64,000 bases of DNA. Origin: Calditrichota bacterium. Its GTDB lineage: Bacteria; Calditrichota; Calditrichia; Calditrichales; Calditrichaceae. This document shows positions 1 through 64,000 of the stretch, one piece after another (positions within the stretch are counted from its first letter, which is position 1; each line of letters begins with the position of its first letter). Location of the stretch: positions 1-64,000 of the forward strand of contig JAJRSO010000075.1 of NCBI GenBank assembly GCA_024278755.1, read 5' to 3'. A program made the position numbers and the translations under genes. The notes under the pieces were generated by a model. The model was not told the origin of the DNA. It did not search any database and saw nothing but the letters and a program-made list of their open reading frames with translations.

Positions 1-123
1 ATTCAGGGGCAATCGTACCGTTTAGCCATGAAACGCAAGATGGGACTGTTTGCAAAAACATGAAATATTTAGTTGACTATGGAAACTAAGTGGGGAATTT
101 TAAATTCCGTTTTTTGGGGAAAA

Positions 124-603
124 TTAATTTCCGTTTGACAGAAATTCCCGGTATGAAAAAGAATGGATTTCTAATAACTCCATTCGCCGTGATAGATCGA
201 AAGAGGACTCGTGTAAATACAGGGTGGCTGAACTGGTGCAAATAATTTTGACCTGAAGAAAATCATAAATCTTTTTTAATTCTTTCTCAAAATCTTTGAT
301 ATAGTGAATTTCATCCAGAAAGAAAAAATGATAATTGTAAATTTGAGAGAGTTGTTTTACCGTTTCAAATAAATCAATTTCAGGCAAAGCATCGAGTGAA
401 ATATAAATTGAGGCGCCTGTTTCGCTCGTCAACTGACGCAGTAAAATAGTTTTTCCCGTCCCCCGGGGGCCGGCTACCGCTAAAAAGCGTTTCTGGTTTT
501 ATAGTTTTTTCTTAAGATGTTCAAAAATGAAACGTTTTTTAGAATAGGTTTTAACTTGATTTAGCGCTAATTGGTGTAGTTCAATTATTTTTGAGAAATT
601 CAT
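124..603 (-). pseudogene. Decayed DUF4143-type AAA ATPase, N-terminal part
   Basis: Reading from the ATG at 603, the frame encodes a short helix, then a P-loop (GPRGTGKT, about residue 45) and a Walker B strand (FFFLDEIHYI, about residue 95), followed by the TSS and SRR sensor-like motifs of the large DUF4143 family of stand-alone ATPases. Two lesions are visible. An in-frame TAA at 499-501 (codon 35) lies just before the P-loop. The frame then stops at 124-126, about 160 codons in, whereas family members have roughly 380-450 residues, so the whole C-terminal DUF4143 domain is missing. Nothing left of 124 continues it in any frame. I call it a gene remnant. Family placement is firm from the motifs; the cellular role of these ATPases is unknown. 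Confidence 0.8.
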
Positions 604-773
604 CTATTACACCCAACAAACATACGATCCATCAAATCATTTGACAGGATGTAGGTATTGTGTTGAAATATGTCAATAATAAAATAACCGATTCCACAAT
701 AATCCCGGAACCGGTTATTCTTAATTTTAAGCGGATAACTTCGTGAACCAAATCCTAATGAATATGGTGTATT

Positions 774-2213
774 TTACTTAACAGCAAGTTTGCTCATAAA
801 TTCCCGGGTGGAAACCGTTTCACAACTAAAGACCAAATCTTTCACTTCAGATAAACGAGCTGCACTTAACACACCATCAGACAAACTGTTAAACTTATTT
901 TCCAAATCATCCAGCGTCATAGGCTCGCGTGGGTCGCCTTTGGGATACTCGAGATACTCTTCAAATGTGCGTCCATCATTCGTGGTAATTACGACGCGCG
1001 AAGGCTGTTTGGCGGGAAACATCTTCTCAAATTCCAGCGACGGCTCTCCTTTGATCTTATCAATCACTTCAAAGATAGCCGGATCCTTCAGTTTTTCTTT
1101 CGAAAAAGATTGTGTGGTGATCTTTTTGTCCACAATTGCGGCGGCCATACAATAAGGCAAAGAATGATCCGCCGTTTCGCGGGATTCGGGGCGATATTTA
1201 GTGGGATCAAACAGAATATCATAAGCCTGGGCAAAAGCGGTAACCTTAACTTCTTTGATTTCCTTGTAATCCAGCTTGTTTTTAATCATTACATTCAGCG
1301 CACAGGAAATATGGGTATGGGTTAAGGCCTCCGTTGGGAAAGCTTTCATACCGCATTCCAGGATTTTGTAATTATCGCCAAGATTACCTACCAGGGCGTC
1401 CACATCCCAGGCCCAGGAAGAGACGCCGTCACGGCCTTCCATATCGGTCGGTTTTAAGGTTTCGTCCTTGGCGTTCCAGCCGATAAAAGCGTCCATAAAC
1501 CCCTCTTTGCCTTCAAAGACTTTTTCGGTGCCGGTGTAGCCTTTTTGGGCTAACAAAGCGGCAAATACACCGGACTGAACCGCCATAGGGTCTACCGTGT
1601 TTTTCATCATGGTCAGTTTACCGGCGGTGGGGCAGCCGATAGTATGGTTGTGCGATCCGTTGATGCCAATAGCGTTCACCATTTCATCCACCGTTAAACC
1701 AAGAATTTTTCCGGCCACAATGGGCGAAACAAACTGCGTAAGGGTCGCGTGGTGCCATTTTCGTTCACGGACGCCGGGTTTGGCAAAAAGACACATACGC
1801 TGCTCAAACTCATAGGCCAGCACGATGGCTACAATCACATCTTTCATTGAAGCGTTTACCCGTTCGGCGGTAGACAAAGCGGCCGGAATAAGATCGCTGG
1901 GGTGGCTGGGATCGTCTTTCCAATAGATATCATTGAAATCCAGGGCGCGAATCATCAGCGAGTTAATCAGGGCAGTGCTTACGGCAGGCAGTTGATCGCC
2001 AAAACCGATGACGCTGGATTCCGGCTTGCCGCCCGAATCCTGATAAATTTCCAACATAGATTTAACATCATGGGTACCCATACTTCCGTAGGCGCAGCCG
2101 ATGGAATCGTACAGAAAACGCTTTACTTCATAAATTACGTTTTCCGGCAAGTCTTCGTATTTTAGCCCGACGGCAAATTCGGCCATTTGCCGGGCGATAG
2201 ATTTTTCTGACAT
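774..2213 (-). CDS. MmgE/PrpD family dehydratase
   Basis: A 479-residue protein of normal length for the MmgE/PrpD family, which includes 2-methylcitrate dehydratase and cis-aconitate decarboxylase. The N-terminal helical domain is recognisable from FLYDSIGCAYGS (about residues 32-43), the conserved DFND...HPSD segment (about 93-107) and, in the C-terminal lid domain, AFPTEALTHTH (about 290). The start at 2213 has an AGGAAAAC ribosome site. It is the last gene of the minus-strand citrate set, 130 bp after the isocitrate-dehydrogenase-family gene, with a palindromic repeat in the gap. In this context a citrate or 2-methylcitrate dehydratase or isomerase-like role is a reasonable inference; the substrate cannot be read from the sequence. 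No lesions are seen. Confidence 0.9.
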   Translation of the reverse strand: MSEKSIARQMAEFAVGLKYEDLPENVIYEVKRFLYDSIGCAYGSMGTHDVKSMLEIYQDSGGKPESSVIGFGDQLPAVSTALINSLMIRALDFNDIYWKDDPSHPSDLIPAALSTAERVNASMKDVIVAIVLAYEFEQRMCLFAKPGVRERKWHHATLTQFVSPIVAGKILGLTVDEMVNAIGINGSHNHTIGCPTAGKLTMMKNTVDPMAVQSGVFAALLAQKGYTGTEKVFEGKEGFMDAFIGWNAKDETLKPTDMEGRDGVSSWAWDVDALVGNLGDNYKILECGMKAFPTEALTHTHISCALNVMIKNKLDYKEIKEVKVTAFAQAYDILFDPTKYRPESRETADHSLPYCMAAAIVDKKITTQSFSKEKLKDPAIFEVIDKIKGEPSLEFEKMFPAKQPSRVVITTNDGRTFEEYLEYPKGDPREPMTLDDLENKFNSLSDGVLSAARLSEVKDLVFSCETVSTREFMSKLAVK

Positions 2214-2264
2214 ATTTTGTTTTCCTGTTTTTTATTGTTAAAAGAATGAATTGGATAGATTTTA

Positions 2265-2333
2265 AATAACCCTCCCCGCCTACGGCACCCCTCCCTTATA
2301 CATAAGGGAGGGGATGGGGGTGGGTTATAAAAC
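2265..2333. repeat. Palindromic intergenic repeat, copy 1
   Basis: The sequence holds a near-perfect hairpin CCTCCCTTAT-AC-ATAAGGGAGG flanked by CCTCCCCGCCTACGGCA on the left and GGGGATGGG on the right. A second copy lies at 21554-21606 with the same core and flanks. It sits between the disrupted dehydrogenase gene and the MmgE/PrpD gene, so it might also end transcription in part, but there is no clear T-run. It looks like a dispersed intergenic palindrome. Confidence 0.7.
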
Positions 2334-2343
2334 AATTCCAGTT

Positions 2344-3540
2344 TTATAATTTTGCAATAACAGCATCAGCCATCTCTTTGGTAGACGCCGCGCCCTTTTC
2401 AACCACGTCCGCCCGTCCTGACATTTTGGCCATATCGTAAGTTTTTACTTTCCCTTCGGCAACCACATCAGCTACGGCTTTACGGATTTTCGCAGCAATT
2501 TCGTTTTCATCGATAAAATCCAGCATCATACAAGCCGATTCAATCATGGCAATCGGGTTGACGATAGAGGTTTCATAATCCGCGTATTTTGGCGCGCTGC
2601 CGTGGGTGGGTTCAAACACGCCAATGCCGGAATCGGGATTATACTGCGCGCTGCAGGCAAAGCCCAGTCCGCCAATGAGTCCAGCAAAACCATCGGATAC
2701 GATATCACCGAACATATTACCGGCTACGATGACGCCGTAAGTTTCCGGGTTTTTGGTCAGCCACATCATCTGGGCGTCGATGTTTGTGTTCCACAGCTCG
2801 ATTTCCGGATAGTCTGCTTTCTGAATTTGCTGCGCCATTTTGTACATCATTCCGGATGTTTCGCGAATCACATTGGGCTTTTCGCAAACGGTCACCGATT
2901 GATAGCCGTATTTTTTAGCGTGGGCAAAAGCGGCGCGTACAATCCGTTCGGTGGCATTTTTGGTAAAAATACGGGTGGAAATGGAAAGCTCCTCTTTTGG
3001 TGTATCGCCGAAATTTTTGACGAATTTGGGATGAGTCAGTAATGCTTCGTGTACCTGTTCCGGAGGATTGCTCCATTCCACACCGCCATACAGACCTTCG
3101 GTATTCTGGCGGAAAATAGCTACGTCCACTTCCGGTTCTTCAATGGCGTTGCCCTGGCCTCGGCGGATAAAATTCAGCGGGTTGCCCTTGTAGGTGCGGC
3201 AAGGGCGCAGACAAATATCCAGATTAAAATGCTGGCGCAGCCCCACAATGGGACTGGAATACACCAGATTTTTTTCTTTGAGTTAAGGCGCCAGTTCTTC
3301 AAAAGCTTCGTCTTTGGGTTTGGATGTGATGGCGCCAAACAGCCCGATTTTATGTTTTTCAAGCAAGTCGATGGTACGACGGGGCAGGGGATTCCCTTCT
3401 TTACGCCAGAATTCCCAGCCGATATCGCCTTCCACATAATCCGCTTCAAAGCCTGCGGCGTCTAACACGCGGATGGCTTCTTCCAATACGGTTTTACCAA
3501 TCCCGTCGCCGGGCATTGCTACGATTGTTCTTTTTGACAC
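2344..3540 (-). pseudogene. Isocitrate/isopropylmalate dehydrogenase family gene with in-frame TAA
   Basis: The gene starts at a GTG (3540) nine bases after a perfect AGGAGG. The first 85 codons carry the GDGIGKTV nucleotide-binding start of the family. A TAA at 3283-3285 (codon 86) interrupts it, and the same frame then runs uninterrupted to 2344 with FRQNTEGLYGGVEW, the KPNV motif, the NMFGDIVSD loop and THGSAPKYA. These are hallmarks of NAD-linked isocitrate dehydrogenases. Bridged, it would encode about 398 residues, the family's usual size. The stop falls in a stretch that reads ELAP-stop-LKEKN, where relatives have Pro-Glu-Leu, so GAA to TAA is the likely change. Its place among citrate genes fits oxidation of isocitrate. 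Whether it is a true pseudogene, a sequencing error or a translated readthrough gene is open. Confidence 0.85.
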
Positions 3541-3563
3541 GTTTATTTCCTCCTAATTTATGG

Positions 3564-4015
3564 GCCACCGAAAGCACGGAAGGACACCGAAGTTATAAAA
3601 GATTTAGAATACCATTCTTTTAAATTCAAGTTTGTGTTTGCCGAAATTTAACAAATAACCCACTTTAATGTTTGTCGCTTTCAAATAATTAAGCAACTGA
3701 GCTTCGTGAGCTGTGTTTAGTTGCTTTTCGGCCTTTAGTTCTAAGATAATTTTATTCTCTACATACAAATCTGCCCGATAGTCACCTGCAATTTTTCCTT
3801 AATAAACAACCTGAATAACCGCTTGTCGTTCCACCTGAAGTCCGGCATTTTCAAGTTCATATTTTAGGCTGTTTTCATACACTTTTTCCAGGAAACCATA
3901 ATCCAATGTTTTATGAACTTCAAAAGCACAATCAATAATTTTATCAGACAAATTTTTTTCATAAATCATTTTTCCATCCTTTATGAATTCGATGTCCTTC
4001 GGTGTTTTCGGTGGC
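3564..4015. repeat. Inverted repeat pair enclosing the GxxExxY gene
   Basis: GCCACCGAAAGCACGGAAGG... (3564-3592) and the reverse complement of 3991-4015 (GCCACCGAAAACACCGAAGG...) match at nearly every position over about 25 bases. They frame the GxxExxY gene exactly, with only tens of bases between gene ends and arms. Similar arms without a gene lie at 5501-5570 and, more diverged, at 36243-36317. The arrangement looks like a small gene-bearing element and its gene-less relatives. Confidence 0.65.
3604..3969 (-). pseudogene. GxxExxY family protein gene with in-frame TAA
   Basis: From ATG 3969 the frame encodes the GxxExxY signature (GFLEKVYENSL, about residues 29-39) and the ADLYVENKIILELKA core (about residues 66-80) typical of this small family of about 120-130 residues, related to PD-(D/E)XK-like folds. 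A single TAA at 3799-3801 (codon 57) splits it within VVY-stop-GKIAGDYRADL, where relatives carry Glu or Lys. The rest of the frame is open to 3604 and the total length is normal. It sits between the HD gene and the dehydrogenase gene, inside the inverted repeat 3564-4015, and interrupts an otherwise metabolic operon. Function of the family is not established. Confidence 0.85.
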
Positions 4016-4024
4016 TATTATTAT

Positions 4025-4561
4025 TTATTTTACCAATTCAAAATCAATAAAATCCACGTGATGGAAAATGATGGATTCCGGTGACCGTTTTTCGCCGGCC
4101 GCTTCTTTGGAATGGGTGGCAATCACGTGCATCACTTCCGAAGGCAGTCCGTGTTTAAAGGCCAGTCCAACCCCGCTAAAGGGATGGCGGATGTGTTTAC
4201 CGTAATCGCTTTTATAAACGGTACCGTCTTCTTTTTTTGCGAATTCCAGCAGTTTGCCCACATCGGCCAGCAGGGAACCGGCTATCAGATAATCGCGGTT
4301 GACTTTGGTTTTGCGTGCGCCGTAAGCTTCCTCCAGAACTTTGTCGCAGGCTACGCCCATCCGGCAGCAGGTGCGCACGTGCTCGATGAACATAATGTTT
4401 ACGTTATCGGCCAGCAGGGTAAAGGGAATGCTCATCAACTCTTCGTTGGTCCAGTTGCGGTAGGCAATGGCCTCTTCCCAGCAGGCGATGACCTTATCTT
4501 GCAGCTCCGTATCCTGTATTTCCTTAATTTCAGGAAGTAGTTTGAGTACTTGTTCTCGCAT
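4025..4561 (-). CDS. HD-domain-like protein with altered HD motif
   Basis: A 178-residue helical protein with an HD-phosphohydrolase layout: His in FIEHVRTC, then LLADVGK (about residue 98) where the canonical motif is LLHDIGK, then RHPFSGVGLAFKHGLP, IATHSKEA and FHHVDFIDFE. The Asp of the HD pair is kept, but the His before it is Ala. Further His and Asp ligand candidates are present, so metal binding may survive. I place the start at the second ATG (4561) because AAGGGA lies six bases upstream; the ATG at 4576 has no such site. It lies about 130 bp after the citryl-CoA lyase gene on the same strand and is probably co-transcribed. A regulatory or nucleotidase role is possible; the substrate is unknown. 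Confidence 0.75.
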   Translation of the reverse strand: MREQVLKLLPEIKEIQDTELQDKVIACWEEAIAYRNWTNEELMSIPFTLLADNVNIMFIEHVRTCCRMGVACDKVLEEAYGARKTKVNRDYLIAGSLLADVGKLLEFAKKEDGTVYKSDYGKHIRHPFSGVGLAFKHGLPSEVMHVIATHSKEAAGEKRSPESIIFHHVDFIDFELVK

Positions 4562-4589
4562 TTGTTGTCCCTTCATTATTTTAGTTTAT

Positions 4590-4690
4590 AGTTGTTGGGG
4601 TTTCAAGTTATTGAGTTATTAGGTTGTTAGGTTACTGAGTTGTTTAACGGATATCTGTAAGCGATTATTCTATCTAATAACTTAACAACT
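4590..4690. repeat. GTTATTGAGTTATTAGG-type intergenic repeat
   Basis: A run of related 7-9 base words (GTTATTGAG, TTATTAG, GTTGTTAG, GTTACTGAG) is followed by the complementary words AATAACTTAACAACTAATT, so the region can fold back on itself. The same word set appears at 9625-9745 and, in part, at 18510-18555. It fills the gap between the citryl-CoA lyase and HD genes. Confidence 0.5.
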
Positions 4691-4692
4691 AA

Positions 4693-5472
4693 TTAACTAA
4701 GCTCCCGTTCTTCCGGCCCGTCGTATTCCACGTCCGTGGGATGAATTTTGCGCATGGGCTTCATCCGTGTTTTTTCTTCGTAAATGTGAGCCACCAATCC
4801 CGGCACGCGGGCAATCATAAAAAAGGCATTGGCCAAAATGGGGTCGAAATCCATTTCGCAGAGCAGGGCGGCGATGGCCCCATCCACATTTAATGGCAGA
4901 TGTTTGCCGGTGGTTTCTTTGAGCGCGGAAACAAACGCTTGAGCCAACGTGACATAATCGCCGGCAATACCCAGTTCTGTGGCGATGCCGAATAATTTAG
5001 GCGTGCGCGGATCGTTGGTATGCACGCGGTGCCCGAATCCCGACAGGCGTTTTTTTACCGTTCGGTAATCGCCAATTACCTGTTTTGCGGCTTCATCCGG
5101 TGTTTTGTTTTCGTTTTTTACAAGTTCCATACCCTGTTTTAAAATGAGCATACAGTCTTCGATGGCCCCGCCGTGAAATTTGGAAATAGATAGGATGCCG
5201 GCGGCAACGGCTGCGTTCAGCGGGGCTCCGGTGGAAGCCACGGTAAGCGCGCTTAAAACCGAAGGCGGGGTGGTGCCGTGGTCTACGGAAGAAACCAGAA
5301 TGGTTTCTATCATTTTGCCGATTTTTTCGGACGGCATTTCGCCTTTGAACAATAAATATACCATTTGCGCGTAACTGACTTTGCCCATCAGCTCGTCTAA
5401 TTTATAGCCGCGCACAGACAGTTTGTTCGGCTCTACTTTTGTAATGGCCGATTTCCAGTGTAGGTCACTCAT
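4693..5472 (-). CDS. Citryl-CoA lyase (short citrate-synthase family)
   Basis: A 259-residue protein, the short type of the citrate synthase superfamily used as citryl-CoA lyase; true citrate synthases have about 370-430 residues. Catalytic landmarks are visible: a GGAIEDCM segment where synthases have GPLHGGA, the active-site loop GFGHRVHTNDPRTP (about residue 155), and LPLNVDGAIAALLCEM followed by RVPGLVAHIYEEK near the C-terminus. ATG 5472 follows GGAG by six bases, which decides the start. It should cleave citryl-CoA to oxaloacetate and acetyl-CoA, or run the reverse. A CitF-type CoA-transferase is encoded divergently at 7070, giving a route to its substrate. It is preceded by the TrmB-like regulator on the same strand. 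Confidence 0.85.
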   Translation of the reverse strand: MSDLHWKSAITKVEPNKLSVRGYKLDELMGKVSYAQMVYLLFKGEMPSEKIGKMIETILVSSVDHGTTPPSVLSALTVASTGAPLNAAVAAGILSISKFHGGAIEDCMLILKQGMELVKNENKTPDEAAKQVIGDYRTVKKRLSGFGHRVHTNDPRTPKLFGIATELGIAGDYVTLAQAFVSALKETTGKHLPLNVDGAIAALLCEMDFDPILANAFFMIARVPGLVAHIYEEKTRMKPMRKIHPTDVEYDGPEERELS

Positions 5473-5500
5473 GTTTTTCTCCAATTATTATTTTTCTTTA

Positions 5501-5570
5501 GCCACTGAAATCACCGAATTACAAAATCCGGTTTAAATAAAATTCTCTACTGTTCGGTGTGCTCTGTGGC
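5501..5570. repeat. Gene-less inverted repeat related to the GxxExxY flanks
   Basis: GCCACTGAAATCACCGAATT (5501-5520) and TTCGGTGTGCTCTGTGGC (5553-5570) are imperfect inverted repeats about 32 bp apart. They match the arms around the GxxExxY gene in sequence (GCCAC-GAAA-CAC-GAA) but enclose no gene. The element fills the space between the regulator and the lyase gene. Confidence 0.55.
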
Positions 5571-5579
5571 AACATATTT

Positions 5580-6347
5580 TTAACCTAAATCAAAAATCCC
5601 CTCCGCTTCTTTGCCGAATTTTTTCAGCATGCGGATGGAATAAATATCGTGAATAATATAATCTTTTGCTAACAGCACCAGCCCTTTGTTGGACGTCCAG
5701 GCCGCCGAGCTGGAACCGTCTTTTAAAAAATGCCCCAACACCACTTTCTTATCGTCCACAATCAGGGCGATACGTCGCCCGCCGCGCTGGATACGAATTT
5801 GATGCTCGTTACCGTGAATGTATTCATTGCCTCTATCCAGAATCTTTTTGCCAAAATGCACCACCGTCAGTTTAACCCCGGCGGCGTCGGCCTGCAACAG
5901 CGCTTCGCGAATTTCATCCACCTCTTCATCCCAGACCGACAGGTACAGATGTTCCTTTGCTTCGCCGATAAAGTCGGTGAGCTTGCGGATGATTTCACTG
6001 CGCCCGCTTAAATTCCAGATATAACTCTCCGAAGCTTCGTCCTGAGCGTACAGGTGGCCCAGTTTCTCGTTGAGGCTGTCCATTGTTTGCAGGTAATCGT
6101 TTTTATAACGGGACAGAATTTCTTCGGGCGGTAACGGCACATATTTTGTGGGGTCGGAATCGATGGCCAGAATCATCTCCTTGTCGGTGAGCTTGTTTAG
6201 AATCTGGTAGATTTTGGAAGCGGGCACGCCGGAAATTTTGGCTAATTCGTATCCGGTAATTTTTGATTGCTGCAGAAGCGCCAGGTAGACCTGAGACTCG
6301 TACTGCGTGAATCCGATGTTCTGCATCAAAGAAATTATTTTTTTCAT
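5580..6347 (-). CDS. TrmB-family transcriptional regulator
   Basis: 255 residues. The N-terminal winged helix is the TrmB type: GFTQYESQVYLALL (about residues 12-25), then a recognition region around SGVPASKIYQILNKL (about 39-53) and a wing ending in PLPPEEIL. A short coiled segment leads into a C-terminal ligand-binding domain of the phospholipase-D-like fold seen in TrmB proteins (IWNLSGRSEIIRKL and the DDKKVVLGHF strand). It is the first gene of the minus-strand citrate set and faces citF across a 720-bp gap. A perfect-looking palindrome 29 bp upstream (6376-6397) is a candidate operator, suggesting autoregulation and control of the citrate genes. The effector is unknown; citrate or a CoA ester is a guess. 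Confidence 0.85.
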   Translation of the reverse strand: MKKIISLMQNIGFTQYESQVYLALLQQSKITGYELAKISGVPASKIYQILNKLTDKEMILAIDSDPTKYVPLPPEEILSRYKNDYLQTMDSLNEKLGHLYAQDEASESYIWNLSGRSEIIRKLTDFIGEAKEHLYLSVWDEEVDEIREALLQADAAGVKLTVVHFGKKILDRGNEYIHGNEHQIRIQRGGRRIALIVDDKKVVLGHFLKDGSSSAAWTSNKGLVLLAKDYIIHDIYSIRMLKKFGKEAEGIFDLG

Positions 6348-6375
6348 CTTGCCCTTTCCGGCCCGAATTGTTTAT

Positions 6376-6397
6376 ATTCTCTACCCGGGTAGTGAAT
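6376..6397. promoter_or_regulatory. 22-bp palindrome, candidate TrmB-family operator
   Basis: The half ATTCTCTACCC is followed directly by GGGTAGTGAAT, its complement with one mismatch, centred at 6386/6387. It lies 29 bp upstream of the regulator's start codon, where an autoregulatory operator would sit. No second intergenic copy was noticed in the window; a similar string at about 6917 is inside the ATPase remnant and is probably chance. Confidence 0.55.
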
Positions 6398-6497
6398 AAT
6401 TTAAACAGGTTGTTTTAGGGATTCAAATAAATTTTTTTAAACACGAAAAAACAGACTTAAGGCGGATATAATCGACAATGGCTGTTTCGAGATTTAA

Positions 6498-6977
6498 TTG
6501 GCTTCCGGCAGCCGTTTAATTTACGGATATTATCCGGAAGTGGTGACAAGCGCCGGTGAAGAGCAGGATGTTTTATCGCTTTTGACAAGCAGTTATTTGT
6601 ATAAAGACCTGTTTGCCGTGGAACAGTTAAAAAAGCCGGTTTATTTGGAAAAACTGCTTCAGGTTTTGGCTTTGCAGATTGGCGGAGAAGTTTCGTATAA
6701 TGAGCTGGTACGGTTTGTGGGCGCGGACAATCAAACCATAGAGCGCTATATCGATTTACTGGAAAAAGCTTTTATCGTTTTCCGCTTACAGACTTTAAAC
6801 CGCAATATGCGTCAGGAAATTGACTATATCGAAGAATACGACGGCATATTGCACGCTTACGAATTTAAATGGAACCCGGTACAAAAGGTACGCTTTTCGA
6901 AAACCTTTACCAACGCCTACCCGGGCAGCGAAACAAAAGTAATCTCGCAGGAAAATTATATAAATTTTTTAACGTAG
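6498..6977 (+). pseudogene. C-terminal remnant of a DUF4143-type ATPase
   Basis: The frame matches the C-terminal half of the RLIYGxYPEVV-type DUF4143 ATPases: RLIYGYYPEVVTS at its beginning, SSYLYKDLFAVE, the winged-helix-like VSYNELVRFVG...TIERYIDLLEKAFIVFRL, then RQEIDYIEE and EFKWNP near the end. The ATPase domain is absent and a stop precedes the first codon. In addition, intact relatives have about 60 residues between LNRN and RQEIDYIEE (the KIYF...GIRNALI part) that are missing here, so there is an internal deletion. It lies in the gap between the divergent regulator and citF. It is of a different subtype from the N-terminal remnant at 124-603, so the two are not halves of one gene. 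Confidence 0.75.
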
Positions 6978-7069
6978 CAGCTAAAATAGTAAAAAACACA
7001 AATGAAAAACGGACTTTTTGCCGTTTGCTATTTGTACCTTGGAATTTAAAAGAAAACCGTGAGGTAAAT

Positions 7070-8617
7070 ATGAAGTTAGAAAAAAACGTTTTGGGCCGTG
7101 AAGTCCCAACGGAAGTCAACGGCCGGCCGGCGACCCCTTTTCAGGGAATCGGTAAATTTCAGCCGAAAGGCCGCAAAGCGGGCGCGCCTATCCCCAGCGG
7201 CGCGAATTATAAATCCAGTAAAGTATTGGATAGCATCGACGCCGCTCTGAATAAAATGAACCTTTTTGACGGGATGACCATTTCCTTTCACCACCATCTG
7301 CGAAACGGGGATATTCTGGTTAATTTGGTTGTACAAAAATTAGCCGACCGCGGCCTTAAAGATATTGTGCTGGCGCCCTCGGCCCTGTTTCCGGTGCACG
7401 AACCGCTGGTGCGGCACATTAAAAACGGAACCGTTTCCCACGTGCTCGGTTCCATGAACGGACCGGTGGGACGTTTGTGTACGACCGGCGGAATGAAAAA
7501 GACGGCTGTTCTGCGTTCCCACGGCGGACGATACCGCGCCATTCAGGACGGCGATTTGCATATCGACGCCGCTTTTATTTCCGCGCCCACCGCCGATACC
7601 CACGGCAACGCCAACGGTGTGCTGGGTAAGTCTGCCTGCGGCCCGCTGGGCTTTGCCTTAGCCGATTCCCTGTATGCCGACCAGGTGGTGATTGTAACCG
7701 ATAACCTGGTGCCCTTTCCCACCTTTCCCTGGTCCATCGAAGGGGGCAATGTGGATTATGTGGTGAAAGTGGATTCGCTTGGCGACCCGCAAAAAATCGT
7801 TTCCGGCACCACCCAAATTACCACCGACCCCACCCGCTTGAAAATCGCCTCCATGGCCGCGCAGTTGGTACGGGACAGCGGAATGATTTACGAACCGGAA
7901 TTTTCCTTTCAGGCCGGGGCCGGCGGAATGTCTCTGGCCTTTATCCGGTACGTAGCCGAATATATGCGCGCTAAAAACGTAGTGGCCGATTTCGTACGCG
8001 GCGGTTCCACCAAAACCCTCACCGATATGCTGGATGAAGGTCTGACTAAATTTATTCTCGACGGACAGTCGTTTGATTTGGCCGGCGTGGCTTCCCTGCG
8101 CGATAACGTTAACCACATCGAAACCAATCCTTTTGTTTCTTATAATTATCACACAAAAGGCTGCTTTGCTCCGCGGGTAAAAGCGTCCGTTCTGGGCGGC
8201 ACCGAGGTGGATTTGGATTTTAACGTCAATGTGAACACCCATTCGGATGGTTGGCTGCTGCACGGCATCGGGGGGTTTCAGGACGCGGCCGACGCCGAGA
8301 TGACTATCATTACCGCGCCGCTGTACCGTAAAAGCAACCCCATTGTAGTGGAAAAGGTCGTCACGGTCACGGCCCCCGGCGCATCCATCGACGCTATCGT
8401 AACGGACGCGGGCATTGCCATTAATCCCAATCGGCAGGATTTGTTAGACCGGTTGAAAGATTCCGACCTGCCGCTTGTGCGTATCGAAGAGCTGCACGAA
8501 AAGGCCATTGCCATTACCGGCAAACCGGCCGCTTTTAAAACCAAAGACAAGGTGGTGGCGGTTATCGAATGGCGGGACGGCACCCTTATTGATTCGGTAA
8601 AAGAACTGGATGTTTAA
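7070..8617 (+). CDS. citF: Citrate lyase alpha subunit / citrate CoA-transferase
   Basis: 515 residues, close to the roughly 510 of CitF. Conserved blocks are FDGMTISFHHHLRNGD (about residues 66-81), RSHGGRYRAIQ (about 145), AFISAPTADTHGNANG, the FPTFPWSIEGGNVDYVVKVD block with the candidate catalytic Glu, and HSDGWLLHGIGG. CitF transfers the acyl-carrier or CoA group to citrate. The ATG at 7070 follows a GTGAGGT ribosome site; an upstream extension of the frame overlaps the ATPase remnant and is not coding. No citD, citE, citC, citG or citX gene is present in the window. With a separate citryl-CoA lyase 1.6 kb away on the other strand, it may use free CoA rather than an acyl carrier protein; that is inference. 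Confidence 0.9.
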   Translation: MKLEKNVLGREVPTEVNGRPATPFQGIGKFQPKGRKAGAPIPSGANYKSSKVLDSIDAALNKMNLFDGMTISFHHHLRNGDILVNLVVQKLADRGLKDIVLAPSALFPVHEPLVRHIKNGTVSHVLGSMNGPVGRLCTTGGMKKTAVLRSHGGRYRAIQDGDLHIDAAFISAPTADTHGNANGVLGKSACGPLGFALADSLYADQVVIVTDNLVPFPTFPWSIEGGNVDYVVKVDSLGDPQKIVSGTTQITTDPTRLKIASMAAQLVRDSGMIYEPEFSFQAGAGGMSLAFIRYVAEYMRAKNVVADFVRGGSTKTLTDMLDEGLTKFILDGQSFDLAGVASLRDNVNHIETNPFVSYNYHTKGCFAPRVKASVLGGTEVDLDFNVNVNTHSDGWLLHGIGGFQDAADAEMTIITAPLYRKSNPIVVEKVVTVTAPGASIDAIVTDAGIAINPNRQDLLDRLKDSDLPLVRIEELHEKAIAITGKPAAFKTKDKVVAVIEWRDGTLIDSVKELDV

Positions 8618-8674
8618 TATCATTTGTGGGGAACGGCAAATTTGCCTTCCTCAAAAATATGTTTGGAAAAATTC

Positions 8675-8706
8675 ATAGTAGGGAACGCCGATGCGTTCCC
8701 TACTAT
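8675..8706. repeat. Perfect 14-bp-stem hairpin
   Basis: ATAGTAGGGAACGC at 8675-8688 is perfectly complementary to GCGTTCCCTACTAT at 8693-8706 with a CGAT loop. It lies between citF and the DUF1684 lipoprotein gene. There is no T-run after it, so a repeat palindrome that may slow transcript decay or termination is more likely than a classical terminator. Confidence 0.7.
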
Positions 8707-8717
8707 TTGGGGGACCA

Positions 8718-9620
8718 ATGAAAATTTTAATAAAACCGTTGATTTTTCTTTTCGCCCTTCTAATCATGACTTCAGCTTGTAAGCAGAATAAACCCGCCCA
8801 ATCCTACGAAGCGAAAATTAATGAATGGCATAAAAAACGCGAGCAGTCGCTTACAAAAAAAGATAGCTGGCTGAGTCTATCCGGGCTGTTCTGGTTAAAT
8901 GAAGGCGAAAACACCTTTGGCTCGGATAAAAGCAATCAAATTATTTTTCCCGAAAAGGCGCCGGCTTTCATGGGCGGTTTTTATGTGCGCGCCGGGAAAG
9001 TAAAAGTGATTCTAAAAAAAGAGTCGGGCGTAACCATCGACGGGAAATCCATTCCGGAAAAAACACTTGTCCCCGATGTGGACGGCGAGCCCACGCTTTT
9101 ACAGTATGGCAGCCTGAGCTGGTATGTAATTAAACGCGGCGATAAATTTCTGATTCGTTTAAAGGACAGCGAAAGCCCGGCCCTTTTAAATTTTACGGGC
9201 GTCGAGCGCTATCCGGTGGCTAAAAAATGGCGGGTAAAAGCGCGCTTAAAACCATACGATCCACCCAAAAAACTGAAAATTGCCAATGTGCTGGGGCAGG
9301 TATCCGAGACGGACTGTCCGGGCGTGCTGCTGTTTGAAATAGAGGGCAAAACATACCGTTTAGAGCCGGAAGGCAAACGCGGCGATAAAAAATGGTTTCT
9401 TAATTTTTCCGATGAAACCAGCGGACGCGAAACCTACGGCGCCGGCCGCTATCTCGTACTAGACGTCCCGGATGAAAAGGGCGATACCCATATCGATTTC
9501 AATAAAGCGTACAATCCGCCCTGCGCCTTTTCGCCGTACGCCACCTGTCCGCTGCCGCCGAAAGGGAATCATTTATCTGTAAAAATTACGGCAGGGGAGA
9601 AAGACTACGGACATCATTAA
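8718..9620 (+). CDS. DUF1684 lipoprotein
   Basis: 300 residues with a lipoprotein signal peptide: a hydrophobic stretch (LIFLFALLIM) and a TSAC lipobox putting the lipid-bearing Cys near residue 21. The mature part has the DUF1684 features: SWLSLSGLFWLNEG (about residues 50-63), FYVRAGKV, the GVERYPV turn, and the ending YNPPCAFSPYATCPLPP. The domain is predicted to be mostly beta and its function is unknown. I start at ATG 8718, right after the hairpin at 8675-8706; a longer frame upstream runs through that hairpin and is unlikely to be translated. It stands alone between repeats on both sides. Confidence 0.85.
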   Translation: MKILIKPLIFLFALLIMTSACKQNKPAQSYEAKINEWHKKREQSLTKKDSWLSLSGLFWLNEGENTFGSDKSNQIIFPEKAPAFMGGFYVRAGKVKVILKKESGVTIDGKSIPEKTLVPDVDGEPTLLQYGSLSWYVIKRGDKFLIRLKDSESPALLNFTGVERYPVAKKWRVKARLKPYDPPKKLKIANVLGQVSETDCPGVLLFEIEGKTYRLEPEGKRGDKKWFLNFSDETSGRETYGAGRYLVLDVPDEKGDTHIDFNKAYNPPCAFSPYATCPLPPKGNHLSVKITAGEKDYGHH

Positions 9621-9624
9621 AGGA

Positions 9625-9745
9625 TTGGTTATTGAGTTTTTAAGTTGTTAGGGGAAAATCTGTTCGTGCTTTGTATCAAAACCTTCGTTGATTAATAACT
9701 TAATAACCGAATAACTTGGGTAACTCAACAACCAATAACCCAACA
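9625..9745. repeat. GTTATTGAGTTTTTAAGTTG-type intergenic repeat
   Basis: The left part (GGTTATTGAGTTTTTAAGTT) is complementary in words to the right part (AATAACTTAATAACC, AACTCAACAACCAATAACC). It belongs to the same family as 4590-4690. It fills the whole gap between the DUF1684 and UPF0489 genes. Confidence 0.5.
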
Positions 9746-9752
9746 GCAAACA

Positions 9753-10481
9753 ATGAACATCAAACTATTACAATCCTTTTATTCCGGTTTTGAAATAAAC
9801 GAACCCGCGGGCAATAACGCCTTTTCGTACGGGCAGCGCCAAAATAAATCAATCTGGGTGCCGCCGCTGATTCCGGGCGCTCTGACCGATGTGACGCAGG
9901 GCGACAAAATTGTTTTCAGCGAAATCGAGGACGGCGTCGAGAAAAACCGTAACGGTCTAAAAAACTTTGTTTACTTATCGTATCACCACAAAAATATTTT
10001 TATTTTTGATAACCATAACCACGCTTTCTTTTTCTGGATGACCGGGTACCTGCAGGACAAAATTAATCCCGGTCTGCCGCTTGTGCACATCGACCAGCAC
10101 AGCGATATGCGCGAGCCGCCAATCTACCCTGGTTTTAGCTTGGACAAAAAAACAGATGTATCGGATATATTTAATTACACAAATTACACCTTAAACGTGG
10201 GCTCTTTTATCCAACCGGCTTTAAGGCTGGGCCTGTTTTCCGAAGTTCAGATTATCGATAGTTCAACAACCTTTACGCGAGATATGCCGGCGCGTTTTGT
10301 TTTGGATATTGATATGGATATCTTTTCGGAGGAGATGGCGTATATTGATGAAACGCTAAAACGGGATAAAATCAGACGGTACATAAAAGCGGCGGAATTC
10401 ATTACCATTGCCACCAGCCCCTATTTTATGAATCAGAAAAAAGCAGTATCGCTAATCCGGAAATTTTTTACAAGAGACTGA
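9753..10481 (+). CDS. UPF0489 family protein
   Basis: 242 residues, the size of the UPF0489 (C5orf22-like) family. The metal-ligand-like motifs that give the family its arginase/deacetylase-like look are clear: FDNHNHAFFFW (about residues 89-99), HIDQHSDMR (about 117-125) and FVLDIDMDIF (about 184-193). The protein is cytosolic by appearance, with no signal peptide. Enzyme activity has not been established for the family. It lies alone downstream of a repeat, followed 90 bp later by a barrel-protein gene. Family assignment rests on these motifs. Confidence 0.8.
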   Translation: MNIKLLQSFYSGFEINEPAGNNAFSYGQRQNKSIWVPPLIPGALTDVTQGDKIVFSEIEDGVEKNRNGLKNFVYLSYHHKNIFIFDNHNHAFFFWMTGYLQDKINPGLPLVHIDQHSDMREPPIYPGFSLDKKTDVSDIFNYTNYTLNVGSFIQPALRLGLFSEVQIIDSSTTFTRDMPARFVLDIDMDIFSEEMAYIDETLKRDKIRRYIKAAEFITIATSPYFMNQKKAVSLIRKFFTRD

Positions 10482-10572
10482 AAAATTGCAAATGTGAACA
10501 GAATCACTTTTTTTCATACAAATTAGATGTATTTATGTACAAATAAACTACTTAACACAGGGGATAATAAAA

Positions 10573-11238
10573 ATGAAAAAGACGGTTTTAATGGTAATGA
10601 GTGCTCTGGTTTTGGCCGGAGGCGTTTACGGGCAACAGGGAACAAAAGTGGATACGCTGCTGGATAACCAGAAAAAAATGCTGGACAATCAGCAAAGAAT
10701 TTTGCAACAAACAAAAATTGTTGATCCTTTGGCGGGAAAACATTTTGGAATTGAATTCAATCCGGCGCTTTTGTTGGCCGGACTGGGAAATGATGTGCTG
10801 TATTTATCCGGCGGCTTTTCATTATTTAATATGGCGCCTCAGGCCGAACTTGCCTTCCCGATTTTTTACCGTAACTATCAGAATGAAAATGAAAAGTTAC
10901 TAACGGCGGATATTCACTACCGTCTGTTTTTCAATAAAGTAAAACGCGGGTTTTATGCCAGCGCAGGATTAAGGTATGCGCAACTACAGGGTAAAGAGGA
11001 GGACGGCGATATCTTTGGTGACAAGGATGATAATTTGAAGCAAGTTACAATTCATAAATTTGGCGCCTTTTTTGGAATTGGCTATCGCTATTTTTCGAAG
11101 ATTGGTATTTATTGGGGAACCGGCTTGATTCTGGGAACCTATTTTTCAGATGATTCGGATAAAATAAAGGGAGCCTTTATGGATCAGGGCAAGTTTTTGT
11201 TTGATATTGAACTGCTCAAAATCGGCTATGCTTTTTAA
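10573..11238 (+). CDS. Predicted outer-membrane beta-barrel protein
   Basis: 221 residues with a classical signal peptide (MKKTVLMVMSALVLAGGVYG, then QQG). A short heptad-like segment follows (LLDNQKKMLDNQQRILQQ, about residues 30-47) that could form a coiled coil in the periplasm. The rest alternates hydrophobic and polar residues and ends in KIGYAF, an aromatic-terminated strand as expected for outer-membrane barrels recognised by the BAM machinery. I do not recognise a named family. AGGGGATAA precedes the ATG. The neighbouring genes downstream also encode exported proteins on the same strand, so the three may form a unit. Confidence 0.7.
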   Translation: MKKTVLMVMSALVLAGGVYGQQGTKVDTLLDNQKKMLDNQQRILQQTKIVDPLAGKHFGIEFNPALLLAGLGNDVLYLSGGFSLFNMAPQAELAFPIFYRNYQNENEKLLTADIHYRLFFNKVKRGFYASAGLRYAQLQGKEEDGDIFGDKDDNLKQVTIHKFGAFFGIGYRYFSKIGIYWGTGLILGTYFSDDSDKIKGAFMDQGKFLFDIELLKIGYAF

Positions 11239-11335
11239 ATATGCGTTGCTTCTTTGCAGAAACAGTTGCGTTTTAACTCGTTCGTTTTGTACCTTATTGC
11301 TCGATTTCCCGATCAACCTAACCAAAGGAGAGCAG

Positions 11336-11863
11336 ATGAAGCGATTAATGATTTTAATTGTAATGGTGTTTTTTACGGGTTTGTATGCGCAGCAAAAATT
11401 ACAAGTTGGAATGACCGCGCCGGACTGGGCCTTCCCGGATGCCGATGGTAAAACCTTTACAATGCAAAGCTGGGCCGGAAAAGTTCTGCAAGTCAATTAT
11501 GTGGATCCGGATGAAACGGAAATGAACGAGCCGTTTAACGACGCCGTTAAAAAAGCGATTGACGTGGACAGCCTCATATCCCGCGATAAATATAAAGGAA
11601 TGGGCGTCGTTGATTGTGCCGCAACCTGGAAACCGGATGTTCTGATACGCATTATCGCCGGGAAAAAGGCCAAAAAATTCAATACGACGGTCCTCTTTGA
11701 TTATGACGCTAAGTTACGTAAATCCTGGAACCTGAAAGAAGACAGTTACAACATTATTATTCTGGATAAAAATCGTGTGGTCCGAGCGCTGTACAAAGGT
11801 AAAATTCCCCAAGCGGATTTTCCGAAATTGATTAAACTGATTGCCGAACTGCAGGATCAATAA
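11336..11863 (+). CDS. Exported thioredoxin-fold (YtfJ-like) protein
   Basis: 175 residues with a signal peptide ending LYA-QQ. The mature part starts like a periplasmic thioredoxin-like protein (VGMTAPDWAFPDADGK, about residues 24-39) and continues with GKVLQVNYVDPDE, where YtfJ and TlpA proteins have the first beta strand. There is no CXXC pair; the single Cys in VVDCAATW is not at the usual redox position. A disulfide reductase role is therefore not supported. The ATG at 11336 has AAAGGAGAGCAG upstream, deciding the start over the longer upstream frame. It lies 97 bp after the barrel gene. Confidence 0.7.
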   Translation: MKRLMILIVMVFFTGLYAQQKLQVGMTAPDWAFPDADGKTFTMQSWAGKVLQVNYVDPDETEMNEPFNDAVKKAIDVDSLISRDKYKGMGVVDCAATWKPDVLIRIIAGKKAKKFNTTVLFDYDAKLRKSWNLKEDSYNIIILDKNRVVRALYKGKIPQADFPKLIKLIAELQDQ

Positions 11864-11948
11864 AACAGACGGTTAAATACATTTTTTAACAGGGCGGCGC
11901 TTTTTTGAACGGATTCGAAAGTTCCGCCTTTTTGGGGAAGGCTGAAAA

Positions 11949-13079
11949 ATGAAACTGTTTTTTTCCATTCTTCTTTTTGCCTGCGGAATTTTATTTGCCG
12001 GCGACGATGGCCGCGTAGAAACGACCGTTCCGTTATTCGTGCAGCAACTGCCCATAGAATCGTTTCACAGCATCGGATTCTCAAATATGTTTTCGGCGGA
12101 TGCCGCGTCCATTGCTTCCACAAACCCGGCCGTATTGGCTTCTTTTTCAAATCCTTCTGTTGGTTTCGAATATGAATATGCCGCCCGGGAGCATCTGTTT
12201 TCGGATATATATGTGGAACGGGCCTCGCAGCAGTTGCCGTTGGCGGCCGGTATCGTGTATCCCTTAAAAAACGTACAATTCGGACTTTCCTGGCAGCGGA
12301 AATACGCGAATTATATGGATTATGGAGAAAATCCGGGTGGTACCGGGGAGACAATTCACGCCGTATCCGAATCTAATTTATACAGCCTTGCGGGAATTAT
12401 ATCGTTCTCCAGGGACAATATGTTTCGCAAAGGCGACCGGCTGGCGCTCGGCGTGCAGATTTCTACGGACAATTTGATTGTTTCGGAAAAAATATACCAA
12501 ACGACCGGCCGGGTGAATGGCCGCGTTTTAACCAGCCGTATTGGTCTGCAATATGTTATAAATTCAAAATTTGCCATTGCCTTCGTATTTGATAAAGCGC
12601 CGGATATTCGCAGTCAAATAAAACTTGAGGAGAAATCTTTCACTGTCGATACCACCTCGGGGCTTGAGCTTTATACCGAAAGAGAAACCACGAATTCGTA
12701 TCATCTTATTTTCCCGGATAAGGCCGTGTTTGGCCTGAATTTTTCGCCCAATGAGCGGGTAAATATTTCCGCAGCGGTGGCGTATGTTTTATGGAGCAAG
12801 GTGTATTCGGGATACCGGGATCAACTGGATTTTTCACTGGGAACCATTATTGTTCTGCCGGGGCTGTTTGATATTTCCGCCGGTCTTCTTACCACCGATC
12901 GGCAAGCAAAAAACAATACTCCCCTTTGGGGCAGTGAAGCGCTGTATTTAAACGCCGGACTGCGTAAACAGATTGGAGCCGTTTTGCTTCGGGCCGAAAT
13001 TTATGACAGCCGTTTGCTTTCGGATAAATCCCGTCGGCAGATGATCGTTAAGGGCGGCATCAGTTGGGTTTTCCGCTGA
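11949..13079 (+). CDS. Outer-membrane protein, FadL/PorV-like barrel
   Basis: 376 residues with a signal peptide ending LFAG-DD. Early in the mature part is FSNMFSADAASIASTNPAVL, the Asn-Pro-Ala segment typical of OmpP1/FadL and PorV/PorQ-type barrels that follows the N-terminal plug. Repeated strands follow (VGFEYEYAA, FGLSWQRKYA, LALGVQIS, FAIAFVFDKAP, RVNISAAVAYVLWSK) and it ends in GGISWVFR. PorV-type proteins help export proteins with C-terminal sorting domains, and such a protein is encoded at 27979, but FadL-type uptake is equally possible. Its last 20 bases overlap the end of the response-regulator gene on the opposite strand. Confidence 0.7.
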   Translation: MKLFFSILLFACGILFAGDDGRVETTVPLFVQQLPIESFHSIGFSNMFSADAASIASTNPAVLASFSNPSVGFEYEYAAREHLFSDIYVERASQQLPLAAGIVYPLKNVQFGLSWQRKYANYMDYGENPGGTGETIHAVSESNLYSLAGIISFSRDNMFRKGDRLALGVQISTDNLIVSEKIYQTTGRVNGRVLTSRIGLQYVINSKFAIAFVFDKAPDIRSQIKLEEKSFTVDTTSGLELYTERETTNSYHLIFPDKAVFGLNFSPNERVNISAAVAYVLWSKVYSGYRDQLDFSLGTIIVLPGLFDISAGLLTTDRQAKNNTPLWGSEALYLNAGLRKQIGAVLLRAEIYDSRLLSDKSRRQMIVKGGISWVFR

Positions 13080-14436
13080 AATCCGTGATCTGTAATTTTT
13101 CCATTTTACTGCGCAGGGTGCTGCGCGGAATTTTTAACAGCCGGGCGGCGTCACTAATGTTTTGCCCGGCTTTTTTTATGGCCATTACAATAAGTTCTTT
13201 TTCCTGTTTCTGCAGATAGGGCTGAATGCCTCTGAATTCTTCAAAATTTAGTACCCCGCTGTTAATCGCCAAAAGGGGTTGCGACTGAACGTCCTGCGTA
13301 TGCAGCTGTTCGATAAAATAATCAAATTCGGGCATGGCCAGCAGGCGTCCGGCCATATTTTCCAATTCACGTACATTTCCGGGCCAGCTATATTTTTCCA
13401 TAATTTCAAGCTGCGCTTTGGAAAGCCTCGGTTTCTTATGACCATCGCCCAGTTTATCTAAAAAATGGTCCAGTAAAAGCGGAATATCTTCTTTGCGTTC
13501 GCGTAACGGCGGAATGAGCAGGGGAATAATACTAAGTCGGTAAAACAAATCTTCCCGGAATTTTTTTTGTGCAATCAATTCCCGTAAATCTACTTTAGTA
13601 GCGGCGATTATACGCAAATCCAATGTAATTTCTTTATCGCCACCCACCCGGTTAATGGTCCGTTCCTGTAAAAAACGAAGCAGTTTTACCTGCATCGAAA
13701 GGGGCATATCGTCAATATCATCGATAAATAGTGTGCCGCCCTCAGCCCGTTCAAAATATCCGCTGTGCTGCTTACCGGCTCCGGTAAAGGCGCCTTTTTC
13801 GTGGCCAAACAATTCGCTCTCCAAAAGTGTTTCCGGAATGGAGGCGCAGTTTACCGCGATAAACGGTTTGTTATGGCGCGGACTGTGGTAATGTAAAAAA
13901 CGGGCGGCCACCTCTTTGCCGGTTCCGCTCTCCCCCTGAATGAGTACGGTAAAATCGTTCTGCGCAATTATTTTGAGAGTGGAAACAAGATGGCGCATGA
14001 CCGCGGACCGTCCGATAAGGGTGCGGTTTTCAAAACTTTTGATACGTTTTTTTAGGCGGATATTTTCCGTTATCACTTCTTTAAACTGTTTGATTTTATT
14101 CAACAGGGCCAGCAGCTCATCCGGCGAAAAGGGTTTGGTCAGGTAATCGTAGGCGCCCAGCTTTAAGGCCTGTACGGCCGTATCCACACTGGCGTAGGCG
14201 GTCATTACAATTACAGGACAGTTGGGACGGCTCTCCTTTGCTTTCTTTAAAATATCAATTCCGCTCATAACGGGCAGGCGCAAATCGGTTAGCAGTACAT
14301 CAAAACGTTCTGCCTGAAAAGCGGCCAGACCTTCGGTTCCCGTTGCACAGGCAGTAACCTGATACCCCTCCTCCGAAAGTGTATCGGTTAGGGTAATGCG
14401 GGTGATTTTTTCATCCTCAATCAATAATACTTTCAT
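13060..14436 (-). CDS. Sigma-54-dependent response regulator (NtrC/AtoC type)
   Basis: 458 residues. Receiver domain, residues 1-120, with the phospho-acceptor Asp in DVLLTDLRLPVMSG (about 51) and the Lys in YDYLTKPF. AAA+ domain, about 140-375: Walker A GESGTGKE, the sigma-54 contact loop GAFTGA, Walker B GGTLFIDDID. A Fis-type helix-turn-helix ends the protein (NISDAARLLKIPRSTLRSKM). All parts needed to activate sigma-54 promoters are present. It overlaps the kinase gene by 20 bases, so the two are translationally coupled. A sigma-54 promoter sits just beyond the other end of the operon at 17162, making that divergent gene the obvious target. Confidence 0.95.
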   Translation of the reverse strand: MKVLLIEDEKITRITLTDTLSEEGYQVTACATGTEGLAAFQAERFDVLLTDLRLPVMSGIDILKKAKESRPNCPVIVMTAYASVDTAVQALKLGAYDYLTKPFSPDELLALLNKIKQFKEVITENIRLKKRIKSFENRTLIGRSAVMRHLVSTLKIIAQNDFTVLIQGESGTGKEVAARFLHYHSPRHNKPFIAVNCASIPETLLESELFGHEKGAFTGAGKQHSGYFERAEGGTLFIDDIDDMPLSMQVKLLRFLQERTINRVGGDKEITLDLRIIAATKVDLRELIAQKKFREDLFYRLSIIPLLIPPLRERKEDIPLLLDHFLDKLGDGHKKPRLSKAQLEIMEKYSWPGNVRELENMAGRLLAMPEFDYFIEQLHTQDVQSQPLLAINSGVLNFEEFRGIQPYLQKQEKELIVMAIKKAGQNISDAARLLKIPRSTLRSKMEKLQITDFSGKPN

Positions 14437-15886
14437 GATGCCTCTTTATGGGAAGTTGAATGATAAAAGAAGTGGAAGGACCGTCGCTCTTTACATTAAT
14501 TTGGCCATTATGCGCTTCGACAATGCCGAGACTGACAGATAAACCCAAACCGGTTCCCTGGCCTTCCTCTTTAGTGGTAAAAAAGGGGTCAAAAATTTTA
14601 TCGATAATTTTTTTCGAAATACCGGCTCCATCGTCAGAAACTTCCAGCTCTATTTTTTCAGTTCCGAATTTTCGGGTACCGATGCGAATATTTCCATCTT
14701 TTCCTACTGCGTCTACGGCGTTTATAAGCAGATTCATTAAAACTTCCTGGATTAACTGAGCGTCGGCCTCGATCTCAGGAAGTTCCGGGTCCAAAACGGT
14801 TTTCAGGCGAATCTGTTTTTCATTCAGTCGGTATTCGAGGAGAGAGCAGACCAGTTCAATTTCCTTGTTCATATTTACCGGGCGAAATTTGGTGCGCTCC
14901 TGGCGGGAAAAATTCAGTAGTTTATGTACGATGGTTTCGATATGCGTAAGCCCTTCATCAATCAGGGGTAAATATTTCGCTCTTTGCCCGGGATCGTCCG
15001 CATGACGCTGCAGAACGTACACGCAGTTTTTAATTCCGTTTAAAGGATTGTTGATTTCGTGAGCAACGCCCGAAGCCAGGCGCCCGACCGAAGCCAGCTT
15101 TTCGGCCTGATAAATCTGTTTTTGAGCAGAAATAAGTTTTTGTCGTGAAGTGTGCAACCGGTTTTTTAATTCTTCGAAACGGCGCATTAAAAAACCGGTT
15201 TCATCGTGAATAACCGGCAAAGGGTCTTCAATAGGATTTTGTAAATCATAGCGATCCATATTTTTTACCAGAGCAGATAAAGAAGAGGTAAGCTTGCCGG
15301 CAAAGTAGAACAAAAGCAGCAGCACAAAACACAGGCTGATGGTTGTGAGTCCGCTAAGCAGAAAAAAGATATTACGGATCGCCTGCCGCAACGGTTCGGC
15401 GTCAAAAGCGGTTTGCAAAACGCCCCAGTATTTCCCTCCGGTACGCAGCGGGAAATTTGTTTCGATGATCCAGCCTAAATCGGGATGTTTAAAAATGGCG
15501 GTAACCGGTTTATCGAATCCGGAAATAATGGGGGCGGGAAAATGGCTTTGTCCCGAAAGAGCGCTGATTTGACTGTGGGCCTTTAGGTTACCTTGTGCAT
15601 CCGTTACGGATATATATTTTACCCGGGCGTTTTGCTGGGCGTAATTGGATATATAGGATTGCAGATACCCTTCGCTTTCCTGAAGCCCGTTTTCATGGTA
15701 AATAAGCGCATCCAGCACCGAAAAAGAAAAAGACTGGGCAATTGCTTCGGAGTTTTTTATCTGATCTTCGATAATCAATTTTCGCCATTGGTACAGCACG
15801 CTTAGCGAGATTATAAGCATCAGAAGAATAATTAACGAACCAAAACTAAGCAGGATTCGGCCCTTCAGGCTAATAAACCGTCTCAT
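14417..15886 (-). CDS. Sensor histidine kinase
   Basis: 489 residues. A transmembrane helix at about 9-30, a periplasmic sensory region of about 150 residues (with ISVTDAQGNLKAHS, a double-Cache-like feature), a second helix at about 185-210, a HAMP-like linker, then the HisKA domain with GVAHEINNPLNG (phospho-accepting His about 275) and the ATPase domain with NLLINAVDA, DDGAGI and GTGLGLSV. The start ATG overlaps the end of the upstream binding-protein gene, and the end overlaps the regulator. The order binding protein, kinase, activator suggests that the binding protein feeds a ligand signal to this kinase. Confidence 0.93.
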   Translation of the reverse strand: MRRFISLKGRILLSFGSLIILLMLIISLSVLYQWRKLIIEDQIKNSEAIAQSFSFSVLDALIYHENGLQESEGYLQSYISNYAQQNARVKYISVTDAQGNLKAHSQISALSGQSHFPAPIISGFDKPVTAIFKHPDLGWIIETNFPLRTGGKYWGVLQTAFDAEPLRQAIRNIFFLLSGLTTISLCFVLLLLFYFAGKLTSSLSALVKNMDRYDLQNPIEDPLPVIHDETGFLMRRFEELKNRLHTSRQKLISAQKQIYQAEKLASVGRLASGVAHEINNPLNGIKNCVYVLQRHADDPGQRAKYLPLIDEGLTHIETIVHKLLNFSRQERTKFRPVNMNKEIELVCSLLEYRLNEKQIRLKTVLDPELPEIEADAQLIQEVLMNLLINAVDAVGKDGNIRIGTRKFGTEKIELEVSDDGAGISKKIIDKIFDPFFTTKEEGQGTGLGLSVSLGIVEAHNGQINVKSDGPSTSFIIQLPIKRHHESIID

Positions 15887-16767
15887 TACTTACCGCCTTT
15901 TGGGGCTATATAATCCTTATCAAAGGCCGGGGTAAATCCATTTTGAAATTCCGCATCCCAGTTTTGTACCAGTTTTTTATACTGTTTCTGCCGGAGATTA
16001 ATTTTAAGAAGCGCGTTGATAATAGCCCGGGTAATTTCGGGCGGTGTGTTTTTATGCACAACGATAGGGGAGGCCGGAATGGGGGCTGATTGATAAACGA
16101 TGCGGATTCCGGCGCCGGAAAATTTTTCGGCTACGCGATCTTTAACAACGCCCGCGTCAAAGTCTCCTTTTAAAACGCGGTAAACTACGGTATTATGAAA
16201 ATCAAAATACCGGATACTGTCAAAATCGGAACGGTTTAAATTCGTCTCTTTGAAAAGCCAGTTTGCCGAATAAGAATAGGGTGATGGAAGAGCCAGGCGT
16301 TTTTCTTTTAAATCGGCTAAACCTCGAATCCGGCTGTTTGGGCCTGTGATAATAACAGAGTTAAAAAAAGGAAGCCCTTGTTTATTGAGCGGTTTTAAGA
16401 TGCAGCGCAGATTCTTCTCTTGGTGATTCTGAATATAAATATAGGTTCCCAAAAAGGCGGCGGCCACTTCTCCCCGGGTTAATTGCTCAATGGTTTCGCG
16501 GTAGGTGCGGCTCAGACGCAGCCTGAAACGGTAGGGCGTCTCGCCGCTTAAATAGTCCATTAATGGTTGGTAGCCTTCGTATAACAAATGCGGCGAATAG
16601 CGGGAGACCACACCAAAATACACGACAGGACGCTTATCCTGAATCTGTGTAACGGCGGTTTCGGCATTGCTAAAACTGATGTCCATAAAGCCGGAATATA
16701 GCAGGGACAGGCTAAGAATAAAAAAACCGGCTAATGAAAGTCCGAAAAAGATAAATGTTTTTCGCAT
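15886..16767 (-). CDS. PhnD-like phosphonate/phosphate-type binding protein (sensor component)
   Basis: About 293 residues with a single N-terminal hydrophobic segment (FIFFGLSLAGFFILSLSLLY) that may stay as an anchor. The body is of the PhnD/SsuA-like periplasmic binding family: YFGVVSRYSPHLLYEGYQPL (about 54-73), GEVAAAFLGTYIYI, LADLKEKRLALPSP and HNTVVYRVLKGDFDAGVVKD. No transporter permease or ATPase is encoded nearby; the next genes are a kinase and a sigma-54 activator, so it probably acts as a ligand sensor rather than an uptake protein. The ATG at 16767 is preferred to a TTG at 16800. The ligand could be a phosphonate, phosphite or another small anion. Confidence 0.82.
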   Translation of the reverse strand: MRKTFIFFGLSLAGFFILSLSLLYSGFMDISFSNAETAVTQIQDKRPVVYFGVVSRYSPHLLYEGYQPLMDYLSGETPYRFRLRLSRTYRETIEQLTRGEVAAAFLGTYIYIQNHQEKNLRCILKPLNKQGLPFFNSVIITGPNSRIRGLADLKEKRLALPSPYSYSANWLFKETNLNRSDFDSIRYFDFHNTVVYRVLKGDFDAGVVKDRVAEKFSGAGIRIVYQSAPIPASPIVVHKNTPPEITRAIINALLKINLRQKQYKKLVQNWDAEFQNGFTPAFDKDYIAPKGGK

Positions 16768-17064
16768 TTTTATATCGGTCTCATATCGTTTATTTTGCAA
16801 TGAGATGGCATTAGTGCACTATTAGAACCGTACGTCGGGCTCCTTTAAAAAGTGCAAAGTGGTAAAAACAGGTTTCAATTTTTATGCCTTCTCTTAAACA
16901 AGGTGTTTATTAATGCCAAAGTGTTTCTTCCGGCGAAAGCAATAACGATGATATCTCCCTTCCCTGAGCTTGCTGAAGAGAATAACAAAAGACGTTATAT
17001 TTTAAATTGTTTATTTGGATATAGGTCTAAAATACGATAAAATAAACAAAAATGGAAGACGTTG

Positions 17065-17118
17065 TGGCGAAATTCCGTGAGCGAGTTGGCGATATTCCGT
17101 TAATCGGCGAAAAACCGT
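17065..17118 (+). promoter_or_regulatory. Direct repeats upstream of the sigma-54 promoter, candidate enhancer
   Basis: TGGCGAAATTCCGT (17065-17078) and TGGCGATATTCCGT (17087-17100) are near-identical and start 22 bp apart, about two helical turns. A weaker third copy, CGGCGAAAAACCGT, begins at 17105. They lie about 60-100 bp upstream of the -24 element at 17162, a normal distance for binding of an NtrC-type activator. Binding by the regulator encoded at 13060-14436 is inferred. Confidence 0.55.
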
Positions 17119-17161
17119 CGGCATTCTCCGGGGTAATTACTGGTATTTATAAATTAAAGCA

Positions 17162-17177
17162 TGGCACAGGCTTTGCA
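17162..17177 (+). promoter_or_regulatory. Sigma-54 (-24/-12) promoter
   Basis: TGGCAC-AGGCT-TTGCA matches the sigma-54 consensus TGGCAC-N5-TTGCA at every fixed base, with exactly ten bases between the GG and GC pairs. It reads toward the gene at 17217, leaving an untranslated leader of about 28 bases with an AGAGGA ribosome site. It lies on the far side of the operon encoding a sigma-54 activator. Confidence 0.85.
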
Positions 17178-17216
17178 GAATGACAGACCTTTAACATAGT
17201 AGAAAGAGGAACCATA

Positions 17217-17867
17217 ATGGCAAAAGAGAAAATGAAAATAGGCGAGATTTCCAAACCACGTTTTGAATTCAGGACTTTTGGGCAAGATTTTGAAGAGGAA
17301 TTCTTTTTGATGTCCAGGCTCTCGATGCCCGTACCGGAAAAAGTTTGGGACCGAAGTTCGGAAGAAATCTATATCGTCTCCCGTACAAACGATGTGAATA
17401 ATACTAAAATTCGCGATGGTAAGATGGATATTAAAACCTTTGTGCAGGAAGTAGACGGGCTGGAACAGTGGAATCCCCTGATGAAAGCGGAATTTCCCAT
17501 TTCCGCGGATACCCTGACCAACGATGTTTTTCCGGCTTTCCAGGTAGAAATGCCGGCATTGAAAAAGGATCGTTATGAATTAAGCGAGTTCCTGCAGATG
17601 ATTGATGACCATAAAGATTTGCAGGCTGTGCGCGTCAAAAAACACCGCTTCGGGTATATGATTAACGACACGATTTGCGAAGTCGCCGATGTTCTGATTA
17701 ATGGGGCAAAGGTCACCACGCTTAATTCCGAATCCACCGAAATTGAAGACATTAAAAAAACAATGGCCGATGTGGGCATGAATAAATACGAAAATATCAA
17801 CTACTTGCAGGCCATCAAACGGGTCATCGGGATGATCGATAAACCGCTGGCGGACGAATCGCTGTAA
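17217..17867 (+). CDS. Diverged CYTH/triphosphate-tunnel-like protein
   Basis: 216 residues, no signal peptide. I do not recognise a named family, but the layout resembles triphosphate-tunnel (CYTH) proteins: an opening strand FEFRTFG, then EEIYIVSRTND, then NTKIRDGKMDIKTF where CYTH proteins have the R-x-R and L-x-x-K strands, followed in the second half by VRVKKHRFGYM, a CEVADVLI strand, ESTEIEDI (the E-x-E position) and a NINYLQAIKRVIGM helix like the one that closes CYTH domains. The usual ExExK at the N-terminus is not clear. The gene is preceded by a consensus sigma-54 promoter and followed by a canonical CYTH gene, which supports the fold guess by context. Substrate unknown. Confidence 0.6.
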   Translation: MAKEKMKIGEISKPRFEFRTFGQDFEEEFFLMSRLSMPVPEKVWDRSSEEIYIVSRTNDVNNTKIRDGKMDIKTFVQEVDGLEQWNPLMKAEFPISADTLTNDVFPAFQVEMPALKKDRYELSEFLQMIDDHKDLQAVRVKKHRFGYMINDTICEVADVLINGAKVTTLNSESTEIEDIKKTMADVGMNKYENINYLQAIKRVIGMIDKPLADESL

Positions 17868-17879
17868 TAAAACACGAAA

Positions 17880-17975
17880 ATTTTTTCTCCTTAGAAAAGG
17901 GGAATTAAAGGGGTTGTATAAATAGCAGCCAAGTAGAGGCGCAACCCACTAACTCCTTTTTTAAGGGGGAATATT
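17880..17975. repeat. Palindromic intergenic repeat (GGGGAATTAAAGGGGTTG type)
   Basis: AAAAGGGGAATTAAAGGGGT on the left and AACTCCTTTTTTAAGGGGGA on the right frame a spacer containing GCGCAACCCACTAACTCC. Parts of the two sides can pair. It resembles the long stem-loop repeats common between genes in this group. It separates the two triphosphate-tunnel genes. Confidence 0.5.
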
Positions 17976-17997
17976 CTGTTCAGGAAAGGAAAATGTT

Positions 17998-18465
17998 ATG
18001 GCGCAGGAAATCGAACGAAAATTTTTAGTTAAAGGTGATTTTAAACCATTCGTAAAAAAATCCACCCGCATTACCCAGGGCTATCTGTCATCGGTACCGG
18101 AACGTACGGTACGGGTACGCCTCAAAGGGGAAAAGGGTTTCCTTACTATTAAAGGCATCGGCAACGAAAGCGGCGCCAGCCGGTACGAATGGGAGCAGGA
18201 AATCGATCCGGCCGATGTGAAGAATCTGCTTAAGATTTGTGAGGCGGGCGTGATCGACAAGACCCGTCACCTGGTGGAAGCCGGAAAGCACATTTACGAA
18301 GTAGATGAGTTTTACGGAGAAAATCAAGGTTTAATTGTCGCCGAAGTGGAACTTGCTTCGGAAGATGAAGCCTTTGATAAACCGGACTGGCTGGGAGAGG
18401 AAGTGACCGGGGATGTGAAGTATTATAATTCGATGCTGATGAAAAACCCGTATACGAAGTGGTAA
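17998..18465 (+). CDS. CYTH domain protein (inorganic triphosphatase-like)
   Basis: 155 residues, the length of the compact single-domain CYTH proteins. It opens with the canonical EIERKFLV (ExExK, residues 4-11), then TQGYLS, RTVRVRLKGEKGFLTIKG (the paired R-x-R and T-x-K strands), RYEWEQEI, a KTRH turn, YEVDEFYGENQGLIVAEVEL (with E-x-E) and the closing YYNSMLMKNP helix. Known members hydrolyse tripolyphosphate or related triphosphates in the cytosol with metal ions. All charged tunnel residues appear present. AGGAAAATGTT lies before the ATG. It follows the diverged relative at 17217 and may share its promoter if the intervening repeat is read through. Confidence 0.9.
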   Translation: MAQEIERKFLVKGDFKPFVKKSTRITQGYLSSVPERTVRVRLKGEKGFLTIKGIGNESGASRYEWEQEIDPADVKNLLKICEAGVIDKTRHLVEAGKHIYEVDEFYGENQGLIVAEVELASEDEAFDKPDWLGEEVTGDVKYYNSMLMKNPYTKW

Positions 18466-18555
18466 CGGAAATTTTAGATTTGAGTTTTAAATGACGAATG
18501 AACAATCAGTTTAAGAAAAAAACTAATCACTCAATAACTTAGCAATTGAATCACA

Positions 18556-20040
18556 ATGCCTAAAATTGTAAAACAAATTATTCTTCTTTTAATCCTGACG
18601 AATGTTCTGTCGGCAAATTATCCCGAAAAGCCGATTACCTTTATCGTGCACAGCAAACCGGGCAGCGCCATCGATATTACGACTCGCCAGCTGATAAAGA
18701 TTGCGGCGAAGTACACGGACGCCACTTTTTTAGTGGAAAACAAAACCGGCGGCTCCGGCATCATCGCCATGCGTGATGTGCTTTCAAAAAAAGCGGACGG
18801 CTATACCATTCTCGCGGTAACCAAATCATTTATTTCCACGGTATTGCTGACCGGCGGCAGCGTGCAGATGTCCGATTTTCACTTTTTAGCCTGTCTCGTC
18901 ATTGATCCGGAAGTGTTAATTACTAACCGCAACGCCAAAGTAAAAACACTGGATCAAATTATTGCGGACGCCTTGGAAAAAGAGGGGCATCAAAAATGGC
19001 TTGGCCCTCTCGTTGGCGGAGTGGACCATTTAATGGCCGTAAAAACCTGGCATCTGCTGGGCATTAAAGGCGAATGGATCCCGTTTGAAGGCGGTTCGGA
19101 CGCCCTGGCCAGTTTAATGGGACAGCACGGAACCGTGTATGTGGGCAATCCGGTGGATGTAAAAGGCCGCCCCAATCTGATGATTGCCGCGGTTGCTTCG
19201 GAAAAACGTTTAAAGCGTTTCCCGAACTCGCCCACATTTATAGAAAAAGGATTTGATCTTCAGAAGGATGTTTTGTGGCGAGGGTATGCTCTGAAAAAGG
19301 GAACCAATCCTACGGTCACGATTTTTTTAGATTCCTTGTTCCAAAAAATTAGCCGGGATGCGGACTGGCTGGCCTATGTCAACAATACCTCTGCTAATCC
19401 CGTGTATTTAGGGCATAAAGCCTTTACCGATATGGTGAACGGAGACCAGGCGGAAGCTATCAAATATCTGAATCTGGCCGGTATCCTGAAAAATGTAAAG
19501 CAGACAAACAACACTTCAAAAACGGGTGTTTCGGCAGGAATGGCCATTGGGTTTGTATTCATTCTGCTACTCCTTTATTTTTTTAAACGCGAATGGTTTA
19601 AAGCGGAAGTGGTCATCGGCTTACTGCTCATTTCCCTTTCGACCTACCTCTATTGGTTAACGCTGGATTTCCCGCAGGGGGAATTATCAAAAACAGCGGG
19701 TCCGGCGGCCATGCCGCGCCTGTGGATTTACGGATTGATTTTATTCAGCGTGATATTAATTGTAAATACGATTCGCGAAAAAGTTGTTTCCAATTTAGAT
19801 AACGGCAGGAACCTTTTCCAAAGTGTCAGTTTAATCGGCCTGATGATCGCCTATTTACTGATCGTTGGATTTATTGGCTATTACATAAGCACTACTATTT
19901 TTTTAATAAGCGGCGCCTATTTACTGGGCTACCGCAAACACTGGATTGTTTTCGGCAGCGGTCTGGGTTTTACCCTGCTTTCTTACCTGGTTTTTTACAA
20001 ATTGTTACAAGTGCCGTTGCCGTTGGGGATATTTGAATAG
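18556..20040 (+). CDS. Fused TctC-TctB protein of a tripartite tricarboxylate transporter
   Basis: 494 residues combining two subunits that are usually separate. A signal peptide or anchor (about 1-19) is followed by a TctC-type binding domain: YPEKPITFIVHSKPGSAIDITTR (about 21-43), VENKTGGSGIIAMRDV, the GGSDALASLMG segment and the GYALKKGTNP turn. From about residue 325 the chain becomes membrane-embedded with roughly four helices (AIGFVFILLLLYFF, EVVIGLLLISLSTYLYW, LWIYGLILFSVILIV, and a C-terminal pair), matching TctB, including the SxTAGPAAMPRLW loop. The next gene begins immediately after the stop and is TctA, completing the transporter. A citrate-type substrate is suggested by the citrate genes in the window. 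Confidence 0.85.
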   Translation: MPKIVKQIILLLILTNVLSANYPEKPITFIVHSKPGSAIDITTRQLIKIAAKYTDATFLVENKTGGSGIIAMRDVLSKKADGYTILAVTKSFISTVLLTGGSVQMSDFHFLACLVIDPEVLITNRNAKVKTLDQIIADALEKEGHQKWLGPLVGGVDHLMAVKTWHLLGIKGEWIPFEGGSDALASLMGQHGTVYVGNPVDVKGRPNLMIAAVASEKRLKRFPNSPTFIEKGFDLQKDVLWRGYALKKGTNPTVTIFLDSLFQKISRDADWLAYVNNTSANPVYLGHKAFTDMVNGDQAEAIKYLNLAGILKNVKQTNNTSKTGVSAGMAIGFVFILLLLYFFKREWFKAEVVIGLLLISLSTYLYWLTLDFPQGELSKTAGPAAMPRLWIYGLILFSVILIVNTIREKVVSNLDNGRNLFQSVSLIGLMIAYLLIVGFIGYYISTTIFLISGAYLLGYRKHWIVFGSGLGFTLLSYLVFYKLLQVPLPLGIFE

Positions 20041-21537
20041 ATGGAAATTTTTTCTGAATTATTAAATGGTTTTTCGGTAATTGCCGGCTTCGGCCCGTTA
20101 CTGATTATTCTGGCCGGCGTGATGATGGGTATTCTCGTGGGCGTTTTACCGGGGCTTTCCCCGGCCATGGGTGTCGCTTTGCTGGTACCCTTCAGTTATG
20201 GCATGTCGCCTTTAAATGCGATGATTCTTTTGGTGGCCGTCTATTCGGCAGCCAATTACGGGGGGACAATTACGGCCATTGCCATCAATACGCCGGGAAC
20301 GCCTTCGGCCATCGTTTCCACGTTTGACGGCTACCCGCTAACCAAACAGGGCAAGCCGGGCCGCGCCCTGGGCGCTTCGGTAATGGCGTCGGTGGTGGGC
20401 GGTTTTATGGGAACCATTATTCTGGTTTTCTTTTCCGTACCACTGGCCAAGGCGGCTTTAACCTTTGGTCCGCCAGAATATTTTGCCCTCGCTATTTTTG
20501 GCCTGACGATTATTTCGTCCCTATCTACCGGAAATTATATTAAGGCTTTTATTGCCACGTTAATTGGCCTGTTACTCAATACCATTGGGATGGATCCCTT
20601 TACCGGATATTTACGTTTTACCTTCGGTTTTGCGGAACTGGCGGACGGCTTCAGTTTTATTCCGGCCTTAATCGGCCTGTTTGCTTTAAGTGAAATCTTT
20701 TTAAGCATCGAGCGTTCGGTAACGACCAAGGAAGTTTTAAAGAAAGTTTCCGGGAGAATGCCCCGTTTAAAAGAGATGTGGCGGATCAAACGCATTGTGC
20801 TGCAATCCTCTTTTATCGGAACGGTAATCGGCGTGGTTCCCGGCGCGGGAGCGACCATTGCCGCCTTTATTGCTTACAACGAAGCCAAACGTTCCAGTAA
20901 AAATAAAGAAGAATTTGGAAAAGGAGCGCTGGAAGGCGTTGCCGCTTCCGGGGCGGCAACCAGCGGTTCGGTGGGCGGCGCTTTAGTGCCGCTGCTGACT
21001 CTCGGTATTCCTGGGAGCGCGGCAACGGCGGTGTTAATCGGCGCGTTGATGCTGCACGGTTTAACCCCGGGGCCGGAACTGTTTAAGGATAAATCCACCA
21101 TTGTGTTCGGCATCTTTGCCAGTCTGTTTGTGGCTTACTTTTTTATGCTGTTTCTCGGAATCATCGGCAACCAGTTGTGGATAAAAATCATCTCCGCACC
21201 CAAAGCGCTGCTTAATCCGGCCATTCTGGCCATCGCTTTTATCGGCAGTTACGCCGTGGGCAACTCCATGTTTGACGTGTGGGCCTGCCTGGGCTTTGGC
21301 GTGCTGGGCTGGCTTTTACGGCGCTACGATTTTCCAACGGCGCCGGTTATTCTCGGACTAATTTTAGGGTTTCTGGCAGAAACCAATTTCCGCAGAGCGC
21401 TGCTGATGGGCGACGGGAAAATCTTTTTTGAACGTCCGATCAGTTTAATTATGTTAATCCTGGCCGCTTTGTCTTTATTTTGGCCCATTATAAGTGCGGC
21501 GTTTAAAAAGAGAAAAGAATTGGGAAAAACTAAATAA
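20041..21537 (+). CDS. tctA: Tripartite tricarboxylate transporter large permease TctA
   Basis: 498 residues with about 11-12 transmembrane helices, the usual TctA size. Signature stretches include GILVGVLPGLSPAMGVALLVPF (about 35-56), NYGGTITAIAINTPGTPSAI (about 75-94) with the GTPSA loop, the FGPPEYFALA segment, and the second half VVPGAGATIAAFIAYNEAKR and PLLTLGIPGSAATAVLIGALM, showing the pseudo-twofold repeat of the family. It starts at the base after the TctCB stop codon, so the two are surely co-translated. It should carry a di- or tricarboxylate with the help of the fused binding protein. No lesions. Confidence 0.95.
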   Translation: MEIFSELLNGFSVIAGFGPLLIILAGVMMGILVGVLPGLSPAMGVALLVPFSYGMSPLNAMILLVAVYSAANYGGTITAIAINTPGTPSAIVSTFDGYPLTKQGKPGRALGASVMASVVGGFMGTIILVFFSVPLAKAALTFGPPEYFALAIFGLTIISSLSTGNYIKAFIATLIGLLLNTIGMDPFTGYLRFTFGFAELADGFSFIPALIGLFALSEIFLSIERSVTTKEVLKKVSGRMPRLKEMWRIKRIVLQSSFIGTVIGVVPGAGATIAAFIAYNEAKRSSKNKEEFGKGALEGVAASGAATSGSVGGALVPLLTLGIPGSAATAVLIGALMLHGLTPGPELFKDKSTIVFGIFASLFVAYFFMLFLGIIGNQLWIKIISAPKALLNPAILAIAFIGSYAVGNSMFDVWACLGFGVLGWLLRRYDFPTAPVILGLILGFLAETNFRRALLMGDGKIFFERPISLIMLILAALSLFWPIISAAFKKRKELGKTK

Positions 21538-21553
21538 TTATTGATGAAATTAA

Positions 21554-21606
21554 CTCTTCCCGCCTTCGGCACTCCTCCCTTATACATAAGGGAGGGGATG
21601 GGTTAG
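21554..21606. repeat. Palindromic intergenic repeat, copy 2
   Basis: Same core hairpin CCTCCCTTAT-AC-ATAAGGGAGG and the same flanks (CTTCCCGCCTTCGGCA left, GGGGATGGG right) as 2265-2333. It lies just after tctA and may mark the end of that transcript. Confidence 0.7.
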
Positions 21607-21660
21607 AATAAAATTTCTTTTTTATATCAAACAAGTGTACTAATAAAGAAGGCAAAAATT

Positions 21661-22308
21661 ATGGCAATCATGTTTCGAACCACCAAAGCGCTGGAAAGCG
21701 AAATCGATGAATATCTTGATGATGTGAGTCAGGGTGCGCTGGTATTTGTGCAGGGTGTAAAAAACTATATGAATGAAAATAAATCCAGTTTTGAAACGCA
21801 CCTGAAAACCATCGATAAGCTGGAAGGAAAGGCCGACGCGTTGCGTCGTAAAATCGAAAACGATTTATATCTGCATTCGCTGATTCCGGAACACCGCGGG
21901 GATGTGCTCGGTTTGCTGGAATCCATGGACGATGTGATTGATACCGCCAAAGTCACCTTAAACCAGTTTGACGTGGAGCATCCTTATATTCCAGAACAGT
22001 TTAAACCGCGCTATATCGAACTGGCCGAAACCACCAGCAAGGCGGCGGAAGCGGTGGTGCTGGCCACTCGCGCGTTCTTTAAGGAAGTTAAACTGGTAAA
22101 GGATCATTTGCATAAAGTCTATTTTTATGAACAGGAAGCGGACAAACAGAGCGACCAGATCAAGCGGGACGCTTTTGCTCTGGACGATTTGGAATTATGC
22201 TAGAAATTTCATCTGCGCTATTTTGCGTTACACATCGACACTCTGGCCGATATGGCCGAGAGTGTGGCCGATCGCCTTTCCATTTATACCATTAAAAGAA
22301 CCATTTAA
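21661..22308 (+). pseudogene. DUF47 (PhoU-like) phosphate transport accessory gene with in-frame TAG
   Basis: From ATG 21661, 180 codons encode a PhoU-like helical bundle typical of DUF47 proteins paired with Pit permeases: EDVSQGALVFVQG-like opening, LEGKADALRRKIENDLY, and SMDDVIDTAKVTL. A TAG at 22201-22203 (codon 181) follows LDDLELC, and the same frame continues KFHLRYFALHIDTLADMAES to TAA at 22308, which is the conserved C-terminal helix of the family. Bridged length is 215 residues, as expected. Without the last helix the bundle would be incomplete. The gene ends 12 bp before the Pit gene, itself frameshifted, so both parts of this phosphate system carry lesions. Confidence 0.88.
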
Positions 22309-22320
22309 GCCAGGTTTATT

Positions 22321-23810
22321 ATGATATTTATTTTTTTAACAAGCGGATTGTTTTTAGGCTGGTCGCTCGGCGCCAATGATGCGGCAAATGTATTCGGCAC
22401 GGCGGTGGGTACACGGATGATCCGTTTTAAAACAGCCGCCATTATCGCCAGTATTTTTGTTGTTATCGGTGCGGTAATCGGTGGAGCCGGGGCAACCCAC
22501 ACATTGGGCAACTGGGTGCGGTAAATGCTCTTGCCGGATCGTTTATTGTGGCGTTTGGGGCGGCTTTTACCGTAGCCTGGATGACCAAACTACGTTTGCC
22601 GGTTTCCACCTCTCAGGCCATCGTGGGCGCTATTATCGGCTGGAATATGTTTTCAGGTTCTATCACGGATACGAATTCTTTAACAAAAATTATTTCCACC
22701 TGGGTGCTTTGTCCGGTTCTGGCGGCCGCTTTTGCCATGTTGCTTTTTTATGCCTTCCGGGGTGTGCTGGATAAAATGAATGTGCATTTATTGAAAATGG
22801 ATTTTTATACCCGCATCGGCCTGGTTTTGGTTGGCGCGTTTGGCGCTTACAGTCTGGGAGCCAATAATATTGCCAATGTGATGGGCGTTTTTGTACCGGT
22901 GGTTCCGTTCGAGCCCATAAATGTGTACGGATTTTTTACGCTTAATTCCGCACAGATTTTATTTTTTATCGGTAGTCTTGCCATTGGTTTGGGAATTTTT
23001 ACCTACTCCTATAAAGTAATGGATACGGTTGGCGGCGGTTTATTAAAGCTTTCGCCGGTGGCGGCGCTTATTGTTGTTTTATCGGAATCCCTGGTTCTGT
23101 TTTTATTCTCATCCGAAGGGCTGGAAGCCTGGCTCATCAGCCACGGTTTGCCCAGTATTCCCCTGGTTCCCGTTTCCAGTTCGCAGGCGGTGGTTGGCGC
23201 TATCATCGGAATTGGTCTGGCTAAAGGCGGGCGGGGGATTCGCTTTGGCGTTTTGGGAGAAATTGCGGCCGGATGGGTTTCTACCCCGATTGCTGCTGGA
23301 ATACTGACCTTTGTTTCGTTGTTTATCTTTCAAAATGTATTTAATCAGCAGGTGAGTAAAAAAGTAGAATACTGTATTTCCGAACCGGTTATTGAGTATT
23401 TACAGGAAGAACAGCTCCCGGTCGAAAATCTGAAACAATTTAAGGACGTCGTCTTTACCAATTCCATTCATTTTAGTTCCCTAATTGAAAAAGATGCCCA
23501 ACTGAACGCCAGCCAGACATTCAAAGTTATTGAAGCTTCCAGGGTAAAGCCGCTCATTATTGATGCGGGACTTATCTCTTCCGAAGTGGATACGCACTGG
23601 TTTGCCCCGGGTCAGGTTGAAGCATTGAGGAAACTAACCGGTAAAGAGTATAAATACAACTGGCAACTGAAACAGGCGCTTCAGAAACTAAGCAGCGACT
23701 GGAAGCCGAAACCAAAAACAAAAAAGAATAAACTGTACAATAAAGATCTCAAGAAAAAATTAAATCAGCTTTACCGAATTTTTGCGATCCAAACTCAAAT
23801 AGAACCTTAA
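22321..23810 (+). pseudogene. pit: PiT-family phosphate permease with one-base frameshift
   Basis: The N-terminal signature GANDAANVFGTAVGT (about residues 18-32) and the second-half copy GANNIANVMGVF identify an inorganic phosphate transporter. The first frame ends at TAA 22522-22524 after LGNW, but from 22515 the +1-shifted frame continues GAVNALAGSFIVAFGAAFTV, exactly the expected family sequence. One base is missing near 22513, where AAC-TG-GGT should read AAC-NTG-GGT. Downstream everything is open to 23810. After the last helix there is a charged cytosolic tail of about 150 residues (from FNQQVSKKVEY) not usual in short Pit proteins. It is followed 14 bp later by an OprP-type porin gene. 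Confidence 0.88.
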
Positions 23811-23824
23811 ACAAAGGAGGCGGT

Positions 23825-25045
23825 ATGCAGTACAGTCGTAAGATAATAGAAAGCGTTTTGATACTGATGTTTTTATTCATCGGCGCTTTTGCCCAGGAGC
23901 AAACATCCCAAGGACACACCGAATGGGACAATGGTGTCATCAACTTCAAATCGGAAGACGGACATTTTAAGACCCGTTTCGACGTCCGACTTTTCATTAA
24001 CGGGGCCTATTTCTTCGAAAATAAAAATGAACTCAGCAGCGGCACCCACCTGCGCAAAGGCCGCTTTGCCATGAAAACCAAATTATGGAATACCTGGAAA
24101 GCCGAATGGGATATGGATATTGCCGAAGGCGTTGTGGAAGTAAAAGATATGTTTTTCAGTTATGTGGGTTTCAATAATTCTCATATCAAAGTGGGCCATT
24201 TTAAAGCGCCGGTGGGTTTAAATGAACTAACCAGCTCGCGCTATCTTACCTTTGCCGAACGCGCCTATCCCATGCTGGCGTTTAAAATCGGCCGCCGTAC
24301 GGGAATTGAATATTCCAAATGGGGCAGTAACTGGAATTTTCGAGGGAATGTTTTTGGTCAGACCATGGATACTCAAAAAAATAAAACCTTTGACGAAACC
24401 GGCGGCGGCGTGGCGGCCCGTTTTGTTTATTCTCCGGTTTTTGCCAAGGATTACCGGTTGCATCTCGGACTAGCCGGAGCCGTTATCAATCCCGATAACG
24501 ATAACAACGCGGTATCCTATAACAGCGAGCCGGAAACTAAAATGGGCGACGTGGAAATTTTGGACACCGGTACGATTTTTGACGTGGATTATACAACCAT
24601 GGTCGGACTGGAAGGCGCCTTTAAATTTAAAAACCTGTCTCTTCAGTCGGAATATATTTACAAAGGTTTAAAACGCATGAACGGCGCAAAAGATGCGGCC
24701 TTTGGCGGCGGCTACGCGTTTGTAAGTTATATCCTGACCGGCGAAGAACGTCCCTGGGATGAAACGCAGGGTGAGTTTGGCCAGGTGATTCCGAAAAACA
24801 ATGTGCTGGGCGCCTGGGAAATCGCCGCCCGTTACAGCTATTTAAATCTTTCGGATACCAAAGTGGGCATTTTAGGTGGTCGCGCTAATAATTACACGCT
24901 GGGTCTTAACTGGTATGCCAATCCCAACATGAAATTCATTTTGGATTACACGATGGTTCAAAATTCAGAAAACGCTACCGGCGACGGGTTTATCGGCGGC
25001 GATGAATTTAGTGTTCTGCACGCTATGGCAGTCGTTTTCTTTTAA
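23825..25045 (+). CDS. Phosphate-selective porin (OprP/OprO family)
   Basis: 406 residues with a signal peptide ending GAFAQEQ. The barrel has the family's N-terminal features: GVINFKSEDGHFKTRFDVRL (about 37-56), SSGTHLRKGRFAMKTKLWNTWKAEWDMD (about 75-102) with the Arg/Lys-rich ladder, VKVGHFK-like GHFKAPVGLNELTSS and RRTGIEYSKWG, then repeated strands to the C-terminal HAMAVVFF, which ends in Phe as barrels do. It should pass phosphate or related anions through the outer membrane. AAAGGAGGCGGT is a strong ribosome site. It directly follows DUF47-PiT, so the three form a phosphate-uptake set. Confidence 0.9.
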   Translation: MQYSRKIIESVLILMFLFIGAFAQEQTSQGHTEWDNGVINFKSEDGHFKTRFDVRLFINGAYFFENKNELSSGTHLRKGRFAMKTKLWNTWKAEWDMDIAEGVVEVKDMFFSYVGFNNSHIKVGHFKAPVGLNELTSSRYLTFAERAYPMLAFKIGRRTGIEYSKWGSNWNFRGNVFGQTMDTQKNKTFDETGGGVAARFVYSPVFAKDYRLHLGLAGAVINPDNDNNAVSYNSEPETKMGDVEILDTGTIFDVDYTTMVGLEGAFKFKNLSLQSEYIYKGLKRMNGAKDAAFGGGYAFVSYILTGEERPWDETQGEFGQVIPKNNVLGAWEIAARYSYLNLSDTKVGILGGRANNYTLGLNWYANPNMKFILDYTMVQNSENATGDGFIGGDEFSVLHAMAVVFF

Positions 25046-25122
25046 TTCTTAACCGTCATCGCGAGGCGCCGCTGAATGACGGAGGACGTGGCGATCTATT
25101 GAAGATTGCTTCGCAATGCCAA
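25046..25122. repeat. Partial GTCATCGCGAGG-type palindromic repeat
   Basis: GTCATCGCGAGGCGCCGCTG... through GTGGCGATCTATTGAAGATT-GCTTCGCAATG shares the core words CATCGCGAG, GGCGATCTA and AAGATTGC with the 141-bp elements at 32700 and 55560. The terminal inverted repeats of those elements are absent here, so this is a related but shortened copy, placed after the porin gene. Confidence 0.55.
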
Positions 25123-25185
25123 CAGATTTTATTGTATTTTAATGCGATGGCATATGAGAGAGTACATTTTATAAAGGAGCGAAGA

Positions 25186-26529
25186 ATGAAATTAGTCAAA
25201 CTAACGGCGCTTGCCGTGATGGTTACCGCCCTCTTTTGGGCCTGCAACCTGGACGATACAAATGGTCCGGGCGAAGAAAAGGTTAATACGCCGAAATTAT
25301 TTATCAATGAATTTATGGCCAGTAACGACGCCGCCACGGTAGACCCGGACGAAGACGGCAACGACGGCGATCCGTATGAAGACTGGTTCGAAATTTACAA
25401 CGCCGACTCGGTGGCCGTGGATGTGGGCGGCATGTATGTAACCGATGATTTGGGACGATTAGACAATTACCAGATCCCTACAACAAATTCGGCTAAAACG
25501 ACGATTCAGCCCGGCGGATTTTTAGTAATCTGGGCGGATAAAGAGATGCAACAGGGGGTAACCCATGTCGATTTTGCTTTGTCCGGCGGCGGGGAAGCGA
25601 TTGGTCTGGCCATGTCCGACGGGCGTACCGTGATCGATTCCTACACCTACGGCCCGCAGCAGACGGACGTTTCGTTTGGGCGCAGTCCCGATGGCAGCGA
25701 TAACTGGAAAACCATGGGTAGCCCGACACCGGGCGCTTCTAATTCCGGGGCTCCTGCCAATACGGCTCCGGAAATTAAAAATATCAGCGTCAGCCCCGAT
25801 ACGCTCACGGCATCAACGGCCGTAATTGTTTCGGCAGAAATAACGGATGCGGAAGACAATCTGACTTCGGCAACAATTACCTATGGCCCGCAGGGTGCGG
25901 TAACAGGAAGTATGGCAATGACGTTGGCGGGAACAAAATACCAAGCCGATTTGGGCACCTTTGCCGATGGAAGCGAAATCTACTTTTTCATTACAGCCGT
26001 AGATGACGGGGCAAAATCGACGGTTACCGATACGCTTTCCTTTGAAGTGGGTTACATCGCGCCGGTGCTTTATATCAATGAATTTATGGCCAGTAACGAT
26101 GCGGCCAATGCCGATGAATTCGGTGAATTTGAAGACTGGATTGAAATTTATAATCCGGGTATCGAAGCCGTGGATATTGGCGGAATGTATATTACCGACG
26201 GACTGGATGATTTAACGGCCTGGCAAATTCCGGACAGGGCGCCGGACAGCACCACCATTCAGCCGGGCGGTTATTTACTACTCTATGCGGATAAGCAGCC
26301 GGAACAGGGTATTTTGCATGTGAACGTTAAGCTTTCCGGAAGCGGCGAACAAATCGGCCTGACCGCGCCGAACGGAACCACGGTAATCGATTCGCTGACA
26401 TATGACGCGGGAACTGTGGGCGCTATCGGTTACGGATTGGATACGGACAAATCCTGTGCCCGTCAGCCGGACGGCAGCGCTAACTGGCAGGTGGACGATA
26501 CGCCTACGCCGGGAGCAGGCAACAATTAA
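25186..26529 (+). CDS. Lipoprotein with two lamin-tail domains
   Basis: 447 residues. An LFWAC lipobox about 20 residues in marks a lipoprotein. Two lamin-tail domains share the opening (F/Y)INEFMASNDAA, an EDWFEIYN or EDWIEIYN strand and GGMY(V/I)TD: one at about 35-180, the other at about 300-440. Between them is an immunoglobulin-like segment (APEIKNISVSPDTLT to FITAVDDG). The two lamin-tail copies are similar enough to indicate internal duplication. Such domains occur on surface proteins beside nucleases and phosphatases. ATG 25186 follows AAAGGAGCGAAG. It lies after the phosphate porin gene, so a role in surface scavenging is possible but unproven. Confidence 0.8.
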   Translation: MKLVKLTALAVMVTALFWACNLDDTNGPGEEKVNTPKLFINEFMASNDAATVDPDEDGNDGDPYEDWFEIYNADSVAVDVGGMYVTDDLGRLDNYQIPTTNSAKTTIQPGGFLVIWADKEMQQGVTHVDFALSGGGEAIGLAMSDGRTVIDSYTYGPQQTDVSFGRSPDGSDNWKTMGSPTPGASNSGAPANTAPEIKNISVSPDTLTASTAVIVSAEITDAEDNLTSATITYGPQGAVTGSMAMTLAGTKYQADLGTFADGSEIYFFITAVDDGAKSTVTDTLSFEVGYIAPVLYINEFMASNDAANADEFGEFEDWIEIYNPGIEAVDIGGMYITDGLDDLTAWQIPDRAPDSTTIQPGGYLLLYADKQPEQGILHVNVKLSGSGEQIGLTAPNGTTVIDSLTYDAGTVGAIGYGLDTDKSCARQPDGSANWQVDDTPTPGAGNN

Positions 26530-26542
26530 GAATTAAAGAACG

Positions 26543-26587
26543 AATGCTTCCATTGCTAAATATAAGGCAGTGGGAGCATTTTTATTT
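26543..26587 (+). terminator. Rho-independent terminator
   Basis: AATGCTTCCATTGC (26543-26556) pairs with GCAGTGGGAGCATT (26567-26580), two positions as G-U, with a ten-base loop and a T-rich tail (TTTATTT). It follows the lamin-tail gene by 13 bp. Confidence 0.75.
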
Positions 26588-26619
26588 GCAAGTTGTTATT
26601 TATAATTATTAGGAAATAT

Positions 26620-27366
26620 ATGTCTTTTGTCTGGTTTTTATTAAGTGCTTTTTTCTTGTCCGGCTGCTCTATCGATGATGCAAATGGCACGGAAGCGGAT
26701 TCTTCCGAACTAACAGAAGTTTTCTCCGCACGTATCAGCGTTCCGGAGCCCTCCGGTTTGAGTTTACATATAAACGGCAAAAGTCTGTGGACGGTGAGCG
26801 ATCAAACGGCACAAGTGTATCAAATCAGTTTAAAAGGGCAATTGCTTAAAACGCTATCCTACCGGGGGCAAGATTTAGAAGGTATCAGCCAGTCGCCGCT
26901 GGACGGATCCCTGTGGATCGTTGAAGAACGTAAACGGGAAATGGTACAGCTGGATACTTTGGGCAATGAATTGGCCCGGCACAAAGTTTCCGTAGAAGTG
27001 CGCGACGAAAACAGCGGCCTGGAAGGGATTGTCGCCAATCCGAACAACGATCATTTATTTGTGCTAAACGAAAAAATGCCGGCCCTGTTTATGAACGTCT
27101 CTTCCGATGCTACTGTGCGCTATTCCAAAACGATTCATTATGTAAATGATTGTTCGGGGATTGCCGCCGAAGCGAACGGCGCATTTCTTTGGATGGTTAG
27201 TGACGAGTCGAGAACTATTGTAAAGTGTGACACAAGCGGTTCCGAAATAGAGTCGTATCGAATCGGCGTTGATAAGGCCGAAGGCATTGCCGTGAGTAGA
27301 GCGGACAGTCTGATTTACATCGTCAGCGATTCCAAACAAAAACTGTATATTTATCAAATGAAATAA
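26620..27366 (+). CDS. SdiA-regulated (YjiK/phytase-like propeller) lipoprotein
   Basis: 248 residues with a lipoprotein signal peptide (AFFLSGC). The mature part shows the repeats of the SdiA-regulated family, which has a beta-propeller related to phytase-like esterases: EPSGLSLHINGKSLWTVSD (about 45-63), LEGISQSPLDGSLWIVEE, SGLEGIVANPNNDHLFVLNE, CSGIAAEANGAFLWMVSDES and AEGIAVSRADSLIYIVSDS. Five such blades with E-G-(I/L) are visible. ATG 26620 is preferred; an upstream in-frame TTG lies in the terminator region. It follows the terminator after the lamin-tail gene. An enzymatic role is not shown for the family. Confidence 0.8.
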   Translation: MSFVWFLLSAFFLSGCSIDDANGTEADSSELTEVFSARISVPEPSGLSLHINGKSLWTVSDQTAQVYQISLKGQLLKTLSYRGQDLEGISQSPLDGSLWIVEERKREMVQLDTLGNELARHKVSVEVRDENSGLEGIVANPNNDHLFVLNEKMPALFMNVSSDATVRYSKTIHYVNDCSGIAAEANGAFLWMVSDESRTIVKCDTSGSEIESYRIGVDKAEGIAVSRADSLIYIVSDSKQKLYIYQMK

Positions 27367-27472
27367 TTTCCGGAGTGCATGGTTTACCTGCATCAGACCG
27401 TGTGGATCAAAAAATATCTTGCTATTTTAACATTCCTCCCTATATTGGCGCTCCATAATAGAAAACGGGGGT

Positions 27473-27922
27473 ATGCCTTTGCGGAAACTTTTTTTCATCT
27501 CAATGTTCATTAGTATCGTATTTTCTTGCTCATCCCATTCTGCTAAACTTCAAAAAACGGCGGAAAGCCAACTGATTGAAGCGGCACAGGCCCAATATCA
27601 AACCAACTATAAGATTGTTTATAATCCCTCAAAAACAAATGCGCTCTGTATGCAGCCATTGACGGATCGGAAGAGAAAACGAAGTCAATACGAACAAGTC
27701 TCTTCTTTCTTTATCTTTGACCTTCAAAAGGGGAAAGTTCTCTATTCGGAAAGTCTGGGGCGAGGAACGGTCAAATGGCGCAGTGATACTCAGGTAGAAA
27801 TTCGTTTGATTCCCGGAATCATTAAAGGCGGAGAAAATATGAACGATAAGAATAGAATATATATTTATGATATTATATCCGCTAAAAAATATAAAAGACC
27901 TATTTTAAATAACCGGGACTAA
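27473..27922 (+). CDS. Small lipoprotein of unknown function
   Basis: 149 residues. A signal peptide with VFSCSS lipobox (Cys about residue 19) is followed by a basic and polar mature region. Strand-like stretches include NYKIVYNPSKTNALCMQ, FFIFDLQKGKVLYSES and TQVEIRLIPGII. No family recognised. The N-terminal part lies 100 bp after the propeller gene; a TTGCTA/TATATT pair 16 bp apart at about 27418-27445 could be its promoter, but this is weak. AACGGGGGT lies just before the ATG. Downstream 57 bp begins the large secreted protein, so the two could be co-expressed. Confidence 0.6.
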   Translation: MPLRKLFFISMFISIVFSCSSHSAKLQKTAESQLIEAAQAQYQTNYKIVYNPSKTNALCMQPLTDRKRKRSQYEQVSSFFIFDLQKGKVLYSESLGRGTVKWRSDTQVEIRLIPGIIKGGENMNDKNRIYIYDIISAKKYKRPILNNRD

Positions 27923-27978
27923 AAACCCGCCGTTATAGGTTTTATTTTTTATTAATGAACGACAGAAAGGATAGTTTA

Positions 27979-30900
27979 ATGAAAAAAGCAGGGGTTTATG
28001 CCGCAGCTTCCGTTGTGGTTTTTATGTTGCTGTATACGTTTTCTTTACATCAAACCAAGAAAGCTCAGATTGTGAATGAAAATCTGGCTTTTATTACTGA
28101 GAAACCGGCTCGTAAAAATACGGCCGCGGTAAAAAAGCAGAAATCAATCCCAGCCATGTCCGAACGTAAAAAGAGGGTGAAAGGTTTTCAGAAAAAAGAC
28201 AGCCCCAACCTGTACGCGGAGTGGAATGCGGGTATCAGAACTCGCAGCGGCGAAAGCGCGCCATCCTATAAAATGAATTACAAAGTAAAAGAATTGCTGA
28301 AGGCGGCCGGGGTTAATTCCGTTCTGGATTTGCAGAGTCTGGCCTTTAAAAAAAGCAATGCGCTTAACTGGATAGAGCGCGGACCCAGCAATATCAGCGG
28401 CAGAACGCGCGGGATAATCGTTGACCCAACCGACGCAACGCACAACACGTGGTTTGCCGGTTCGGTGGGCGGCGGCGTTTGGAAAACCGCTAATGCCGGG
28501 CAGACCTGGACCGAAATGACTCCTGAAATAGCCAATTTGGCCACCAGTACGCTGGCCATGTCGGCGGCGAATCCGGATGTGATTTATGCCGGTACCGGCG
28601 AGGGCTTCGGAAATGTGGATCAAATTGACGGTTCCGGTATCTGGAAAAGCGCCGACCACGGAGTTACCTGGAACCAGCTTACCGCGACGGCCGAAAATCC
28701 CGATTTTCAGAATATTATGCGTCTGATTGTGGATCCGGCCAATGAAAATATCGTGTTGGCTGCCACGGCGCCGGGTTACAATACAAGCGGTACGCGTCCT
28801 ACATCAAAAATTTTCAGAAGCACAAACGGCGGAACAGACTGGACGCAGGTATATGAATCTCCGTCCAGTACTATCGAACAACTCTTTGCAAACCCGCTTA
28901 GTTTTAATACGCTATATGCGGTAATCAACAGTGTGGGCGTTATTAAATCGGTGGACGGCGGTCTGACCTGGAAGGATGCTTCCAAAGGCATCGCCGGAGT
29001 GAACCGCATGGAAGCGGCCGTTTCTCCCGTAGATACGTCTAACCTTTTTATCAGCGGAGAGGGCGGCGCAACCGGTTCGACTCTGTTTGTCTCTTTTAAC
29101 GGCGGCGCGCAGTGGTATCCCTGTCACGATGTGACCGAAAATCAAGACTGGCTGGGCGGACAGGGCTGGTACGATAATACCATTGCCGCGCATCCTTATG
29201 CCGATAGTGTTGTTTATGTGGGCGGCATCGATTTGTGGCGTATCGATGTGAAACAGGAAACCACAAATAAAAGTACGGTTACCGGAATTGATTTTGAAAA
29301 TACCAGTTCCTTTTTAACCTTTGTTAATTGGGGCGGCCCCTATGCCGGCGGCGGTCTGGGTACCGGGCTGGATTTTCACGGCATTAATAATAATCTGCTG
29401 GATTCCGATTTTGCCACGGTTGAAATCCGCTTTGGCCCGGGAAAAAGCCAGAAAGCACACCGCTTTTTTTATGGCGCCGACTGGGATTACACGTACCAGG
29501 ATTATGTGGACGTTCCCTTCGAAGCCTGGGACATAACCAATAATCGCCAGTTGATGATCAGTTTTCGCGACTGGGCCAAAGACGGCGCGTTTGATTTGAT
29601 CGAACGGGCCGACCCCATCGGCAGGGAATATCTGTTTATAAATGCAGTACCCTATAATGCCGCCGCACCGGATCCCAACATTGCCCAAACTCAGGGAATG
29701 ACCTATAAAAATATCTGGGCTATGTGGCCGGAACTACCGTCCGGCGGCGTCTGGGACCCCAATGCACTACCGGAATCGGTTATGCGTATCAATTACGAAT
29801 CAACCGACTATTATAAAATTACTACCGCAAGGATTACCAATGTTTACGGCGGTGAAGGTAAAAACACCCATGTGGATCAGCATAATATCACGCTGGTTCC
29901 GCTGGATACAGAGGCCGAAACATTCCGTTTTATCGTTGGCAACGACGGCGGGGTTCAGTACACGGATGACCTGAGCGGCTCTTTCACCACAACCTATACC
30001 GGATATAACACGTCTCAATTTTACGGCGTTGACAAAATGAACGGGGCCGATCGCTATATCGGTGGAGCTCAGGATAACGGCTCGTTTCTGTCGGCAACCG
30101 ATCCCGGCGCCATAAGTACCTGGCAGGATTTACCCAGCGGCGACGGATTTGAAGCGCTTTGGAATTATGCCAATCCCGATAAAATGCTGGAATCTTCGCA
30201 GTACAATAGTGTTTATATCAGTCGCGACGGCGGCGCCAACTGGGAGTGGATTGGAGCAAAGATCGAGCGGGGCGATGCGCCCTTCTTTACCAAATTGGCC
30301 GGGTCGAAACAGGATGCGGATCTGGTGTTTGCCATTGGTAAAAGCGGCGTCTGGCGTACGGATAATTTCGGAGAAGATTTTAGACTGACGCGTATGCCGC
30401 CGGAAGGAGCGCCTGCCGGAAGCTGGAACGGAACCAGTAGCTATTCACAAATAAAAATATCGCTGGCCGATCCGCAGATCGTCTGGACCGGCAGAAATAT
30501 GCTGGAAGGCAGTCCGCTTTTTGTCTCTACCGATGCCGGCCTGAGCTTTTCTGCGGTAAACGTTTATACCGATGTAACCATGGGCCGCCTTTCGGGTTTT
30601 GCAACCGACCCGGTGGATAAGAATACGGCCTACGCCTTGTTCTCTTTTGCCGATGCGCCGAAAATTTTAAAAACCACGAACCTTGGCGCTTCCTGGATGG
30701 ATATTTCGGGATTTGCTCCCGGAAAGCAAACCAGTTCAACCGGTTTTCCCAATGTAGCGGTGCTGAGCTTGCTGGTGATGCCGTATGATACGGATATTGT
30801 CTGGGCCGGTACGGAAATCGGCCTGTTCGAAACGACAGATGCCGGGGCTTCCTGGCATTTTGCGGACAACGGTTTGCCGGCGGTTGCTGTTTATGATATG

Positions 30901-32094
30901 AAAATTGTCAATAACGAAGTGGTTGTGGCAACGCATGGCCGGGGCATCTGGACGGTGGAACTGCCCGATCTCTCCGGTTATGAACCGCCGTTGGTTACGC
31001 TTTCGCCAAGGGTTTCCAATTTTGGCGGGGGAATGGGCGGTATTATAAGCGGCCGCTACAGATTTTTATCTGCCTACGACTCCAGCGCTATTTTTGTGAA
31101 CGGTGCGCGGAATGTGTTCTTTACGGCAAATGCCGCCGCCTATGATACGACGGTTGTCATCACTTTACCGGTGGACGAACAAACCGAAGCCGTTGTTCAG
31201 GTAAAAGCCTATAAAAACGACCATGAATTTATCAGCCCGGAATATTCGGTTGACCTGATTCCGTTGCTCGCTAAACAAGTGACATACCTGAATGATTTTG
31301 AAACGGAAACAGATGATTTTCTGAACAATGGTCTGAGCATTACGACGGCTTCTGGTTTTACGGGAAAGGCCGTTCATTCGAACCATCCGTATAAAGACGA
31401 TATGGATCAATACATTTTACTGCGCGTACCGATTGTCGTTGCGGAGCAGAACGCGATTCTGGAGTATGACGATATCGCCATGGTGGAACCGGGCGAAACG
31501 GGCACTGTTTTTGGCGATGAAGAATTTTGGGATTATGTTATTGTGGAAGGCAGCAGCGATAACGGCTATTCATGGATACCGTTGATTACCGGTTATGATG
31601 CTTCTGCGGACTTTAACTGGCTTCGTGCATATAATAACGGTACCGCTGTGGAGCCGGCAATGTTTAAGCACCACAGTATCAATCTGCACGATAGGTTTTC
31701 GCCATATGATGAAATTGTAATCCGTTTCCGGCTTTTTGCGGACGCCAATACAAACGGCTGGGGCTGGATTATCGATAATCTGGAAGTCCAGCCTTCGGGA
31801 ACGGGAATTAACGATCGGGAGACGCTGCCGGTTTCTTTTAACCTGTATCAGAATTTTCCCAATCCGTTTAATCCGTCCACCACAATTAAGTTTGATGTAC
31901 CGCAACGGACGGATATTTCTATTACCGTTTTTGACGCCTTAGGGCGCAAGGTAACGACGATTAATAAAAAACAGGTGGCGCCGGGAAGCCACACGATTGT
32001 TTGGGATGCCTCGAATTTTTCCAGCGGGGTTTATTTTTATCGTTTTAAAGCAGGCGCTTACAGCAAAACAAAGAAACTTATTTTAATGAAATAG
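27979..32094 (+). CDS. Secreted BNR/sortilin-type propeller protein with C-terminal sorting domain
   Basis: 1371 residues. A hydrophobic export segment (AASVVVFMLLYTF) lies near the start. From about residue 115 the Asp-box repeats of glycosidase/sortilin propellers run for hundreds of residues (GGGVWKTANAGQTW, GSGIWKSADHGVTW, IFRSTNGGTDW, VIKSVDGGLTW, VYISRDGGANW, LFETTDAGASW), interrupted by an inserted domain at about 420-640. A jelly-roll-like region follows (FETETDDFLNNG to WGWIIDNLEV). The end is a sorting domain beginning with PVSFNLYQNFPNPFNPSTT and closing KTKKLILMK, the kind exported by type 9-like systems. ATG 27979 is chosen because AAAGGATAG lies upstream. Whether it degrades a polymer cannot be told. 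Confidence 0.88.
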   Translation: MKKAGVYAAASVVVFMLLYTFSLHQTKKAQIVNENLAFITEKPARKNTAAVKKQKSIPAMSERKKRVKGFQKKDSPNLYAEWNAGIRTRSGESAPSYKMNYKVKELLKAAGVNSVLDLQSLAFKKSNALNWIERGPSNISGRTRGIIVDPTDATHNTWFAGSVGGGVWKTANAGQTWTEMTPEIANLATSTLAMSAANPDVIYAGTGEGFGNVDQIDGSGIWKSADHGVTWNQLTATAENPDFQNIMRLIVDPANENIVLAATAPGYNTSGTRPTSKIFRSTNGGTDWTQVYESPSSTIEQLFANPLSFNTLYAVINSVGVIKSVDGGLTWKDASKGIAGVNRMEAAVSPVDTSNLFISGEGGATGSTLFVSFNGGAQWYPCHDVTENQDWLGGQGWYDNTIAAHPYADSVVYVGGIDLWRIDVKQETTNKSTVTGIDFENTSSFLTFVNWGGPYAGGGLGTGLDFHGINNNLLDSDFATVEIRFGPGKSQKAHRFFYGADWDYTYQDYVDVPFEAWDITNNRQLMISFRDWAKDGAFDLIERADPIGREYLFINAVPYNAAAPDPNIAQTQGMTYKNIWAMWPELPSGGVWDPNALPESVMRINYESTDYYKITTARITNVYGGEGKNTHVDQHNITLVPLDTEAETFRFIVGNDGGVQYTDDLSGSFTTTYTGYNTSQFYGVDKMNGADRYIGGAQDNGSFLSATDPGAISTWQDLPSGDGFEALWNYANPDKMLESSQYNSVYISRDGGANWEWIGAKIERGDAPFFTKLAGSKQDADLVFAIGKSGVWRTDNFGEDFRLTRMPPEGAPAGSWNGTSSYSQIKISLADPQIVWTGRNMLEGSPLFVSTDAGLSFSAVNVYTDVTMGRLSGFATDPVDKNTAYALFSFADAPKILKTTNLGASWMDISGFAPGKQTSSTGFPNVAVLSLLVMPYDTDIVWAGTEIGLFETTDAGASWHFADNGLPAVAVYDMKIVNNEVVVATHGRGIWTVELPDLSGYEPPLVTLSPRVSNFGGGMGGIISGRYRFLSAYDSSAIFVNGARNVFFTANAAAYDTTVVITLPVDEQTEAVVQVKAYKNDHEFISPEYSVDLIPLLAKQVTYLNDFETETDDFLNNGLSITTASGFTGKAVHSNHPYKDDMDQYILLRVPIVVAEQNAILEYDDIAMVEPGETGTVFGDEEFWDYVIVEGSSDNGYSWIPLITGYDASADFNWLRAYNNGTAVEPAMFKHHSINLHDRFSPYDEIVIRFRLFADANTNGWGWIIDNLEVQPSGTGINDRETLPVSFNLYQNFPNPFNPSTTIKFDVPQRTDISITVFDALGRKVTTINKKQVAPGSHTIVWDASNFSSGVYFYRFKAGAYSKTKKLILMK

Positions 32095-32104
32095 TTCGTA
32101 TTCG

Positions 32105-32131
32105 AGGGGGCCTTTATGCCCCCTTGTTTTT
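32105..32131 (+). terminator. Rho-independent terminator
   Basis: AGGGGGC (32105-32111) pairs with GCCCCCT (32118-32124) around a CTTTAT loop, followed by a short T-run. It sits 10 bp after the large secreted protein gene. Confidence 0.85.
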
Positions 32132-32699
32132 AATTGTTAAAAATTCAAATAACAAATTACAACCCGTATCCGGAGGAGTGAAAAACTTTCTCTGTGGCGC
32201 GCTGTTTTAAACCGTCCTTGCGCCGCGTCCGGTTGTATCGGACGACAATGCAATCTCTGCACAGACACATGGAGATCACTTCGTCCTTCATCCTCGTGAA
32301 GACGGGACATCCAGCCATTCAATCGCCAATCGTTATTCATAAATGTCAAATCAACGAATAACGGTCTCAGGTTGCATGTTTTTTGAAGGGTCGAATCCTA
32401 AAAGGCTTCGCACCGCAAAGCAGAAGGATTTCCAATTTCCAGTTTACCTGCAACGGATGGAGAGGGGAGATTCTTTTGTGATAATTGAATAGTTAGCAGT
32501 TTGTTTTGGTGCGATACCCAGTATCCGTTAGAGAATAATCAGTATCATTTTTTCCTTCGCGTATTTCTTTGTGATACTTCGTGAAAAAAATTGTAAAAAA
32601 CGGCACGAACCCTAAAAGGCTTCGCACAGCGTCCGGTACATTCTCTTTTCCGCTACAGGTTCCTTACAGGGGGACATTTTTTGATAATTGTTAATAAAA
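32132..32699. other. Gene-free region with degenerate repeats
   Basis: No open frame here looks coding. GCAATCTCTGCACAGACACA followed by GGAGATCACTTCGTCC (about 32250-32288) resembles a worn copy of the GCAATCTC/GAGATTGCTTCG palindromes. CCTAAAAGGCTTCGCAC occurs twice, at about 32397 and 32610, with a related CCTTTAAGGCCTTGTAC near 55117, so short repeated words are scattered through it. I see no RNA gene. Confidence 0.4.
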
Positions 32700-32840
32700 C
32701 CTAAATTGAGCGATTCTTGAGTTATCATCGCGAGTGAGCGAAGCGAATACGGCGATCTACGATAAGATTGCCACTCCCGATGCTTTGGGATTGCAATGAC
32801 AGGTTAAATAACGAACAAAAGGAATTATCGCTCCATTTAC
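32700..32840 (+). mobile_element. 141-bp MITE-like element, copy 1
   Basis: The element starts CCTAAATTGAGCGAT and ends ATCGCTCCATTTACG, an inverted pair with few mismatches. Inside are ATCATCGCGAGTGAGCG, GGCGATCTACGATAAGATT and CTCCCGATGC-TTTGGGAT, all of which also occur in the same order in the reverse complement of 55560-55700. It has no coding capacity. The flanks share TAATAA on both sides, possibly a target duplication. It lies between convergent genes. Confidence 0.7.
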
Positions 32841-32885
32841 GTAATAATTGTATCTTCCTGCGCTCTGCGGTAAAAATTGACAATG

Positions 32886-34652
32886 CTAAATATTTTGCTC
32901 CGCTTTTAGTTTTTGTTCCAAGTCTGCCAGCGCCAGCGGCCGGCTGAAATGATAGCCCTGGTATTTGTAGCACTGGGCGGCATCTAAAAAGTCGAGATGA
33001 CTCTGATTTTCCACTCCTTCGGCAATCACTTCTTTGTCTAAATTTTTCCCCAGCAGAATAATTGATTTTACCAGACCGCTGTTCTGTTTACTGGTAAGCG
33101 CCTGCTGTACAAAGGTACGGTCGATTTTAATTACCGAAGCGGGAATCTTTTGCAGGTAACTTAAAGAAGCGAATCCCACCCCAAAATCATCAATGGCCAG
33201 TCGGAACCCCATATCGCTTAGTTTAAACAGATTTTTAAGCGCGATGTTGCTGTCGTCGATAATACTAGTTTCGGTGATTTCGAGCTGAATGTTTTCATAG
33301 GGAACGCTGATACTACGAACCGTATTATGCAGAATATCCACCAAAGCGGGCGCGTTAAGCTGCTTGGCGGAAAGGTTGATGGAAATATAAAGCGGCTTTT
33401 CGGGAAAGAGGCTTCTTAAATACTTAAAATCCGTTAAACTACGTTGCAGAATCCATTCCCCAAAATGTTGAATAAGGTTGCTCTCTTCGGCGATGGGAAT
33501 AAAAAGCGCCGGTGAAATACTGCCCTGTTTAGGGTGGTTCCAGCGCAGCAACGCTTCGGAACCAACGATGGAATAACGTTCGTTCTTTATCTTTTCGTAA
33601 ATGGGCTGATACAGGACGTTAAACTGACGTTCAAAATCATTCTGCTGGATCAGCTCTTTTAGGCCCTTTACAATACGCAGCCGCTCTTTGGCCGATTGTG
33701 TTAAATCTTCGGAGAAGAATTTAAAATTATTTTTAGCATGTTTTTTAGCCTCGTACATGGCCATATCGGCATTGGAAGTAAGCGTCTCCCGATCCTTGCC
33801 GTCTCTGGGGAACATTGCAATGCCGGCGCTCATGGTTAAATAGCTAATGGTGTGTTCGTGGATTTTATACGGTTCCGAAACGGAATGAATCAATTTTTCG
33901 GCCACGGTGCCCGCGTCCACATCCTGCTTTAATTCTTTTAAAATAATCGTAAACTCATCGCCGCCGAGACGAAAAATACTATCCGAAAGACGCAGGCTTT
34001 TTTTGATGCGTCGGGCCGTTTCAATTAAAACTAAATCTCCCACATCGTGCCCGAGGGAATCGTTAACCAGTTTAAAATTATCCAAATCGCAAAACAAAAC
34101 AGCCGAAATTTGCGCATCGCTACGACGAGCGGATTCCACAATCATCTGTTCCAGTTGCTGGTTAAAGAAATCACGGTTGCCAAGCCCGGTGAGTTTATCG
34201 TGAAAGGCGAGGTATTTCAGTTCCTTTTGCGATAAAATAATGGCCGTTAAATTACTGCCGAAAAAAGCCACATGCGAAACCGAATCATCCCCGTTTAAAA
34301 AGACAGGCTGATAGACGCGTTTAAAATACATGGTTTTATTGGTGTGCGGGAAATAAAGCTTTTCTGTAAAGCGCACGGTCTTTTTTTGTTCGAGGGCTTC
34401 GGTAAAAGCATCCGCCCGTTTTTTTAGACTGAGGGAATCAATTTGTAGTTTCTCGAAATAGTAGGAATCTTCTTTCCCGATAAAAGTCTCTTTGTCAAAT
34501 CCGTTGGTAAAATACTGTGAATTTAAAAACACACAGTACCGCTTGCGGTTGTACAAGGCAATTTCCATCGGCGTTTGCTCATAGGAATGTTTCAGTTTTT
34601 GCAGCGCCGAGCCGGGAGCGGAATTGAATAGACGAGCGATGATATCCAACAA
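32886..34652 (-). CDS. GGDEF-EAL cyclic-di-GMP signalling protein
   Basis: 588 residues. The N-terminal 150 residues form a PAS-like sensory region with no membrane helix (FLNSQYFTNGFDKETFIGKED). The GGDEF domain is intact: HDKLTGLGNRDFF (about 152), RLGGDEF (about 222) with an RLSD inhibitory-site motif five residues before it. The EAL domain follows: EALLRW (about 370), the Asn in SINLSAKQL, TETSIID, IDDFGVG and IKIDRTF, with EGVE near the end. All residues usually needed for both cyclase and phosphodiesterase chemistry appear present, so either or both activities are possible. It stands alone, convergent with the repeat-filled region and divergent from the saccharopine dehydrogenase gene. 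Confidence 0.93.
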   Translation of the reverse strand: MLDIIARLFNSAPGSALQKLKHSYEQTPMEIALYNRKRYCVFLNSQYFTNGFDKETFIGKEDSYYFEKLQIDSLSLKKRADAFTEALEQKKTVRFTEKLYFPHTNKTMYFKRVYQPVFLNGDDSVSHVAFFGSNLTAIILSQKELKYLAFHDKLTGLGNRDFFNQQLEQMIVESARRSDAQISAVLFCDLDNFKLVNDSLGHDVGDLVLIETARRIKKSLRLSDSIFRLGGDEFTIILKELKQDVDAGTVAEKLIHSVSEPYKIHEHTISYLTMSAGIAMFPRDGKDRETLTSNADMAMYEAKKHAKNNFKFFSEDLTQSAKERLRIVKGLKELIQQNDFERQFNVLYQPIYEKIKNERYSIVGSEALLRWNHPKQGSISPALFIPIAEESNLIQHFGEWILQRSLTDFKYLRSLFPEKPLYISINLSAKQLNAPALVDILHNTVRSISVPYENIQLEITETSIIDDSNIALKNLFKLSDMGFRLAIDDFGVGFASLSYLQKIPASVIKIDRTFVQQALTSKQNSGLVKSIILLGKNLDKEVIAEGVENQSHLDFLDAAQCYKYQGYHFSRPLALADLEQKLKAEQNI

Positions 34653-34811
34653 AATGCGAACCTCAAACCTAATGTGAATTTATTTATTGTCGAAAAGAAA
34701 AGAAAAATATTGAGGGAAATACGAATTTTCTTTTTTCGTGTAAAGAATTGTTTTAAATTGCCCGTCATTTTAAACATATGGTGCAAATCACTTCTTATAA
34801 AGGAATAAAAG

Positions 34812-36167
34812 ATGAAGCAAATTTTGGTTCTGGGAGCAGGGAAAAGCAGTCCCTATTTAATTTCATATTTACTCGACCAGGCAGAACAGAACGACTGGTA
34901 CGTAACGGTTGCCGATATGGATTTGGAATTGGCCAAAAGCCGTTTGGGCGGCAGCGCGCGGGGCAGCGCCATTCGTTTTGATATAAACGATTCGGAAATG
35001 CGTTCCTCTCATATTCAAAAATCGGACGTGGTGGTAAATATGCTGGCGCCCCGTTTTCAACATCTCGTGGCCTTAACCTGTGTGCGCATGGGCAAGCATA
35101 TGGTTTCGGTTTCGTACGAAGATATCCGCATGCGCGATTTGGCCCGCGACGCCTAACGCAAAGGCGTTTTAATGCTGACGGAAATCGGGCTTGACCCCGG
35201 TATTGATCATATGTCCGCCGCTCAGATGATCCAAAAAATTCGGGAAAAAGGCGGTAAAATAACGAGTTTTGAATCATACGGCGGCGGGTTGCCCGCACCG
35301 GATACGCTGAGCAATCCCTTTAAATATGTGATCAGTTGGAATCCGCGCAATGTGGTCATGGCCGGAGAAAACGGCGCGCAGTATCTGGAAAAGGGAAAGA
35401 TTAAAATCATCCCCTGGCATAATGTCTTTCAGAGTACCTGGCCGCTCGAAGTGCCGGGCGTCGGAATGATGGAAGCCTATCCCAACCGTGATTCGCTGAG
35501 CTACCGCGAACGCTACGGGTTTAAAGACGCCGATACGGTTATCCGCGGCACGATTCGCTATCCGGGCTGGTGCGAAACCTGGGCGCAGATTCAGCGTTTG
35601 GGATTGCCCAACGAAAAGATGCGCATCCCCAATTTAAAAGAGAGAACCTTTGCCGAATTAACGGAAATGTTTTTGCCGCTTTCGGTAGGAACACAGACCA
35701 GCATTGACAAACGGGTGCCTCGTTTCTTAAATATCAATCCCACCGGAAAGATTATGGAAAAGATGCGCTGGCTGGGTTTGTTTTCCGATGAAAAAATCGG
35801 TATGGATGTGGAAACCTCGGCCGAAGTGCTGACCCATATTCTGGCCGATAAACTGCGGCTGCGTGATGACGCCCGCGATATGGTGATTTTACTGCACCGC
35901 CTGATTGCCGAATATCCGGACGAAGAAAATCGAAAAGAAGAAATCGTTTCGACCATGCTGCATTATGGCGAAAAGGCCGGTTTTACATCCATGGCCAAAT
36001 CGGTTGGTCTGCCGGCCGCTTTAGTCGTAAAACTTCTTCTTCAGAAAAAGCTTCCGCTGGTGGGCTGTCATATTCCGACTCATCCAATGATTTACAATCC
36101 GTTAATGGAAGAATTGGAGCAGGAAGGATTTGTGTTTAACGAACAGGTAAAAAAAATAGATAGCTGA
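34812..36167 (+). pseudogene. Saccharopine dehydrogenase family gene with in-frame TAA
   Basis: AAAGGAATAAAAG precedes the ATG. The first 114 codons hold the Rossmann start VLGAGKSSPYLISYLL (about 5-20), DMDLELAKSR and NMLAPRFQHLVALTC. A TAA at 35154-35156 (codon 115) follows LARDA, and the frame continues RKGVLMLTEIGLDPGIDHMSA, the diagnostic saccharopine reductase block, through FESYGGGLPAP and RYPGWCETW to 36167. Bridged length about 451 residues fits the glutamate-forming/LYS9-like enzymes that split or form saccharopine. Relatives have Gln, Lys or Glu at the stop position. It could serve lysine breakdown; no lysine-ketoglutarate reductase is seen nearby. All else in the frame is intact. 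Confidence 0.87.
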
Positions 36168-36242
36168 CAGCTCTATTAGTGAATACGAATCGTTGCTGTA
36201 GGTTATTCCTGAAATTTATCAGGAATTTTTGAGTTCACTATA

Positions 36243-36317
36243 AAAACCACGAATTCCACGAATTTACACGAATCTATTCAATGTAATTTCAATAAAAACA
36301 ATCCGTGTCCTTCTGTG
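36243..36317. repeat. CCACGAATT-type intergenic repeat
   Basis: CCACGAATTCCACGAATTTA followed by CACGAAT, then after about 30 bases ATCCGTGTCCTTCTGTGG, whose reverse complement CCACAGAAGGACACGGAT resembles the left arm and also the arms around the GxxExxY gene (GAAGGACACCGAA). No gene is enclosed. It lies between the saccharopine dehydrogenase gene and a terminator. Confidence 0.5.
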
Positions 36318-36357
36318 GAAATCAAGGGCTATGCCTTTTTAGACTGGACTCATTCAT

Positions 36358-36396
36358 TAAAAGGTTCCGGGAATATTTTTTCCGGAACCTTTTCTT
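36358..36396. terminator. Bidirectional hairpin terminator
   Basis: AAAAGGTTCCGG pairs with CCGGAACCTTTT around GAATATTTTTT; T-rich and A-rich ends allow termination in both directions. It lies between the saccharopine dehydrogenase gene (plus) and the secreted-protein remnant (minus). Confidence 0.75.
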
Positions 36397-36403
36397 CTAA
36401 ATT

Positions 36404-36893
36404 TCAACTAACTTTAAGATAACGCCATAGTATTGAACGGATTAGGATATACCGATAAATCAAATTTTTCGGGTTGATATATTTTTCACTTCTAATTGCC
36501 ATCGATGTATTGCCGCCGACTTTCCCGTTTTTATAAACTTTCTGGATGTAAATATCTTTCGACAAAGAGTTGTTTCGACCATCGTCCCAGCCGATAATTG
36601 CGCCGTCTTTTCCTTCAGAACAGACTGACAATTCTGAATCAAGATATTTACAATAGTTAGTTGCGGCGACCATAAAACTATTTCCCCACATTTTTTCCCG
36701 GCGCTGTCAAAACGCTGGGCATACATTTGAAACGTACCGTCATAGGAAGGCCACACGGCAATAAAGCCGCATTCATATCCGAAACAAGTTCAGGCCATAA
36801 AGCATCCATATTTACTTCAATACCGGAATTATCCCACAAAAGTTCTCTATCATTATTAAATTTTTGGGCATTTATTGTTCCAAGAGGAGGAAA
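36404..36893 (-). pseudogene. Frameshifted remnant of a secreted propeller protein with sorting domain
   Basis: Reading the minus strand, three frames must be joined. First comes INAQKFNNDRELLWDNSG...WPELVSDMN, then WPSYDGTFQMYAQRFDSAGKK, then a shift into WGNSFMVAA...GAIIGWDDGRN...NGKVGG, and finally a third frame with YQPEKFDLSVYPNPFN before a stop. The AQRFD and GWDDGR words are typical of propeller-like surface proteins in this group, and LSVYPNPFN is the beginning of a C-terminal sorting domain. At least three frameshifts and missing 5' and 3' parts show advanced decay, unlike the single-lesion genes elsewhere in the window. No function can be given. Confidence 0.7.
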
Positions 36894-37014
36894 TTATTAA
36901 GAAAGACAGTTAACATATATGCACATTCTTTTTCTGTTTTCTTATCAACCGACTTTTTCCTATATTCTGTTACTCTCTTTTTTAATGACTAAAAATCAAT
37001 AAAAGGCGGTTTTT

Positions 37015-38211
37015 GTGAAACAAGTATTCTATAGTTTTATTTTTGTATGTACCTTTATGTTAAACCTGTCGGCCCAGTCGCTTCCGCTGGCGTCTCCTTT
37101 TGACCTCGGTTTTGATAGCGGCCGTTTGCAGCAGGCAGACGCCGTTATCCAAAAAGCGATTGACCAAAAGGATATTCCCGGAGCGGTGCTTTTAATTACC
37201 CGCCACAATAAAATTGCCTACCGCAAGGCTTACGGCTATAAAGAAATTCTTCCCCAAAAAATAAAAATGAAAACAGACGACGTATTCGATTTGGCTTCCT
37301 TAACCAAACCGCTGGCAACGGCTACCTCGGCAATGATCTTAATCGATCGCGGACAGTTGCGGCTTTTGGACAAGGTAAAAGATTTTTTCCCGGAATTTAT
37401 CCCCTGGCAGGAGGATTCCGGCCAGTCAAAAGAAGATATACGCATCATCCACTTAATGACCCACACATCGGGTTTGCCGCCCTACGCGCCGGTTGAAAAA
37501 TTAAAGGAAAAATACGGTTCTCCCGAGCCGGATTCTCTTTTGTCCTATATTGCCACCGTAAAGCGGCACCACGCGCCGGGCGCCTATTTTAAATACAGTT
37601 GTCTCAATTTTATTACGCTGCAGCGTATTATCGAAAAAATAAGCGGACAGAGTTTAAAAGAATTTGCCACGCACAATATATTTGAACCGTTAAAAATGGA
37701 ACACACTAAAATTGACCCGCAGGGACTTTTTGCGCAGCAATGCGTGCCCACCCAGATTCAAAAAGACAACAAACCGCTAACCGGCATCGTACACGATCCG
37801 CTGGCGCGGGTAATGATGGGCTGTATTTCGGGGAATGCCGGTCTTTTTTCCAATGCGGATGATATGGCGCTTTTCGCGGCTATGATGCTGAATAACGGGA
37901 GCTGGAACGGGCAGCGCATTTTAAGTCCGGCGGCGGTGGCGGCAGCTACCCGCATTCCAAACGGGTTCGAAGAATTCGGCCGCGGTCTGGGCTGGGATTT
38001 AAACTCGGCCTACAGTTCCAATCAGGGCGACCTGTTTTCCGATAAAACGTTCGGACACACCGGGTACACGGGAACTTCGCTGATCATCGATCCCGAACGT
38101 GAAATCGTTGTAATCCTGCTGACCAACCGCGTGCATCCCTACGATAAGGGACACGTGGTGCGATTGCGATCCCTCGTGGCAAATATTGTGGCCGGCGCGG
38201 TTATTAATTAA
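37015..38211 (+). CDS. Serine beta-lactamase-family hydrolase
   Basis: 398 residues from GTG 37015, with a signal peptide ending LSAQS. The class C beta-lactamase/esterase fold motifs are present: SLTK (S-x-x-K, about residue 94) in FDLASLTKPLATATS, the second-motif Tyr in FKYSCLNF (where most relatives have Y-S-D or Y-S-N), and HTGYTGTS (about residue 350) for the third. LMTHTSGLPPY is also conserved. Such proteins may be D-Ala-D-Ala peptidases, esterases or amide hydrolases acting in the periplasm; no substrate can be assigned. AAAGGCGG upstream supports the GTG start. It stands alone 84 bp before the next gene. Confidence 0.9.
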   Translation: MKQVFYSFIFVCTFMLNLSAQSLPLASPFDLGFDSGRLQQADAVIQKAIDQKDIPGAVLLITRHNKIAYRKAYGYKEILPQKIKMKTDDVFDLASLTKPLATATSAMILIDRGQLRLLDKVKDFFPEFIPWQEDSGQSKEDIRIIHLMTHTSGLPPYAPVEKLKEKYGSPEPDSLLSYIATVKRHHAPGAYFKYSCLNFITLQRIIEKISGQSLKEFATHNIFEPLKMEHTKIDPQGLFAQQCVPTQIQKDNKPLTGIVHDPLARVMMGCISGNAGLFSNADDMALFAAMMLNNGSWNGQRILSPAAVAAATRIPNGFEEFGRGLGWDLNSAYSSNQGDLFSDKTFGHTGYTGTSLIIDPEREIVVILLTNRVHPYDKGHVVRLRSLVANIVAGAVIN

Positions 38212-38294
38212 TAAAAAGCATTTGATAAGTGATTATTTTCCGATGGGAATTGACTATTCAATAAAGATAAGATTGTATTTACAATAGAGTTTTA

Positions 38295-38909
38295 ATGTCA
38301 GTTGAAAAAAACATCGATGAATTTCTGGTACCGGCGTCTCCGGCGTCTGCCGAAATCAAGGTGAAGGGCTCCCGCTTCATTGCCTCTATCGTGGCGGTCA
38401 AATCTAAAAATGAAGCGGAAAACGTTTTGACCGATTTCAGAAAAAAATATTACAATGCCACCCACAATTGTTTTGCCTGGCGGATCGATGAAAACAATTT
38501 CCGCTATTCGGACGACGGGGAACCGTCCGGTACGGCGGGTAAGCCGATTTTTCAGGTTTTGGAGGGAAAGGAATTAAACCAGGCGCTCTGTGTGGTTACC
38601 CGGTATTATGGCGGTACGAAACTCGGTACCGGCGGACTTATCCGGGCCTATTCCGAGGCGGCGGCGGAAGCGGCAGGGAACCTGCGCATAAAAACACTGG
38701 TGCGCACACAACGTATGGAACTTGTATTTACGTATGATTTGGAAAATCTTGTCCGGCGCACCTTAACGGATTTTAAAGGGACGATAGTGGACAGCAGTTA
38801 TTCGGAAGAGATTAAACTGACAGCAGCCGTCCCGCAAAGCAAAGCAGCGCTTTTTTCGGAACGGCTTGTAGAAAAAACAAACGCGTTAATACGGATTAAC
38901 CGGGATTAA
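38295..38909 (+). CDS. YigZ/IMPACT (UPF0029) family protein
   Basis: 204 residues, the normal length for bacterial YigZ. The N-terminal UPF0029 domain carries KGSRFIASIVAV (about 22-33), the THNCFAWRI strand (about 56) and SDDGEPSGTAGKP (about 75-87), followed by VTRYYGGTKLGTGGLIRAY (about 100-118), the most conserved block. The C-terminal ferredoxin-like DUF1949 domain follows. The family is linked to translation control in eukaryotes; the bacterial role is not settled. It ends 2 bp before the ABC ATPase start and is likely co-transcribed with it. Confidence 0.93.
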   Translation: MSVEKNIDEFLVPASPASAEIKVKGSRFIASIVAVKSKNEAENVLTDFRKKYYNATHNCFAWRIDENNFRYSDDGEPSGTAGKPIFQVLEGKELNQALCVVTRYYGGTKLGTGGLIRAYSEAAAEAAGNLRIKTLVRTQRMELVFTYDLENLVRRTLTDFKGTIVDSSYSEEIKLTAAVPQSKAALFSERLVEKTNALIRINRD

Positions 38910-38911
38910 AT

Positions 38912-39832
38912 ATGGGAAAAAATGTTTTAAGCGTTAAGGGCGTATACAAAAATTTTTTCGGTAAACCGGCCGTGGAAAATTTGTCGTTTAACGTTCAGGG
39001 CGGAGAAACCTTTGGCTTGTTGGGCCCGAACGGCGCCGGTAAGACAACGGCGATGCGTATGATTATGAATATAATTGTGCCGGACGAAGGTGAAATCCTC
39101 TTAAATGATGAGCCGAGAAAATCCCTGAAAACGAACCGTTTCGGCTATTTGCCCGAAGAGAGGGGATTATATCCGGGAGCGATTGTACTGGAAATGCTGA
39201 CCTATTTCGGAACGCTGAACAATTTATCGCGCCGCAAGGCGGAGGTCGAGGCCATCCGCTATTTAGACCGGTTGGGAATGGTGGAATATACCGATAGCCG
39301 CATTAACCAGCTTTCCAAAGGGATGCAGCAGAAGATCCAATTTATCGCCGCTTTTTTACATGATCCGGATGTGCTGATTTTAGACGAACCGTTTACCGGT
39401 CTGGACCCCATCAATCAAATTGTGTTACGGGAAATGCTGCAGGAGTATAAACAGAAAAAACGGATTTTAATCATCTCCACCCATCAGATGGAACAGGCCG
39501 AAAACATATGCGATCACATCTGCCTGATTAATCAATCCCGGGTCATATTAAACGGCCGGCTCAGCGCCATCAAAAAGAAAAACCGTGAAAATGCGTACGT
39601 GGTGGAATCGGACAGCAGCCTGGAATTTATGAATTCTTTCCCGGAAATCAACATTCTTGAAGCCGGAAATACCAGTTACAAATTTACCCTAAAAGACGAT
39701 AAAATGGCCGTTTCCGGTCTGCTGAAAAAGATTGAATCACAAGCGGATATAAAAAAACTTGAAGTTGTCGAGCCCTCGCTGCACGATATTTTCATTAAAA
39801 AGATCCAGGAACAGTCAAAGGACAAAGAATGA
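38912..39832 (+). CDS. ABC transporter ATP-binding protein (NatA type)
   Basis: 306 residues. Walker A LLGPNGAGKTT (about 34-44), a Q-loop region in FGYLPEERGLYP where the Gln is replaced by Glu (common in this exporter subfamily), the signature QLSKGMQQKIQF (about 133), Walker B VLILDEPFTGLDP and the switch His in STHQMEQAE. A C-terminal extension of about 90 residues (DUF4162-like) ends the protein. It should power the permease encoded next, whose start overlaps its stop by four bases (ATGA). Likely export of ions or small hydrophobic compounds. Confidence 0.93.
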   Translation: MGKNVLSVKGVYKNFFGKPAVENLSFNVQGGETFGLLGPNGAGKTTAMRMIMNIIVPDEGEILLNDEPRKSLKTNRFGYLPEERGLYPGAIVLEMLTYFGTLNNLSRRKAEVEAIRYLDRLGMVEYTDSRINQLSKGMQQKIQFIAAFLHDPDVLILDEPFTGLDPINQIVLREMLQEYKQKKRILIISTHQMEQAENICDHICLINQSRVILNGRLSAIKKKNRENAYVVESDSSLEFMNSFPEINILEAGNTSYKFTLKDDKMAVSGLLKKIESQADIKKLEVVEPSLHDIFIKKIQEQSKDKE

Positions 39833-41331
39833 AAAATCTGTTTCGCATCGCCCGTTGGGAATTTATTACCCGTTTTCGTTCCCGGTCGTTTTTGTTTAAT
39901 ACCTTTATTTCTCCGTTGCTGTTCACCGCGGTAATTACGCTGCCCATCCTGTTTTTCAGTTATACGCCGGAAGTGTCCACAAAGCTGGTGGGAGTAATCG
40001 ATTTATCCGGGAAAGATTTAGCCAAGGATTTACAAAAACGTCTAAACCGTAAATACCGGCTGGAAAACAGCTCGCGCGAATATGTGATATTAAAGGTATC
40101 GGTAAATAATTCGCAGCCTTATAAAGAGGTGTTGGCCGAATACCGCGATGCCGTGCACTACCGGGATTCGGTTACAATGGTTTACAATCGCATTAAAGAA
40201 CAACGCACCGAATATTATAAAAATACTCATATCCCAAACCGGGAATACTTCTTAAAAACGTCGTACGAAACGCTGCAAACCAGCCGGGAGGAAAAAGAAT
40301 TAGCAGAAATCGAATTGGAAGGCTATAAAACGGCGTTGGACTCGATGTATAAATTTGAAGCGCAAAAAACGGCCGATTCGCTTTTGGCTTCGGATGTGTT
40401 GAACACCTACCTGCTGTTTCCGGATGATTTTACCAGCCGCGGCATTCTGGAATACCATTCAAAAAATCCCGGAGACCTGCGGGAAACCGAACGCTTTGAA
40501 AAAATACTGCAATCCATTATAATCGAAAAACGCATTCTCGAAGATAATGTGGGACGCCCGAAAGTGAAAAAATGGCTGAGTCCCATAAAAATTCAAAAGT
40601 ATCAACTTTTCCCCGACGGCCAAACCGAATGGAATTTTTACGCCCAGTTTTACGGCCCGCTAATCGGTGTATTTTTATTGTTTATGGCTGTTTTTACATC
40701 CGGCGGATATTTATTTAGCAGCGTGCTGCTGGAAAAATCAAACCGGGTCATTGAGGTACTTTTGTCATATGCTTCCAGCCGCCAGTTAATGGGCGGAAAA
40801 ATTTTAGGACTGGGCTTTTTGGGATTGGTTCAGGTACTCACCTGGCTAACGGTGGCGGCGCTGCTGGCGGTTTCGAATATTATTCCCGTGAGCAAAATAA
40901 ATTATATGAATTTTACTAACGCTCTCTATTTTCTCATTTATTTCAGTTTAGGCTATCTCTTTTACGGGGCGATTTTTATCACCATCGGCTCCATTTCGTC
41001 CAATGAATACGACGCCCAACAGATCAACCAGATGCTGCGTACCATCGCCATTTTTCCGGTGCTGCTGTCTCTGGTTGTTTTGGCGGAGCCCAACGCGGAC
41101 TGGATTCGGGTTTTAAGCTGGATTCCGTTTCTTACGCCCTCTTTTATGATTATGCGCATTCCGTTAAGCGGCATACCCATCACCGGTGATATTTATCTGA
41201 CCATAATTATTATGCTGGTTTCCATTGTCCTGGTTATTCTTATCGCGGGGCGGATGTTCCGAGCGGCCACCCTCATGCAGGGAAAGCGTCCGGCCTTTTC
41301 GGAAATAATGCACTGGATTCGGGTTAAATGA
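39829..41331 (+). CDS. ABC transporter permease (NatB / ABC-2 type)
   Basis: 500 residues. One N-terminal helix (FISPLLFTAVITLPILFF), then a large extracytoplasmic domain of about 240 residues, unusually rich in charged helix (EKELAEIELEGYKT), then five or six helices in the C-terminal half (FYAQFYGPLIGVFLLFMAVF, ILGLGFLGLVQVLTWLTVAALL, ALYFLIYFSLGYLFYGAIFI, TIAIFPVLLSLVVL, IYLTIIIMLVSIVLVILIA). The VLLEKSNRVIEVLLS segment after the first core helix is typical of NatB permeases. Works with the overlapping ATPase gene upstream. Confidence 0.92.
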   Translation: MKNLFRIARWEFITRFRSRSFLFNTFISPLLFTAVITLPILFFSYTPEVSTKLVGVIDLSGKDLAKDLQKRLNRKYRLENSSREYVILKVSVNNSQPYKEVLAEYRDAVHYRDSVTMVYNRIKEQRTEYYKNTHIPNREYFLKTSYETLQTSREEKELAEIELEGYKTALDSMYKFEAQKTADSLLASDVLNTYLLFPDDFTSRGILEYHSKNPGDLRETERFEKILQSIIIEKRILEDNVGRPKVKKWLSPIKIQKYQLFPDGQTEWNFYAQFYGPLIGVFLLFMAVFTSGGYLFSSVLLEKSNRVIEVLLSYASSRQLMGGKILGLGFLGLVQVLTWLTVAALLAVSNIIPVSKINYMNFTNALYFLIYFSLGYLFYGAIFITIGSISSNEYDAQQINQMLRTIAIFPVLLSLVVLAEPNADWIRVLSWIPFLTPSFMIMRIPLSGIPITGDIYLTIIIMLVSIVLVILIAGRMFRAATLMQGKRPAFSEIMHWIRVK

Positions 41332-41421
41332 GCGGATTTTTAAAACGTGTTTTTATACGTAATGAACACTTAGAGTAAAAATCATTTAAATGCTTTACCT
41401 TCTTTGCGGTTAGCTTTTTAA

Positions 41422-43326
41422 CTAAAAAATCAGTTCCGCCTGAAAGCGTAATTCCCGAATTCGCGATCCCCGGTAAGCGGTTTTGCCATAGCGTTTTAAA
41501 TAGCGCAGTTTAAGCCACAGACGAATGGATTCCGCCGGCTGTGCGCGTAGCATTAAATACCACTTTTGCCCTTTTCCATATAGCGCGTAATTGGCAAAAC
41601 TTCCCGGTAGATCGTTTTCATATTCATATAAAGCCGAGCGAAACGAATAGCTCTGAAAAAATGTGATTCGGGAATAAAGAGCAAGTTTCGGGGTAAAGGA
41701 ATATCTGAAATCCTGGAAAATGTAAATTCCGTGTTCTCTGTCCAAATTAAGATGAGTGTATGCCACTCTGCTTTGCAGACGGAAATTTTTATCCGGCGTC
41801 CATTTATAATGCAGGCGGTAAATGGTTTGTATCTCTTCGCCTAAAAAATCTTTTTCGCCCGGCGCGGAAACAAGACGGGATTTTTGCCGGATGCGCAGGG
41901 TAATCTGTTTTTTAGGAAACGAATAGTTTCCCTCGAGCAGCCATTCATCTTTAAGCCCGGGCAGAGAGTTAAACCAGCCCCGCCATAAATCTTTTACAAA
42001 GAATTTATAAGTTTTCAATGTAAAGAAAGCGAATGGTTTTATTTTAAAAGCCAGATACAAGCCCTGCTGAGCCGATGGAAAGGGATTGCTGTCGTCGAAT
42101 ACCGTGCCCCGAGGAGACTGAAAATTTTTACTCAGCCGCCAATAGGAGACGCCAAACTGAAAACGATCCCAGCGAAAGAATAGTTTTTGAGAAAATCCGG
42201 GCGTCCCTTTATCCGAAGCGCTCAACTCACCCGAAGCATCGACCGACTTTCCGTGCGTGTTGTAACTAAAACTCATCTGATTTAAACGGCTTCCTGAAAA
42301 ATGAAAATACCGTCGTCGTAAATCGGAGTTGGAAACATACGGAGAAGTAAACTGAATGGACGGGTTGTAGCGGTAGCGGCACAGGAGCAGGGATGCGTTT
42401 AAACCGTAACCGGCAGGGAACGAAACCGCGGCCACCGTAATTTGTTCGAACAGGCGATTCTTTGCCGCCGTTTCGGAAATTGTACGATGGTAACCCGTAT
42501 AACGGATGCCGGTAACCGTTTCATTGTTTGTATCCAAACGGGCGTCCAGATAATTACCGGATGCAAACAAGTGCACTTCAATATTGTTTTGGAAATGCCT
42601 GTTTAAATACAGACCAAATAAACCACTGTTCTCGGCAGAGCTAAGACTCGGCGCTGCCCGCGTTTTTAAACGGCGCAAAGGATTTAGCACCATGGCGCTT
42701 TTTTGGGTGGAATACGGATTAGAAAAGGCAAGTCCCTGCCCAAACTGAAAATGAAACTGGCCCAGAATTAATTTCCAGCGTTCTGATTTATACGAGATAA
42801 ACGCGCTGTAAAAATCTAACAGACTTTCTTCGCCCACATCTTTCTGCGTGATAAATCCGGCAGAAGTATTTTGATTAACGGAATAGCGCAGTTTGGTTTT
42901 GTTATACCATAATCCACCGGGATATTTTTGTGCAGTTTTACCGGGGTCGAGTGGATAATAATTTTTTTGTGTCAGATATCCGCGCTTTGATTTATGGCGA
43001 GAAACAGTGAAAAAAGGTTTTAAGACAGCATATAATTCCGGCCCCAGTATTTTTCTCAGCGGCCGCCTGCTTTTAAAAACGCCTTTACGCTTGCGGTACG
43101 AGAGAATGCTATCGATTTGCGCAGCCGGTAAAAAGGGAATTTCCGCAAGTTCCTCCCTATCCGCAAAATTTAGAGAAACCGGATTTTCCGATATGCGCTG
43201 TAATCGTTCAACAATGGAAACATCATCGCCGTTCATTTCCGTCCAGACAGTTAGAAGAGAGTCGATCTGCGCTACGGCCGGCCGCGTACAAGCAAGTAAA
43301 AAAATAATAAAGAAATACGTCTTCAT
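41422..43326 (-). CDS. Helix-hairpin-helix domain and outer-membrane barrel protein
   Basis: 634 residues with a signal peptide ending AVAQ. Residues about 30-110 hold ComEA-like helix-hairpin-helix repeats: NPVSLNFADREELAEIPFLPAAQIDSILSYR and FKSRRPLRKILGPELYAVLKPFF. The remaining 500 residues alternate in barrel fashion and are rich in Arg, Tyr and aromatic pairs (WKLILGQFHFQFGQGLAFSNPY, FSYNTHGKSVDASGELSASDKG, YSFTPKLALYSRITFFQ) and end in RFQAELIF, a C-terminal Phe. This HhH-plus-barrel arrangement is found widely in the Bacteroidetes/FCB group; a DNA-contacting role at the surface is suggested by the HhH part but unproven. Convergent with the ABC permease gene. Confidence 0.8.
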   Translation of the reverse strand: MKTYFFIIFLLACTRPAVAQIDSLLTVWTEMNGDDVSIVERLQRISENPVSLNFADREELAEIPFLPAAQIDSILSYRKRKGVFKSRRPLRKILGPELYAVLKPFFTVSRHKSKRGYLTQKNYYPLDPGKTAQKYPGGLWYNKTKLRYSVNQNTSAGFITQKDVGEESLLDFYSAFISYKSERWKLILGQFHFQFGQGLAFSNPYSTQKSAMVLNPLRRLKTRAAPSLSSAENSGLFGLYLNRHFQNNIEVHLFASGNYLDARLDTNNETVTGIRYTGYHRTISETAAKNRLFEQITVAAVSFPAGYGLNASLLLCRYRYNPSIQFTSPYVSNSDLRRRYFHFSGSRLNQMSFSYNTHGKSVDASGELSASDKGTPGFSQKLFFRWDRFQFGVSYWRLSKNFQSPRGTVFDDSNPFPSAQQGLYLAFKIKPFAFFTLKTYKFFVKDLWRGWFNSLPGLKDEWLLEGNYSFPKKQITLRIRQKSRLVSAPGEKDFLGEEIQTIYRLHYKWTPDKNFRLQSRVAYTHLNLDREHGIYIFQDFRYSFTPKLALYSRITFFQSYSFRSALYEYENDLPGSFANYALYGKGQKWYLMLRAQPAESIRLWLKLRYLKRYGKTAYRGSRIRELRFQAELIF

Positions 43327-43706
43327 CGTGTTTGGCTAAACATCTGCAATAGAAAACACAGATGTGGTTTTGATCTATTCTTTGTTAATATAAAAGTAAA
43401 ATGATTCGACAGATTCAGTTCAGAAAGATGAATTTATTATCTGCACAAAGGAATAAACATTTTTTCCTTAAATTCTAAAGTACAAATATCAAGAATCACT
43501 TTGTAGCTGCATGTTTGAATTTAATAAAATTTAAGTTACATAAAAAAAGTTGCTCAAATATACAAGGGGAAATGCCGAAACGAAATAAAAATATAAAAAA
43601 GCAACAGGATAGAAACGTGTTACGCTGAAAAAAAATTAAGTAAATCTTCAGTTGAATTTTTTAGCGGAAACCAGTACTATTGTACGCAATCATAGGAGGA
43701 CATATT
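43327..43706. other. AT-rich gene-free region before the 43.7-kb operon
   Basis: No open frame looks coding. AAATTCTAAAGTACAAATATC (about 43471) resembles the AAATTCTAA...ACAAATA repeats at 55150 and 59300, and TTTGAATTTAATAAAATTTAAG follows. A GGAGGACATATT ribosome site lies at the right end before ATG 43707. A promoter probably lies here, but no clear boxes are seen. Confidence 0.4.
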
Positions 43707-44387
43707 ATGAAAAAAATTAAACTGCTTTTTGTCGTTCTGATTTTATCTTTTAGCGTTTCGCTTTGGGCGCAGGAAAAACAACCGCTACAAAAAAAGGCGA
43801 TGAACCTGACCTTTGAGAATATCGCCGTTGGAAAAATTCCGGCGAACTGGAAAGTGGAAGCAACGAACAAACGCACTCCTCTTGCAACCTGGCAGGTAAT
43901 AGAAGACAGCACGGCCCCTTCCGGGGAAAAGGTGTTGGCGCTGACCGGTTTCAATCAAACCTTTGGTGGTACGTTTAATCTTTGTTGGAACGATCGCGTT
44001 CAATTTCTGAACGGCTCCATTGCCGTCTACTTTAAGGCAAACAGCGGTTTGGAAGATGAGGGCGGCGGCGTCATCTGGCGAGCAAGAGACAAGGATAATT
44101 ATTATATTGCCCGCTACAATCCGTTAGAAGACAATTTTCGTATCTATTATGTGAAAGACGGAGCGCGCCGCATGCTGGCCAGCGCGCGCCTTAAACTGGC
44201 GGCGCATCAATGGCATTCGATGAAAATCGTGCAAAACGAAAACATAATCAGCGGTGTTTTAAACGGTAAAAAATACCTCGAAGTAGAGAACAAAACTTTC
44301 TCCAAGGCCGGTGGAATCGGTTTGTGGACCAAAGCCGATGCGGCAACCTCGTTTGATGATTTTTCCGTAGTGTCTCTAAAAAAATAA
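43707..44387 (+). CDS. Exported LamG/DUF1080-like jelly-roll protein
   Basis: 226 residues with a signal peptide ending SLWAQE. The mature part looks like a concanavalin-type sandwich of the 3-keto-disaccharide-hydrolase/DUF1080 kind: LTFENIAVGKIPANWKVEA (about 35-53), WQVIEDSTAPSGEKVLAL, GGGVIWRARDKDNYYIARYNP (about 127-147), HQWHSMKIVQNENIISGVLNGK and GGIGLWTKADAATSFDDF. It would sit in the periplasm or at the surface. AGGAGGACATATT precedes the ATG. It lies 30 bp before the iron-binding protein gene on the same strand and may be in its operon, though a functional link is not obvious. Confidence 0.75.
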   Translation: MKKIKLLFVVLILSFSVSLWAQEKQPLQKKAMNLTFENIAVGKIPANWKVEATNKRTPLATWQVIEDSTAPSGEKVLALTGFNQTFGGTFNLCWNDRVQFLNGSIAVYFKANSGLEDEGGGVIWRARDKDNYYIARYNPLEDNFRIYYVKDGARRMLASARLKLAAHQWHSMKIVQNENIISGVLNGKKYLEVENKTFSKAGGIGLWTKADAATSFDDFSVVSLKK

Positions 44388-44416
44388 CGAGTGTCTGAAA
44401 AAGGAGAAATATCCGG

Positions 44417-45445
44417 ATGAAGAAACGTTTGCGCTTTCTGTTTGTTTTATTGTTTGGTTTTGTCATTCTAACGGTTCAGTACGGATGTCGTAAAAAACAA
44501 GATAATCTGAAAACGGTTACGGTGTATGTTTCGGAAGACCAGATTTTTTCCGAACCGATTCTAAAGGATTTTGAAAAGGAAACCGGTATTAAAGTCCGGG
44601 CTGTTTACGATACGTAAGAGGCTAAAAGTACCGGTGCGATGAACCGCCTTATCGCCGAAAAGAATAATCCACAGGCGGATGTGTATTGGGCTAATGAGCC
44701 GATTCGGGCCGAAGTGCTAAAACAGAAGGGGATATCGGCTTCATACGTTTCGACAGCGGCAAAGGATATTCCGTCCGTCTTTAAAGATCCCGAAGGTTAC
44801 TGGACGGGTTTTTCCGCCCGGGCCCGGGTTCTTGTGATAAATAATAATGTAAAAAATAAACCTCAAACCATTTTGGCTTATACCGATTCCCGCTGGAGAG
44901 GGGAGGCGGTTATCGCCAATCCGTTGTTTGGAACCACCACCGCAGAAGTGGCCGCCCTGTTTACGGTTTGGGGTGATGAACGAGCCAAAGCCTTTATGGC
45001 CGCGTTAAAGAAAAATGAAGTGGCGATCTCTGCAAGTAACGGGGAAAGCGCTGACTTTGTTGCAGCCGGAGAGCGGGGGGTTAGCCTGGTGGATAGCGAC
45101 GACGCGGTTAACAGGATACGTCAAGGCAAAGCGGTTACGATGATCTATCCCGATCAAGAGGAGGAAGGACTGGGCTGCTTCATTGTGCCCAATGCCGCCA
45201 TTTTAATCAAAGGCGCGCCCCATCCCCGAACAGCGCGACGGTTAATTGATTATTTGCTTTCCAATGAAACGGAGCGCAAGCTGGCTTTTGCCGATTGTGC
45301 GCAGATTCCTTTGCACCCTGCGGTTAAAATCCCTCCGGAATTAAAACCCCTGAGCAAAATAAAAGTAATGCCGGTAAATTATGCCGATGTGGCAAAAAAG
45401 ATGGTCGAAATCCAGCCCTTTTTGAAAGCGTGGATGGGCTTCTAA
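44417..45445 (+). pseudogene. Fe(III) ABC transporter binding protein with in-frame TAA
   Basis: A signal peptide with a QYGC lipobox starts the frame, then VTVYVSEDQIFSEPILKDFEKETGI (about 35-59). TAA at 44615-44617 (codon 67) follows RAVYDT; the frame continues EAKSTGAMNRLIAEKNNPQADV, exactly the family block where relatives read YDTE. GAA to TAA is thus the likely change. The rest is open to 45445 with the ARARVLVINNN strand, ADFVAAGERGVSLVDSDDA and a normal ending. Bridged length 342 residues matches FbpA/AfuA-type proteins. The permease starts at the next base after its stop and the ATPase follows, so the whole import system is otherwise intact. Loss of this protein would disable iron uptake by the system. 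Confidence 0.88.
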
Positions 45446-47041
45446 ATGCAAAAGCGCACCATTCTTTCTCTTGTGGTCTTTTTGCTTTTTATGATTGGTT
45501 TGCTGCCCGTTCTCGCTATGCTGATCAAAAGTCTTTCGGTGGACGGGCATTTTAGTGTGGAGGCCTACGCAGGTGTGCTGACCTCGCAACGCCAGTGGGC
45601 GTTAATGGGAAACAGTCTGTCTTTATCTGTTTGGGTGATGTTTTTAACCACGGTTATCGGTGTCCCGTTGGGTCTGCTTTTTGGAAAAACAGATTTTCCG
45701 CTGCGCCGATTTTTTATATTCCTGTTTGTTATCCCTTTGCTTATTCCTCCTTATATTACGGCGGTTTCCTGGTTTGACCTATTAGGAAGAGAAGGCTTTG
45801 CCGCACAGTTTCTGGGTTCTTCATTTGCCGCGCTTAGCAGCCGTTTCCTTTTTGGCCTTCCCGGTTGCGTGGCAATTCTATTTTCGGTGTTTTTGCCCAT
45901 TCCCATTTTACTAACAATGGTTTTTCTGCGCACCATTAATCCTCGTTTAGAAGAGGCCGGCCGGCTTGTTTCCGGATGGCGCGGCGTTCTGTGGGAAATT
46001 ACGATTCCGCTTATTCTGCCCGGAATTATACTTTCTGCAATACTGACTTTCCTTTTAAGCTTCGGGGAATTTAGCGTACCGAATTTTCTGCGTTATTCGG
46101 TATTTCCGGTAGAAAGTTTCACGCAGTTTTCGGCATTTTATAATTTTAAAGCGGCAACCGCCGCCGCCGTCCCCCTGGTTTTGATGGCTTTAGTGATTCT
46201 GCTGAGCGAAGCCGTATTTATGCGAGGGGAAATCACTCAACTAAGGTCGTCGACCGAAACAAAAAATATCCCGCTCATTCCCTTGGGCGCTGCCCGAAAC
46301 GGGTTGTTCGGATTGGTTGCGCTACTCGGTTTTTTTATCGTGATTGTACCGATTCTTGTCTTGTTGATCCAGTCGGCAAACGGACAGGTTTATTCCGAAG
46401 CGCTGCGGCGGGCAGGGGATAGTCTTTTACGCAGCCTGCTTTATGCGGTGATCGGCGCGACCTTTCTTACTGTGCTGGGTTTTTTTACAGGCTATTTGAT
46501 TCAGACAAAAACATTCAGATTTTGGCGGGCAATTGATTTTACTACGATTTTCTTGTTTGCTTTACCGGGGACGGTAATCGGCATCGGTTTAATAGGGCTG
46601 TGGAATACCGTGCAGACGAATTTTATTTATGGTACATTGTGGATTATTATCCTGGGATATTTAGCCAGGTACACGGCGCTAACCAGCCGAATAACCGTAA
46701 CACAGCTGGCGCAGATACCGCCGGCAATGGAAGAGGCCGCCCGGGTGGCCGGAGCAGGATGGTTTCGCCGGATTATTTTTATTGTCATTCCGATGGCCCG
46801 TCGTGGTTTGCTTGCCGGATGGATTGTGGGCTATATTTTTTCACTTCGCGATACGGCTATTACGATGCTGGTGTATCCTGCCGGGCATGATACGCTGCCG
46901 GTACGTATTTTTACTTTGATGGCCAACGGTTCGGCGGAACTTATCGCAGCGCTTTGTGTGATATTAATACTGGCAACTCTGCTGCCCGCCGGCATTTTAT
47001 GGATGATGGCAAATCCCTTATTAAGGAAAATAAACCGATGA
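45446..47041 (+). CDS. Fe(III) ABC transporter permease (FbpB type)
   Basis: 531 residues, the double-length permease of the FbpB/AfuB kind, with two sets of about six helices. Each half carries an EAA-type loop: LEEAGRLVSGWRGVLWEITIPLILPG (about 171-196) and MEEAARVAGAGWFRRIIFIVIP (about 432-453). It begins at the base after the binding-protein stop and its TGA overlaps the ATPase ATG (ATGA), so all three are translationally coupled. It should move iron across the inner membrane using the ATPase encoded next. No lesions. Confidence 0.93.
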   Translation: MQKRTILSLVVFLLFMIGLLPVLAMLIKSLSVDGHFSVEAYAGVLTSQRQWALMGNSLSLSVWVMFLTTVIGVPLGLLFGKTDFPLRRFFIFLFVIPLLIPPYITAVSWFDLLGREGFAAQFLGSSFAALSSRFLFGLPGCVAILFSVFLPIPILLTMVFLRTINPRLEEAGRLVSGWRGVLWEITIPLILPGIILSAILTFLLSFGEFSVPNFLRYSVFPVESFTQFSAFYNFKAATAAAVPLVLMALVILLSEAVFMRGEITQLRSSTETKNIPLIPLGAARNGLFGLVALLGFFIVIVPILVLLIQSANGQVYSEALRRAGDSLLRSLLYAVIGATFLTVLGFFTGYLIQTKTFRFWRAIDFTTIFLFALPGTVIGIGLIGLWNTVQTNFIYGTLWIIILGYLARYTALTSRITVTQLAQIPPAMEEAARVAGAGWFRRIIFIVIPMARRGLLAGWIVGYIFSLRDTAITMLVYPAGHDTLPVRIFTLMANGSAELIAALCVILILATLLPAGILWMMANPLLRKINR

Positions 47042-47736
47042 ATATGTTGCGAATGAATTCCGTCACAAAAATCTATTCCGGCAAAAAGGTGCTGGAAAAC
47101 CTCTCTCTGAAAATTGTAAAAGGAGAGCGGATTGTGATTCTGGGCCCCTCCGGTTGCGGTAAAACAACGGTTCTTCGGCTGGCTGCGGGATTTATAGAAG
47201 CGAATGGCGGGTCTGTTTTTATAAACGAAAAACTGGTTTCAAAAAACAACCGGATTCTGATACCTCCCGAGCAACGGAACCTGGGAATGGTTTTTCAGGA
47301 CCTGGCTCTTTGGCCGCATTTAAGCGTCTATGGGAATATTGCCTTTGGACTAAAGGCTAAAGGCGTTGGAAAGCAGGAGCGGGAAGAGCGAATCCAAAAA
47401 ACTCTGATACTTGTGGGAATGGATGCTTTTGCCAAACGTAAACCGGCCGAATTGTCCGGCGGACAGCAGCAACGAGTGGCGTTGGCCCGGGCGTTGGTTA
47501 TGGAACCGGGCCTACTGTTAATGGATGAGCCGCTTTCCAGTTTGGACTTAGAACTAAATATTCGCTTACGTAAGGAGATTCTTCGGCTGCAGGAAAAATT
47601 AGGATTTACACTGCTATACGTAACGCATGCTCGCGAAGAAGCCTTTGGCATTGCCAGCAGGATAATTATTCTTAACAAAGGGCAAGTGGCATTTGACGGA
47701 ACGGTAGAAGAGGCGGAGAAATACTTAAAACGTTGA
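47038..47736 (+). CDS. Fe(III) ABC transporter ATP-binding protein (FbpC type)
   Basis: 232 residues. Walker A LGPSGCGKTT (about 36-45), Q-loop GMVFQDLALWPHL, signature ELSGGQQQRVALARAL (about 137-152), Walker B LLLMDEPLSSLD and the switch His in YVTHAREEA. The C-terminus ends soon after (VEEAEKYLKR), so the regulatory domain found in longer FbpC/PotA proteins is lacking. The start ATG overlaps the permease TGA. Transcription likely ends before the tRNA array encoded on the other strand. Confidence 0.93.
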   Translation: MNMLRMNSVTKIYSGKKVLENLSLKIVKGERIVILGPSGCGKTTVLRLAAGFIEANGGSVFINEKLVSKNNRILIPPEQRNLGMVFQDLALWPHLSVYGNIAFGLKAKGVGKQEREERIQKTLILVGMDAFAKRKPAELSGGQQQRVALARALVMEPGLLLMDEPLSSLDLELNIRLRKEILRLQEKLGFTLLYVTHAREEAFGIASRIIILNKGQVAFDGTVEEAEKYLKR

Positions 47737-47780
47737 GATTTTATATTCAGAGTAGCAGACGGGTTTTGATTTTTAAATAA

Positions 47781-47833
47781 TCGGGAAACTCGCAACTTTC
47801 CCGACGTGTCGGGATGCTCCAAGCAAAATGAAC
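47781..47833 (-). repeat. Decayed tRNA-Asp copy A (3'-truncated)
   Basis: On the minus strand 47833 to 47781 reads GTTCATTTTGCTTGGAGC, then TCCCGACACGTCGGGA, then AAGTTGCGAGTT. The first and last parts match the D-arm and T-arm of the intact tRNA-Asp at 47981-48055, but the anticodon arm is replaced by a 6-bp palindrome. The T-arm's 3' side and acceptor are gone. It is identical in sequence to the same part of copy B 109 bp away. Confidence 0.65.
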
Positions 47834-47835
47834 AT

Positions 47836-47867
47836 AAAAAAAGGGAAGCCAAAAATGACATCCCTTT
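47836..47867 (-). terminator. Terminator-like hairpin between tRNA copies A and B
   Basis: On the minus strand AAAGGGATGTCATTTTTGG and CTTCCCTTTTTTTAT form a stem of seven pairs ending in a T-run. It is an exact duplicate of 47945-47976, which follows the intact tRNA. Confidence 0.7.
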
Positions 47868-47871
47868 AAAG

Positions 47872-47942
47872 CGGTCGGGATCCCGAGAATCGGGAAACTC
47901 GCAACTTTCCCGACGTGTCGGGATGCTCCAAGCAAAATGAAC
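47872..47942 (-). repeat. Decayed tRNA-Asp copy B
   Basis: On the minus strand it reads GTTCATTTTGCTTGGAGC (D-arm-like), TCCCGACACGTCGGGA (palindrome in place of the anticodon arm), AAGTTGCGAGTT, then TCCCGATTCTCGGGA and TCCCGACCG at the acceptor position. The acceptor 5' strand is missing. Plus-strand 47781-47876 and 47890-47985 are identical over 96 bp, so the unit of tRNA plus terminator was duplicated. Confidence 0.65.
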
Positions 47943-47944
47943 AT

Positions 47945-47976
47945 AAAAAAAGGGAAGCCAAAAATGACATCCCTTT
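47945..47976 (-). terminator. Rho-independent terminator of tRNA-Asp
   Basis: On the minus strand, five bases after the tRNA, AAAGGGA pairs with TCCCTTT around a 14-base loop and ends in TTTTTTTAT. This is a good factor-independent terminator for the tRNA transcript. Confidence 0.8.
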
Positions 47977-47980
47977 AAAG

Positions 47981-48055
47981 CGGTCCGGACGAGACTCGAA
48001 CTCGCAACTTCCTGCGTGACAGGCAGGTGCTCTAACCAAATTGAACTACCGGACC
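47981..48055 (-). tRNA. tRNA-Asp (anticodon GTC)
   Basis: Read on the minus strand from 48055. Acceptor GGTCCGG pairs with CCGGACC, discriminator G as expected for Asp. D-arm GTTC...GAGC; anticodon arm CCTGC-CTGTCAC-GCAGG with GTC in the loop; T-arm GCGAG-TTCGAGT-CTCGT. No CCA is encoded. It ends in front of a strong terminator at 47945-47976, and two decayed copies of tRNA plus terminator follow downstream. No other tRNA was seen in the window. Confidence 0.95.
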
Positions 48056-48228
48056 TTTTTTATTATCATTGTATTTCAAACGAGCACCCAATATAAAAAA
48101 AGAATTAATCTGAGTCAACTCGGTTTGTGAACTTTTTTTTAGTTGAATTAAAGCAAATAAAAAATTCGTTAAATATATATTAATTTGTGACGATAAATAT
48201 CAACGGTATTTACTAAGCGGAAAAACCG

Positions 48229-49464
48229 ATGCTGGATCGAAAACAAAAAATTAATCGTCTTTTGCAATTTGGTATCGAAATCAATCAGGTAGCCGATCTG
48301 GATTTATTGATAGAAAAGATACTAAGTGAAGCGCGTTTTTTATTAAAAGCCGACGCCGGATCAATATATATCCGTGATGAAGATAAATTAAATTTCAGTT
48401 ATGCGCAAAATGACACTCTGCAAAAAAAGCTGGCGCCCAATAAAAAGCTGATCTACACGACGTTTTCGATGCCCATCAATAACAATTCAATCGCCGGGTT
48501 TGTAGCCAATAATGGCTCCGTTTTAAATATTCCCGATGCCTATAAAATATCCAAAGCCCTGCCATTTTCATTCGACGGCAGTTATGATAAAATTAGTGGT
48601 TATCATACCCAGTCTATGTTAACCCTACCCATGAAAAACACACGAAAACAAATTATCGGTGTACTACAACTCATAAATGCATTGGACGAAAACGGTAAAA
48701 CGATTCCCTTTCGGGAAGAAGATGAACCCATTGTTCAGCATTTAACCATGTATGCCGCAAATGCCATCGAGCGGGCACAGATGACCCGGACTACAATTAT
48801 GCGTATGATCAGCATGGCGGAATTGCGCGACCCAAAGGAAACCGGTCCGCATGTTAACCGGGTAGCGACATATGCCGTAGAATTATACGAGGCGTACGCT
48901 CAGAGGAAAGGCATTCCACAAGAAGAAATAGATGCATTGCGCGATAAATTTCGTCTGGCCGCGATGCTGCACGACGTTGGAAAAGTGGCAATTTCGGATG
49001 TAATCTTGAAAAAACCGGGCCGATTTACACCGGAAGAATTCGAAATAATGAAACAACATTCCGTACTTGGAGCGCGGTTGTTTGCGGAGGCTCGTTCGGA
49101 ATTTGATGAGTTTTCGGCGTTGGTTGCCTTAAATCATCATGAGCGTTGGGACGGGAAAGGCTATCCGGGCCATATTGATGTTAAAACCGGAGAAGCCCTG
49201 AAAGGGAAGAGCGACGAAAACGGAAAACCCCTTGGTAAAAAGGGAGAAGAAATTCCTCTGTTTGGCCGTATTGTTTCCCTGGCCGATGTGTTCGACGCTC
49301 TTAGTTCCCGCCGCATTTATAAAGACGCCTGGGATGAAGAGAAAGTTTTATCCATAATCAGAGAAGAGAGCGGCGGACAATTTGATCCGGAACTGGTTGA
49401 TATTTTCTTTGAAATCATCGATGTCATTCGCTCCGTACGTGAACGCTATCCGGACGATATGTAG
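48229..49464 (+). CDS. GAF plus HD-GYP cyclic-di-GMP phosphodiesterase-like protein
   Basis: 411 residues, cytosolic. The N-terminal GAF domain (about 15-185) includes EARFLLKADAGSIYI, the NSIAGFVANNGSVLNIPDAY strand-helix and SMLTLPMKN. The C-terminal HD-GYP domain (about 190-400) has LHDVGK (about 246) and HHERWDGKGYP (about 305), the full signature needed to hydrolyse cyclic-di-GMP, plus RIVSLADVFDALSSRR. An insertion after GYPG (KTGEALKGKSDENG...) lengthens the loop. The GAF ligand is unknown. Together with the GGDEF-EAL protein at 32886 it points to cyclic-di-GMP control in this cell. It stands alone. Confidence 0.93.
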   Translation: MLDRKQKINRLLQFGIEINQVADLDLLIEKILSEARFLLKADAGSIYIRDEDKLNFSYAQNDTLQKKLAPNKKLIYTTFSMPINNNSIAGFVANNGSVLNIPDAYKISKALPFSFDGSYDKISGYHTQSMLTLPMKNTRKQIIGVLQLINALDENGKTIPFREEDEPIVQHLTMYAANAIERAQMTRTTIMRMISMAELRDPKETGPHVNRVATYAVELYEAYAQRKGIPQEEIDALRDKFRLAAMLHDVGKVAISDVILKKPGRFTPEEFEIMKQHSVLGARLFAEARSEFDEFSALVALNHHERWDGKGYPGHIDVKTGEALKGKSDENGKPLGKKGEEIPLFGRIVSLADVFDALSSRRIYKDAWDEEKVLSIIREESGGQFDPELVDIFFEIIDVIRSVRERYPDDM

Positions 49465-49559
49465 TTTTCTTCTTTCAAAATATATATTTCTTTTTTCAGT
49501 CCTAAAATTTAGCTATATTATCTTTCAACTCAGACAAAAACGAAATTCCATTTTAATAG

Positions 49560-50660
49560 ATGCCCTATTTTACACAGCAAACAATTCAGGCACGCGTAAA
49601 AGATTTTTTTACGCATAGCATCCAGAACAAAAGTCTGGCCCATGCCTATATTTTTTATGGCGCCGAAGGCCGCGGTAAAGAGGCCTTTGCCTTTGAACTT
49701 GCCAAAGCGCTTAACTGCACCGCCGAAGGCGATAAGCCTTGCGGCCGATGCCCCTCCTGTGTAAAAATAAATACGCTGAGCCATCCTGACATTAAATATA
49801 TTTTTCCTCTTTCCAAACAAACATCACCGGAACAACAAACCGAAATTATAAAAACAAAAGCACAAAACCCCTATCTCCCGGTTGAAATCAGCGGCCATAA
49901 ATCCATTTCAATCGAAGCTATCCGGACATTAAAAAACGAAGCTAAATATGCATCGTTTGAAACAGGAAGCCGGGTTTTTATTATTAACGGCGCCGAATAT
50001 TTATCCCGTGAAGCGGTAAATTCGTTTTTGAAATTACTGGAAGAACCGCCGGAAAATCTGTACATCATTTTAATTACAGATGAAATGTACAGTTTGCTGG
50101 ATACTATCCGTTCCCGCTGCCAGTTAGTATATTTCCCGGAATTTAACGATTATGAAATTGAACAGATTTTAAAGCAGTACGGTGAAACAAGCGAAGATAC
50201 GGCGTCTCTGATTCGTATCAGCCAGCGCAACATAAAAAAAATATACCGATTAATGCATTCAGATAATGCGGCATTGCGCCAACACGTGTATAATTATATA
50301 AAGGCAGCGTCGGCAGCAAACTATTTTTCTGTTTCTGAAGTTATAGAAACACTGACCCGGAAACGGGATAAAAACGCTGTTTTGGAATTTCTGAATTTGG
50401 TCATTCTCTGGTTCCGGGATAGTTTACACTATTCTATTCTGAAGGAAAGCGGAGATTTTGTCAACCTGGATTTTGAAGAAACGATTAAAAAATTTGCCGA
50501 CTATTACCGGCATGTTGAAATGGAAAAAATCATTGGATTGGTGGAAAATGCATACACACATATCGGGATGAACAGCCATCCGGCATTAACACTTACCAAT
50601 CTGGCCATTGAGATGAAACGCATTCTTACTCAAAAAAAGCCAATCAGGGAGGCCGTATGA
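49560..50660 (+). CDS. holB: DNA polymerase III delta-prime subunit
   Basis: 366 residues. The clamp-loader fold begins with AHAYIFYGAEGRGKEAFAFELAKAL (about 27-51), a P-loop-like segment. The zinc-binding CGRCPSC (about 62-68) is present. HPDIKYIFP, the AEYLSREAVNSFLKLLEEPP helix (about 142-161) and the SRC motif in IRSRCQLVYFPEF follow, all typical of DnaX-related delta-prime proteins. The C-terminal collar domain is present. The next gene, ricT, overlaps its end by four bases; holB beside a PSP1/RicT gene is a common bacterial order. Confidence 0.92.
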   Translation: MPYFTQQTIQARVKDFFTHSIQNKSLAHAYIFYGAEGRGKEAFAFELAKALNCTAEGDKPCGRCPSCVKINTLSHPDIKYIFPLSKQTSPEQQTEIIKTKAQNPYLPVEISGHKSISIEAIRTLKNEAKYASFETGSRVFIINGAEYLSREAVNSFLKLLEEPPENLYIILITDEMYSLLDTIRSRCQLVYFPEFNDYEIEQILKQYGETSEDTASLIRISQRNIKKIYRLMHSDNAALRQHVYNYIKAASAANYFSVSEVIETLTRKRDKNAVLEFLNLVILWFRDSLHYSILKESGDFVNLDFEETIKKFADYYRHVEMEKIIGLVENAYTHIGMNSHPALTLTNLAIEMKRILTQKKPIREAV

Positions 50661-51484
50661 TCCCGGAAATTCTGGAAGTTTCCTTTAAAGGAAATAAGAA
50701 GGTTCACTATTTTAATCCCAAAGAGATAAAGGTAAAACCAGGCGATTACGTTATCGTCGAAGCAGATAAAGGTATTGATCTTGGCACGGTTAACAAACTG
50801 GGGCGATTAGTAGCGCTTTCCGAGATCAAAGGAGAACCCAAAAATCTTATCCGTAAAGCCGTGGAAGAAGACCTGGAAAAACTACGGGATAACCGGGAAA
50901 AAGAAGCCCAGGCTTTTTTAATTGCCCGGGAAAAAATAAAACAACACAAACTGAATATGAAATTAGTGGACGTCGAATATCAGTATGATCAGAATAAACT
51001 CACCTTCTATTTTACCAGTGAAAAGCGGGTTGATTTCCGTGAGCTGGTAAAAGACCTGGCTTCGAAATACCGTACCCGTATCGAACTCCGGCAAATTGGT
51101 GTACGGGATGAGGCCCGGCGTCTCGGCGGTTTGGGCGTTTGCGGTGAAACCATTTGTTGTTCCACGTTTATGAAAACATTCGAACCCGTAACCACACAAT
51201 ATGCCAAGGAGCAGCACCTGCCTTTAAATCCCAGTAAATTAACCGGCGTTTGCGGCCGCTTAAAATGCTGTCTGGTCTTCGAAAAAAAGTTTTACGATGC
51301 CGCGCAGAAAAACTTTCCCCCTTTAAACAGCGAAATTACCACCCCGCGCGGCCGGGCGTTTGTGGATAAAATTGATATATTTAAAGACCTGGTTTTTCTG
51401 CGTTATAAAGACGACGAAATTGAGGAAATACCCTTAAAATCATACTACAAAATGTCTAAAAAGAAAAAGCATTATAAACATTAA
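50657..51484 (+). CDS. ricT: PSP1 domain / RicT (YaaT) family protein
   Basis: 275 residues. The PSP1 domain is recognised from ADKGIDLGTVNKLG (about 36-49), YFTSEKRVDFRELVKDLASKYRTRIELRQIGVRDEAR (about 116-152) and GGLGVCGETICCSTF (about 156-170), followed by GVCGRLKCCLVFE, a Cys-rich cluster that in Bacillus RicT takes part in an iron-sulfur complex affecting RNase Y. The start ATG overlaps the holB stop. Intact. Confidence 0.92.
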   Translation: MIPEILEVSFKGNKKVHYFNPKEIKVKPGDYVIVEADKGIDLGTVNKLGRLVALSEIKGEPKNLIRKAVEEDLEKLRDNREKEAQAFLIAREKIKQHKLNMKLVDVEYQYDQNKLTFYFTSEKRVDFRELVKDLASKYRTRIELRQIGVRDEARRLGGLGVCGETICCSTFMKTFEPVTTQYAKEQHLPLNPSKLTGVCGRLKCCLVFEKKFYDAAQKNFPPLNSEITTPRGRAFVDKIDIFKDLVFLRYKDDEIEEIPLKSYYKMSKKKKHYKH

Positions 51485-51511
51485 TTCCTTCTTATAAAAA
51501 GCAAACAGTAT

Positions 51512-52717
51512 ATGAAAACGTATGATATTGTAATTATAGGCGGAGGCATCGTGGGGCTTTCTTCCGCTTTGGCCTTATCCAAACAAAAAGGGCTGCGCCT
51601 GGCGGTGATTGAGGCGGAAAGCGGAGTGGCTGCCCACCAAACCGGAAATAACAGCGGCGTCATTCATTCCGGTCTCTATTATAAACCGGGTTCGTTAAAA
51701 GCGAAAAACTGTGTTGATGGCCGTGAGGCGATGTATCGTTTTTGCGCGGAAAATGATATTGCCTATGACAAGTGTGGAAAAATAGTGGTTGCAACCCGGG
51801 AAAACGAATTGTCTGGCTTGGCAGAATTAAAACAACGCGGCGGCGCCAACGGTTTAAAGGGTATTAAAGAATTAAAGGGCGATCAGCTTAAAGAGTATGA
51901 ACCGCATGTACAGGGGATTGCCGGTCTGCATATCCCGGAAACAGGCATTGTGGATTATAAACAGGTATCCGAAACATTTGCCCGCCTTATCCGGAAAAGC
52001 GGCGCTGAAATTTTGCTATCTACGAAATTTACCGGGATGAAAAAAAACGGCTCTGAATTAGTTTTGGAAACCGGTCAAAATCCGGTACACACTAAACATC
52101 TTGTCAATTGCGGCGGATTACAATCGGACCGTATTGCCAAAGCCTGCGGCGTCAATCCGGGCGTACGCATTGTTCCCTTCAGGGGCGAATACTACGAAAT
52201 TAATGCCGACAAACACTATCTGGTGAATAATCTGATTTATCCGGTACCCGATCCCGCCTTTCCCTTTCTCGGCGTACACTTTACTCGTATGATAAACGGC
52301 GGACGCGAAGCCGGACCCAATGCGGTACTAGCCTTTAAACGCGAGGGCTATCGGAAAACCAGTTTTTCGTTAAAGGATACGCTGGACACCTTTACCTATC
52401 CCGGATTTTTAAAACTTGGCGCAAAATATATGAAAATGGGGCTGGGAGAGTTTTACCGATCCTATTATAAAAAGGCCTTTGTCCGGGCCGTGCAGAGACT
52501 GATTCCCGAAATCGAAAGCAAGGATATTGTTCCCGGCGGCGCGGGCGTGCGTGCGCAGGCTTTGGAAGCCAACGGCGCCCTGGTGGATGATTTCAAAATT
52601 GTCGAAGCCGAACGGATGATTCATGTGCTTAATGCGCCTTCGCCGGCAGCCACGGCTTCGCTTAGCATTGGCGAAAAAATTGCCCACATGGCGTTGCAAA
52701 ATTTTAGTCTTTCCTAA
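51512..52717 (+). CDS. lhgO: L-2-hydroxyglutarate oxidase
   Basis: 401 residues. An FAD-binding opening YDIVIIGGGIVGLSSALAL (about 3-21) and an E at the end of the second strand (LAVIEAESG), then HQTGNNSGVIHSGLYYKPGS (about 45-64), which is diagnostic for LhgO/L2HGDH, and the C-terminal VPGGAGVRAQAL. It oxidises L-2-hydroxyglutarate to 2-oxoglutarate and passes electrons on, probably to quinones at the membrane. Length matches E. coli LhgO. It follows ricT after 28 bp; the neighbour on the other side is convergent. Confidence 0.92.
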   Translation: MKTYDIVIIGGGIVGLSSALALSKQKGLRLAVIEAESGVAAHQTGNNSGVIHSGLYYKPGSLKAKNCVDGREAMYRFCAENDIAYDKCGKIVVATRENELSGLAELKQRGGANGLKGIKELKGDQLKEYEPHVQGIAGLHIPETGIVDYKQVSETFARLIRKSGAEILLSTKFTGMKKNGSELVLETGQNPVHTKHLVNCGGLQSDRIAKACGVNPGVRIVPFRGEYYEINADKHYLVNNLIYPVPDPAFPFLGVHFTRMINGGREAGPNAVLAFKREGYRKTSFSLKDTLDTFTYPGFLKLGAKYMKMGLGEFYRSYYKKAFVRAVQRLIPEIESKDIVPGGAGVRAQALEANGALVDDFKIVEAERMIHVLNAPSPAATASLSIGEKIAHMALQNFSLS

Positions 52718-52722
52718 ATTTA

Positions 52723-54315
52723 CTAAGCCTGAGAATCTATTCCTCCCTTTTCATTGCCCGTTTCGGCAGGAGGAAAGGAAACGGTAATGACAGTCCCTTT
52801 GCCCGCTTTGGAGGATACGGAAATATCGCCGTTTAAGTTTTTTATCAAATTATAGGTAATTGACAATCCCAGTCCGGTACCCTTTTGGCCTTTAGTAGAG
52901 AAAAATGGATCAAACAATTTACGGCTTATCTCGTCGGTCATCCCACTGCCATTATCGGAAATTTCGATACACACATTCTGTCCTTTAAAGCAGGTACACA
53001 CCGTTATCTCTTTTTTATAATCCTTACGCCCTTTTTGCAGCAAAACAGCCTCTTTTGTTTCCACCGCATCACGGGCGTTATTGATGAGATTAACAAGAAT
53101 CTGCTCAATCTGGATGGCATCGCCTTTTACCTTTGGAAGGTCTTCTTCGAGATTCAGTTGTAACCGCACATTGTGCTCTTCCAATTGCCGCCCGATTAAC
53201 AGCATCGAATCATTAACCGGAATATTGATATCAATTTCGGTTAGGGTCATTTGGGCCTTTTTGCGGGCAAATAATTTCATATGCCGGATTATTTTCTGCA
53301 CGCGGATCGTCTGTTGATTGATGGTATTCAGTTCTTTTACGACGTCATCGACATCCAGTGTTTTATTTTTTGAATACTGGCGTATCATGCCGGTGACTAT
53401 CAGTTTGATGATATTTAAGGGTTGATTGATTTCGTGGGCAATACCTGTGGAGAGTTGTCCCAGTCCGGCCAGTCTTCCGGTTTGCAGTAACTGCGCGTCT
53501 TTTTCCCGCAATTCCGCGGTGCGCCGGGCCACAACCCGTTCCAGGTTGTCGGTTAGTTTTACTAATCTTGAACGACTTTCCTGCAGTTGCTTAGACAACC
53601 CTGCTTCTTTTTCCTGCTGGTTATTTAAAAATTCAGACAGGTTTGCGGCAAAGCGGTTAAACCGAAAGACAAGCGCTTGGATTTCATCGTTCCCGTTAGG
53701 TTCCGAAATGGTAGTAAGCGTATTAGAATCTGCTTCTTTAAATGTCCGACTCATTTCGTGGACAGGCCGTAAAACAGAGCGCGTTATCAAATAAATGGTA
53801 AGCCCCGATAAAAGAAGGAACAGCAGCGTACTTAGAATAAATTTTGAGAAGGCCGGGCCGGACAGGCCGTAATCAGAACGAGTGGAAAGGACAGCGCCAA
53901 TCCAGATATTTTTAGAAGCGGATTTTTTAAATTGAAGCAATATTTTTTCCTGAAGCATTTTTATAATAAAGTTGTTTTGATCAGGAGTGCTGTTTCGAAG
54001 GCGCAGGGCCACTTTATTATGCAGCAAAGGTGAAAAAGTACTCAGGATTTGTTTTTGCGGATTCCATAAAACAATATCTGACTGAGATTTGTTTTTAATA
54101 TTGGATAGAATTTTTATTGTATTTTTTTTATTCTGATGTATAAAATTCGAGGCATCAAAAAGCTGTTGCGCCAGAGCGCTGCGTTCCCGGAGAATTTCCG
54201 ACCGTTTCTCATTTTGAAGTGTAGTAATTTCAGATAAAAAAAGGGAGGCTGTAAATCCGCTGCTGAGGAGAATCCAAAAAATAACAGCCGCTAAGTATTT
54301 GGTAAGAATACGCAT
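52723..54315 (-). CDS. Sensor histidine kinase (HAMP type)
   Basis: 530 residues. Helix one at about 8-28, periplasmic part of about 130 residues, helix two (FILSTLLFLLLSGLTIYLITRSV) leading into a HAMP domain with SVLRPVHEMSRTF. A coiled coil (QEKEAGLSKQLQESRSRLVKL) is followed by HisKA with GIAHEINQPLNII (phospho-His about 294) and an ATPase domain with NLINNARDA, SDNGSGM and GTGLGLSI. The QPLNI form of the H box is typical of DctB/NtrB-like kinases. No response-regulator gene adjoins, so it is an orphan in this window. Convergent with lhgO. Confidence 0.92.
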   Translation of the reverse strand: MRILTKYLAAVIFWILLSSGFTASLFLSEITTLQNEKRSEILRERSALAQQLFDASNFIHQNKKNTIKILSNIKNKSQSDIVLWNPQKQILSTFSPLLHNKVALRLRNSTPDQNNFIIKMLQEKILLQFKKSASKNIWIGAVLSTRSDYGLSGPAFSKFILSTLLFLLLSGLTIYLITRSVLRPVHEMSRTFKEADSNTLTTISEPNGNDEIQALVFRFNRFAANLSEFLNNQQEKEAGLSKQLQESRSRLVKLTDNLERVVARRTAELREKDAQLLQTGRLAGLGQLSTGIAHEINQPLNIIKLIVTGMIRQYSKNKTLDVDDVVKELNTINQQTIRVQKIIRHMKLFARKKAQMTLTEIDINIPVNDSMLLIGRQLEEHNVRLQLNLEEDLPKVKGDAIQIEQILVNLINNARDAVETKEAVLLQKGRKDYKKEITVCTCFKGQNVCIEISDNGSGMTDEISRKLFDPFFSTKGQKGTGLGLSITYNLIKNLNGDISVSSKAGKGTVITVSFPPAETGNEKGGIDSQA

Positions 54316-54342
54316 CGTCGCCGCGCTTGTTAGTTGACCGGG

Positions 54343-54963
54343 TCAATAATACAGGGCGTCTAAATCACCGCAGCCTTCGCGGAGAATTACCGGTTCGTCT
54401 CCGCTGAAATCAACTACGGTGGAGGGCTGATTAAACATGATCCCCGCATCGAGAATTAAATCAATTTCATGATTGTAATTCTCGGCAATTTCTTCGGGAT
54501 CTGTAAAATAACCGTCGGAGCCCTGCGGAACGCTGGTACTTAAAATCGGACGGCCGAGTTTTTCTACCAGGGCATGCGGCGCCGGAGAATCGGGAATACG
54601 CAAACCGACGGTCTTACGTTTCTGAAGCATCACTTTGGGAATTTCCCGCGAAGCGCGCAATACAAACGTATAGGGCCCGGGCAAAACCCGGCGCATCACC
54701 CGGTAAGCCTGATCCGGTACAACGGCCCATCTGGAGATGCCTTTTAAATCCCGGCAAATGAAACTGAGCATTTTATGTTTAGACGCTTTTTTAATACGCA
54801 GAACCCGTTCCACCGCGGCCTTATTAAAAAGATCCACGCCGATTCCATAAATGGTGTCGGTCGGATAAACAACAATGCCGCCGTTGTCCAGAATGTCAAC
54901 GGCTTCGGAAATAAGCCGCGGCTGCGGATTTTCCAAATGAATTTTTCGGATGTTTGCGGCCAT
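54343..54963 (-). CDS. Threonylcarbamoyladenylate synthase (Sua5/YciO/YrdC)
   Basis: 206 residues. The YrdC fold motifs are GGIVVYPTDTIYGIGVDL (about 28-45), KKASKHKMLSFICRDL (about 57-72), PGPYTFVLRA (about 96-105), TVGLRIPDSP and ILSTSVPQGSDG (about 137-148). KxR...SxN-type residues for ATP and threonine binding are partly visible. YciO-like subfamily members have a similar length, so it may be YciO rather than the essential TsaC. Gene starts 28 bp from the kinase gene in the same direction (upstream of it). Confidence 0.88.
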   Translation of the reverse strand: MAANIRKIHLENPQPRLISEAVDILDNGGIVVYPTDTIYGIGVDLFNKAAVERVLRIKKASKHKMLSFICRDLKGISRWAVVPDQAYRVMRRVLPGPYTFVLRASREIPKVMLQKRKTVGLRIPDSPAPHALVEKLGRPILSTSVPQGSDGYFTDPEEIAENYNHEIDLILDAGIMFNQPSTVVDFSGDEPVILREGCGDLDALYY

Positions 54964-55559
54964 AATTTTTAAAAGATTAAATTAAAAGGACTCCATTGGC
55001 GAATTAAATTTAGTAACCTATAATTACAAAGAATTAAAATATGAAGCAAATAAAAAGGTTGCAGCGGCTTTTTAGTGCCGATAGCACGGCCTGAGAAAGT
55101 CGAAACAAAGTGACGAATCCTTTAAGGCCTTGTACCATAAACCTTAAATCCCAAAATACAAATAACAAATATCAAAAAACAGTAACTTAAATCTAAAACA
55201 AAGCTCTTCTTGCAGAGGCAGGTTTAAATTTTAGAATTTGGCGTTATGCCGATCCGTGTGCGTAAGCACAAATACAAAAAAGAAAAGCCACAGATACCAT
55301 AACGCCTGAGGCGGACAGACTGAAAAAATATAAGAAAAACCGAGCAATTCTATTTGTTCTGTTTTAGTTTTACATGACAGAATATTGCGTGTTTCGCGGT
55401 TTTTTTAAAAAACTACCCACGCAAAACGATATGGTGCCAGTTATTTCTGTGCCTCTTAAAAAAATAGTGTCACCGATTGTTTTAATTGACGATAAAATAT
55501 TTTTTAGATATCGATTTGAGTTTATATATCTTTCTTTGCTACATTGTAAAAGTTTAAAA
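54964..55559. other. Gene-free region with dispersed repeats
   Basis: No frame looks coding. CTTAAATCCCAAAATACAAA (55144) and ACTTAAATCTAAAACAAAG ... TTTAAATTTTAGAATTTGG (55184-55243) form a repeat shared with 59337-59395. GGCGTTATG (55241) and CATAACGCC (about 55298) are complementary and could close a stem of about 60 bases. Together these fill the space before the 141-bp element. Confidence 0.45.
55184..55243. repeat. TTTAAATTTTAGAATTTGG repeat, copy 1
   Basis: ACTTAAATCTAAAACAAA followed after a variable middle by TTTAAATTTTAGAATTTGG. The same two ends, with another variable middle, occur at 59337-59395. The ends are partly complementary to each other. Confidence 0.55.
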
Positions 55560-55700
55560 CCTGAATGGAGCGATAATCCTTTAGCTCGTTATTGAACCTG
55601 TCCTTGCGATCCCGAAGCATCGGGAGTACTAATCTTACGGTAGATCGCCACGTTCGCTGCGCTCACTCGCGATGACGACGCATGAATCGCTGAATTTAGG
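55560..55700 (-). mobile_element. 141-bp MITE-like element, copy 2
   Basis: Ends CCTGAATGGAGCGAT and ATCGCTGAATTTAGG are imperfect inverted repeats. The reverse complement matches 32700-32840 along its whole length with scattered changes, including ATCATCGCGAGTGAGCG-like, GGCGATCTAC and ACTCCCGATGCTT words in the same order. The flanks read TAAAA on the left and TAAAA on the right, a possible 5-bp target duplication. No coding capacity. Confidence 0.7.
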
Positions 55701-55747
55701 TAAAAGATGTTTATCGGGATGTGTTTTCTCTTGAGGATAAAAATTGA

Positions 55748-56623
55748 ATGATCTCTAAATTCCGGGCGGACCTGGGTCTGCTTTCCGTTACGTTTTTTTG
55801 GGGCACCACATTCATCGTGTCCAAACTGGTTTTAGTTGATGTTCCGCTGCCGGTTTATCTCGTTATCCGCCTTACCATTGCCGCCGTGGCCATGAATCTG
55901 TTTGCCTTACGATTCCGTAAGGAATGGAATTTACCATTAATTTTAAACGGTTCTGTTCTCGGTGTTCTTTTGTATGTATCTTATTTTTTTCAGATGTGGG
56001 GTATTCAGTTTACCAGCGCGTCAAATGCCGGATTTATTACCGGAATGTCGGTAGTTTTGGTGCCGGTTTTCGGCTTCTTCTTTTTTAAACTGAAACCTAC
56101 CGTCAATGTGTTGTTTGGAATCGTTCTGGCTTCTGGCGGTCTGCTTTTGCTGACCGGGGCCAATCCGCTGCACTGGAACGACGGCGATTTACTGGTTTTA
56201 ATTTGCGCCGTAGCGGTTGCTTTTCATGTTATTTATACGGGACGCTTTGCTCCGCGGCACAATGTGTATCTGCTGACGGCAACCATGTTAACGGTGGTGG
56301 CGATTTTAGCGGCGATGGCTTTGCCCTTCAGTAGTTTTGAATGGCCGCAGTTGACGCTGCAGCACTGGGAAGTGCTGGCGTATCTCGGTCTGTTTGGCAC
56401 GGTGTTTACGTTTTTAATGCAAACGGCCATGCAGCGTTTTACCACAACGGCGCGTACGGCGTTAATCTTTGCCATGGAGCCGGTATTCGCCGCTCTGTTT
56501 GCCTATGCAATTGCCGGTGAATCTCTGACCCTAAGCGGCTGGCTGGGCGGTTTATTAATTGTTGTTGGAATGATTAGCGCGGAAGTACCGGTTTTAAATC
56601 GTAAAAAAGGCATAGGGGAATAA
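55748..56623 (+). CDS. EamA family (DMT) transporter
   Basis: 291 residues with ten predicted helices and the two EamA repeats. First repeat: LGLLSVTFFWGTTFIVSKLVL (about 8-28), FFQMWGIQFTSASNAGFITGMSVVLVP (about 80-106). Second repeat: VLICAVAVAFHVIYTGRF, and near the end RTALIFAMEPVFAALFAY, GGLLIVVGMI. These are metabolite exporters of the drug/metabolite family; the substrate is unknown. The stop is one base before the next gene's ATG, so the two are co-translated. Confidence 0.92.
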   Translation: MISKFRADLGLLSVTFFWGTTFIVSKLVLVDVPLPVYLVIRLTIAAVAMNLFALRFRKEWNLPLILNGSVLGVLLYVSYFFQMWGIQFTSASNAGFITGMSVVLVPVFGFFFFKLKPTVNVLFGIVLASGGLLLLTGANPLHWNDGDLLVLICAVAVAFHVIYTGRFAPRHNVYLLTATMLTVVAILAAMALPFSSFEWPQLTLQHWEVLAYLGLFGTVFTFLMQTAMQRFTTTARTALIFAMEPVFAALFAYAIAGESLTLSGWLGGLLIVVGMISAEVPVLNRKKGIGE

Positions 56624-56624
56624 T

Positions 56625-57521
56625 ATGCGCAAATTACAGATAATTCTGTTTCTCTTTTTGGGAATGGCCTCCGTTTTTGCCGCCACACCGCTTAAGTTTA
56701 GTAAATCCTGTTTAATGAAACCACTCGATTCCCGGCAGGAAATACGGCATCCGTTTATCGAAAAAACACGTTCACTCATCCCCAACTCTGTTTTTTCCCG
56801 GGCTCTGGCTAAAGGAACCCGTTGGGGCGCCTATGGGGCTGTATTGGGTGCCGGAGCCGGTTTGTTAGCGCACGATGAAATGGGAATAGTACCCGTATTC
56901 CTTTCCATTCTGGGCGGTTCCGCAGGATTTGCCACTGGTTTTTCCTGGGGCGTTTTAAATAAAAATTCACGAAAAGCTCTGCGTAGGAATCCGCCCAAAA
57001 ACTACCGCATCGCTTTTAATATGGAAGTAAACAGCGGTATGGTCGATTATGTGCCGATGAACGATCCTTCTTTTGGAATCGTACTGCGCTGGCCGGGCAA
57101 TCAAAAATGGATTTCCAAACCCAATTATGTCCGGGCTTATTATGGGCGGCTTGTTGCCGGTAACAACGCTAAAACAAAACCGGCAACCGCTTCCATCACT
57201 GACAAGCGTTTTGGGGTTGAAGTGTTAAAAATCCGCCGGGATCATATCATACATTTTTTCTATGGTTTGGGAGCCGGCTACAGTTCCGGAACGTATACGA
57301 AGAGAGATGTGTATGAGCATATTTCCAGTTCTCATCCAGAATCTTCCGCTTTTATTGATTTTATTTTTGGCGTTAATCTAAATGTTACCGACTTTGCCCA
57401 GGCGCAGCTGGTTTATAAATGGGAGCCGCTGGGCATTCGTAACCGGGTGGATGCGGCGGATAATTTCAATCCGGGAATCAATCATTTAATCGGATTTTCG
57501 TTTATCGTATTTTTCTTTTGA
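56625..57521 (+). CDS. Exported protein, probable outer-membrane barrel
   Basis: 298 residues with a signal peptide ending SVFAAT. A Gly-rich membrane-inserting stretch AYGAVLGAGAGLL and FLSILGGSAGFATGFSWGVL (about 66-105) precedes strand-like segments (YRIAFNMEVNSGMVDY, YVRAYYGRLVAG, HIIHFFYGLGAGYSSG, FAQAQLVYKW) and ends GFSFIVFFF. No family recognised. The two hydrophobic Gly-rich helices before the barrel part are odd for a porin and may be a membrane hairpin. It lies between the exporter and the aldehyde dehydrogenase gene in one tight run. Confidence 0.65.
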   Translation: MRKLQIILFLFLGMASVFAATPLKFSKSCLMKPLDSRQEIRHPFIEKTRSLIPNSVFSRALAKGTRWGAYGAVLGAGAGLLAHDEMGIVPVFLSILGGSAGFATGFSWGVLNKNSRKALRRNPPKNYRIAFNMEVNSGMVDYVPMNDPSFGIVLRWPGNQKWISKPNYVRAYYGRLVAGNNAKTKPATASITDKRFGVEVLKIRRDHIIHFFYGLGAGYSSGTYTKRDVYEHISSSHPESSAFIDFIFGVNLNVTDFAQAQLVYKWEPLGIRNRVDAADNFNPGINHLIGFSFIVFFF

Positions 57522-57531
57522 GGAATTAAAT

Positions 57532-59100
57532 ATGCATAGAGATCAAAAAAGCAATATGACCGTTTCGTACAATCCGGCCACCGGATCGGAAATCGGCTGT
57601 TCGCCCCTGCACACGACGGCGGATTTAAAGGAGATGATCCGAAAAGCGCGGGCGGTTCAGCCGCGATGGGCGGCGCTGCCGGTCGGGAAACGGATAACCT
57701 TTTTTTATGAAGTGCAAAGCTGGCTGATGCGCCATTTGGACGAACTGGCGCAAACCATTTCGGCCGATAACGGAAAATTGCAAATGGATGCGCTGACGGC
57801 GGAAGTGCTGCCGGCGGTGATGGCCGCATCCTATTATATCCGTAAGGCCAACCGCCTTTTGCGGGATAAAAGCACGGGATTTTCGAACATTGCTTTTATC
57901 AACAAGCGCACAAAAGTCCGGCGGGCGCCCTATGGCGTTCTCGGTATTATTTCGCCCTGGAATTACCCTTTTTCCATCGCTTTTTCCGAAGTGCTGATGG
58001 GGCTGCTTTCCGGAAACGCGGTGATTTTGAAAACGGCATCCGAAACGCAGGCAGTGGGACTGGCTCTAAAAGAAGCCATCGAGGCGGCCGATTTACCGGA
58101 CGGATTATTTCAGTTTATCAACCTTCCGGGACGAGAAGCCGGACCGGCGTTTTTAAATAATGGAATTGATAAACTCTTTTTCACCGGTTCGGTGCCGGTG
58201 GGCAAAACGTTAATGCGGATGGCGGCGGAAACCTTAACGCCGGTAAATCTGGAACTGGGCGGGAACGACGCCATGATCGTTTGCGAGGATGCAAATTTGG
58301 AGCGCGCCGTAAGCGGCGCCATCTGGGCCGGTTTTTCCAACGCCGGGCAATCCTGCGGCGGCATTGAACGCATATATGTACAGGAGAAGGTCTATCAGCC
58401 GTTTTTGGAATTGTTGAAAACAGAAATAGAAAAGCTACGGCTTGGAACCGGAATGGATGCGGATATGGGCGCTATGACCACGGAGCGGCAGATAAAATCG
58501 GTGCGGAAACAGGTGGATGAAGCACTGTCTGCAGGAGCAACGCTTTATGCACAGTCGGCCCTTCCGCAAAACGGGGTGCTAAAAAATATGATTCCGGCTA
58601 TGGTACTGACAAACGTTACGCATCGGATGGATGTCATGCGTGATGAGACCTTTGGCCCGGTAGTGGGTGTGATGCCGTTTAAAACCAGCCAAGAAGCTAT
58701 TGCCCTGGCCAACGATTCCTATCTGGGTCTTACGGCTTCGGTCTGGGCGAAGGATCGTAAAAAAGCAAAAAAAATGGCCCGTCAGATTCAGGCCGGAGCG
58801 GTTACCATTAATGACCATCTGATGAGCCACGGCCTGCCCGATACCTCCTGGGGCGGCTTTAAGCAATCCGGGATCGGGCGTACGCACGGCGCGCAGGGTT
58901 TTATGGAAATGACTCAGCCGCAGATGATTGTGGACGACTGGCTAAGTGGTTTAAAGAAAAACCTGTGGTGGCAGCCGTATGACAAATCTGTTTATGAAGG
59001 ATTAAAGGGATTGCTGCACGGCTTATACGGCCCCGGTTTTTTCAAACGCATCCGCGGATTGTATGCCCTGCTGAAAATCGTTCCTAAAATGTTTAAATAA
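57532..59100 (+). CDS. Aldehyde dehydrogenase family protein
   Basis: 522 residues. The catalytic pieces are all present: SPWNYPFSIAFSEVLMGLLSGNAVILKTAS (about 142-171), FFTGSVPVGKTL, ELGGNDAMIV with the general-base Glu (about 241), and GQSCGGIER with the nucleophilic Cys (about 275). ETFGPVVGVMPF follows. A C-terminal tail of about 60 residues after the usual end (LKKNLWWQPYDKSVYEGLKG...) is extra. It should oxidise an aldehyde to the acid. The GMC oxidoreductase gene lies 0.5 kb downstream and an acyl-CoA ligase further on, suggesting an alcohol-to-acyl-CoA route. GAGGAATTAAAT precedes the ATG. Confidence 0.93.
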   Translation: MHRDQKSNMTVSYNPATGSEIGCSPLHTTADLKEMIRKARAVQPRWAALPVGKRITFFYEVQSWLMRHLDELAQTISADNGKLQMDALTAEVLPAVMAASYYIRKANRLLRDKSTGFSNIAFINKRTKVRRAPYGVLGIISPWNYPFSIAFSEVLMGLLSGNAVILKTASETQAVGLALKEAIEAADLPDGLFQFINLPGREAGPAFLNNGIDKLFFTGSVPVGKTLMRMAAETLTPVNLELGGNDAMIVCEDANLERAVSGAIWAGFSNAGQSCGGIERIYVQEKVYQPFLELLKTEIEKLRLGTGMDADMGAMTTERQIKSVRKQVDEALSAGATLYAQSALPQNGVLKNMIPAMVLTNVTHRMDVMRDETFGPVVGVMPFKTSQEAIALANDSYLGLTASVWAKDRKKAKKMARQIQAGAVTINDHLMSHGLPDTSWGGFKQSGIGRTHGAQGFMEMTQPQMIVDDWLSGLKKNLWWQPYDKSVYEGLKGLLHGLYGPGFFKRIRGLYALLKIVPKMFK

Positions 59101-59102
59101 TG

Positions 59103-59122
59103 AGACACTAGCATTAGTGTCC
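59103..59122. repeat. Perfect palindrome after the aldehyde dehydrogenase gene
   Basis: GACACTA-GCAT-TAGTGTC is a perfect 7-bp-stem hairpin, followed by CGGTTAAAACG. The words TAGTGTCCGGTTAAA resemble the terminal inverted repeats of some IS elements, so it may be the footprint of an excised element; no transposase gene is near. It lies 3 bp after the stop codon and could also act in 3'-end formation. Confidence 0.4.
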
Positions 59123-59612
59123 GGTTAAAACGTAACAACTGTCTGAAAACCCTGTGTGCCCGGGAAATAAAGAGAAAGACGAATTAAAGGACTTAATTCG
59201 GACCCGCTTCCATGACGCGCCAAAGGAGGAAGATAGAAAAATGACCTGTTGTTATTATAAAAGTCAGGAGGTGGGTTTTTTACCTGAGCGCTATTAGACG
59301 GTCACCTTAAATTCTAATGCACAAATAACAAAACTTAAATCTCAAACAAAAACCACCTTATAGGCGCATATTTAAATTTTAGAATTTGGTGTTTATTTGT
59401 TAGTGGGCGCTTATATTTTGATGTTTCCTAAAGTTCACTTTAGAAAATAGGATGCCGCTTTTTCTAAAAAAGGGGAGGCTGTTTTTGGTAAGAAAAAGGT
59501 TGAATTTAAACGTTTCGTTCATTAAATCCGAGCATATCCGTGAGAATCGGCGGCCGATTTATTTAGGAACCATTGTAATGATGGGTGCTGATTTTAAAAA
59601 GAGGAGCACACA
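59123..59612. other. Gene-free region with a repeat copy
   Basis: No convincing frame. CACCTTAAATTCTAATGCACA (59301) and ACTTAAATCTCAAACAAA ... TTTAAATTTTAGAATTTGG (59337-59395) are the second copy of the repeat at 55184. AAAGTCAGGAGGTGGGTTTTTTACCT (about 59259) can fold with a weak stem. A GAGGAGCACACA ribosome site lies before ATG 59613; the promoter for the GMC gene is presumably here. Confidence 0.4.
59337..59395. repeat. TTTAAATTTTAGAATTTGG repeat, copy 2
   Basis: Begins ACTTAAATCTCAAACAAA and ends TTTAAATTTTAGAATTTGG, as at 55184-55243, with a different middle. Lies between the aldehyde dehydrogenase and GMC genes. Confidence 0.55.
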
Positions 59613-61187
59613 ATGGGAAATAACTTAGATTATGATTATGTAATTATCGGCAGCGGGTTTGGCGGGTCTGTTGCCGCTTTGCGTTTGTCCGAAAAAGGCT
59701 ACCGCGTTCTGGTGCTGGAAAAAGGTAAAGAATTGCAGGCAGAAGACTTTCCCAAAACAAACTGGAATTTAAAACGCTGGATGTGGCTGCCGGCCCTGCG
59801 TTTTTTCGGTTTTTTTAAACTGAGCTTTTTTCGGCATATAACCGTCCTCTCCGGCGTGGGGGTAGGCGGCGGTTCCCTGGTTTATGCCAATACGCTGCCC
59901 GTTCCCAAAGAGGATTTCTTTAAATCGCAAAGCTGGAGTCATTTGGCCGACTGGAAAAACGAACTGCAGGAATTTTACCCGCGGGCAAAAAAAATGCTGG
60001 GCGCCGTCCGCAATCCGCGCATGGAAACGGGAGACGCCGCGCTTAAAACCCTGGCCGGGCAGATAGGAAAAGAGGATGATTTTGAACTAACCGAGACGGC
60101 GGTTTTTTTCGGAGAAGCGGATATAGAAGTGTCCGACCCGTTTTTTGGCGGCGAAGGGCCGGCGCGCAGCGGGTGTAATTTCTGCGGCGGCTGTATGACC
60201 GGATGCCGTTACAATGCTAAAAACACGCTGGATAAAAACTATCTCTATCTGGCCCGGAAAAAGGGGATGCAGCTACAGGCCGAAGCAAAGGTTACCGATA
60301 TTGAGGTACTGGGAAAAGCAGACGGATCTGACGGTTACAGAATTAGTTACCGCCGTTCAACATCACTTTTCAGAAAAACAAAATCGGTTACGGCAAAAGG
60401 GGTCGTTTTTTCCGGCGGCGTGCTGGGGACGCTTCCTCTTTTGTTCGATCTTAAAAAGAATTCTCTGCCCGGTCTCTCCGACCAAATCGGCGCGCATGTA
60501 CGCACCAATTCCGAAAGCCTGACCGGCGTAACTACGTTTGATAAAAACACAGCCTTTTCCGACGGCGTGGCTATCGGCAGTATTTTGCATACCGATGCGC
60601 ACAGTCATCTCGAGCCCGTGCGCTATGCCTCCGGCTCCGGTTTCTGGCGGCTGATGCTGGCGCCCATGGTTTCCGGTTCCAACTGGCTGATTCGTCTCGG
60701 AAAACTACTGTTTGATTTAGTGCGTCATCCCATCCAGAACCTACGAGTCGTTTTTGTATGGGATTTTGCCAAACACACACAGATTTTGCTTTTTATGCAG
60801 ACGATCAATAATTCACTGAAATTTTCCCGCTCCTGGTTTGGTTTAAAATCAAAATTGGAAGAAGGCTCTGCCCCTACCGCTTTTATTCCGGAGGCGCAGG
60901 AACTGATCAAAAAGTATGCAAAAATTGTAAACGGTAAACCGGTGGCTCTGCTTACGGAAACCTTTGCCGGAATTCCCACCACGGCACATATTTTGGGCGG
61001 GTGTGTGATGGGCGCCGATATAAAAGAGGGCGTTATCGACAAGGATAACCGCGTGTTTGGCTATCGGAATATGTACGTGTGCGACGGATCGGCCATTTCG
61101 GCAAACCCGGGCGTAAATCCATCGCTCACCATAACCGCCATCAGCGAGCGGGCTATGAGTAAAATACCGGAAAAACAGGAGAGCTAA
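59613..61187 (+). CDS. GMC-family oxidoreductase (cholesterol-oxidase-like)
   Basis: 524 residues. FAD-binding YVIIGSGFGGSVAALRL (about 9-25), SGVGVGGGSLVYANTLP (about 79-95) and the C-terminal CDGSAISANPGVNPSLTITAIS block define a GMC oxidoreductase. Unusual for classic GMC enzymes is a Cys-rich loop CNFCGGCMTGCRYNAKNTLDKNYL (about 188-211), which is conserved in the bacterial cholesterol-oxidase-like branch and could hold an iron-sulfur cluster. It likely oxidises an alcohol or sterol. The aldehyde dehydrogenase upstream and the ligase downstream fit oxidation of a fatty alcohol or similar. Signal peptide absent. Confidence 0.9.
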   Translation: MGNNLDYDYVIIGSGFGGSVAALRLSEKGYRVLVLEKGKELQAEDFPKTNWNLKRWMWLPALRFFGFFKLSFFRHITVLSGVGVGGGSLVYANTLPVPKEDFFKSQSWSHLADWKNELQEFYPRAKKMLGAVRNPRMETGDAALKTLAGQIGKEDDFELTETAVFFGEADIEVSDPFFGGEGPARSGCNFCGGCMTGCRYNAKNTLDKNYLYLARKKGMQLQAEAKVTDIEVLGKADGSDGYRISYRRSTSLFRKTKSVTAKGVVFSGGVLGTLPLLFDLKKNSLPGLSDQIGAHVRTNSESLTGVTTFDKNTAFSDGVAIGSILHTDAHSHLEPVRYASGSGFWRLMLAPMVSGSNWLIRLGKLLFDLVRHPIQNLRVVFVWDFAKHTQILLFMQTINNSLKFSRSWFGLKSKLEEGSAPTAFIPEAQELIKKYAKIVNGKPVALLTETFAGIPTTAHILGGCVMGADIKEGVIDKDNRVFGYRNMYVCDGSAISANPGVNPSLTITAISERAMSKIPEKQES

Positions 61188-61236
61188 AATCCAAAAGCCA
61201 AAATCTAAAATAGAACAAAAACAGCTTACCCAAACA

Positions 61237-62154
61237 TTGCGGCAGTATTCAAAAAATTTGTTTTTAGTTAATTTGGATTTACCCCAATTAGAGGGTTTTA
61301 GGGAATTTATCAGCTGTTGGATCTACAAATCCGAAGCCCTTACTTTTGTGGTCGACCCCGGACCTGCGTCAACCATTCCGGTTTTATTAAAAGCGCTGGA
61401 ATTTCTACAAATAGAGCGGTTAGATTTTATTCTACTCAGTCAGATTCATCTGGATCACGGCGGCGGCGCCGGTCATTTACTGCAACATTTTCCGTTGGCG
61501 CGGATCAACTGTCACCCGAGGGGGATTTCTCATTTAGTAAATCCGCAAAAACTTTGGGAGGGTTCGTTAAAGGCGCTAGGAGAAATTGCCGAAGCCTACG
61601 GCGCGCCGCAGGCCGCTCCCGAACAGAATATTTCCTATTCAAAACTGATTGAACGAAACAGTAAACAGATACGGGTGACTGAAACGCCGGGACACGCCTC
61701 GCACCATCTCTGTTATCAATTTGAAAAATCCCTGTTTGCGGCCGAAGCGGCGGGAGTCAGTATCCCCGTGGGAGAGGGCTATTTTATACGACCGGCCACT
61801 CCGCCCCGCTTCATTTATGAAAATTATAAAGAGTCGTTGATTAAAACCGCCGCACTGGATGTGGAATTTGTTTGCTTGGGTCATTACGGGATACGCGGTG
61901 ATGCGCAGTCTTTTTTTACAGCCGCCGCGCAACAATTGGAATTGTGGATGAAAGTAGTGCGAAAACAGTTCAATCGGGACAATGCGTACAGCGACCAAGC
62001 CGCGTTTGAAGAACTGCTTAAAACCGATCCCGCGCTGGCTTTATTTGATAAGCTGGATAAAGACATTCAGCAGCGGGAATCCTATTTCTGCCAGAACAGC
62101 ATCCGTGGAATGAATGGATATTTTGAACGATTAGAAACCGACCTTAGCGCATAG
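61237..62154 (+). CDS. Metallo-beta-lactamase-fold hydrolase
   Basis: About 305 residues; the start is uncertain because the best-placed codon is a TTG at 61237, in an A-rich repeat-like leader with no ATG nearby. The metal motif reads SQIHLDHGGGAGHLL (about 68-82): the usual T-H-x-H-x-D-H has its first His replaced by Gln, while H-x-D-H is intact. ETPGHASHHLCYQF supplies the next His and LFAAEAAGV the place of the bridging Asp, which is Glu here; CLGHYG has the last His. Altered ligands may mean one metal or a changed substrate. It lies 49 bp after the GMC gene on the same strand. Confidence 0.82.
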   Translation: MRQYSKNLFLVNLDLPQLEGFREFISCWIYKSEALTFVVDPGPASTIPVLLKALEFLQIERLDFILLSQIHLDHGGGAGHLLQHFPLARINCHPRGISHLVNPQKLWEGSLKALGEIAEAYGAPQAAPEQNISYSKLIERNSKQIRVTETPGHASHHLCYQFEKSLFAAEAAGVSIPVGEGYFIRPATPPRFIYENYKESLIKTAALDVEFVCLGHYGIRGDAQSFFTAAAQQLELWMKVVRKQFNRDNAYSDQAAFEELLKTDPALALFDKLDKDIQQRESYFCQNSIRGMNGYFERLETDLSA

Positions 62155-62213
62155 CCCTTCCGTTTTTTTTGAAATATCGATTCCATCCCTTTAAGAGATA
62201 AAAGCAGTTTTAC

Positions 62214-63752
62214 TTATTTCAGTTTTAATTTTTGAATTTTACCGGATTTATTTTTAGGCAACGAATCCCGGAATTCAAAATATTTTGGAATTTTATACAA
62301 GGCGACTTTTTCTTTTAAAAAACTAATAATCGTATCCTGGGCTGATTCTGTATCCTTAACTTTGTTTAATACGATAAACGCTTTGGGCACTTCCCCCATA
62401 ATATCATCCGCCACGCCGATTACAGCCGCTTCGGCAATCTGTGGATGTTCGTACAGCGCGTCCTCTATCTCTTTGGCGCTGGCCCGATTACCGCCAATCT
62501 TAATCATATCTTTGCTGCGTCCGACGACAAAAATAAATCCTTCATCGTCCATCACGCCCAGATCGCCGGTATAATATAAACCGTGCTTTAAAACTTTCCG
62601 GGTCTCTTCCGGATGGTTCCAGTATCCCTGCATGATGTTTGCGCCTCTCGCGGCAATTTCTCCCTGAACGCCAGAGGGAAGCGGATTTCCGTGCACGTCG
62701 GCGATGAACAGATCCACATTGGGGATCCCTTTGCCGATAGAGCCCCATTTACGTTCCAAATCGTTTGGCGTTAAATAGGACAAACGCGCAGAGGCTTCGG
62801 TGGCGCCGTACATAATAAAGAGTTTGGCCGGGCTGAATATTTGGGCCACTTCTTTTTGAACCGCCGGGGCCATTCCGCCGCCGGCCTGGGTTACATAGCG
62901 CAGGGACGGAAATTTTAACGCGCGTAAATTGGAGCGGTTTAACAGAAACGTGAAGGTGGACGGAACGCCGGAAAATCCGCTGACCTTTTGTTCCTGCATG
63001 GTTTTAAGAACGGCATTGGGAAAGGTAAAACGATTATCCACAACCACCGAGCCGCCCACAAAAAAATGGGTGTTCAGCAGCGATTTGCCGTAAATATAGT
63101 AAAAGGGTAAAACCACGGCTACACGGTCGTCTGGCGTCAGCTCCAGATACTCCACGATGGAACGGGTGTTGGTGACAATATTCAAATGCGATAAGGTTGC
63201 GCCGCGCGGCTTGCCCGTACTTCCGGAGGTGTAAACGATGGAGGCAATATCCAGGTCGATCACCTTAACGCCGGGAGAATTGGGTGGTTGGGTTTCCAGT
63301 TCATCCGGTAAAATAACCGGGAGGAGATGCTTGGTTTGTGCAAACGATTTAGGCGGATTCCAGATAAAAATTTTTGGCGCGTCTTTTTTGCTAAAGATGT
63401 TCTGAACTTTTTTGAAAAGCTTTTTATTGGTAATGAACAATTTAACATCACAGTCTTTTAAAATATAACCGGTGCTTTCGGCCAGGTTCTCGGTGTTCAG
63501 AGCAACGGTTATGGCGCCGGTTTTCAGTACGGCATAATAGGTCACCACATATTCGATGGAATTTTCCAGGTAAAAAGCAATGCGCTCACCGCGTTTAATT
63601 CCGTGGTGTATAAACAGATGTGCGAGACGATTGGCTTGCTCTTCTATCTCTGCGAACGTGTGCCACTGGTTATTGGCAAAAAACGCGGGTTTATCCGGAT
63701 ATTTTCGGGCGCTGTCTTCCAGAAAATGATGAACCAGTTTTGTATATTTCAT
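62214..63752 (-). CDS. AMP-forming acyl-CoA ligase
   Basis: 512 residues, class I adenylate-forming family. Motifs: the phosphate-binding YTSGSTGKPRGATLSH (about 172-187), the aromatic-ATP-binding MYGATEASAR (about 310), YTGDLGVMDDEGFIF (about 394-408) with the ribose-binding Asp, RSKDMIKIGGNRASAKEIE (about 411-429) and the catalytic Lys in LPKNKSGKIQKLKLK at the end. It joins an acid to CoA using ATP. It is convergent with the oxidoreductase and MBL genes. With them it could turn an alcohol into an acyl-CoA, but opposite orientation means co-regulation is not assured. Confidence 0.92.
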   Translation of the reverse strand: MKYTKLVHHFLEDSARKYPDKPAFFANNQWHTFAEIEEQANRLAHLFIHHGIKRGERIAFYLENSIEYVVTYYAVLKTGAITVALNTENLAESTGYILKDCDVKLFITNKKLFKKVQNIFSKKDAPKIFIWNPPKSFAQTKHLLPVILPDELETQPPNSPGVKVIDLDIASIVYTSGSTGKPRGATLSHLNIVTNTRSIVEYLELTPDDRVAVVLPFYYIYGKSLLNTHFFVGGSVVVDNRFTFPNAVLKTMQEQKVSGFSGVPSTFTFLLNRSNLRALKFPSLRYVTQAGGGMAPAVQKEVAQIFSPAKLFIMYGATEASARLSYLTPNDLERKWGSIGKGIPNVDLFIADVHGNPLPSGVQGEIAARGANIMQGYWNHPEETRKVLKHGLYYTGDLGVMDDEGFIFVVGRSKDMIKIGGNRASAKEIEDALYEHPQIAEAAVIGVADDIMGEVPKAFIVLNKVKDTESAQDTIISFLKEKVALYKIPKYFEFRDSLPKNKSGKIQKLKLK

Positions 63753-63834
63753 TTAAATTCCTTTTAATTTTACCGGAACTATGTATCGGCTTTTTTACGT
63801 TTTAATTTAGGAGACGGTACAAAATCGCGCATAA

Positions 63835-64000
<166 letters not shown>

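Follow-up and report, generated by a model that had tools for sequence, protein, structure and literature searches.

Within a 64,000-base window of a Calditrichota bacterium draft genome, five conserved genes of otherwise normal layout are each broken by a single in-frame stop codon, raising the question of whether these genes are decaying, are translated through their stops or are written wrongly in the assembly. The window comprises bases 1–64,000 of a 68,286-base contig, and the assembly is a 95.8% complete draft genome of 79 contigs and 3.94 Mb. A preliminary description, made from the window alone, had named recent pseudogenisation and an assembly or library artefact as the leading explanations and had ranked stop readthrough lower. 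The five stops that it had listed were all found in place by translation of the otherwise open frames (Table 1).

The homologues of the isocitrate/isopropylmalate dehydrogenase (IDH) family gene, 74–91% identical to it, stay open at the stop site, and the position is Glu in 54 of the 74 relatives with at least 80% identity, mostly as GAA; together with Glu in 4/4 homologues of FbpA, this bore out the earlier proposal that both stops stand where relatives have Glu. Compared with 83 homologues, the IDH gene had one private change, a conservative one. In the saccharopine dehydrogenase (SDH) gene the stop falls at the border of the NADP-binding domain, with the C-terminal domain directly after it (Pfam), and solved homologues align across it. 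An intact second DUF47 gene is present elsewhere in the genome (contig C36). Directly behind the interrupted DUF47 gene, and overlooked in the preliminary description, is a frameshifted PiT phosphate permease gene, of which the N-terminus is encoded in one frame to ...GATHTLG and the remainder, from GQLGAVNALAG, in another.

Table 1. Stop-interrupted and frameshifted genes of the window (plain coordinates) and further stop-interrupted genes of the assembly (locus:position)
Feature	Location	Strand	Observation
IDH family gene	2344..3435	-	one in-frame TAA; Iso_dh domain spans stop
IDH stop, TAA at Glu site	3283..3285	-	GAA/GAG in relatives
GxxExxY / PD-(D/E)XK_3 gene	3604..4014	-	one in-frame TAA; PDDEXK_3 spans stop
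GxxExxY stop, TAA at Lys site	3799..3801	-	AAA in nearest relative (L004)
DUF47 / PhoU_div gene	21661..22308	+	one in-frame TAG; PhoU_div spans stop
DUF47 stop, TAG	22201..22203	+	in-frame by translation
PiT phosphate permease gene	22321..23810	+	one-base frameshift at ~22,505-22,522; no restart
SDH gene	34812..36167	+	one in-frame TAA; Sacchrp_dh domain either side
SDH stop, TAA at variable site (K/T/I/E)	35154..35156	+	homologue comparison
FbpA-type iron-binding protein gene	44411..45445	+	one in-frame TAA; solute-binding domain spans stop
FbpA stop, TAA at Glu site	44615..44617	+	Glu in homologues
FtsK	L207:16433		internal stop, Glu site
LpxB	L190:6788		internal stop, variable site
TatD	L220:5813		internal stop, Glu site
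RND pump	L218:11700		internal stop, Glu site
Xaa-Pro dipeptidase	L168:7417		internal stop, Glu site
S9 peptidase	L122:9183		internal stop, Glu site
NifS-type desulfurase	L192:1343		internal stop, Glu site
Nucleotide-sugar dehydrogenase	L250:4231		internal stop, Glu site
NRPS	L251:14648		internal stop, Glu site
DUF2202	L236:8987		internal stop, Glu site
MglA	L163:2822		internal stop, variable site

To place the window in its genome, 2.02 Mb of the assembly was examined for reading frames with coding character on both sides of a stop, the candidates being then judged by homology. A strict codon-model scan recovered one of the five known sites, so the thresholds were lowered and homology was left to decide; an unfiltered stop search was swamped by antisense ORFs, and the choice of sites was partly made by eye. 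This yielded about 22 further single in-frame stops in conserved genes, scattered over many contigs in the 1.96 Mb outside the window, and for most of these cases a check showed a single family running across the stop or lying on both sides of it. From that frequency 0.7 stops would be expected in the window and five were seen (Poisson P ∼9e-4), a value that is inflated because the window had been picked for its stop-interrupted genes. The importance of a gene was no barrier to its interruption, as the stops struck both the only canonical ftsK of the assembly (the sole strong match) and its only lpxB. The earlier statement that housekeeping genes are intact thus holds for the window and fails for the genome. 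Frameshifts were rare, with about 2–3 against about 27 stops, namely that nonsense outnumbered frameshifts roughly ten-fold. A probable frameshift was also noted in a gamma-glutamyltranspeptidase-like gene (L119:17448), and a Mu Gam-like prophage gene (L116:2394-2420) has an internal TAA and a possible frameshift nearby.

The residue lost at the stops was strongly skewed towards Glu. Firm Glu sites were determined in 11 genes (IDH, FbpA, S9 peptidase, Xaa-Pro dipeptidase, FtsK, RND pump, TatD, DUF2202, nucleotide-sugar dehydrogenase, NRPS and NifS) and weaker ones in three (M20 peptidase, L153:9325 and L242:19710), while the one clear exception was the Lys of GxxExxY, and the sites of SDH, MglA and LpxB vary among homologues. 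The homologue residues at several stops were taken from plasmid-borne and solved-structure homologues, and the tally leaves out DUF47, YwiC and some other sites that had no readable residue. Glu at 14 of 18 sites has a probability of ∼1e-8 or lower under either uniform or transition-biased mutation with the genome's own codon use. Ordinary transitions should make Gln and Trp sites common, and none of either was found among the resolved stops. The Glu skew points to G-to-T changes (GAA>TAA and GAG>TAG). Even symmetric G-to-T change, under which Glu is expected for 54% of changes, gives P of 0.001 for 14/15 and 0.03 for 14/18, and Gly (TGA) and Ser/Tyr stops were fewer than symmetric G-to-T error predicts. 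A preference for a 5′-GA context could be the source of this Glu surplus. G-to-T error would also be expected to turn Asp into Tyr about as often, for which the homologue-wide comparison of private missense changes covered few aligned invariant positions.

The comparison with sister genomes that the preliminary description had proposed showed that every private TAA/TAG site for which a match existed is open in nine same-family genomes, including one of the same genus whose aligned segments are mostly 83–97% identical. Apart from their stops, the interrupted genes showed almost no sign of decay. At 434 invariant positions, taken together from IDH and three further genes of the window (PrpD-like, citrate synthase and the gene at 4025-4576), no private missense change was found, and one was found at 29 invariant positions of GxxExxY. 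A citrate-lyase-like gene (6869-8617) with many private changes was set aside, these reflecting probably homologues of a different clade and not errors; a stop in the IDH homologue of another genome (G008) was rejected as a second case since it is located at the gene's end. One same-family genome, G006, is a single contig of 4,978,541 bases, and a 400 kb sample of it contained perhaps 1–2 internal stops. One example, an in-frame TAG in a DNA methyltransferase gene (L136:5784), looks like a lost Trp codon.

Genuine recoding in this genome is restricted to TGA, as selenocysteine. A peroxiredoxin (L237:11760) carries an internal TGA at the peroxidatic Cys and a DUF3179 protein (L225:16656) another, both being TGA in relatives as well; SelD (L205:18820) has TGA at its Cys/Sec site, and a tRNA-Sec gene is present at L205:6603-6694. 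The DUF3179 family had been listed among selenoproteins before (PMC9312934). As selenocysteine codons, these three internal TGA codons were excluded from the stops counted here.

By contrast with TGA, decoding of TAA and TAG as Glu at the stop sites is very improbable, whether as dual-meaning stops or by suppression. Resolved sites that are nearly all Glu, full-length conservation downstream of the stops and the interruption of essential genes in an organism that must live are what such a reading would explain. Against it, no tRNA bearing a TTA or CTA anticodon could be detected: ARAGORN, run on about half of the genome, found no suppressor tRNA, and a pattern search for TTA/CTA-type anticodons gave two matches within 46 tRNA genes, which, when numbered canonically from the variable loop, are Lys(TTT) and Arg(TCT). 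The genome-wide look for suppressor tRNAs that had been advised thus came back empty for the 95.8% complete assembly, making Glu recoding unlikely and agreeing with the low rank first given to readthrough. The earlier remark that TAA is an ordinary terminator also proved right, as in a subset of 1.6 Mb it closes 518 of the 838 long ORFs; moreover, the relatives have no stops at the sites, and the sites share no sequence context. Glutamate reading of UAR with UAA also serving as stop is known from Blastocrithidia nonstop (PMC12153298), which resembles the present case in that TAA/TAG occupy Glu positions in-frame and genes still end in TAA. There, however, the reassignment is the code of the lineage, whereas the present stops are infrequent, occur in one assembly alone and have no detectable matching tRNA. 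A free-living bacterium would need to give TAA/TAG a second meaning, Glu, at a few dozen sites inside the genes of each genome, through an unrecognised tRNA or near-cognate decoding, with most of its genes still ended by TAA/TAG, and we regard this as a very slim prospect. The sole tRNA gene within the window is a tRNA-Asp (gtc) at 47980-48055.

The stops are probably base errors in the draft consensus, for the most part a T written in place of G, a technical origin to which the genome-wide scatter, the striking of indispensable sole copies and the single type of base change together most likely point. A G miscalled as T would convert the Glu codons GAA/GAG into TAA/TAG, and in the organism itself the genes would be unbroken. 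The errors would probably stem from guanine oxidised in the template DNA or in the library, and thin read coverage might let single damaged molecules fix the consensus. Between the two explanations that led the preliminary description, the artefact is the better supported, by the genome-wide Glu skew, the affected sole-copy ftsK and lpxB, the rare frameshifts and the intact relatives; the GxxExxY stop, which looks like AAA to TAA and not G to T, speaks against consensus error. Ordinary recent pseudogenisation of dispensable genes, the other of the two, fits poorly and is improbable: sole copies of the essential ftsK and lpxB are affected, nonsense is about ten times as frequent as frameshifts, Gln and Trp are absent among the resolved cases though transitions usually dominate, and beyond the stops the proteins are pristine, with hardly any further private change where residues are conserved. 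It would account for the neighbouring DUF47 and PiT permease genes, both broken with an intact second DUF47 to spare, and for these two genes, taken by themselves, the loss may be genuine. In recently host-restricted bacteria, many genes are likewise interrupted once with the rest intact, but their pseudogene load includes many frameshifts and deletions and spares essential genes; neither holds here.

It is unlikely that the sampled cells truly carried the changes as recent, still unpurged G-to-T mutations, whether through oxidative damage, a mutator, dying or relic DNA, or the assembler's choice of rare alleles, though this deserves more credit than gene decay or recoding. The stops are private to this genome and missing even from the same-genus one, oxidative mutagenesis yields a G-to-T skew, and the excess of Glu, with G on the coding strand, could reflect strand-biased damage. 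However, MutY and MutM are both intact and thus give no evidence of a mutator that lacks 8-oxoguanine repair; stops interrupt ftsK and lpxB in their sole copies, and elsewhere the interrupted genes show no sign of relaxed selection. As for the consensus errors, artefactual G>T is known to arise from oxidised guanine (8-oxoguanine; PMC12390751), and those artefacts share with the present stops G-to-T (C-to-A) changes that have no biological counterpart. They differ in being low-fraction mismatches in deep exome data, whereas here the changes would have reached a metagenome-type consensus and are known from the assembly alone.

A scatter of Glu-to-stop changes in a draft genome can be mistaken for gene decay on a mass scale or for a novel genetic code, which calls for caution in automated scans; a Glu-at-stop skew combined with interruption of sole-copy essential genes offers a cheap test for such an artefact that needs no reads. 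Should the stops be borne out by the reads, they would be a major finding on the genetic code or on mutation in this lineage.

Follow-up and report, generated by a model that had tools for sequence, protein, structure and literature searches.

What produces, beside an intact tRNA gene, a pair of broken copies of that gene in which an arm has been exchanged for a palindrome? The question is posed by a tRNA-Asp(GTC) locus in a 64,000-nucleotide stretch of a Calditrichota genome, the whole of which is referred to here as the window. The first-pass annotation of this DNA proposed that a tRNA and its terminator had been duplicated and had turned into a REP-like palindrome or a small structured RNA. 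Derivation from tRNA and terminator, and the substitution of a REP-like palindrome for an arm, are upheld by our analysis, but a one-off duplication become structured RNA is an incomplete account, first because the exchange of arm for hairpin recurs at other tRNAs, each with its own sequence, and second because the units of many relatives hold a small GIY-YIG gene. Judging from sequence, we think it likely that the window units are nuclease-less copies of a small tRNA-targeting, homing-type GIY-YIG mobile element.

Organisation of the tRNA-Asp locus

All features of the locus lie on the minus strand. The tRNA-Asp(GTC) gene, the parent sequence and putative target, occupies 47980..48055, is recovered by ARAGORN and matches Rfam RF00005 with 65.6 bits; it is followed by a terminator-like hairpin and T-run at 47945..47981 (fold -13.8 kcal/mol, z -4.3), so that gene and terminator are as first annotated. 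A simple terminator scan did not detect this hairpin because an internal mismatch interrupts its stem, and a sigma-70/terminator scan of the locus gave nothing useful. The nearer unit (unit 1) begins with x'', a decayed D-arm half of tRNA-Asp (TTCATTTTGCTTGGAGCA, 47924..47941), and continues with palindrome P1, TCCCGACACGTCGGGA, in the anticodon arm position (47908..47923), with AAGTTGCGAGTT, which corresponds to the tRNA-Asp variable loop to T-stem (47896..47907), and with a second palindrome, P2, TCCCGATTCTCGGGA, in the T-arm position (47881..47895). A remnant of the tRNA acceptor 3' strand (47880-47871) then precedes a duplicate of the terminator-like hairpin and T-run (47836..47872), recognised by fold and sequence. 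The outer unit (unit 2), from 47832 to about 47779, repeats the decayed D-arm half x'' (47815..47832), P1 (47799..47814) and, at 47779..47798, AAGTTGCGAGTT with the left arm of P2 (TCCCGATT), where it is cut off inside its second palindrome, its terminator absent.

The earlier description of this arrangement holds in most respects. The anticodon arm is swapped for a palindrome in both copies, TCCCGACACGTCGGGA being exact at 47814-47799 and 47923-47908, and the second hairpin, at the T-arm, belongs to one copy, the nearer unit only. Two units of about 109 bp, each with its own terminator, had been claimed: the two repeats and their period of 109 bp are confirmed, but the locus has two terminators, one after tRNA-Asp and one after unit 1, and none in the outer unit. 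Units 1 and 2 have in common a 102-nt repeat with 99% identity, and TCCCGACACGTCGGGA with up to three mismatches gives six strand-matches in the window against 0.37 expected, a number reached in 0 of 100 shuffles; the window palindromes and the 102-nt repeat are thus far above chance. Across 47600-48300 tRNA is the sole Rfam family above threshold, and the RtT family gives no match. A group I intron in the tRNA is ruled out, since no Rfam intron match appears up to E = 10 over the same interval and the tRNA-Asp is uninterrupted. No GIY-YIG gene was found on the window contig, and PF01541 is not found in the window units themselves.

The exchange recurs at other tRNA genes of the genome

The first-pass annotation had named the same unit occurring widely away from tRNAs as the finding that would speak for an ordinary repeat. 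In the 3.94-Mb genome the 109-bp unit is present at this locus only, all other matches up to E = 10 being tRNA-like or short-word matches, and a dispersed repeat inserted beside the tRNA is ruled out. The search for the palindrome next to tRNA genes, also proposed there, returns at least 12 within 150 bp of the genome's 47 tRNAs against 0.35 expected. Genome-wide, the palindrome type TCCCGA-N-TCGGGA occurs 79 times, compared with once for the reversed control, in part inside other repeat families.

Arm-swapped copies adjoin tRNAs for Asp, Val, Glu (two isoacceptors), Gln, Ser (two isoacceptors) and Arg; at least seven tRNAs besides Asp are accompanied by copies of their own sequence with an arm exchanged for the same kind of hairpin. 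Those of Glu(ttc), Glu(ctc, twice), Gln(ctg), Ser(tga), Ser(gga) and Arg(acg) lie upstream of the gene; they start at tRNA base 1 and reach the anticodon arm (in Arg slightly beyond), where the palindrome follows. A shorter upstream copy at Lys(ctt) is doubtful. The upstream copies of Glu, Gln, Ser and Arg contain no ORF, and P2, TCCCGATTCTCGGGA, is also present in the Glu, Gln and Ser copies. In two paralogous Gln-Arg-Glu clusters, different members bear the copies. One end of contig C47 carries the 3' part of a tRNA-Val and, behind it in this order, a terminator, a short GIY-YIG ORF and a remnant of tRNA-Val, TGGTTTAGAGCA[TCCCGATTTTCAATCGGGA]GGGTCATAGGTTCGAATCC. This Val-type gene, above the PF01541 cut-off, is the only tRNA-type GIY-YIG gene found in the genome.

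Two further observations concern repeats of other kinds. TCCCGA-N-TCGGGA hairpins seem to replace a stem in other dispersed repeats, for instance CATTGCGA[TCCCGAAGCATCGGGA]GT, with examples at 55610-55625 of the window and, elsewhere in the same genome (G000), at C16:2981-2996 and C7:9430-9445; the exchange may therefore extend beyond tRNAs. A second small GIY-YIG gene (L080; G000 C25, about 20590-20811), from the clade without tRNA linkage described below, is surrounded by arrayed copies of a different palindromic repeat (CTGGATTTCC...GTCATCCCCGCGCAGGCGGGGAACCAG), which suggests a wider association between GIY-YIG genes and repeats of this kind.

Units with a nuclease gene in relatives

The architecture is found in Calditrichota, Ignavibacteriota and Bacteroidota. 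With the tRNA divided into a 5' part X, an arm S and a 3' part Y, a complete unit has the order tRNA, terminator, GIY-YIG ORF, 5'-truncated tRNA copy x'', palindrome P, second Y and terminator, P being G+C-rich and occupying the place of one tRNA arm. The ORF encodes a stand-alone GIY-YIG nuclease of about 80-100 codons, PF01541 exceeds its cut-off in relatives' units, and the units that we read are short, containing a GIY-YIG ORF or no ORF. At tRNA-Asp itself, families f1 and f2 show one or more units behind the tRNA, each composed of a remnant of the tRNA, a palindrome and the same terminator. In the tRNA-Asp units of G015 and G018 the stop of the GIY-YIG ORF lies a few bases from the next remnant (CACGCAGGAAGTTG[TCCCG..CGGGA]AGTCTCGTCCGGACCGCC), and G003, G005 and G008 have the same Asp-type arrangement on contigs that end before the tRNA. 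In G003 (L061) the anticodon-arm and T-arm palindromes and the terminator stand immediately 5' of the GIY-YIG ORF - this is the architecture of window unit 1, and a direct link for Asp.

Other loci add variants. The Val-type ORFs L079 (G000 C47), L170, L187 and L137 read into the tRNA remnant, so that the C-terminus of the protein is translated tRNA sequence (GLEHPDFQSGGS and similar). Behind a tRNA-Ala(ggc) in G020 (L303), nuclease-less units that bear a T-arm hairpin are repeated in tandem with a period of about 88 bp, resembling the window, and in G006, a single contig of about 5.0 Mb, a tRNA-Ser(cga) has a series of upstream arm-swapped copies and a GIY-YIG gene that begins 1 bp past it (L162). 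Draft genomes often break right at these tRNA arrays (e.g. G015 C37, G007 C98, G003 C136, G004 C268), and counts of tRNA genes and of the element in MAGs are consequently too low.

Nuclease subfamilies follow tRNA isotype

We sampled the small GIY-YIG genes of 40 relatives together with 80 named genome loci retrieved by a search with the Asp-type nuclease. The resulting tree of 144 domains, built on 89 columns only and with many open forks, splits them into two clades (support 95). In one (clade b), a same-strand tRNA lies within 1 kb in 70 of 73 judgeable cases, 16 more being too close to a contig end; in its sister (clade a), this is so in 2 of 44, with 11 more not judged. The usual distance from the tRNA to the start of a clade b gene is 0 to about 450 bp, and a remnant of the same tRNA comes next after the ORF. 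No tRNA occurs within 2 kb of the phage homologue LR756508, the nearest one checked, and a search of plasmids gave one weak match.

Within the tree, nuclease subfamilies track tRNA isotype, with 33 label changes against 61 after shuffling and 0 of 200 shuffles as low; Cys-type nucleases, for example, form one clade (support 97). This tracking spans Calditrichota, Ignavibacteriota, Bacteroidota and a few candidate phyla, and a phylogeny that follows the isotype is indirect evidence that the nuclease may have target specificity. The nuclease profile matches the UPF0213 structures 1zg2 (E = 8e-11) and 1ywl (E = 3e-8), and UPF0213/COG2827 small GIY-YIG proteins are the nearest relatives of solved structure by sequence; in contrast to the tRNA-linked proteins, the sampled sister clade shows no linkage to tRNA genes. 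Small GIY-YIG proteins of UPF0213 type are common and carry no functional assignment.

The hairpin scar

How regular is the exchange of arm for hairpin? We collected a scar set of 156 places where foreign sequence separates two blocks of a nearby tRNA. Hairpins flush with the breaks and with a stem of at least 6 fill 75 of the 156 gaps, compared with 0.7 expected after shuffling. The break points are characteristic of the isotype: 28^46 for Val, 27^45 for Glu, 27^45, 50^59 or 56^66 for Asp, 37^56 for Cys, 36^47 for both Asn and Met, 54^55 for Thr and 67^68 for Leu, although the Thr inserts are longer and do not form simple flush hairpins. Among the left arms there are twenty different six-base sequences, each still paired with its right arm, so that sequence varies without loss of pairing. 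In 8 of 76 pairs, different tRNA types of one genome have a palindrome in common (0.5 expected). The remnants lack the 5' strand of the acceptor stem and a large part of the D-arm, and both break points and truncations vary from locus to locus.

Occupied and empty sites

The tRNA-Thr of G016 is associated with a nuclease-less unit, a nuclease unit and another nuclease-less unit, the nuclease-less ones of about 100 bp. That such units flank a nuclease unit argues that nuclease-less units like those of the window belong to the same arrays. Three nuclease units stand in tandem in Flavobacterium seoulense and two in Aurantibacter, and in Litoribacter three upstream nuclease-less copies adjoin a nuclease unit. 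In the congener G019 the tRNA-Thr is identical to that of G016 and has no unit, the neighbouring gene being related; this is an empty site. In the occupied G016, the tRNA-Thr is intact and unaltered and only the remnant is changed. The identity of the tRNA in occupied and empty genomes implies that the element gains no protection from an altered target, the means by which classical homing elements protect themselves, and we therefore claim that it works like a homing element, not that it is strictly a member of that class.

A probable homing-type origin and its alternatives

Taken together, these sequences are probably best accounted for by a homing-type cycle, with cleavage and movement as its presumed steps. 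An isotype-specific GIY-YIG nuclease would cut the tRNA gene at an arm, and repair from an occupied copy would insert the unit, rebuilding the tRNA on one side and leaving a broken copy on the other. Because the rebuilt tRNA would remain a target, repeated cutting and repair could make tandem arrays grow or shrink, and units such as those in the window would have decayed after loss of the nuclease gene. As to palindrome P, our guess is that it could be part of what the nuclease recognises, or could block re-cutting of the remnant. It counts against this reading that no GIY-YIG gene was found on the contig and that the only tRNA-type gene found in the genome is Val-type: movement of the Asp units would have to be old or to have occurred in trans. 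On this view the window units are copies from which the nuclease gene has gone, either old ones or non-autonomous ones. The upstream ORF-less copies (Glu, Gln, Ser, Arg) are not covered by the simplest form of this model, and they suggest that repair can also proceed from the other end of the break.

An ordinary tandem duplication of tRNA and terminator, followed by insertion of a REP-like palindrome spread by a RAYT, would be in keeping with the 79 copies of TCCCGA-N-TCGGGA (1 in the reversed control), many of them in other repeats, with the palindromes common to different tRNA types (8 of 76 pairs, 0.5 expected) and with the presence of one Y1 transposase in the genome. However, this sole Y1 (RAYT-like) transposase (L324, G000 C16) is flanked by GAGCTTTAGCTC-type REPs and not by TCCCGA, and with other repeats at the Y1_Tnp locus we do not class the units as RAYT-mobilised REPs. 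The palindrome, moreover, directly abuts break points specific to the isotype, in place of an arm, and goes together with nucleases of the matching type, which is not expected from random REP insertion, and we consider this origin unlikely.

It is less probable still that the units are functional structured or tRNA-like small RNAs, for instance decoys against tRNA-cutting toxins. Unit 1 folds somewhat better than its shuffles, though with a modest score (z -2.6), a terminator is kept, and stems change sequence yet stay paired; set against this, the remnants have lost the 5' acceptor strand and a good part of the D-arm, no terminator closes the outer unit, break points and truncations vary among loci, and the units match no Rfam family. 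That the units are attachment-site duplications from a conventional integrase-bearing island using tRNA genes, in which part of the tRNA 3' end is likewise duplicated downstream, is very improbable, as the units are short with only a GIY-YIG ORF or nothing inside, the breaks fall inside the tRNA with a palindrome added, upstream copies with the tRNA 5' half also exist, and no recombinase gene lies between copies in the loci read here.

The homing-type reading can be extended to a broader proposition, which we advance as a serious but tentative possibility: that Calditrichota, Ignavibacteriota and Bacteroidota harbour a widespread class of minimal mobile elements with stand-alone, isotype-specific GIY-YIG nucleases. 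These would open a tRNA gene at one stem-loop and restore the tRNA, leaving behind a copy whose stem-loop has given way to a hairpin peculiar to the element, and this hairpin would itself take part in recognition or in the chemistry of transposition. The exchange of arm for hairpin may well point to something less ordinary than a free-standing GIY-YIG homing element.

Relation to known systems

The rtT repeats of E. coli tyrT form a tandem array behind a tRNA and include a bit of the tRNA 3' end in every copy; these have, to our knowledge, no arm-replacing palindrome and no nuclease ORF, and are limited to a single locus. REP/REPIN sequences with their RAYT (a Y1 transposase) are similar in that short G+C-rich palindromes, many per genome, go with a single-domain nuclease gene, but here the nuclease is GIY-YIG and the palindrome takes the place of a tRNA arm beside the parent tRNA. 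The closest known system is SegB of phages T4 and T6, in which a GIY-YIG nuclease likewise adjoins tRNA genes: a free-standing homing endonuclease often found near such genes, it is reported to cut tRNA-containing DNA and to drive tandem amplification of tRNA-Tyr and segB (PMC13096335). SegB differs in being phage-borne and in being reported without isotype preference, and its description mentions neither palindromes nor an exchange of a hairpin for an arm (PMC13096335). The proteins described here, in contrast, are single-domain, UPF0213-like and follow the tRNA isotype.

In the open-access literature, our search found no description of the element, no GIY-YIG protein paired with repetitive extragenic palindromes, and no paper joining UPF0213 with tRNA or a homing endonuclease with a tRNA gene and Bacteroidetes; the parts consulted of a survey of the GIY-YIG superfamily (PMC1564403) do not mention tRNA-gene neighbours.

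Implications

One large clade of UPF0213-type proteins gains a testable target, a specific tRNA gene, and the exchange of a tRNA arm for a hairpin provides a signature that can be searched for. A source is thereby offered for tandem tRNA pseudo-copies, together with a warning that such arrays break assemblies at tRNA genes. Finally, these observations suggest that essential tRNA genes may serve as homing sites on bacterial chromosomes, in parallel to phage SegB.
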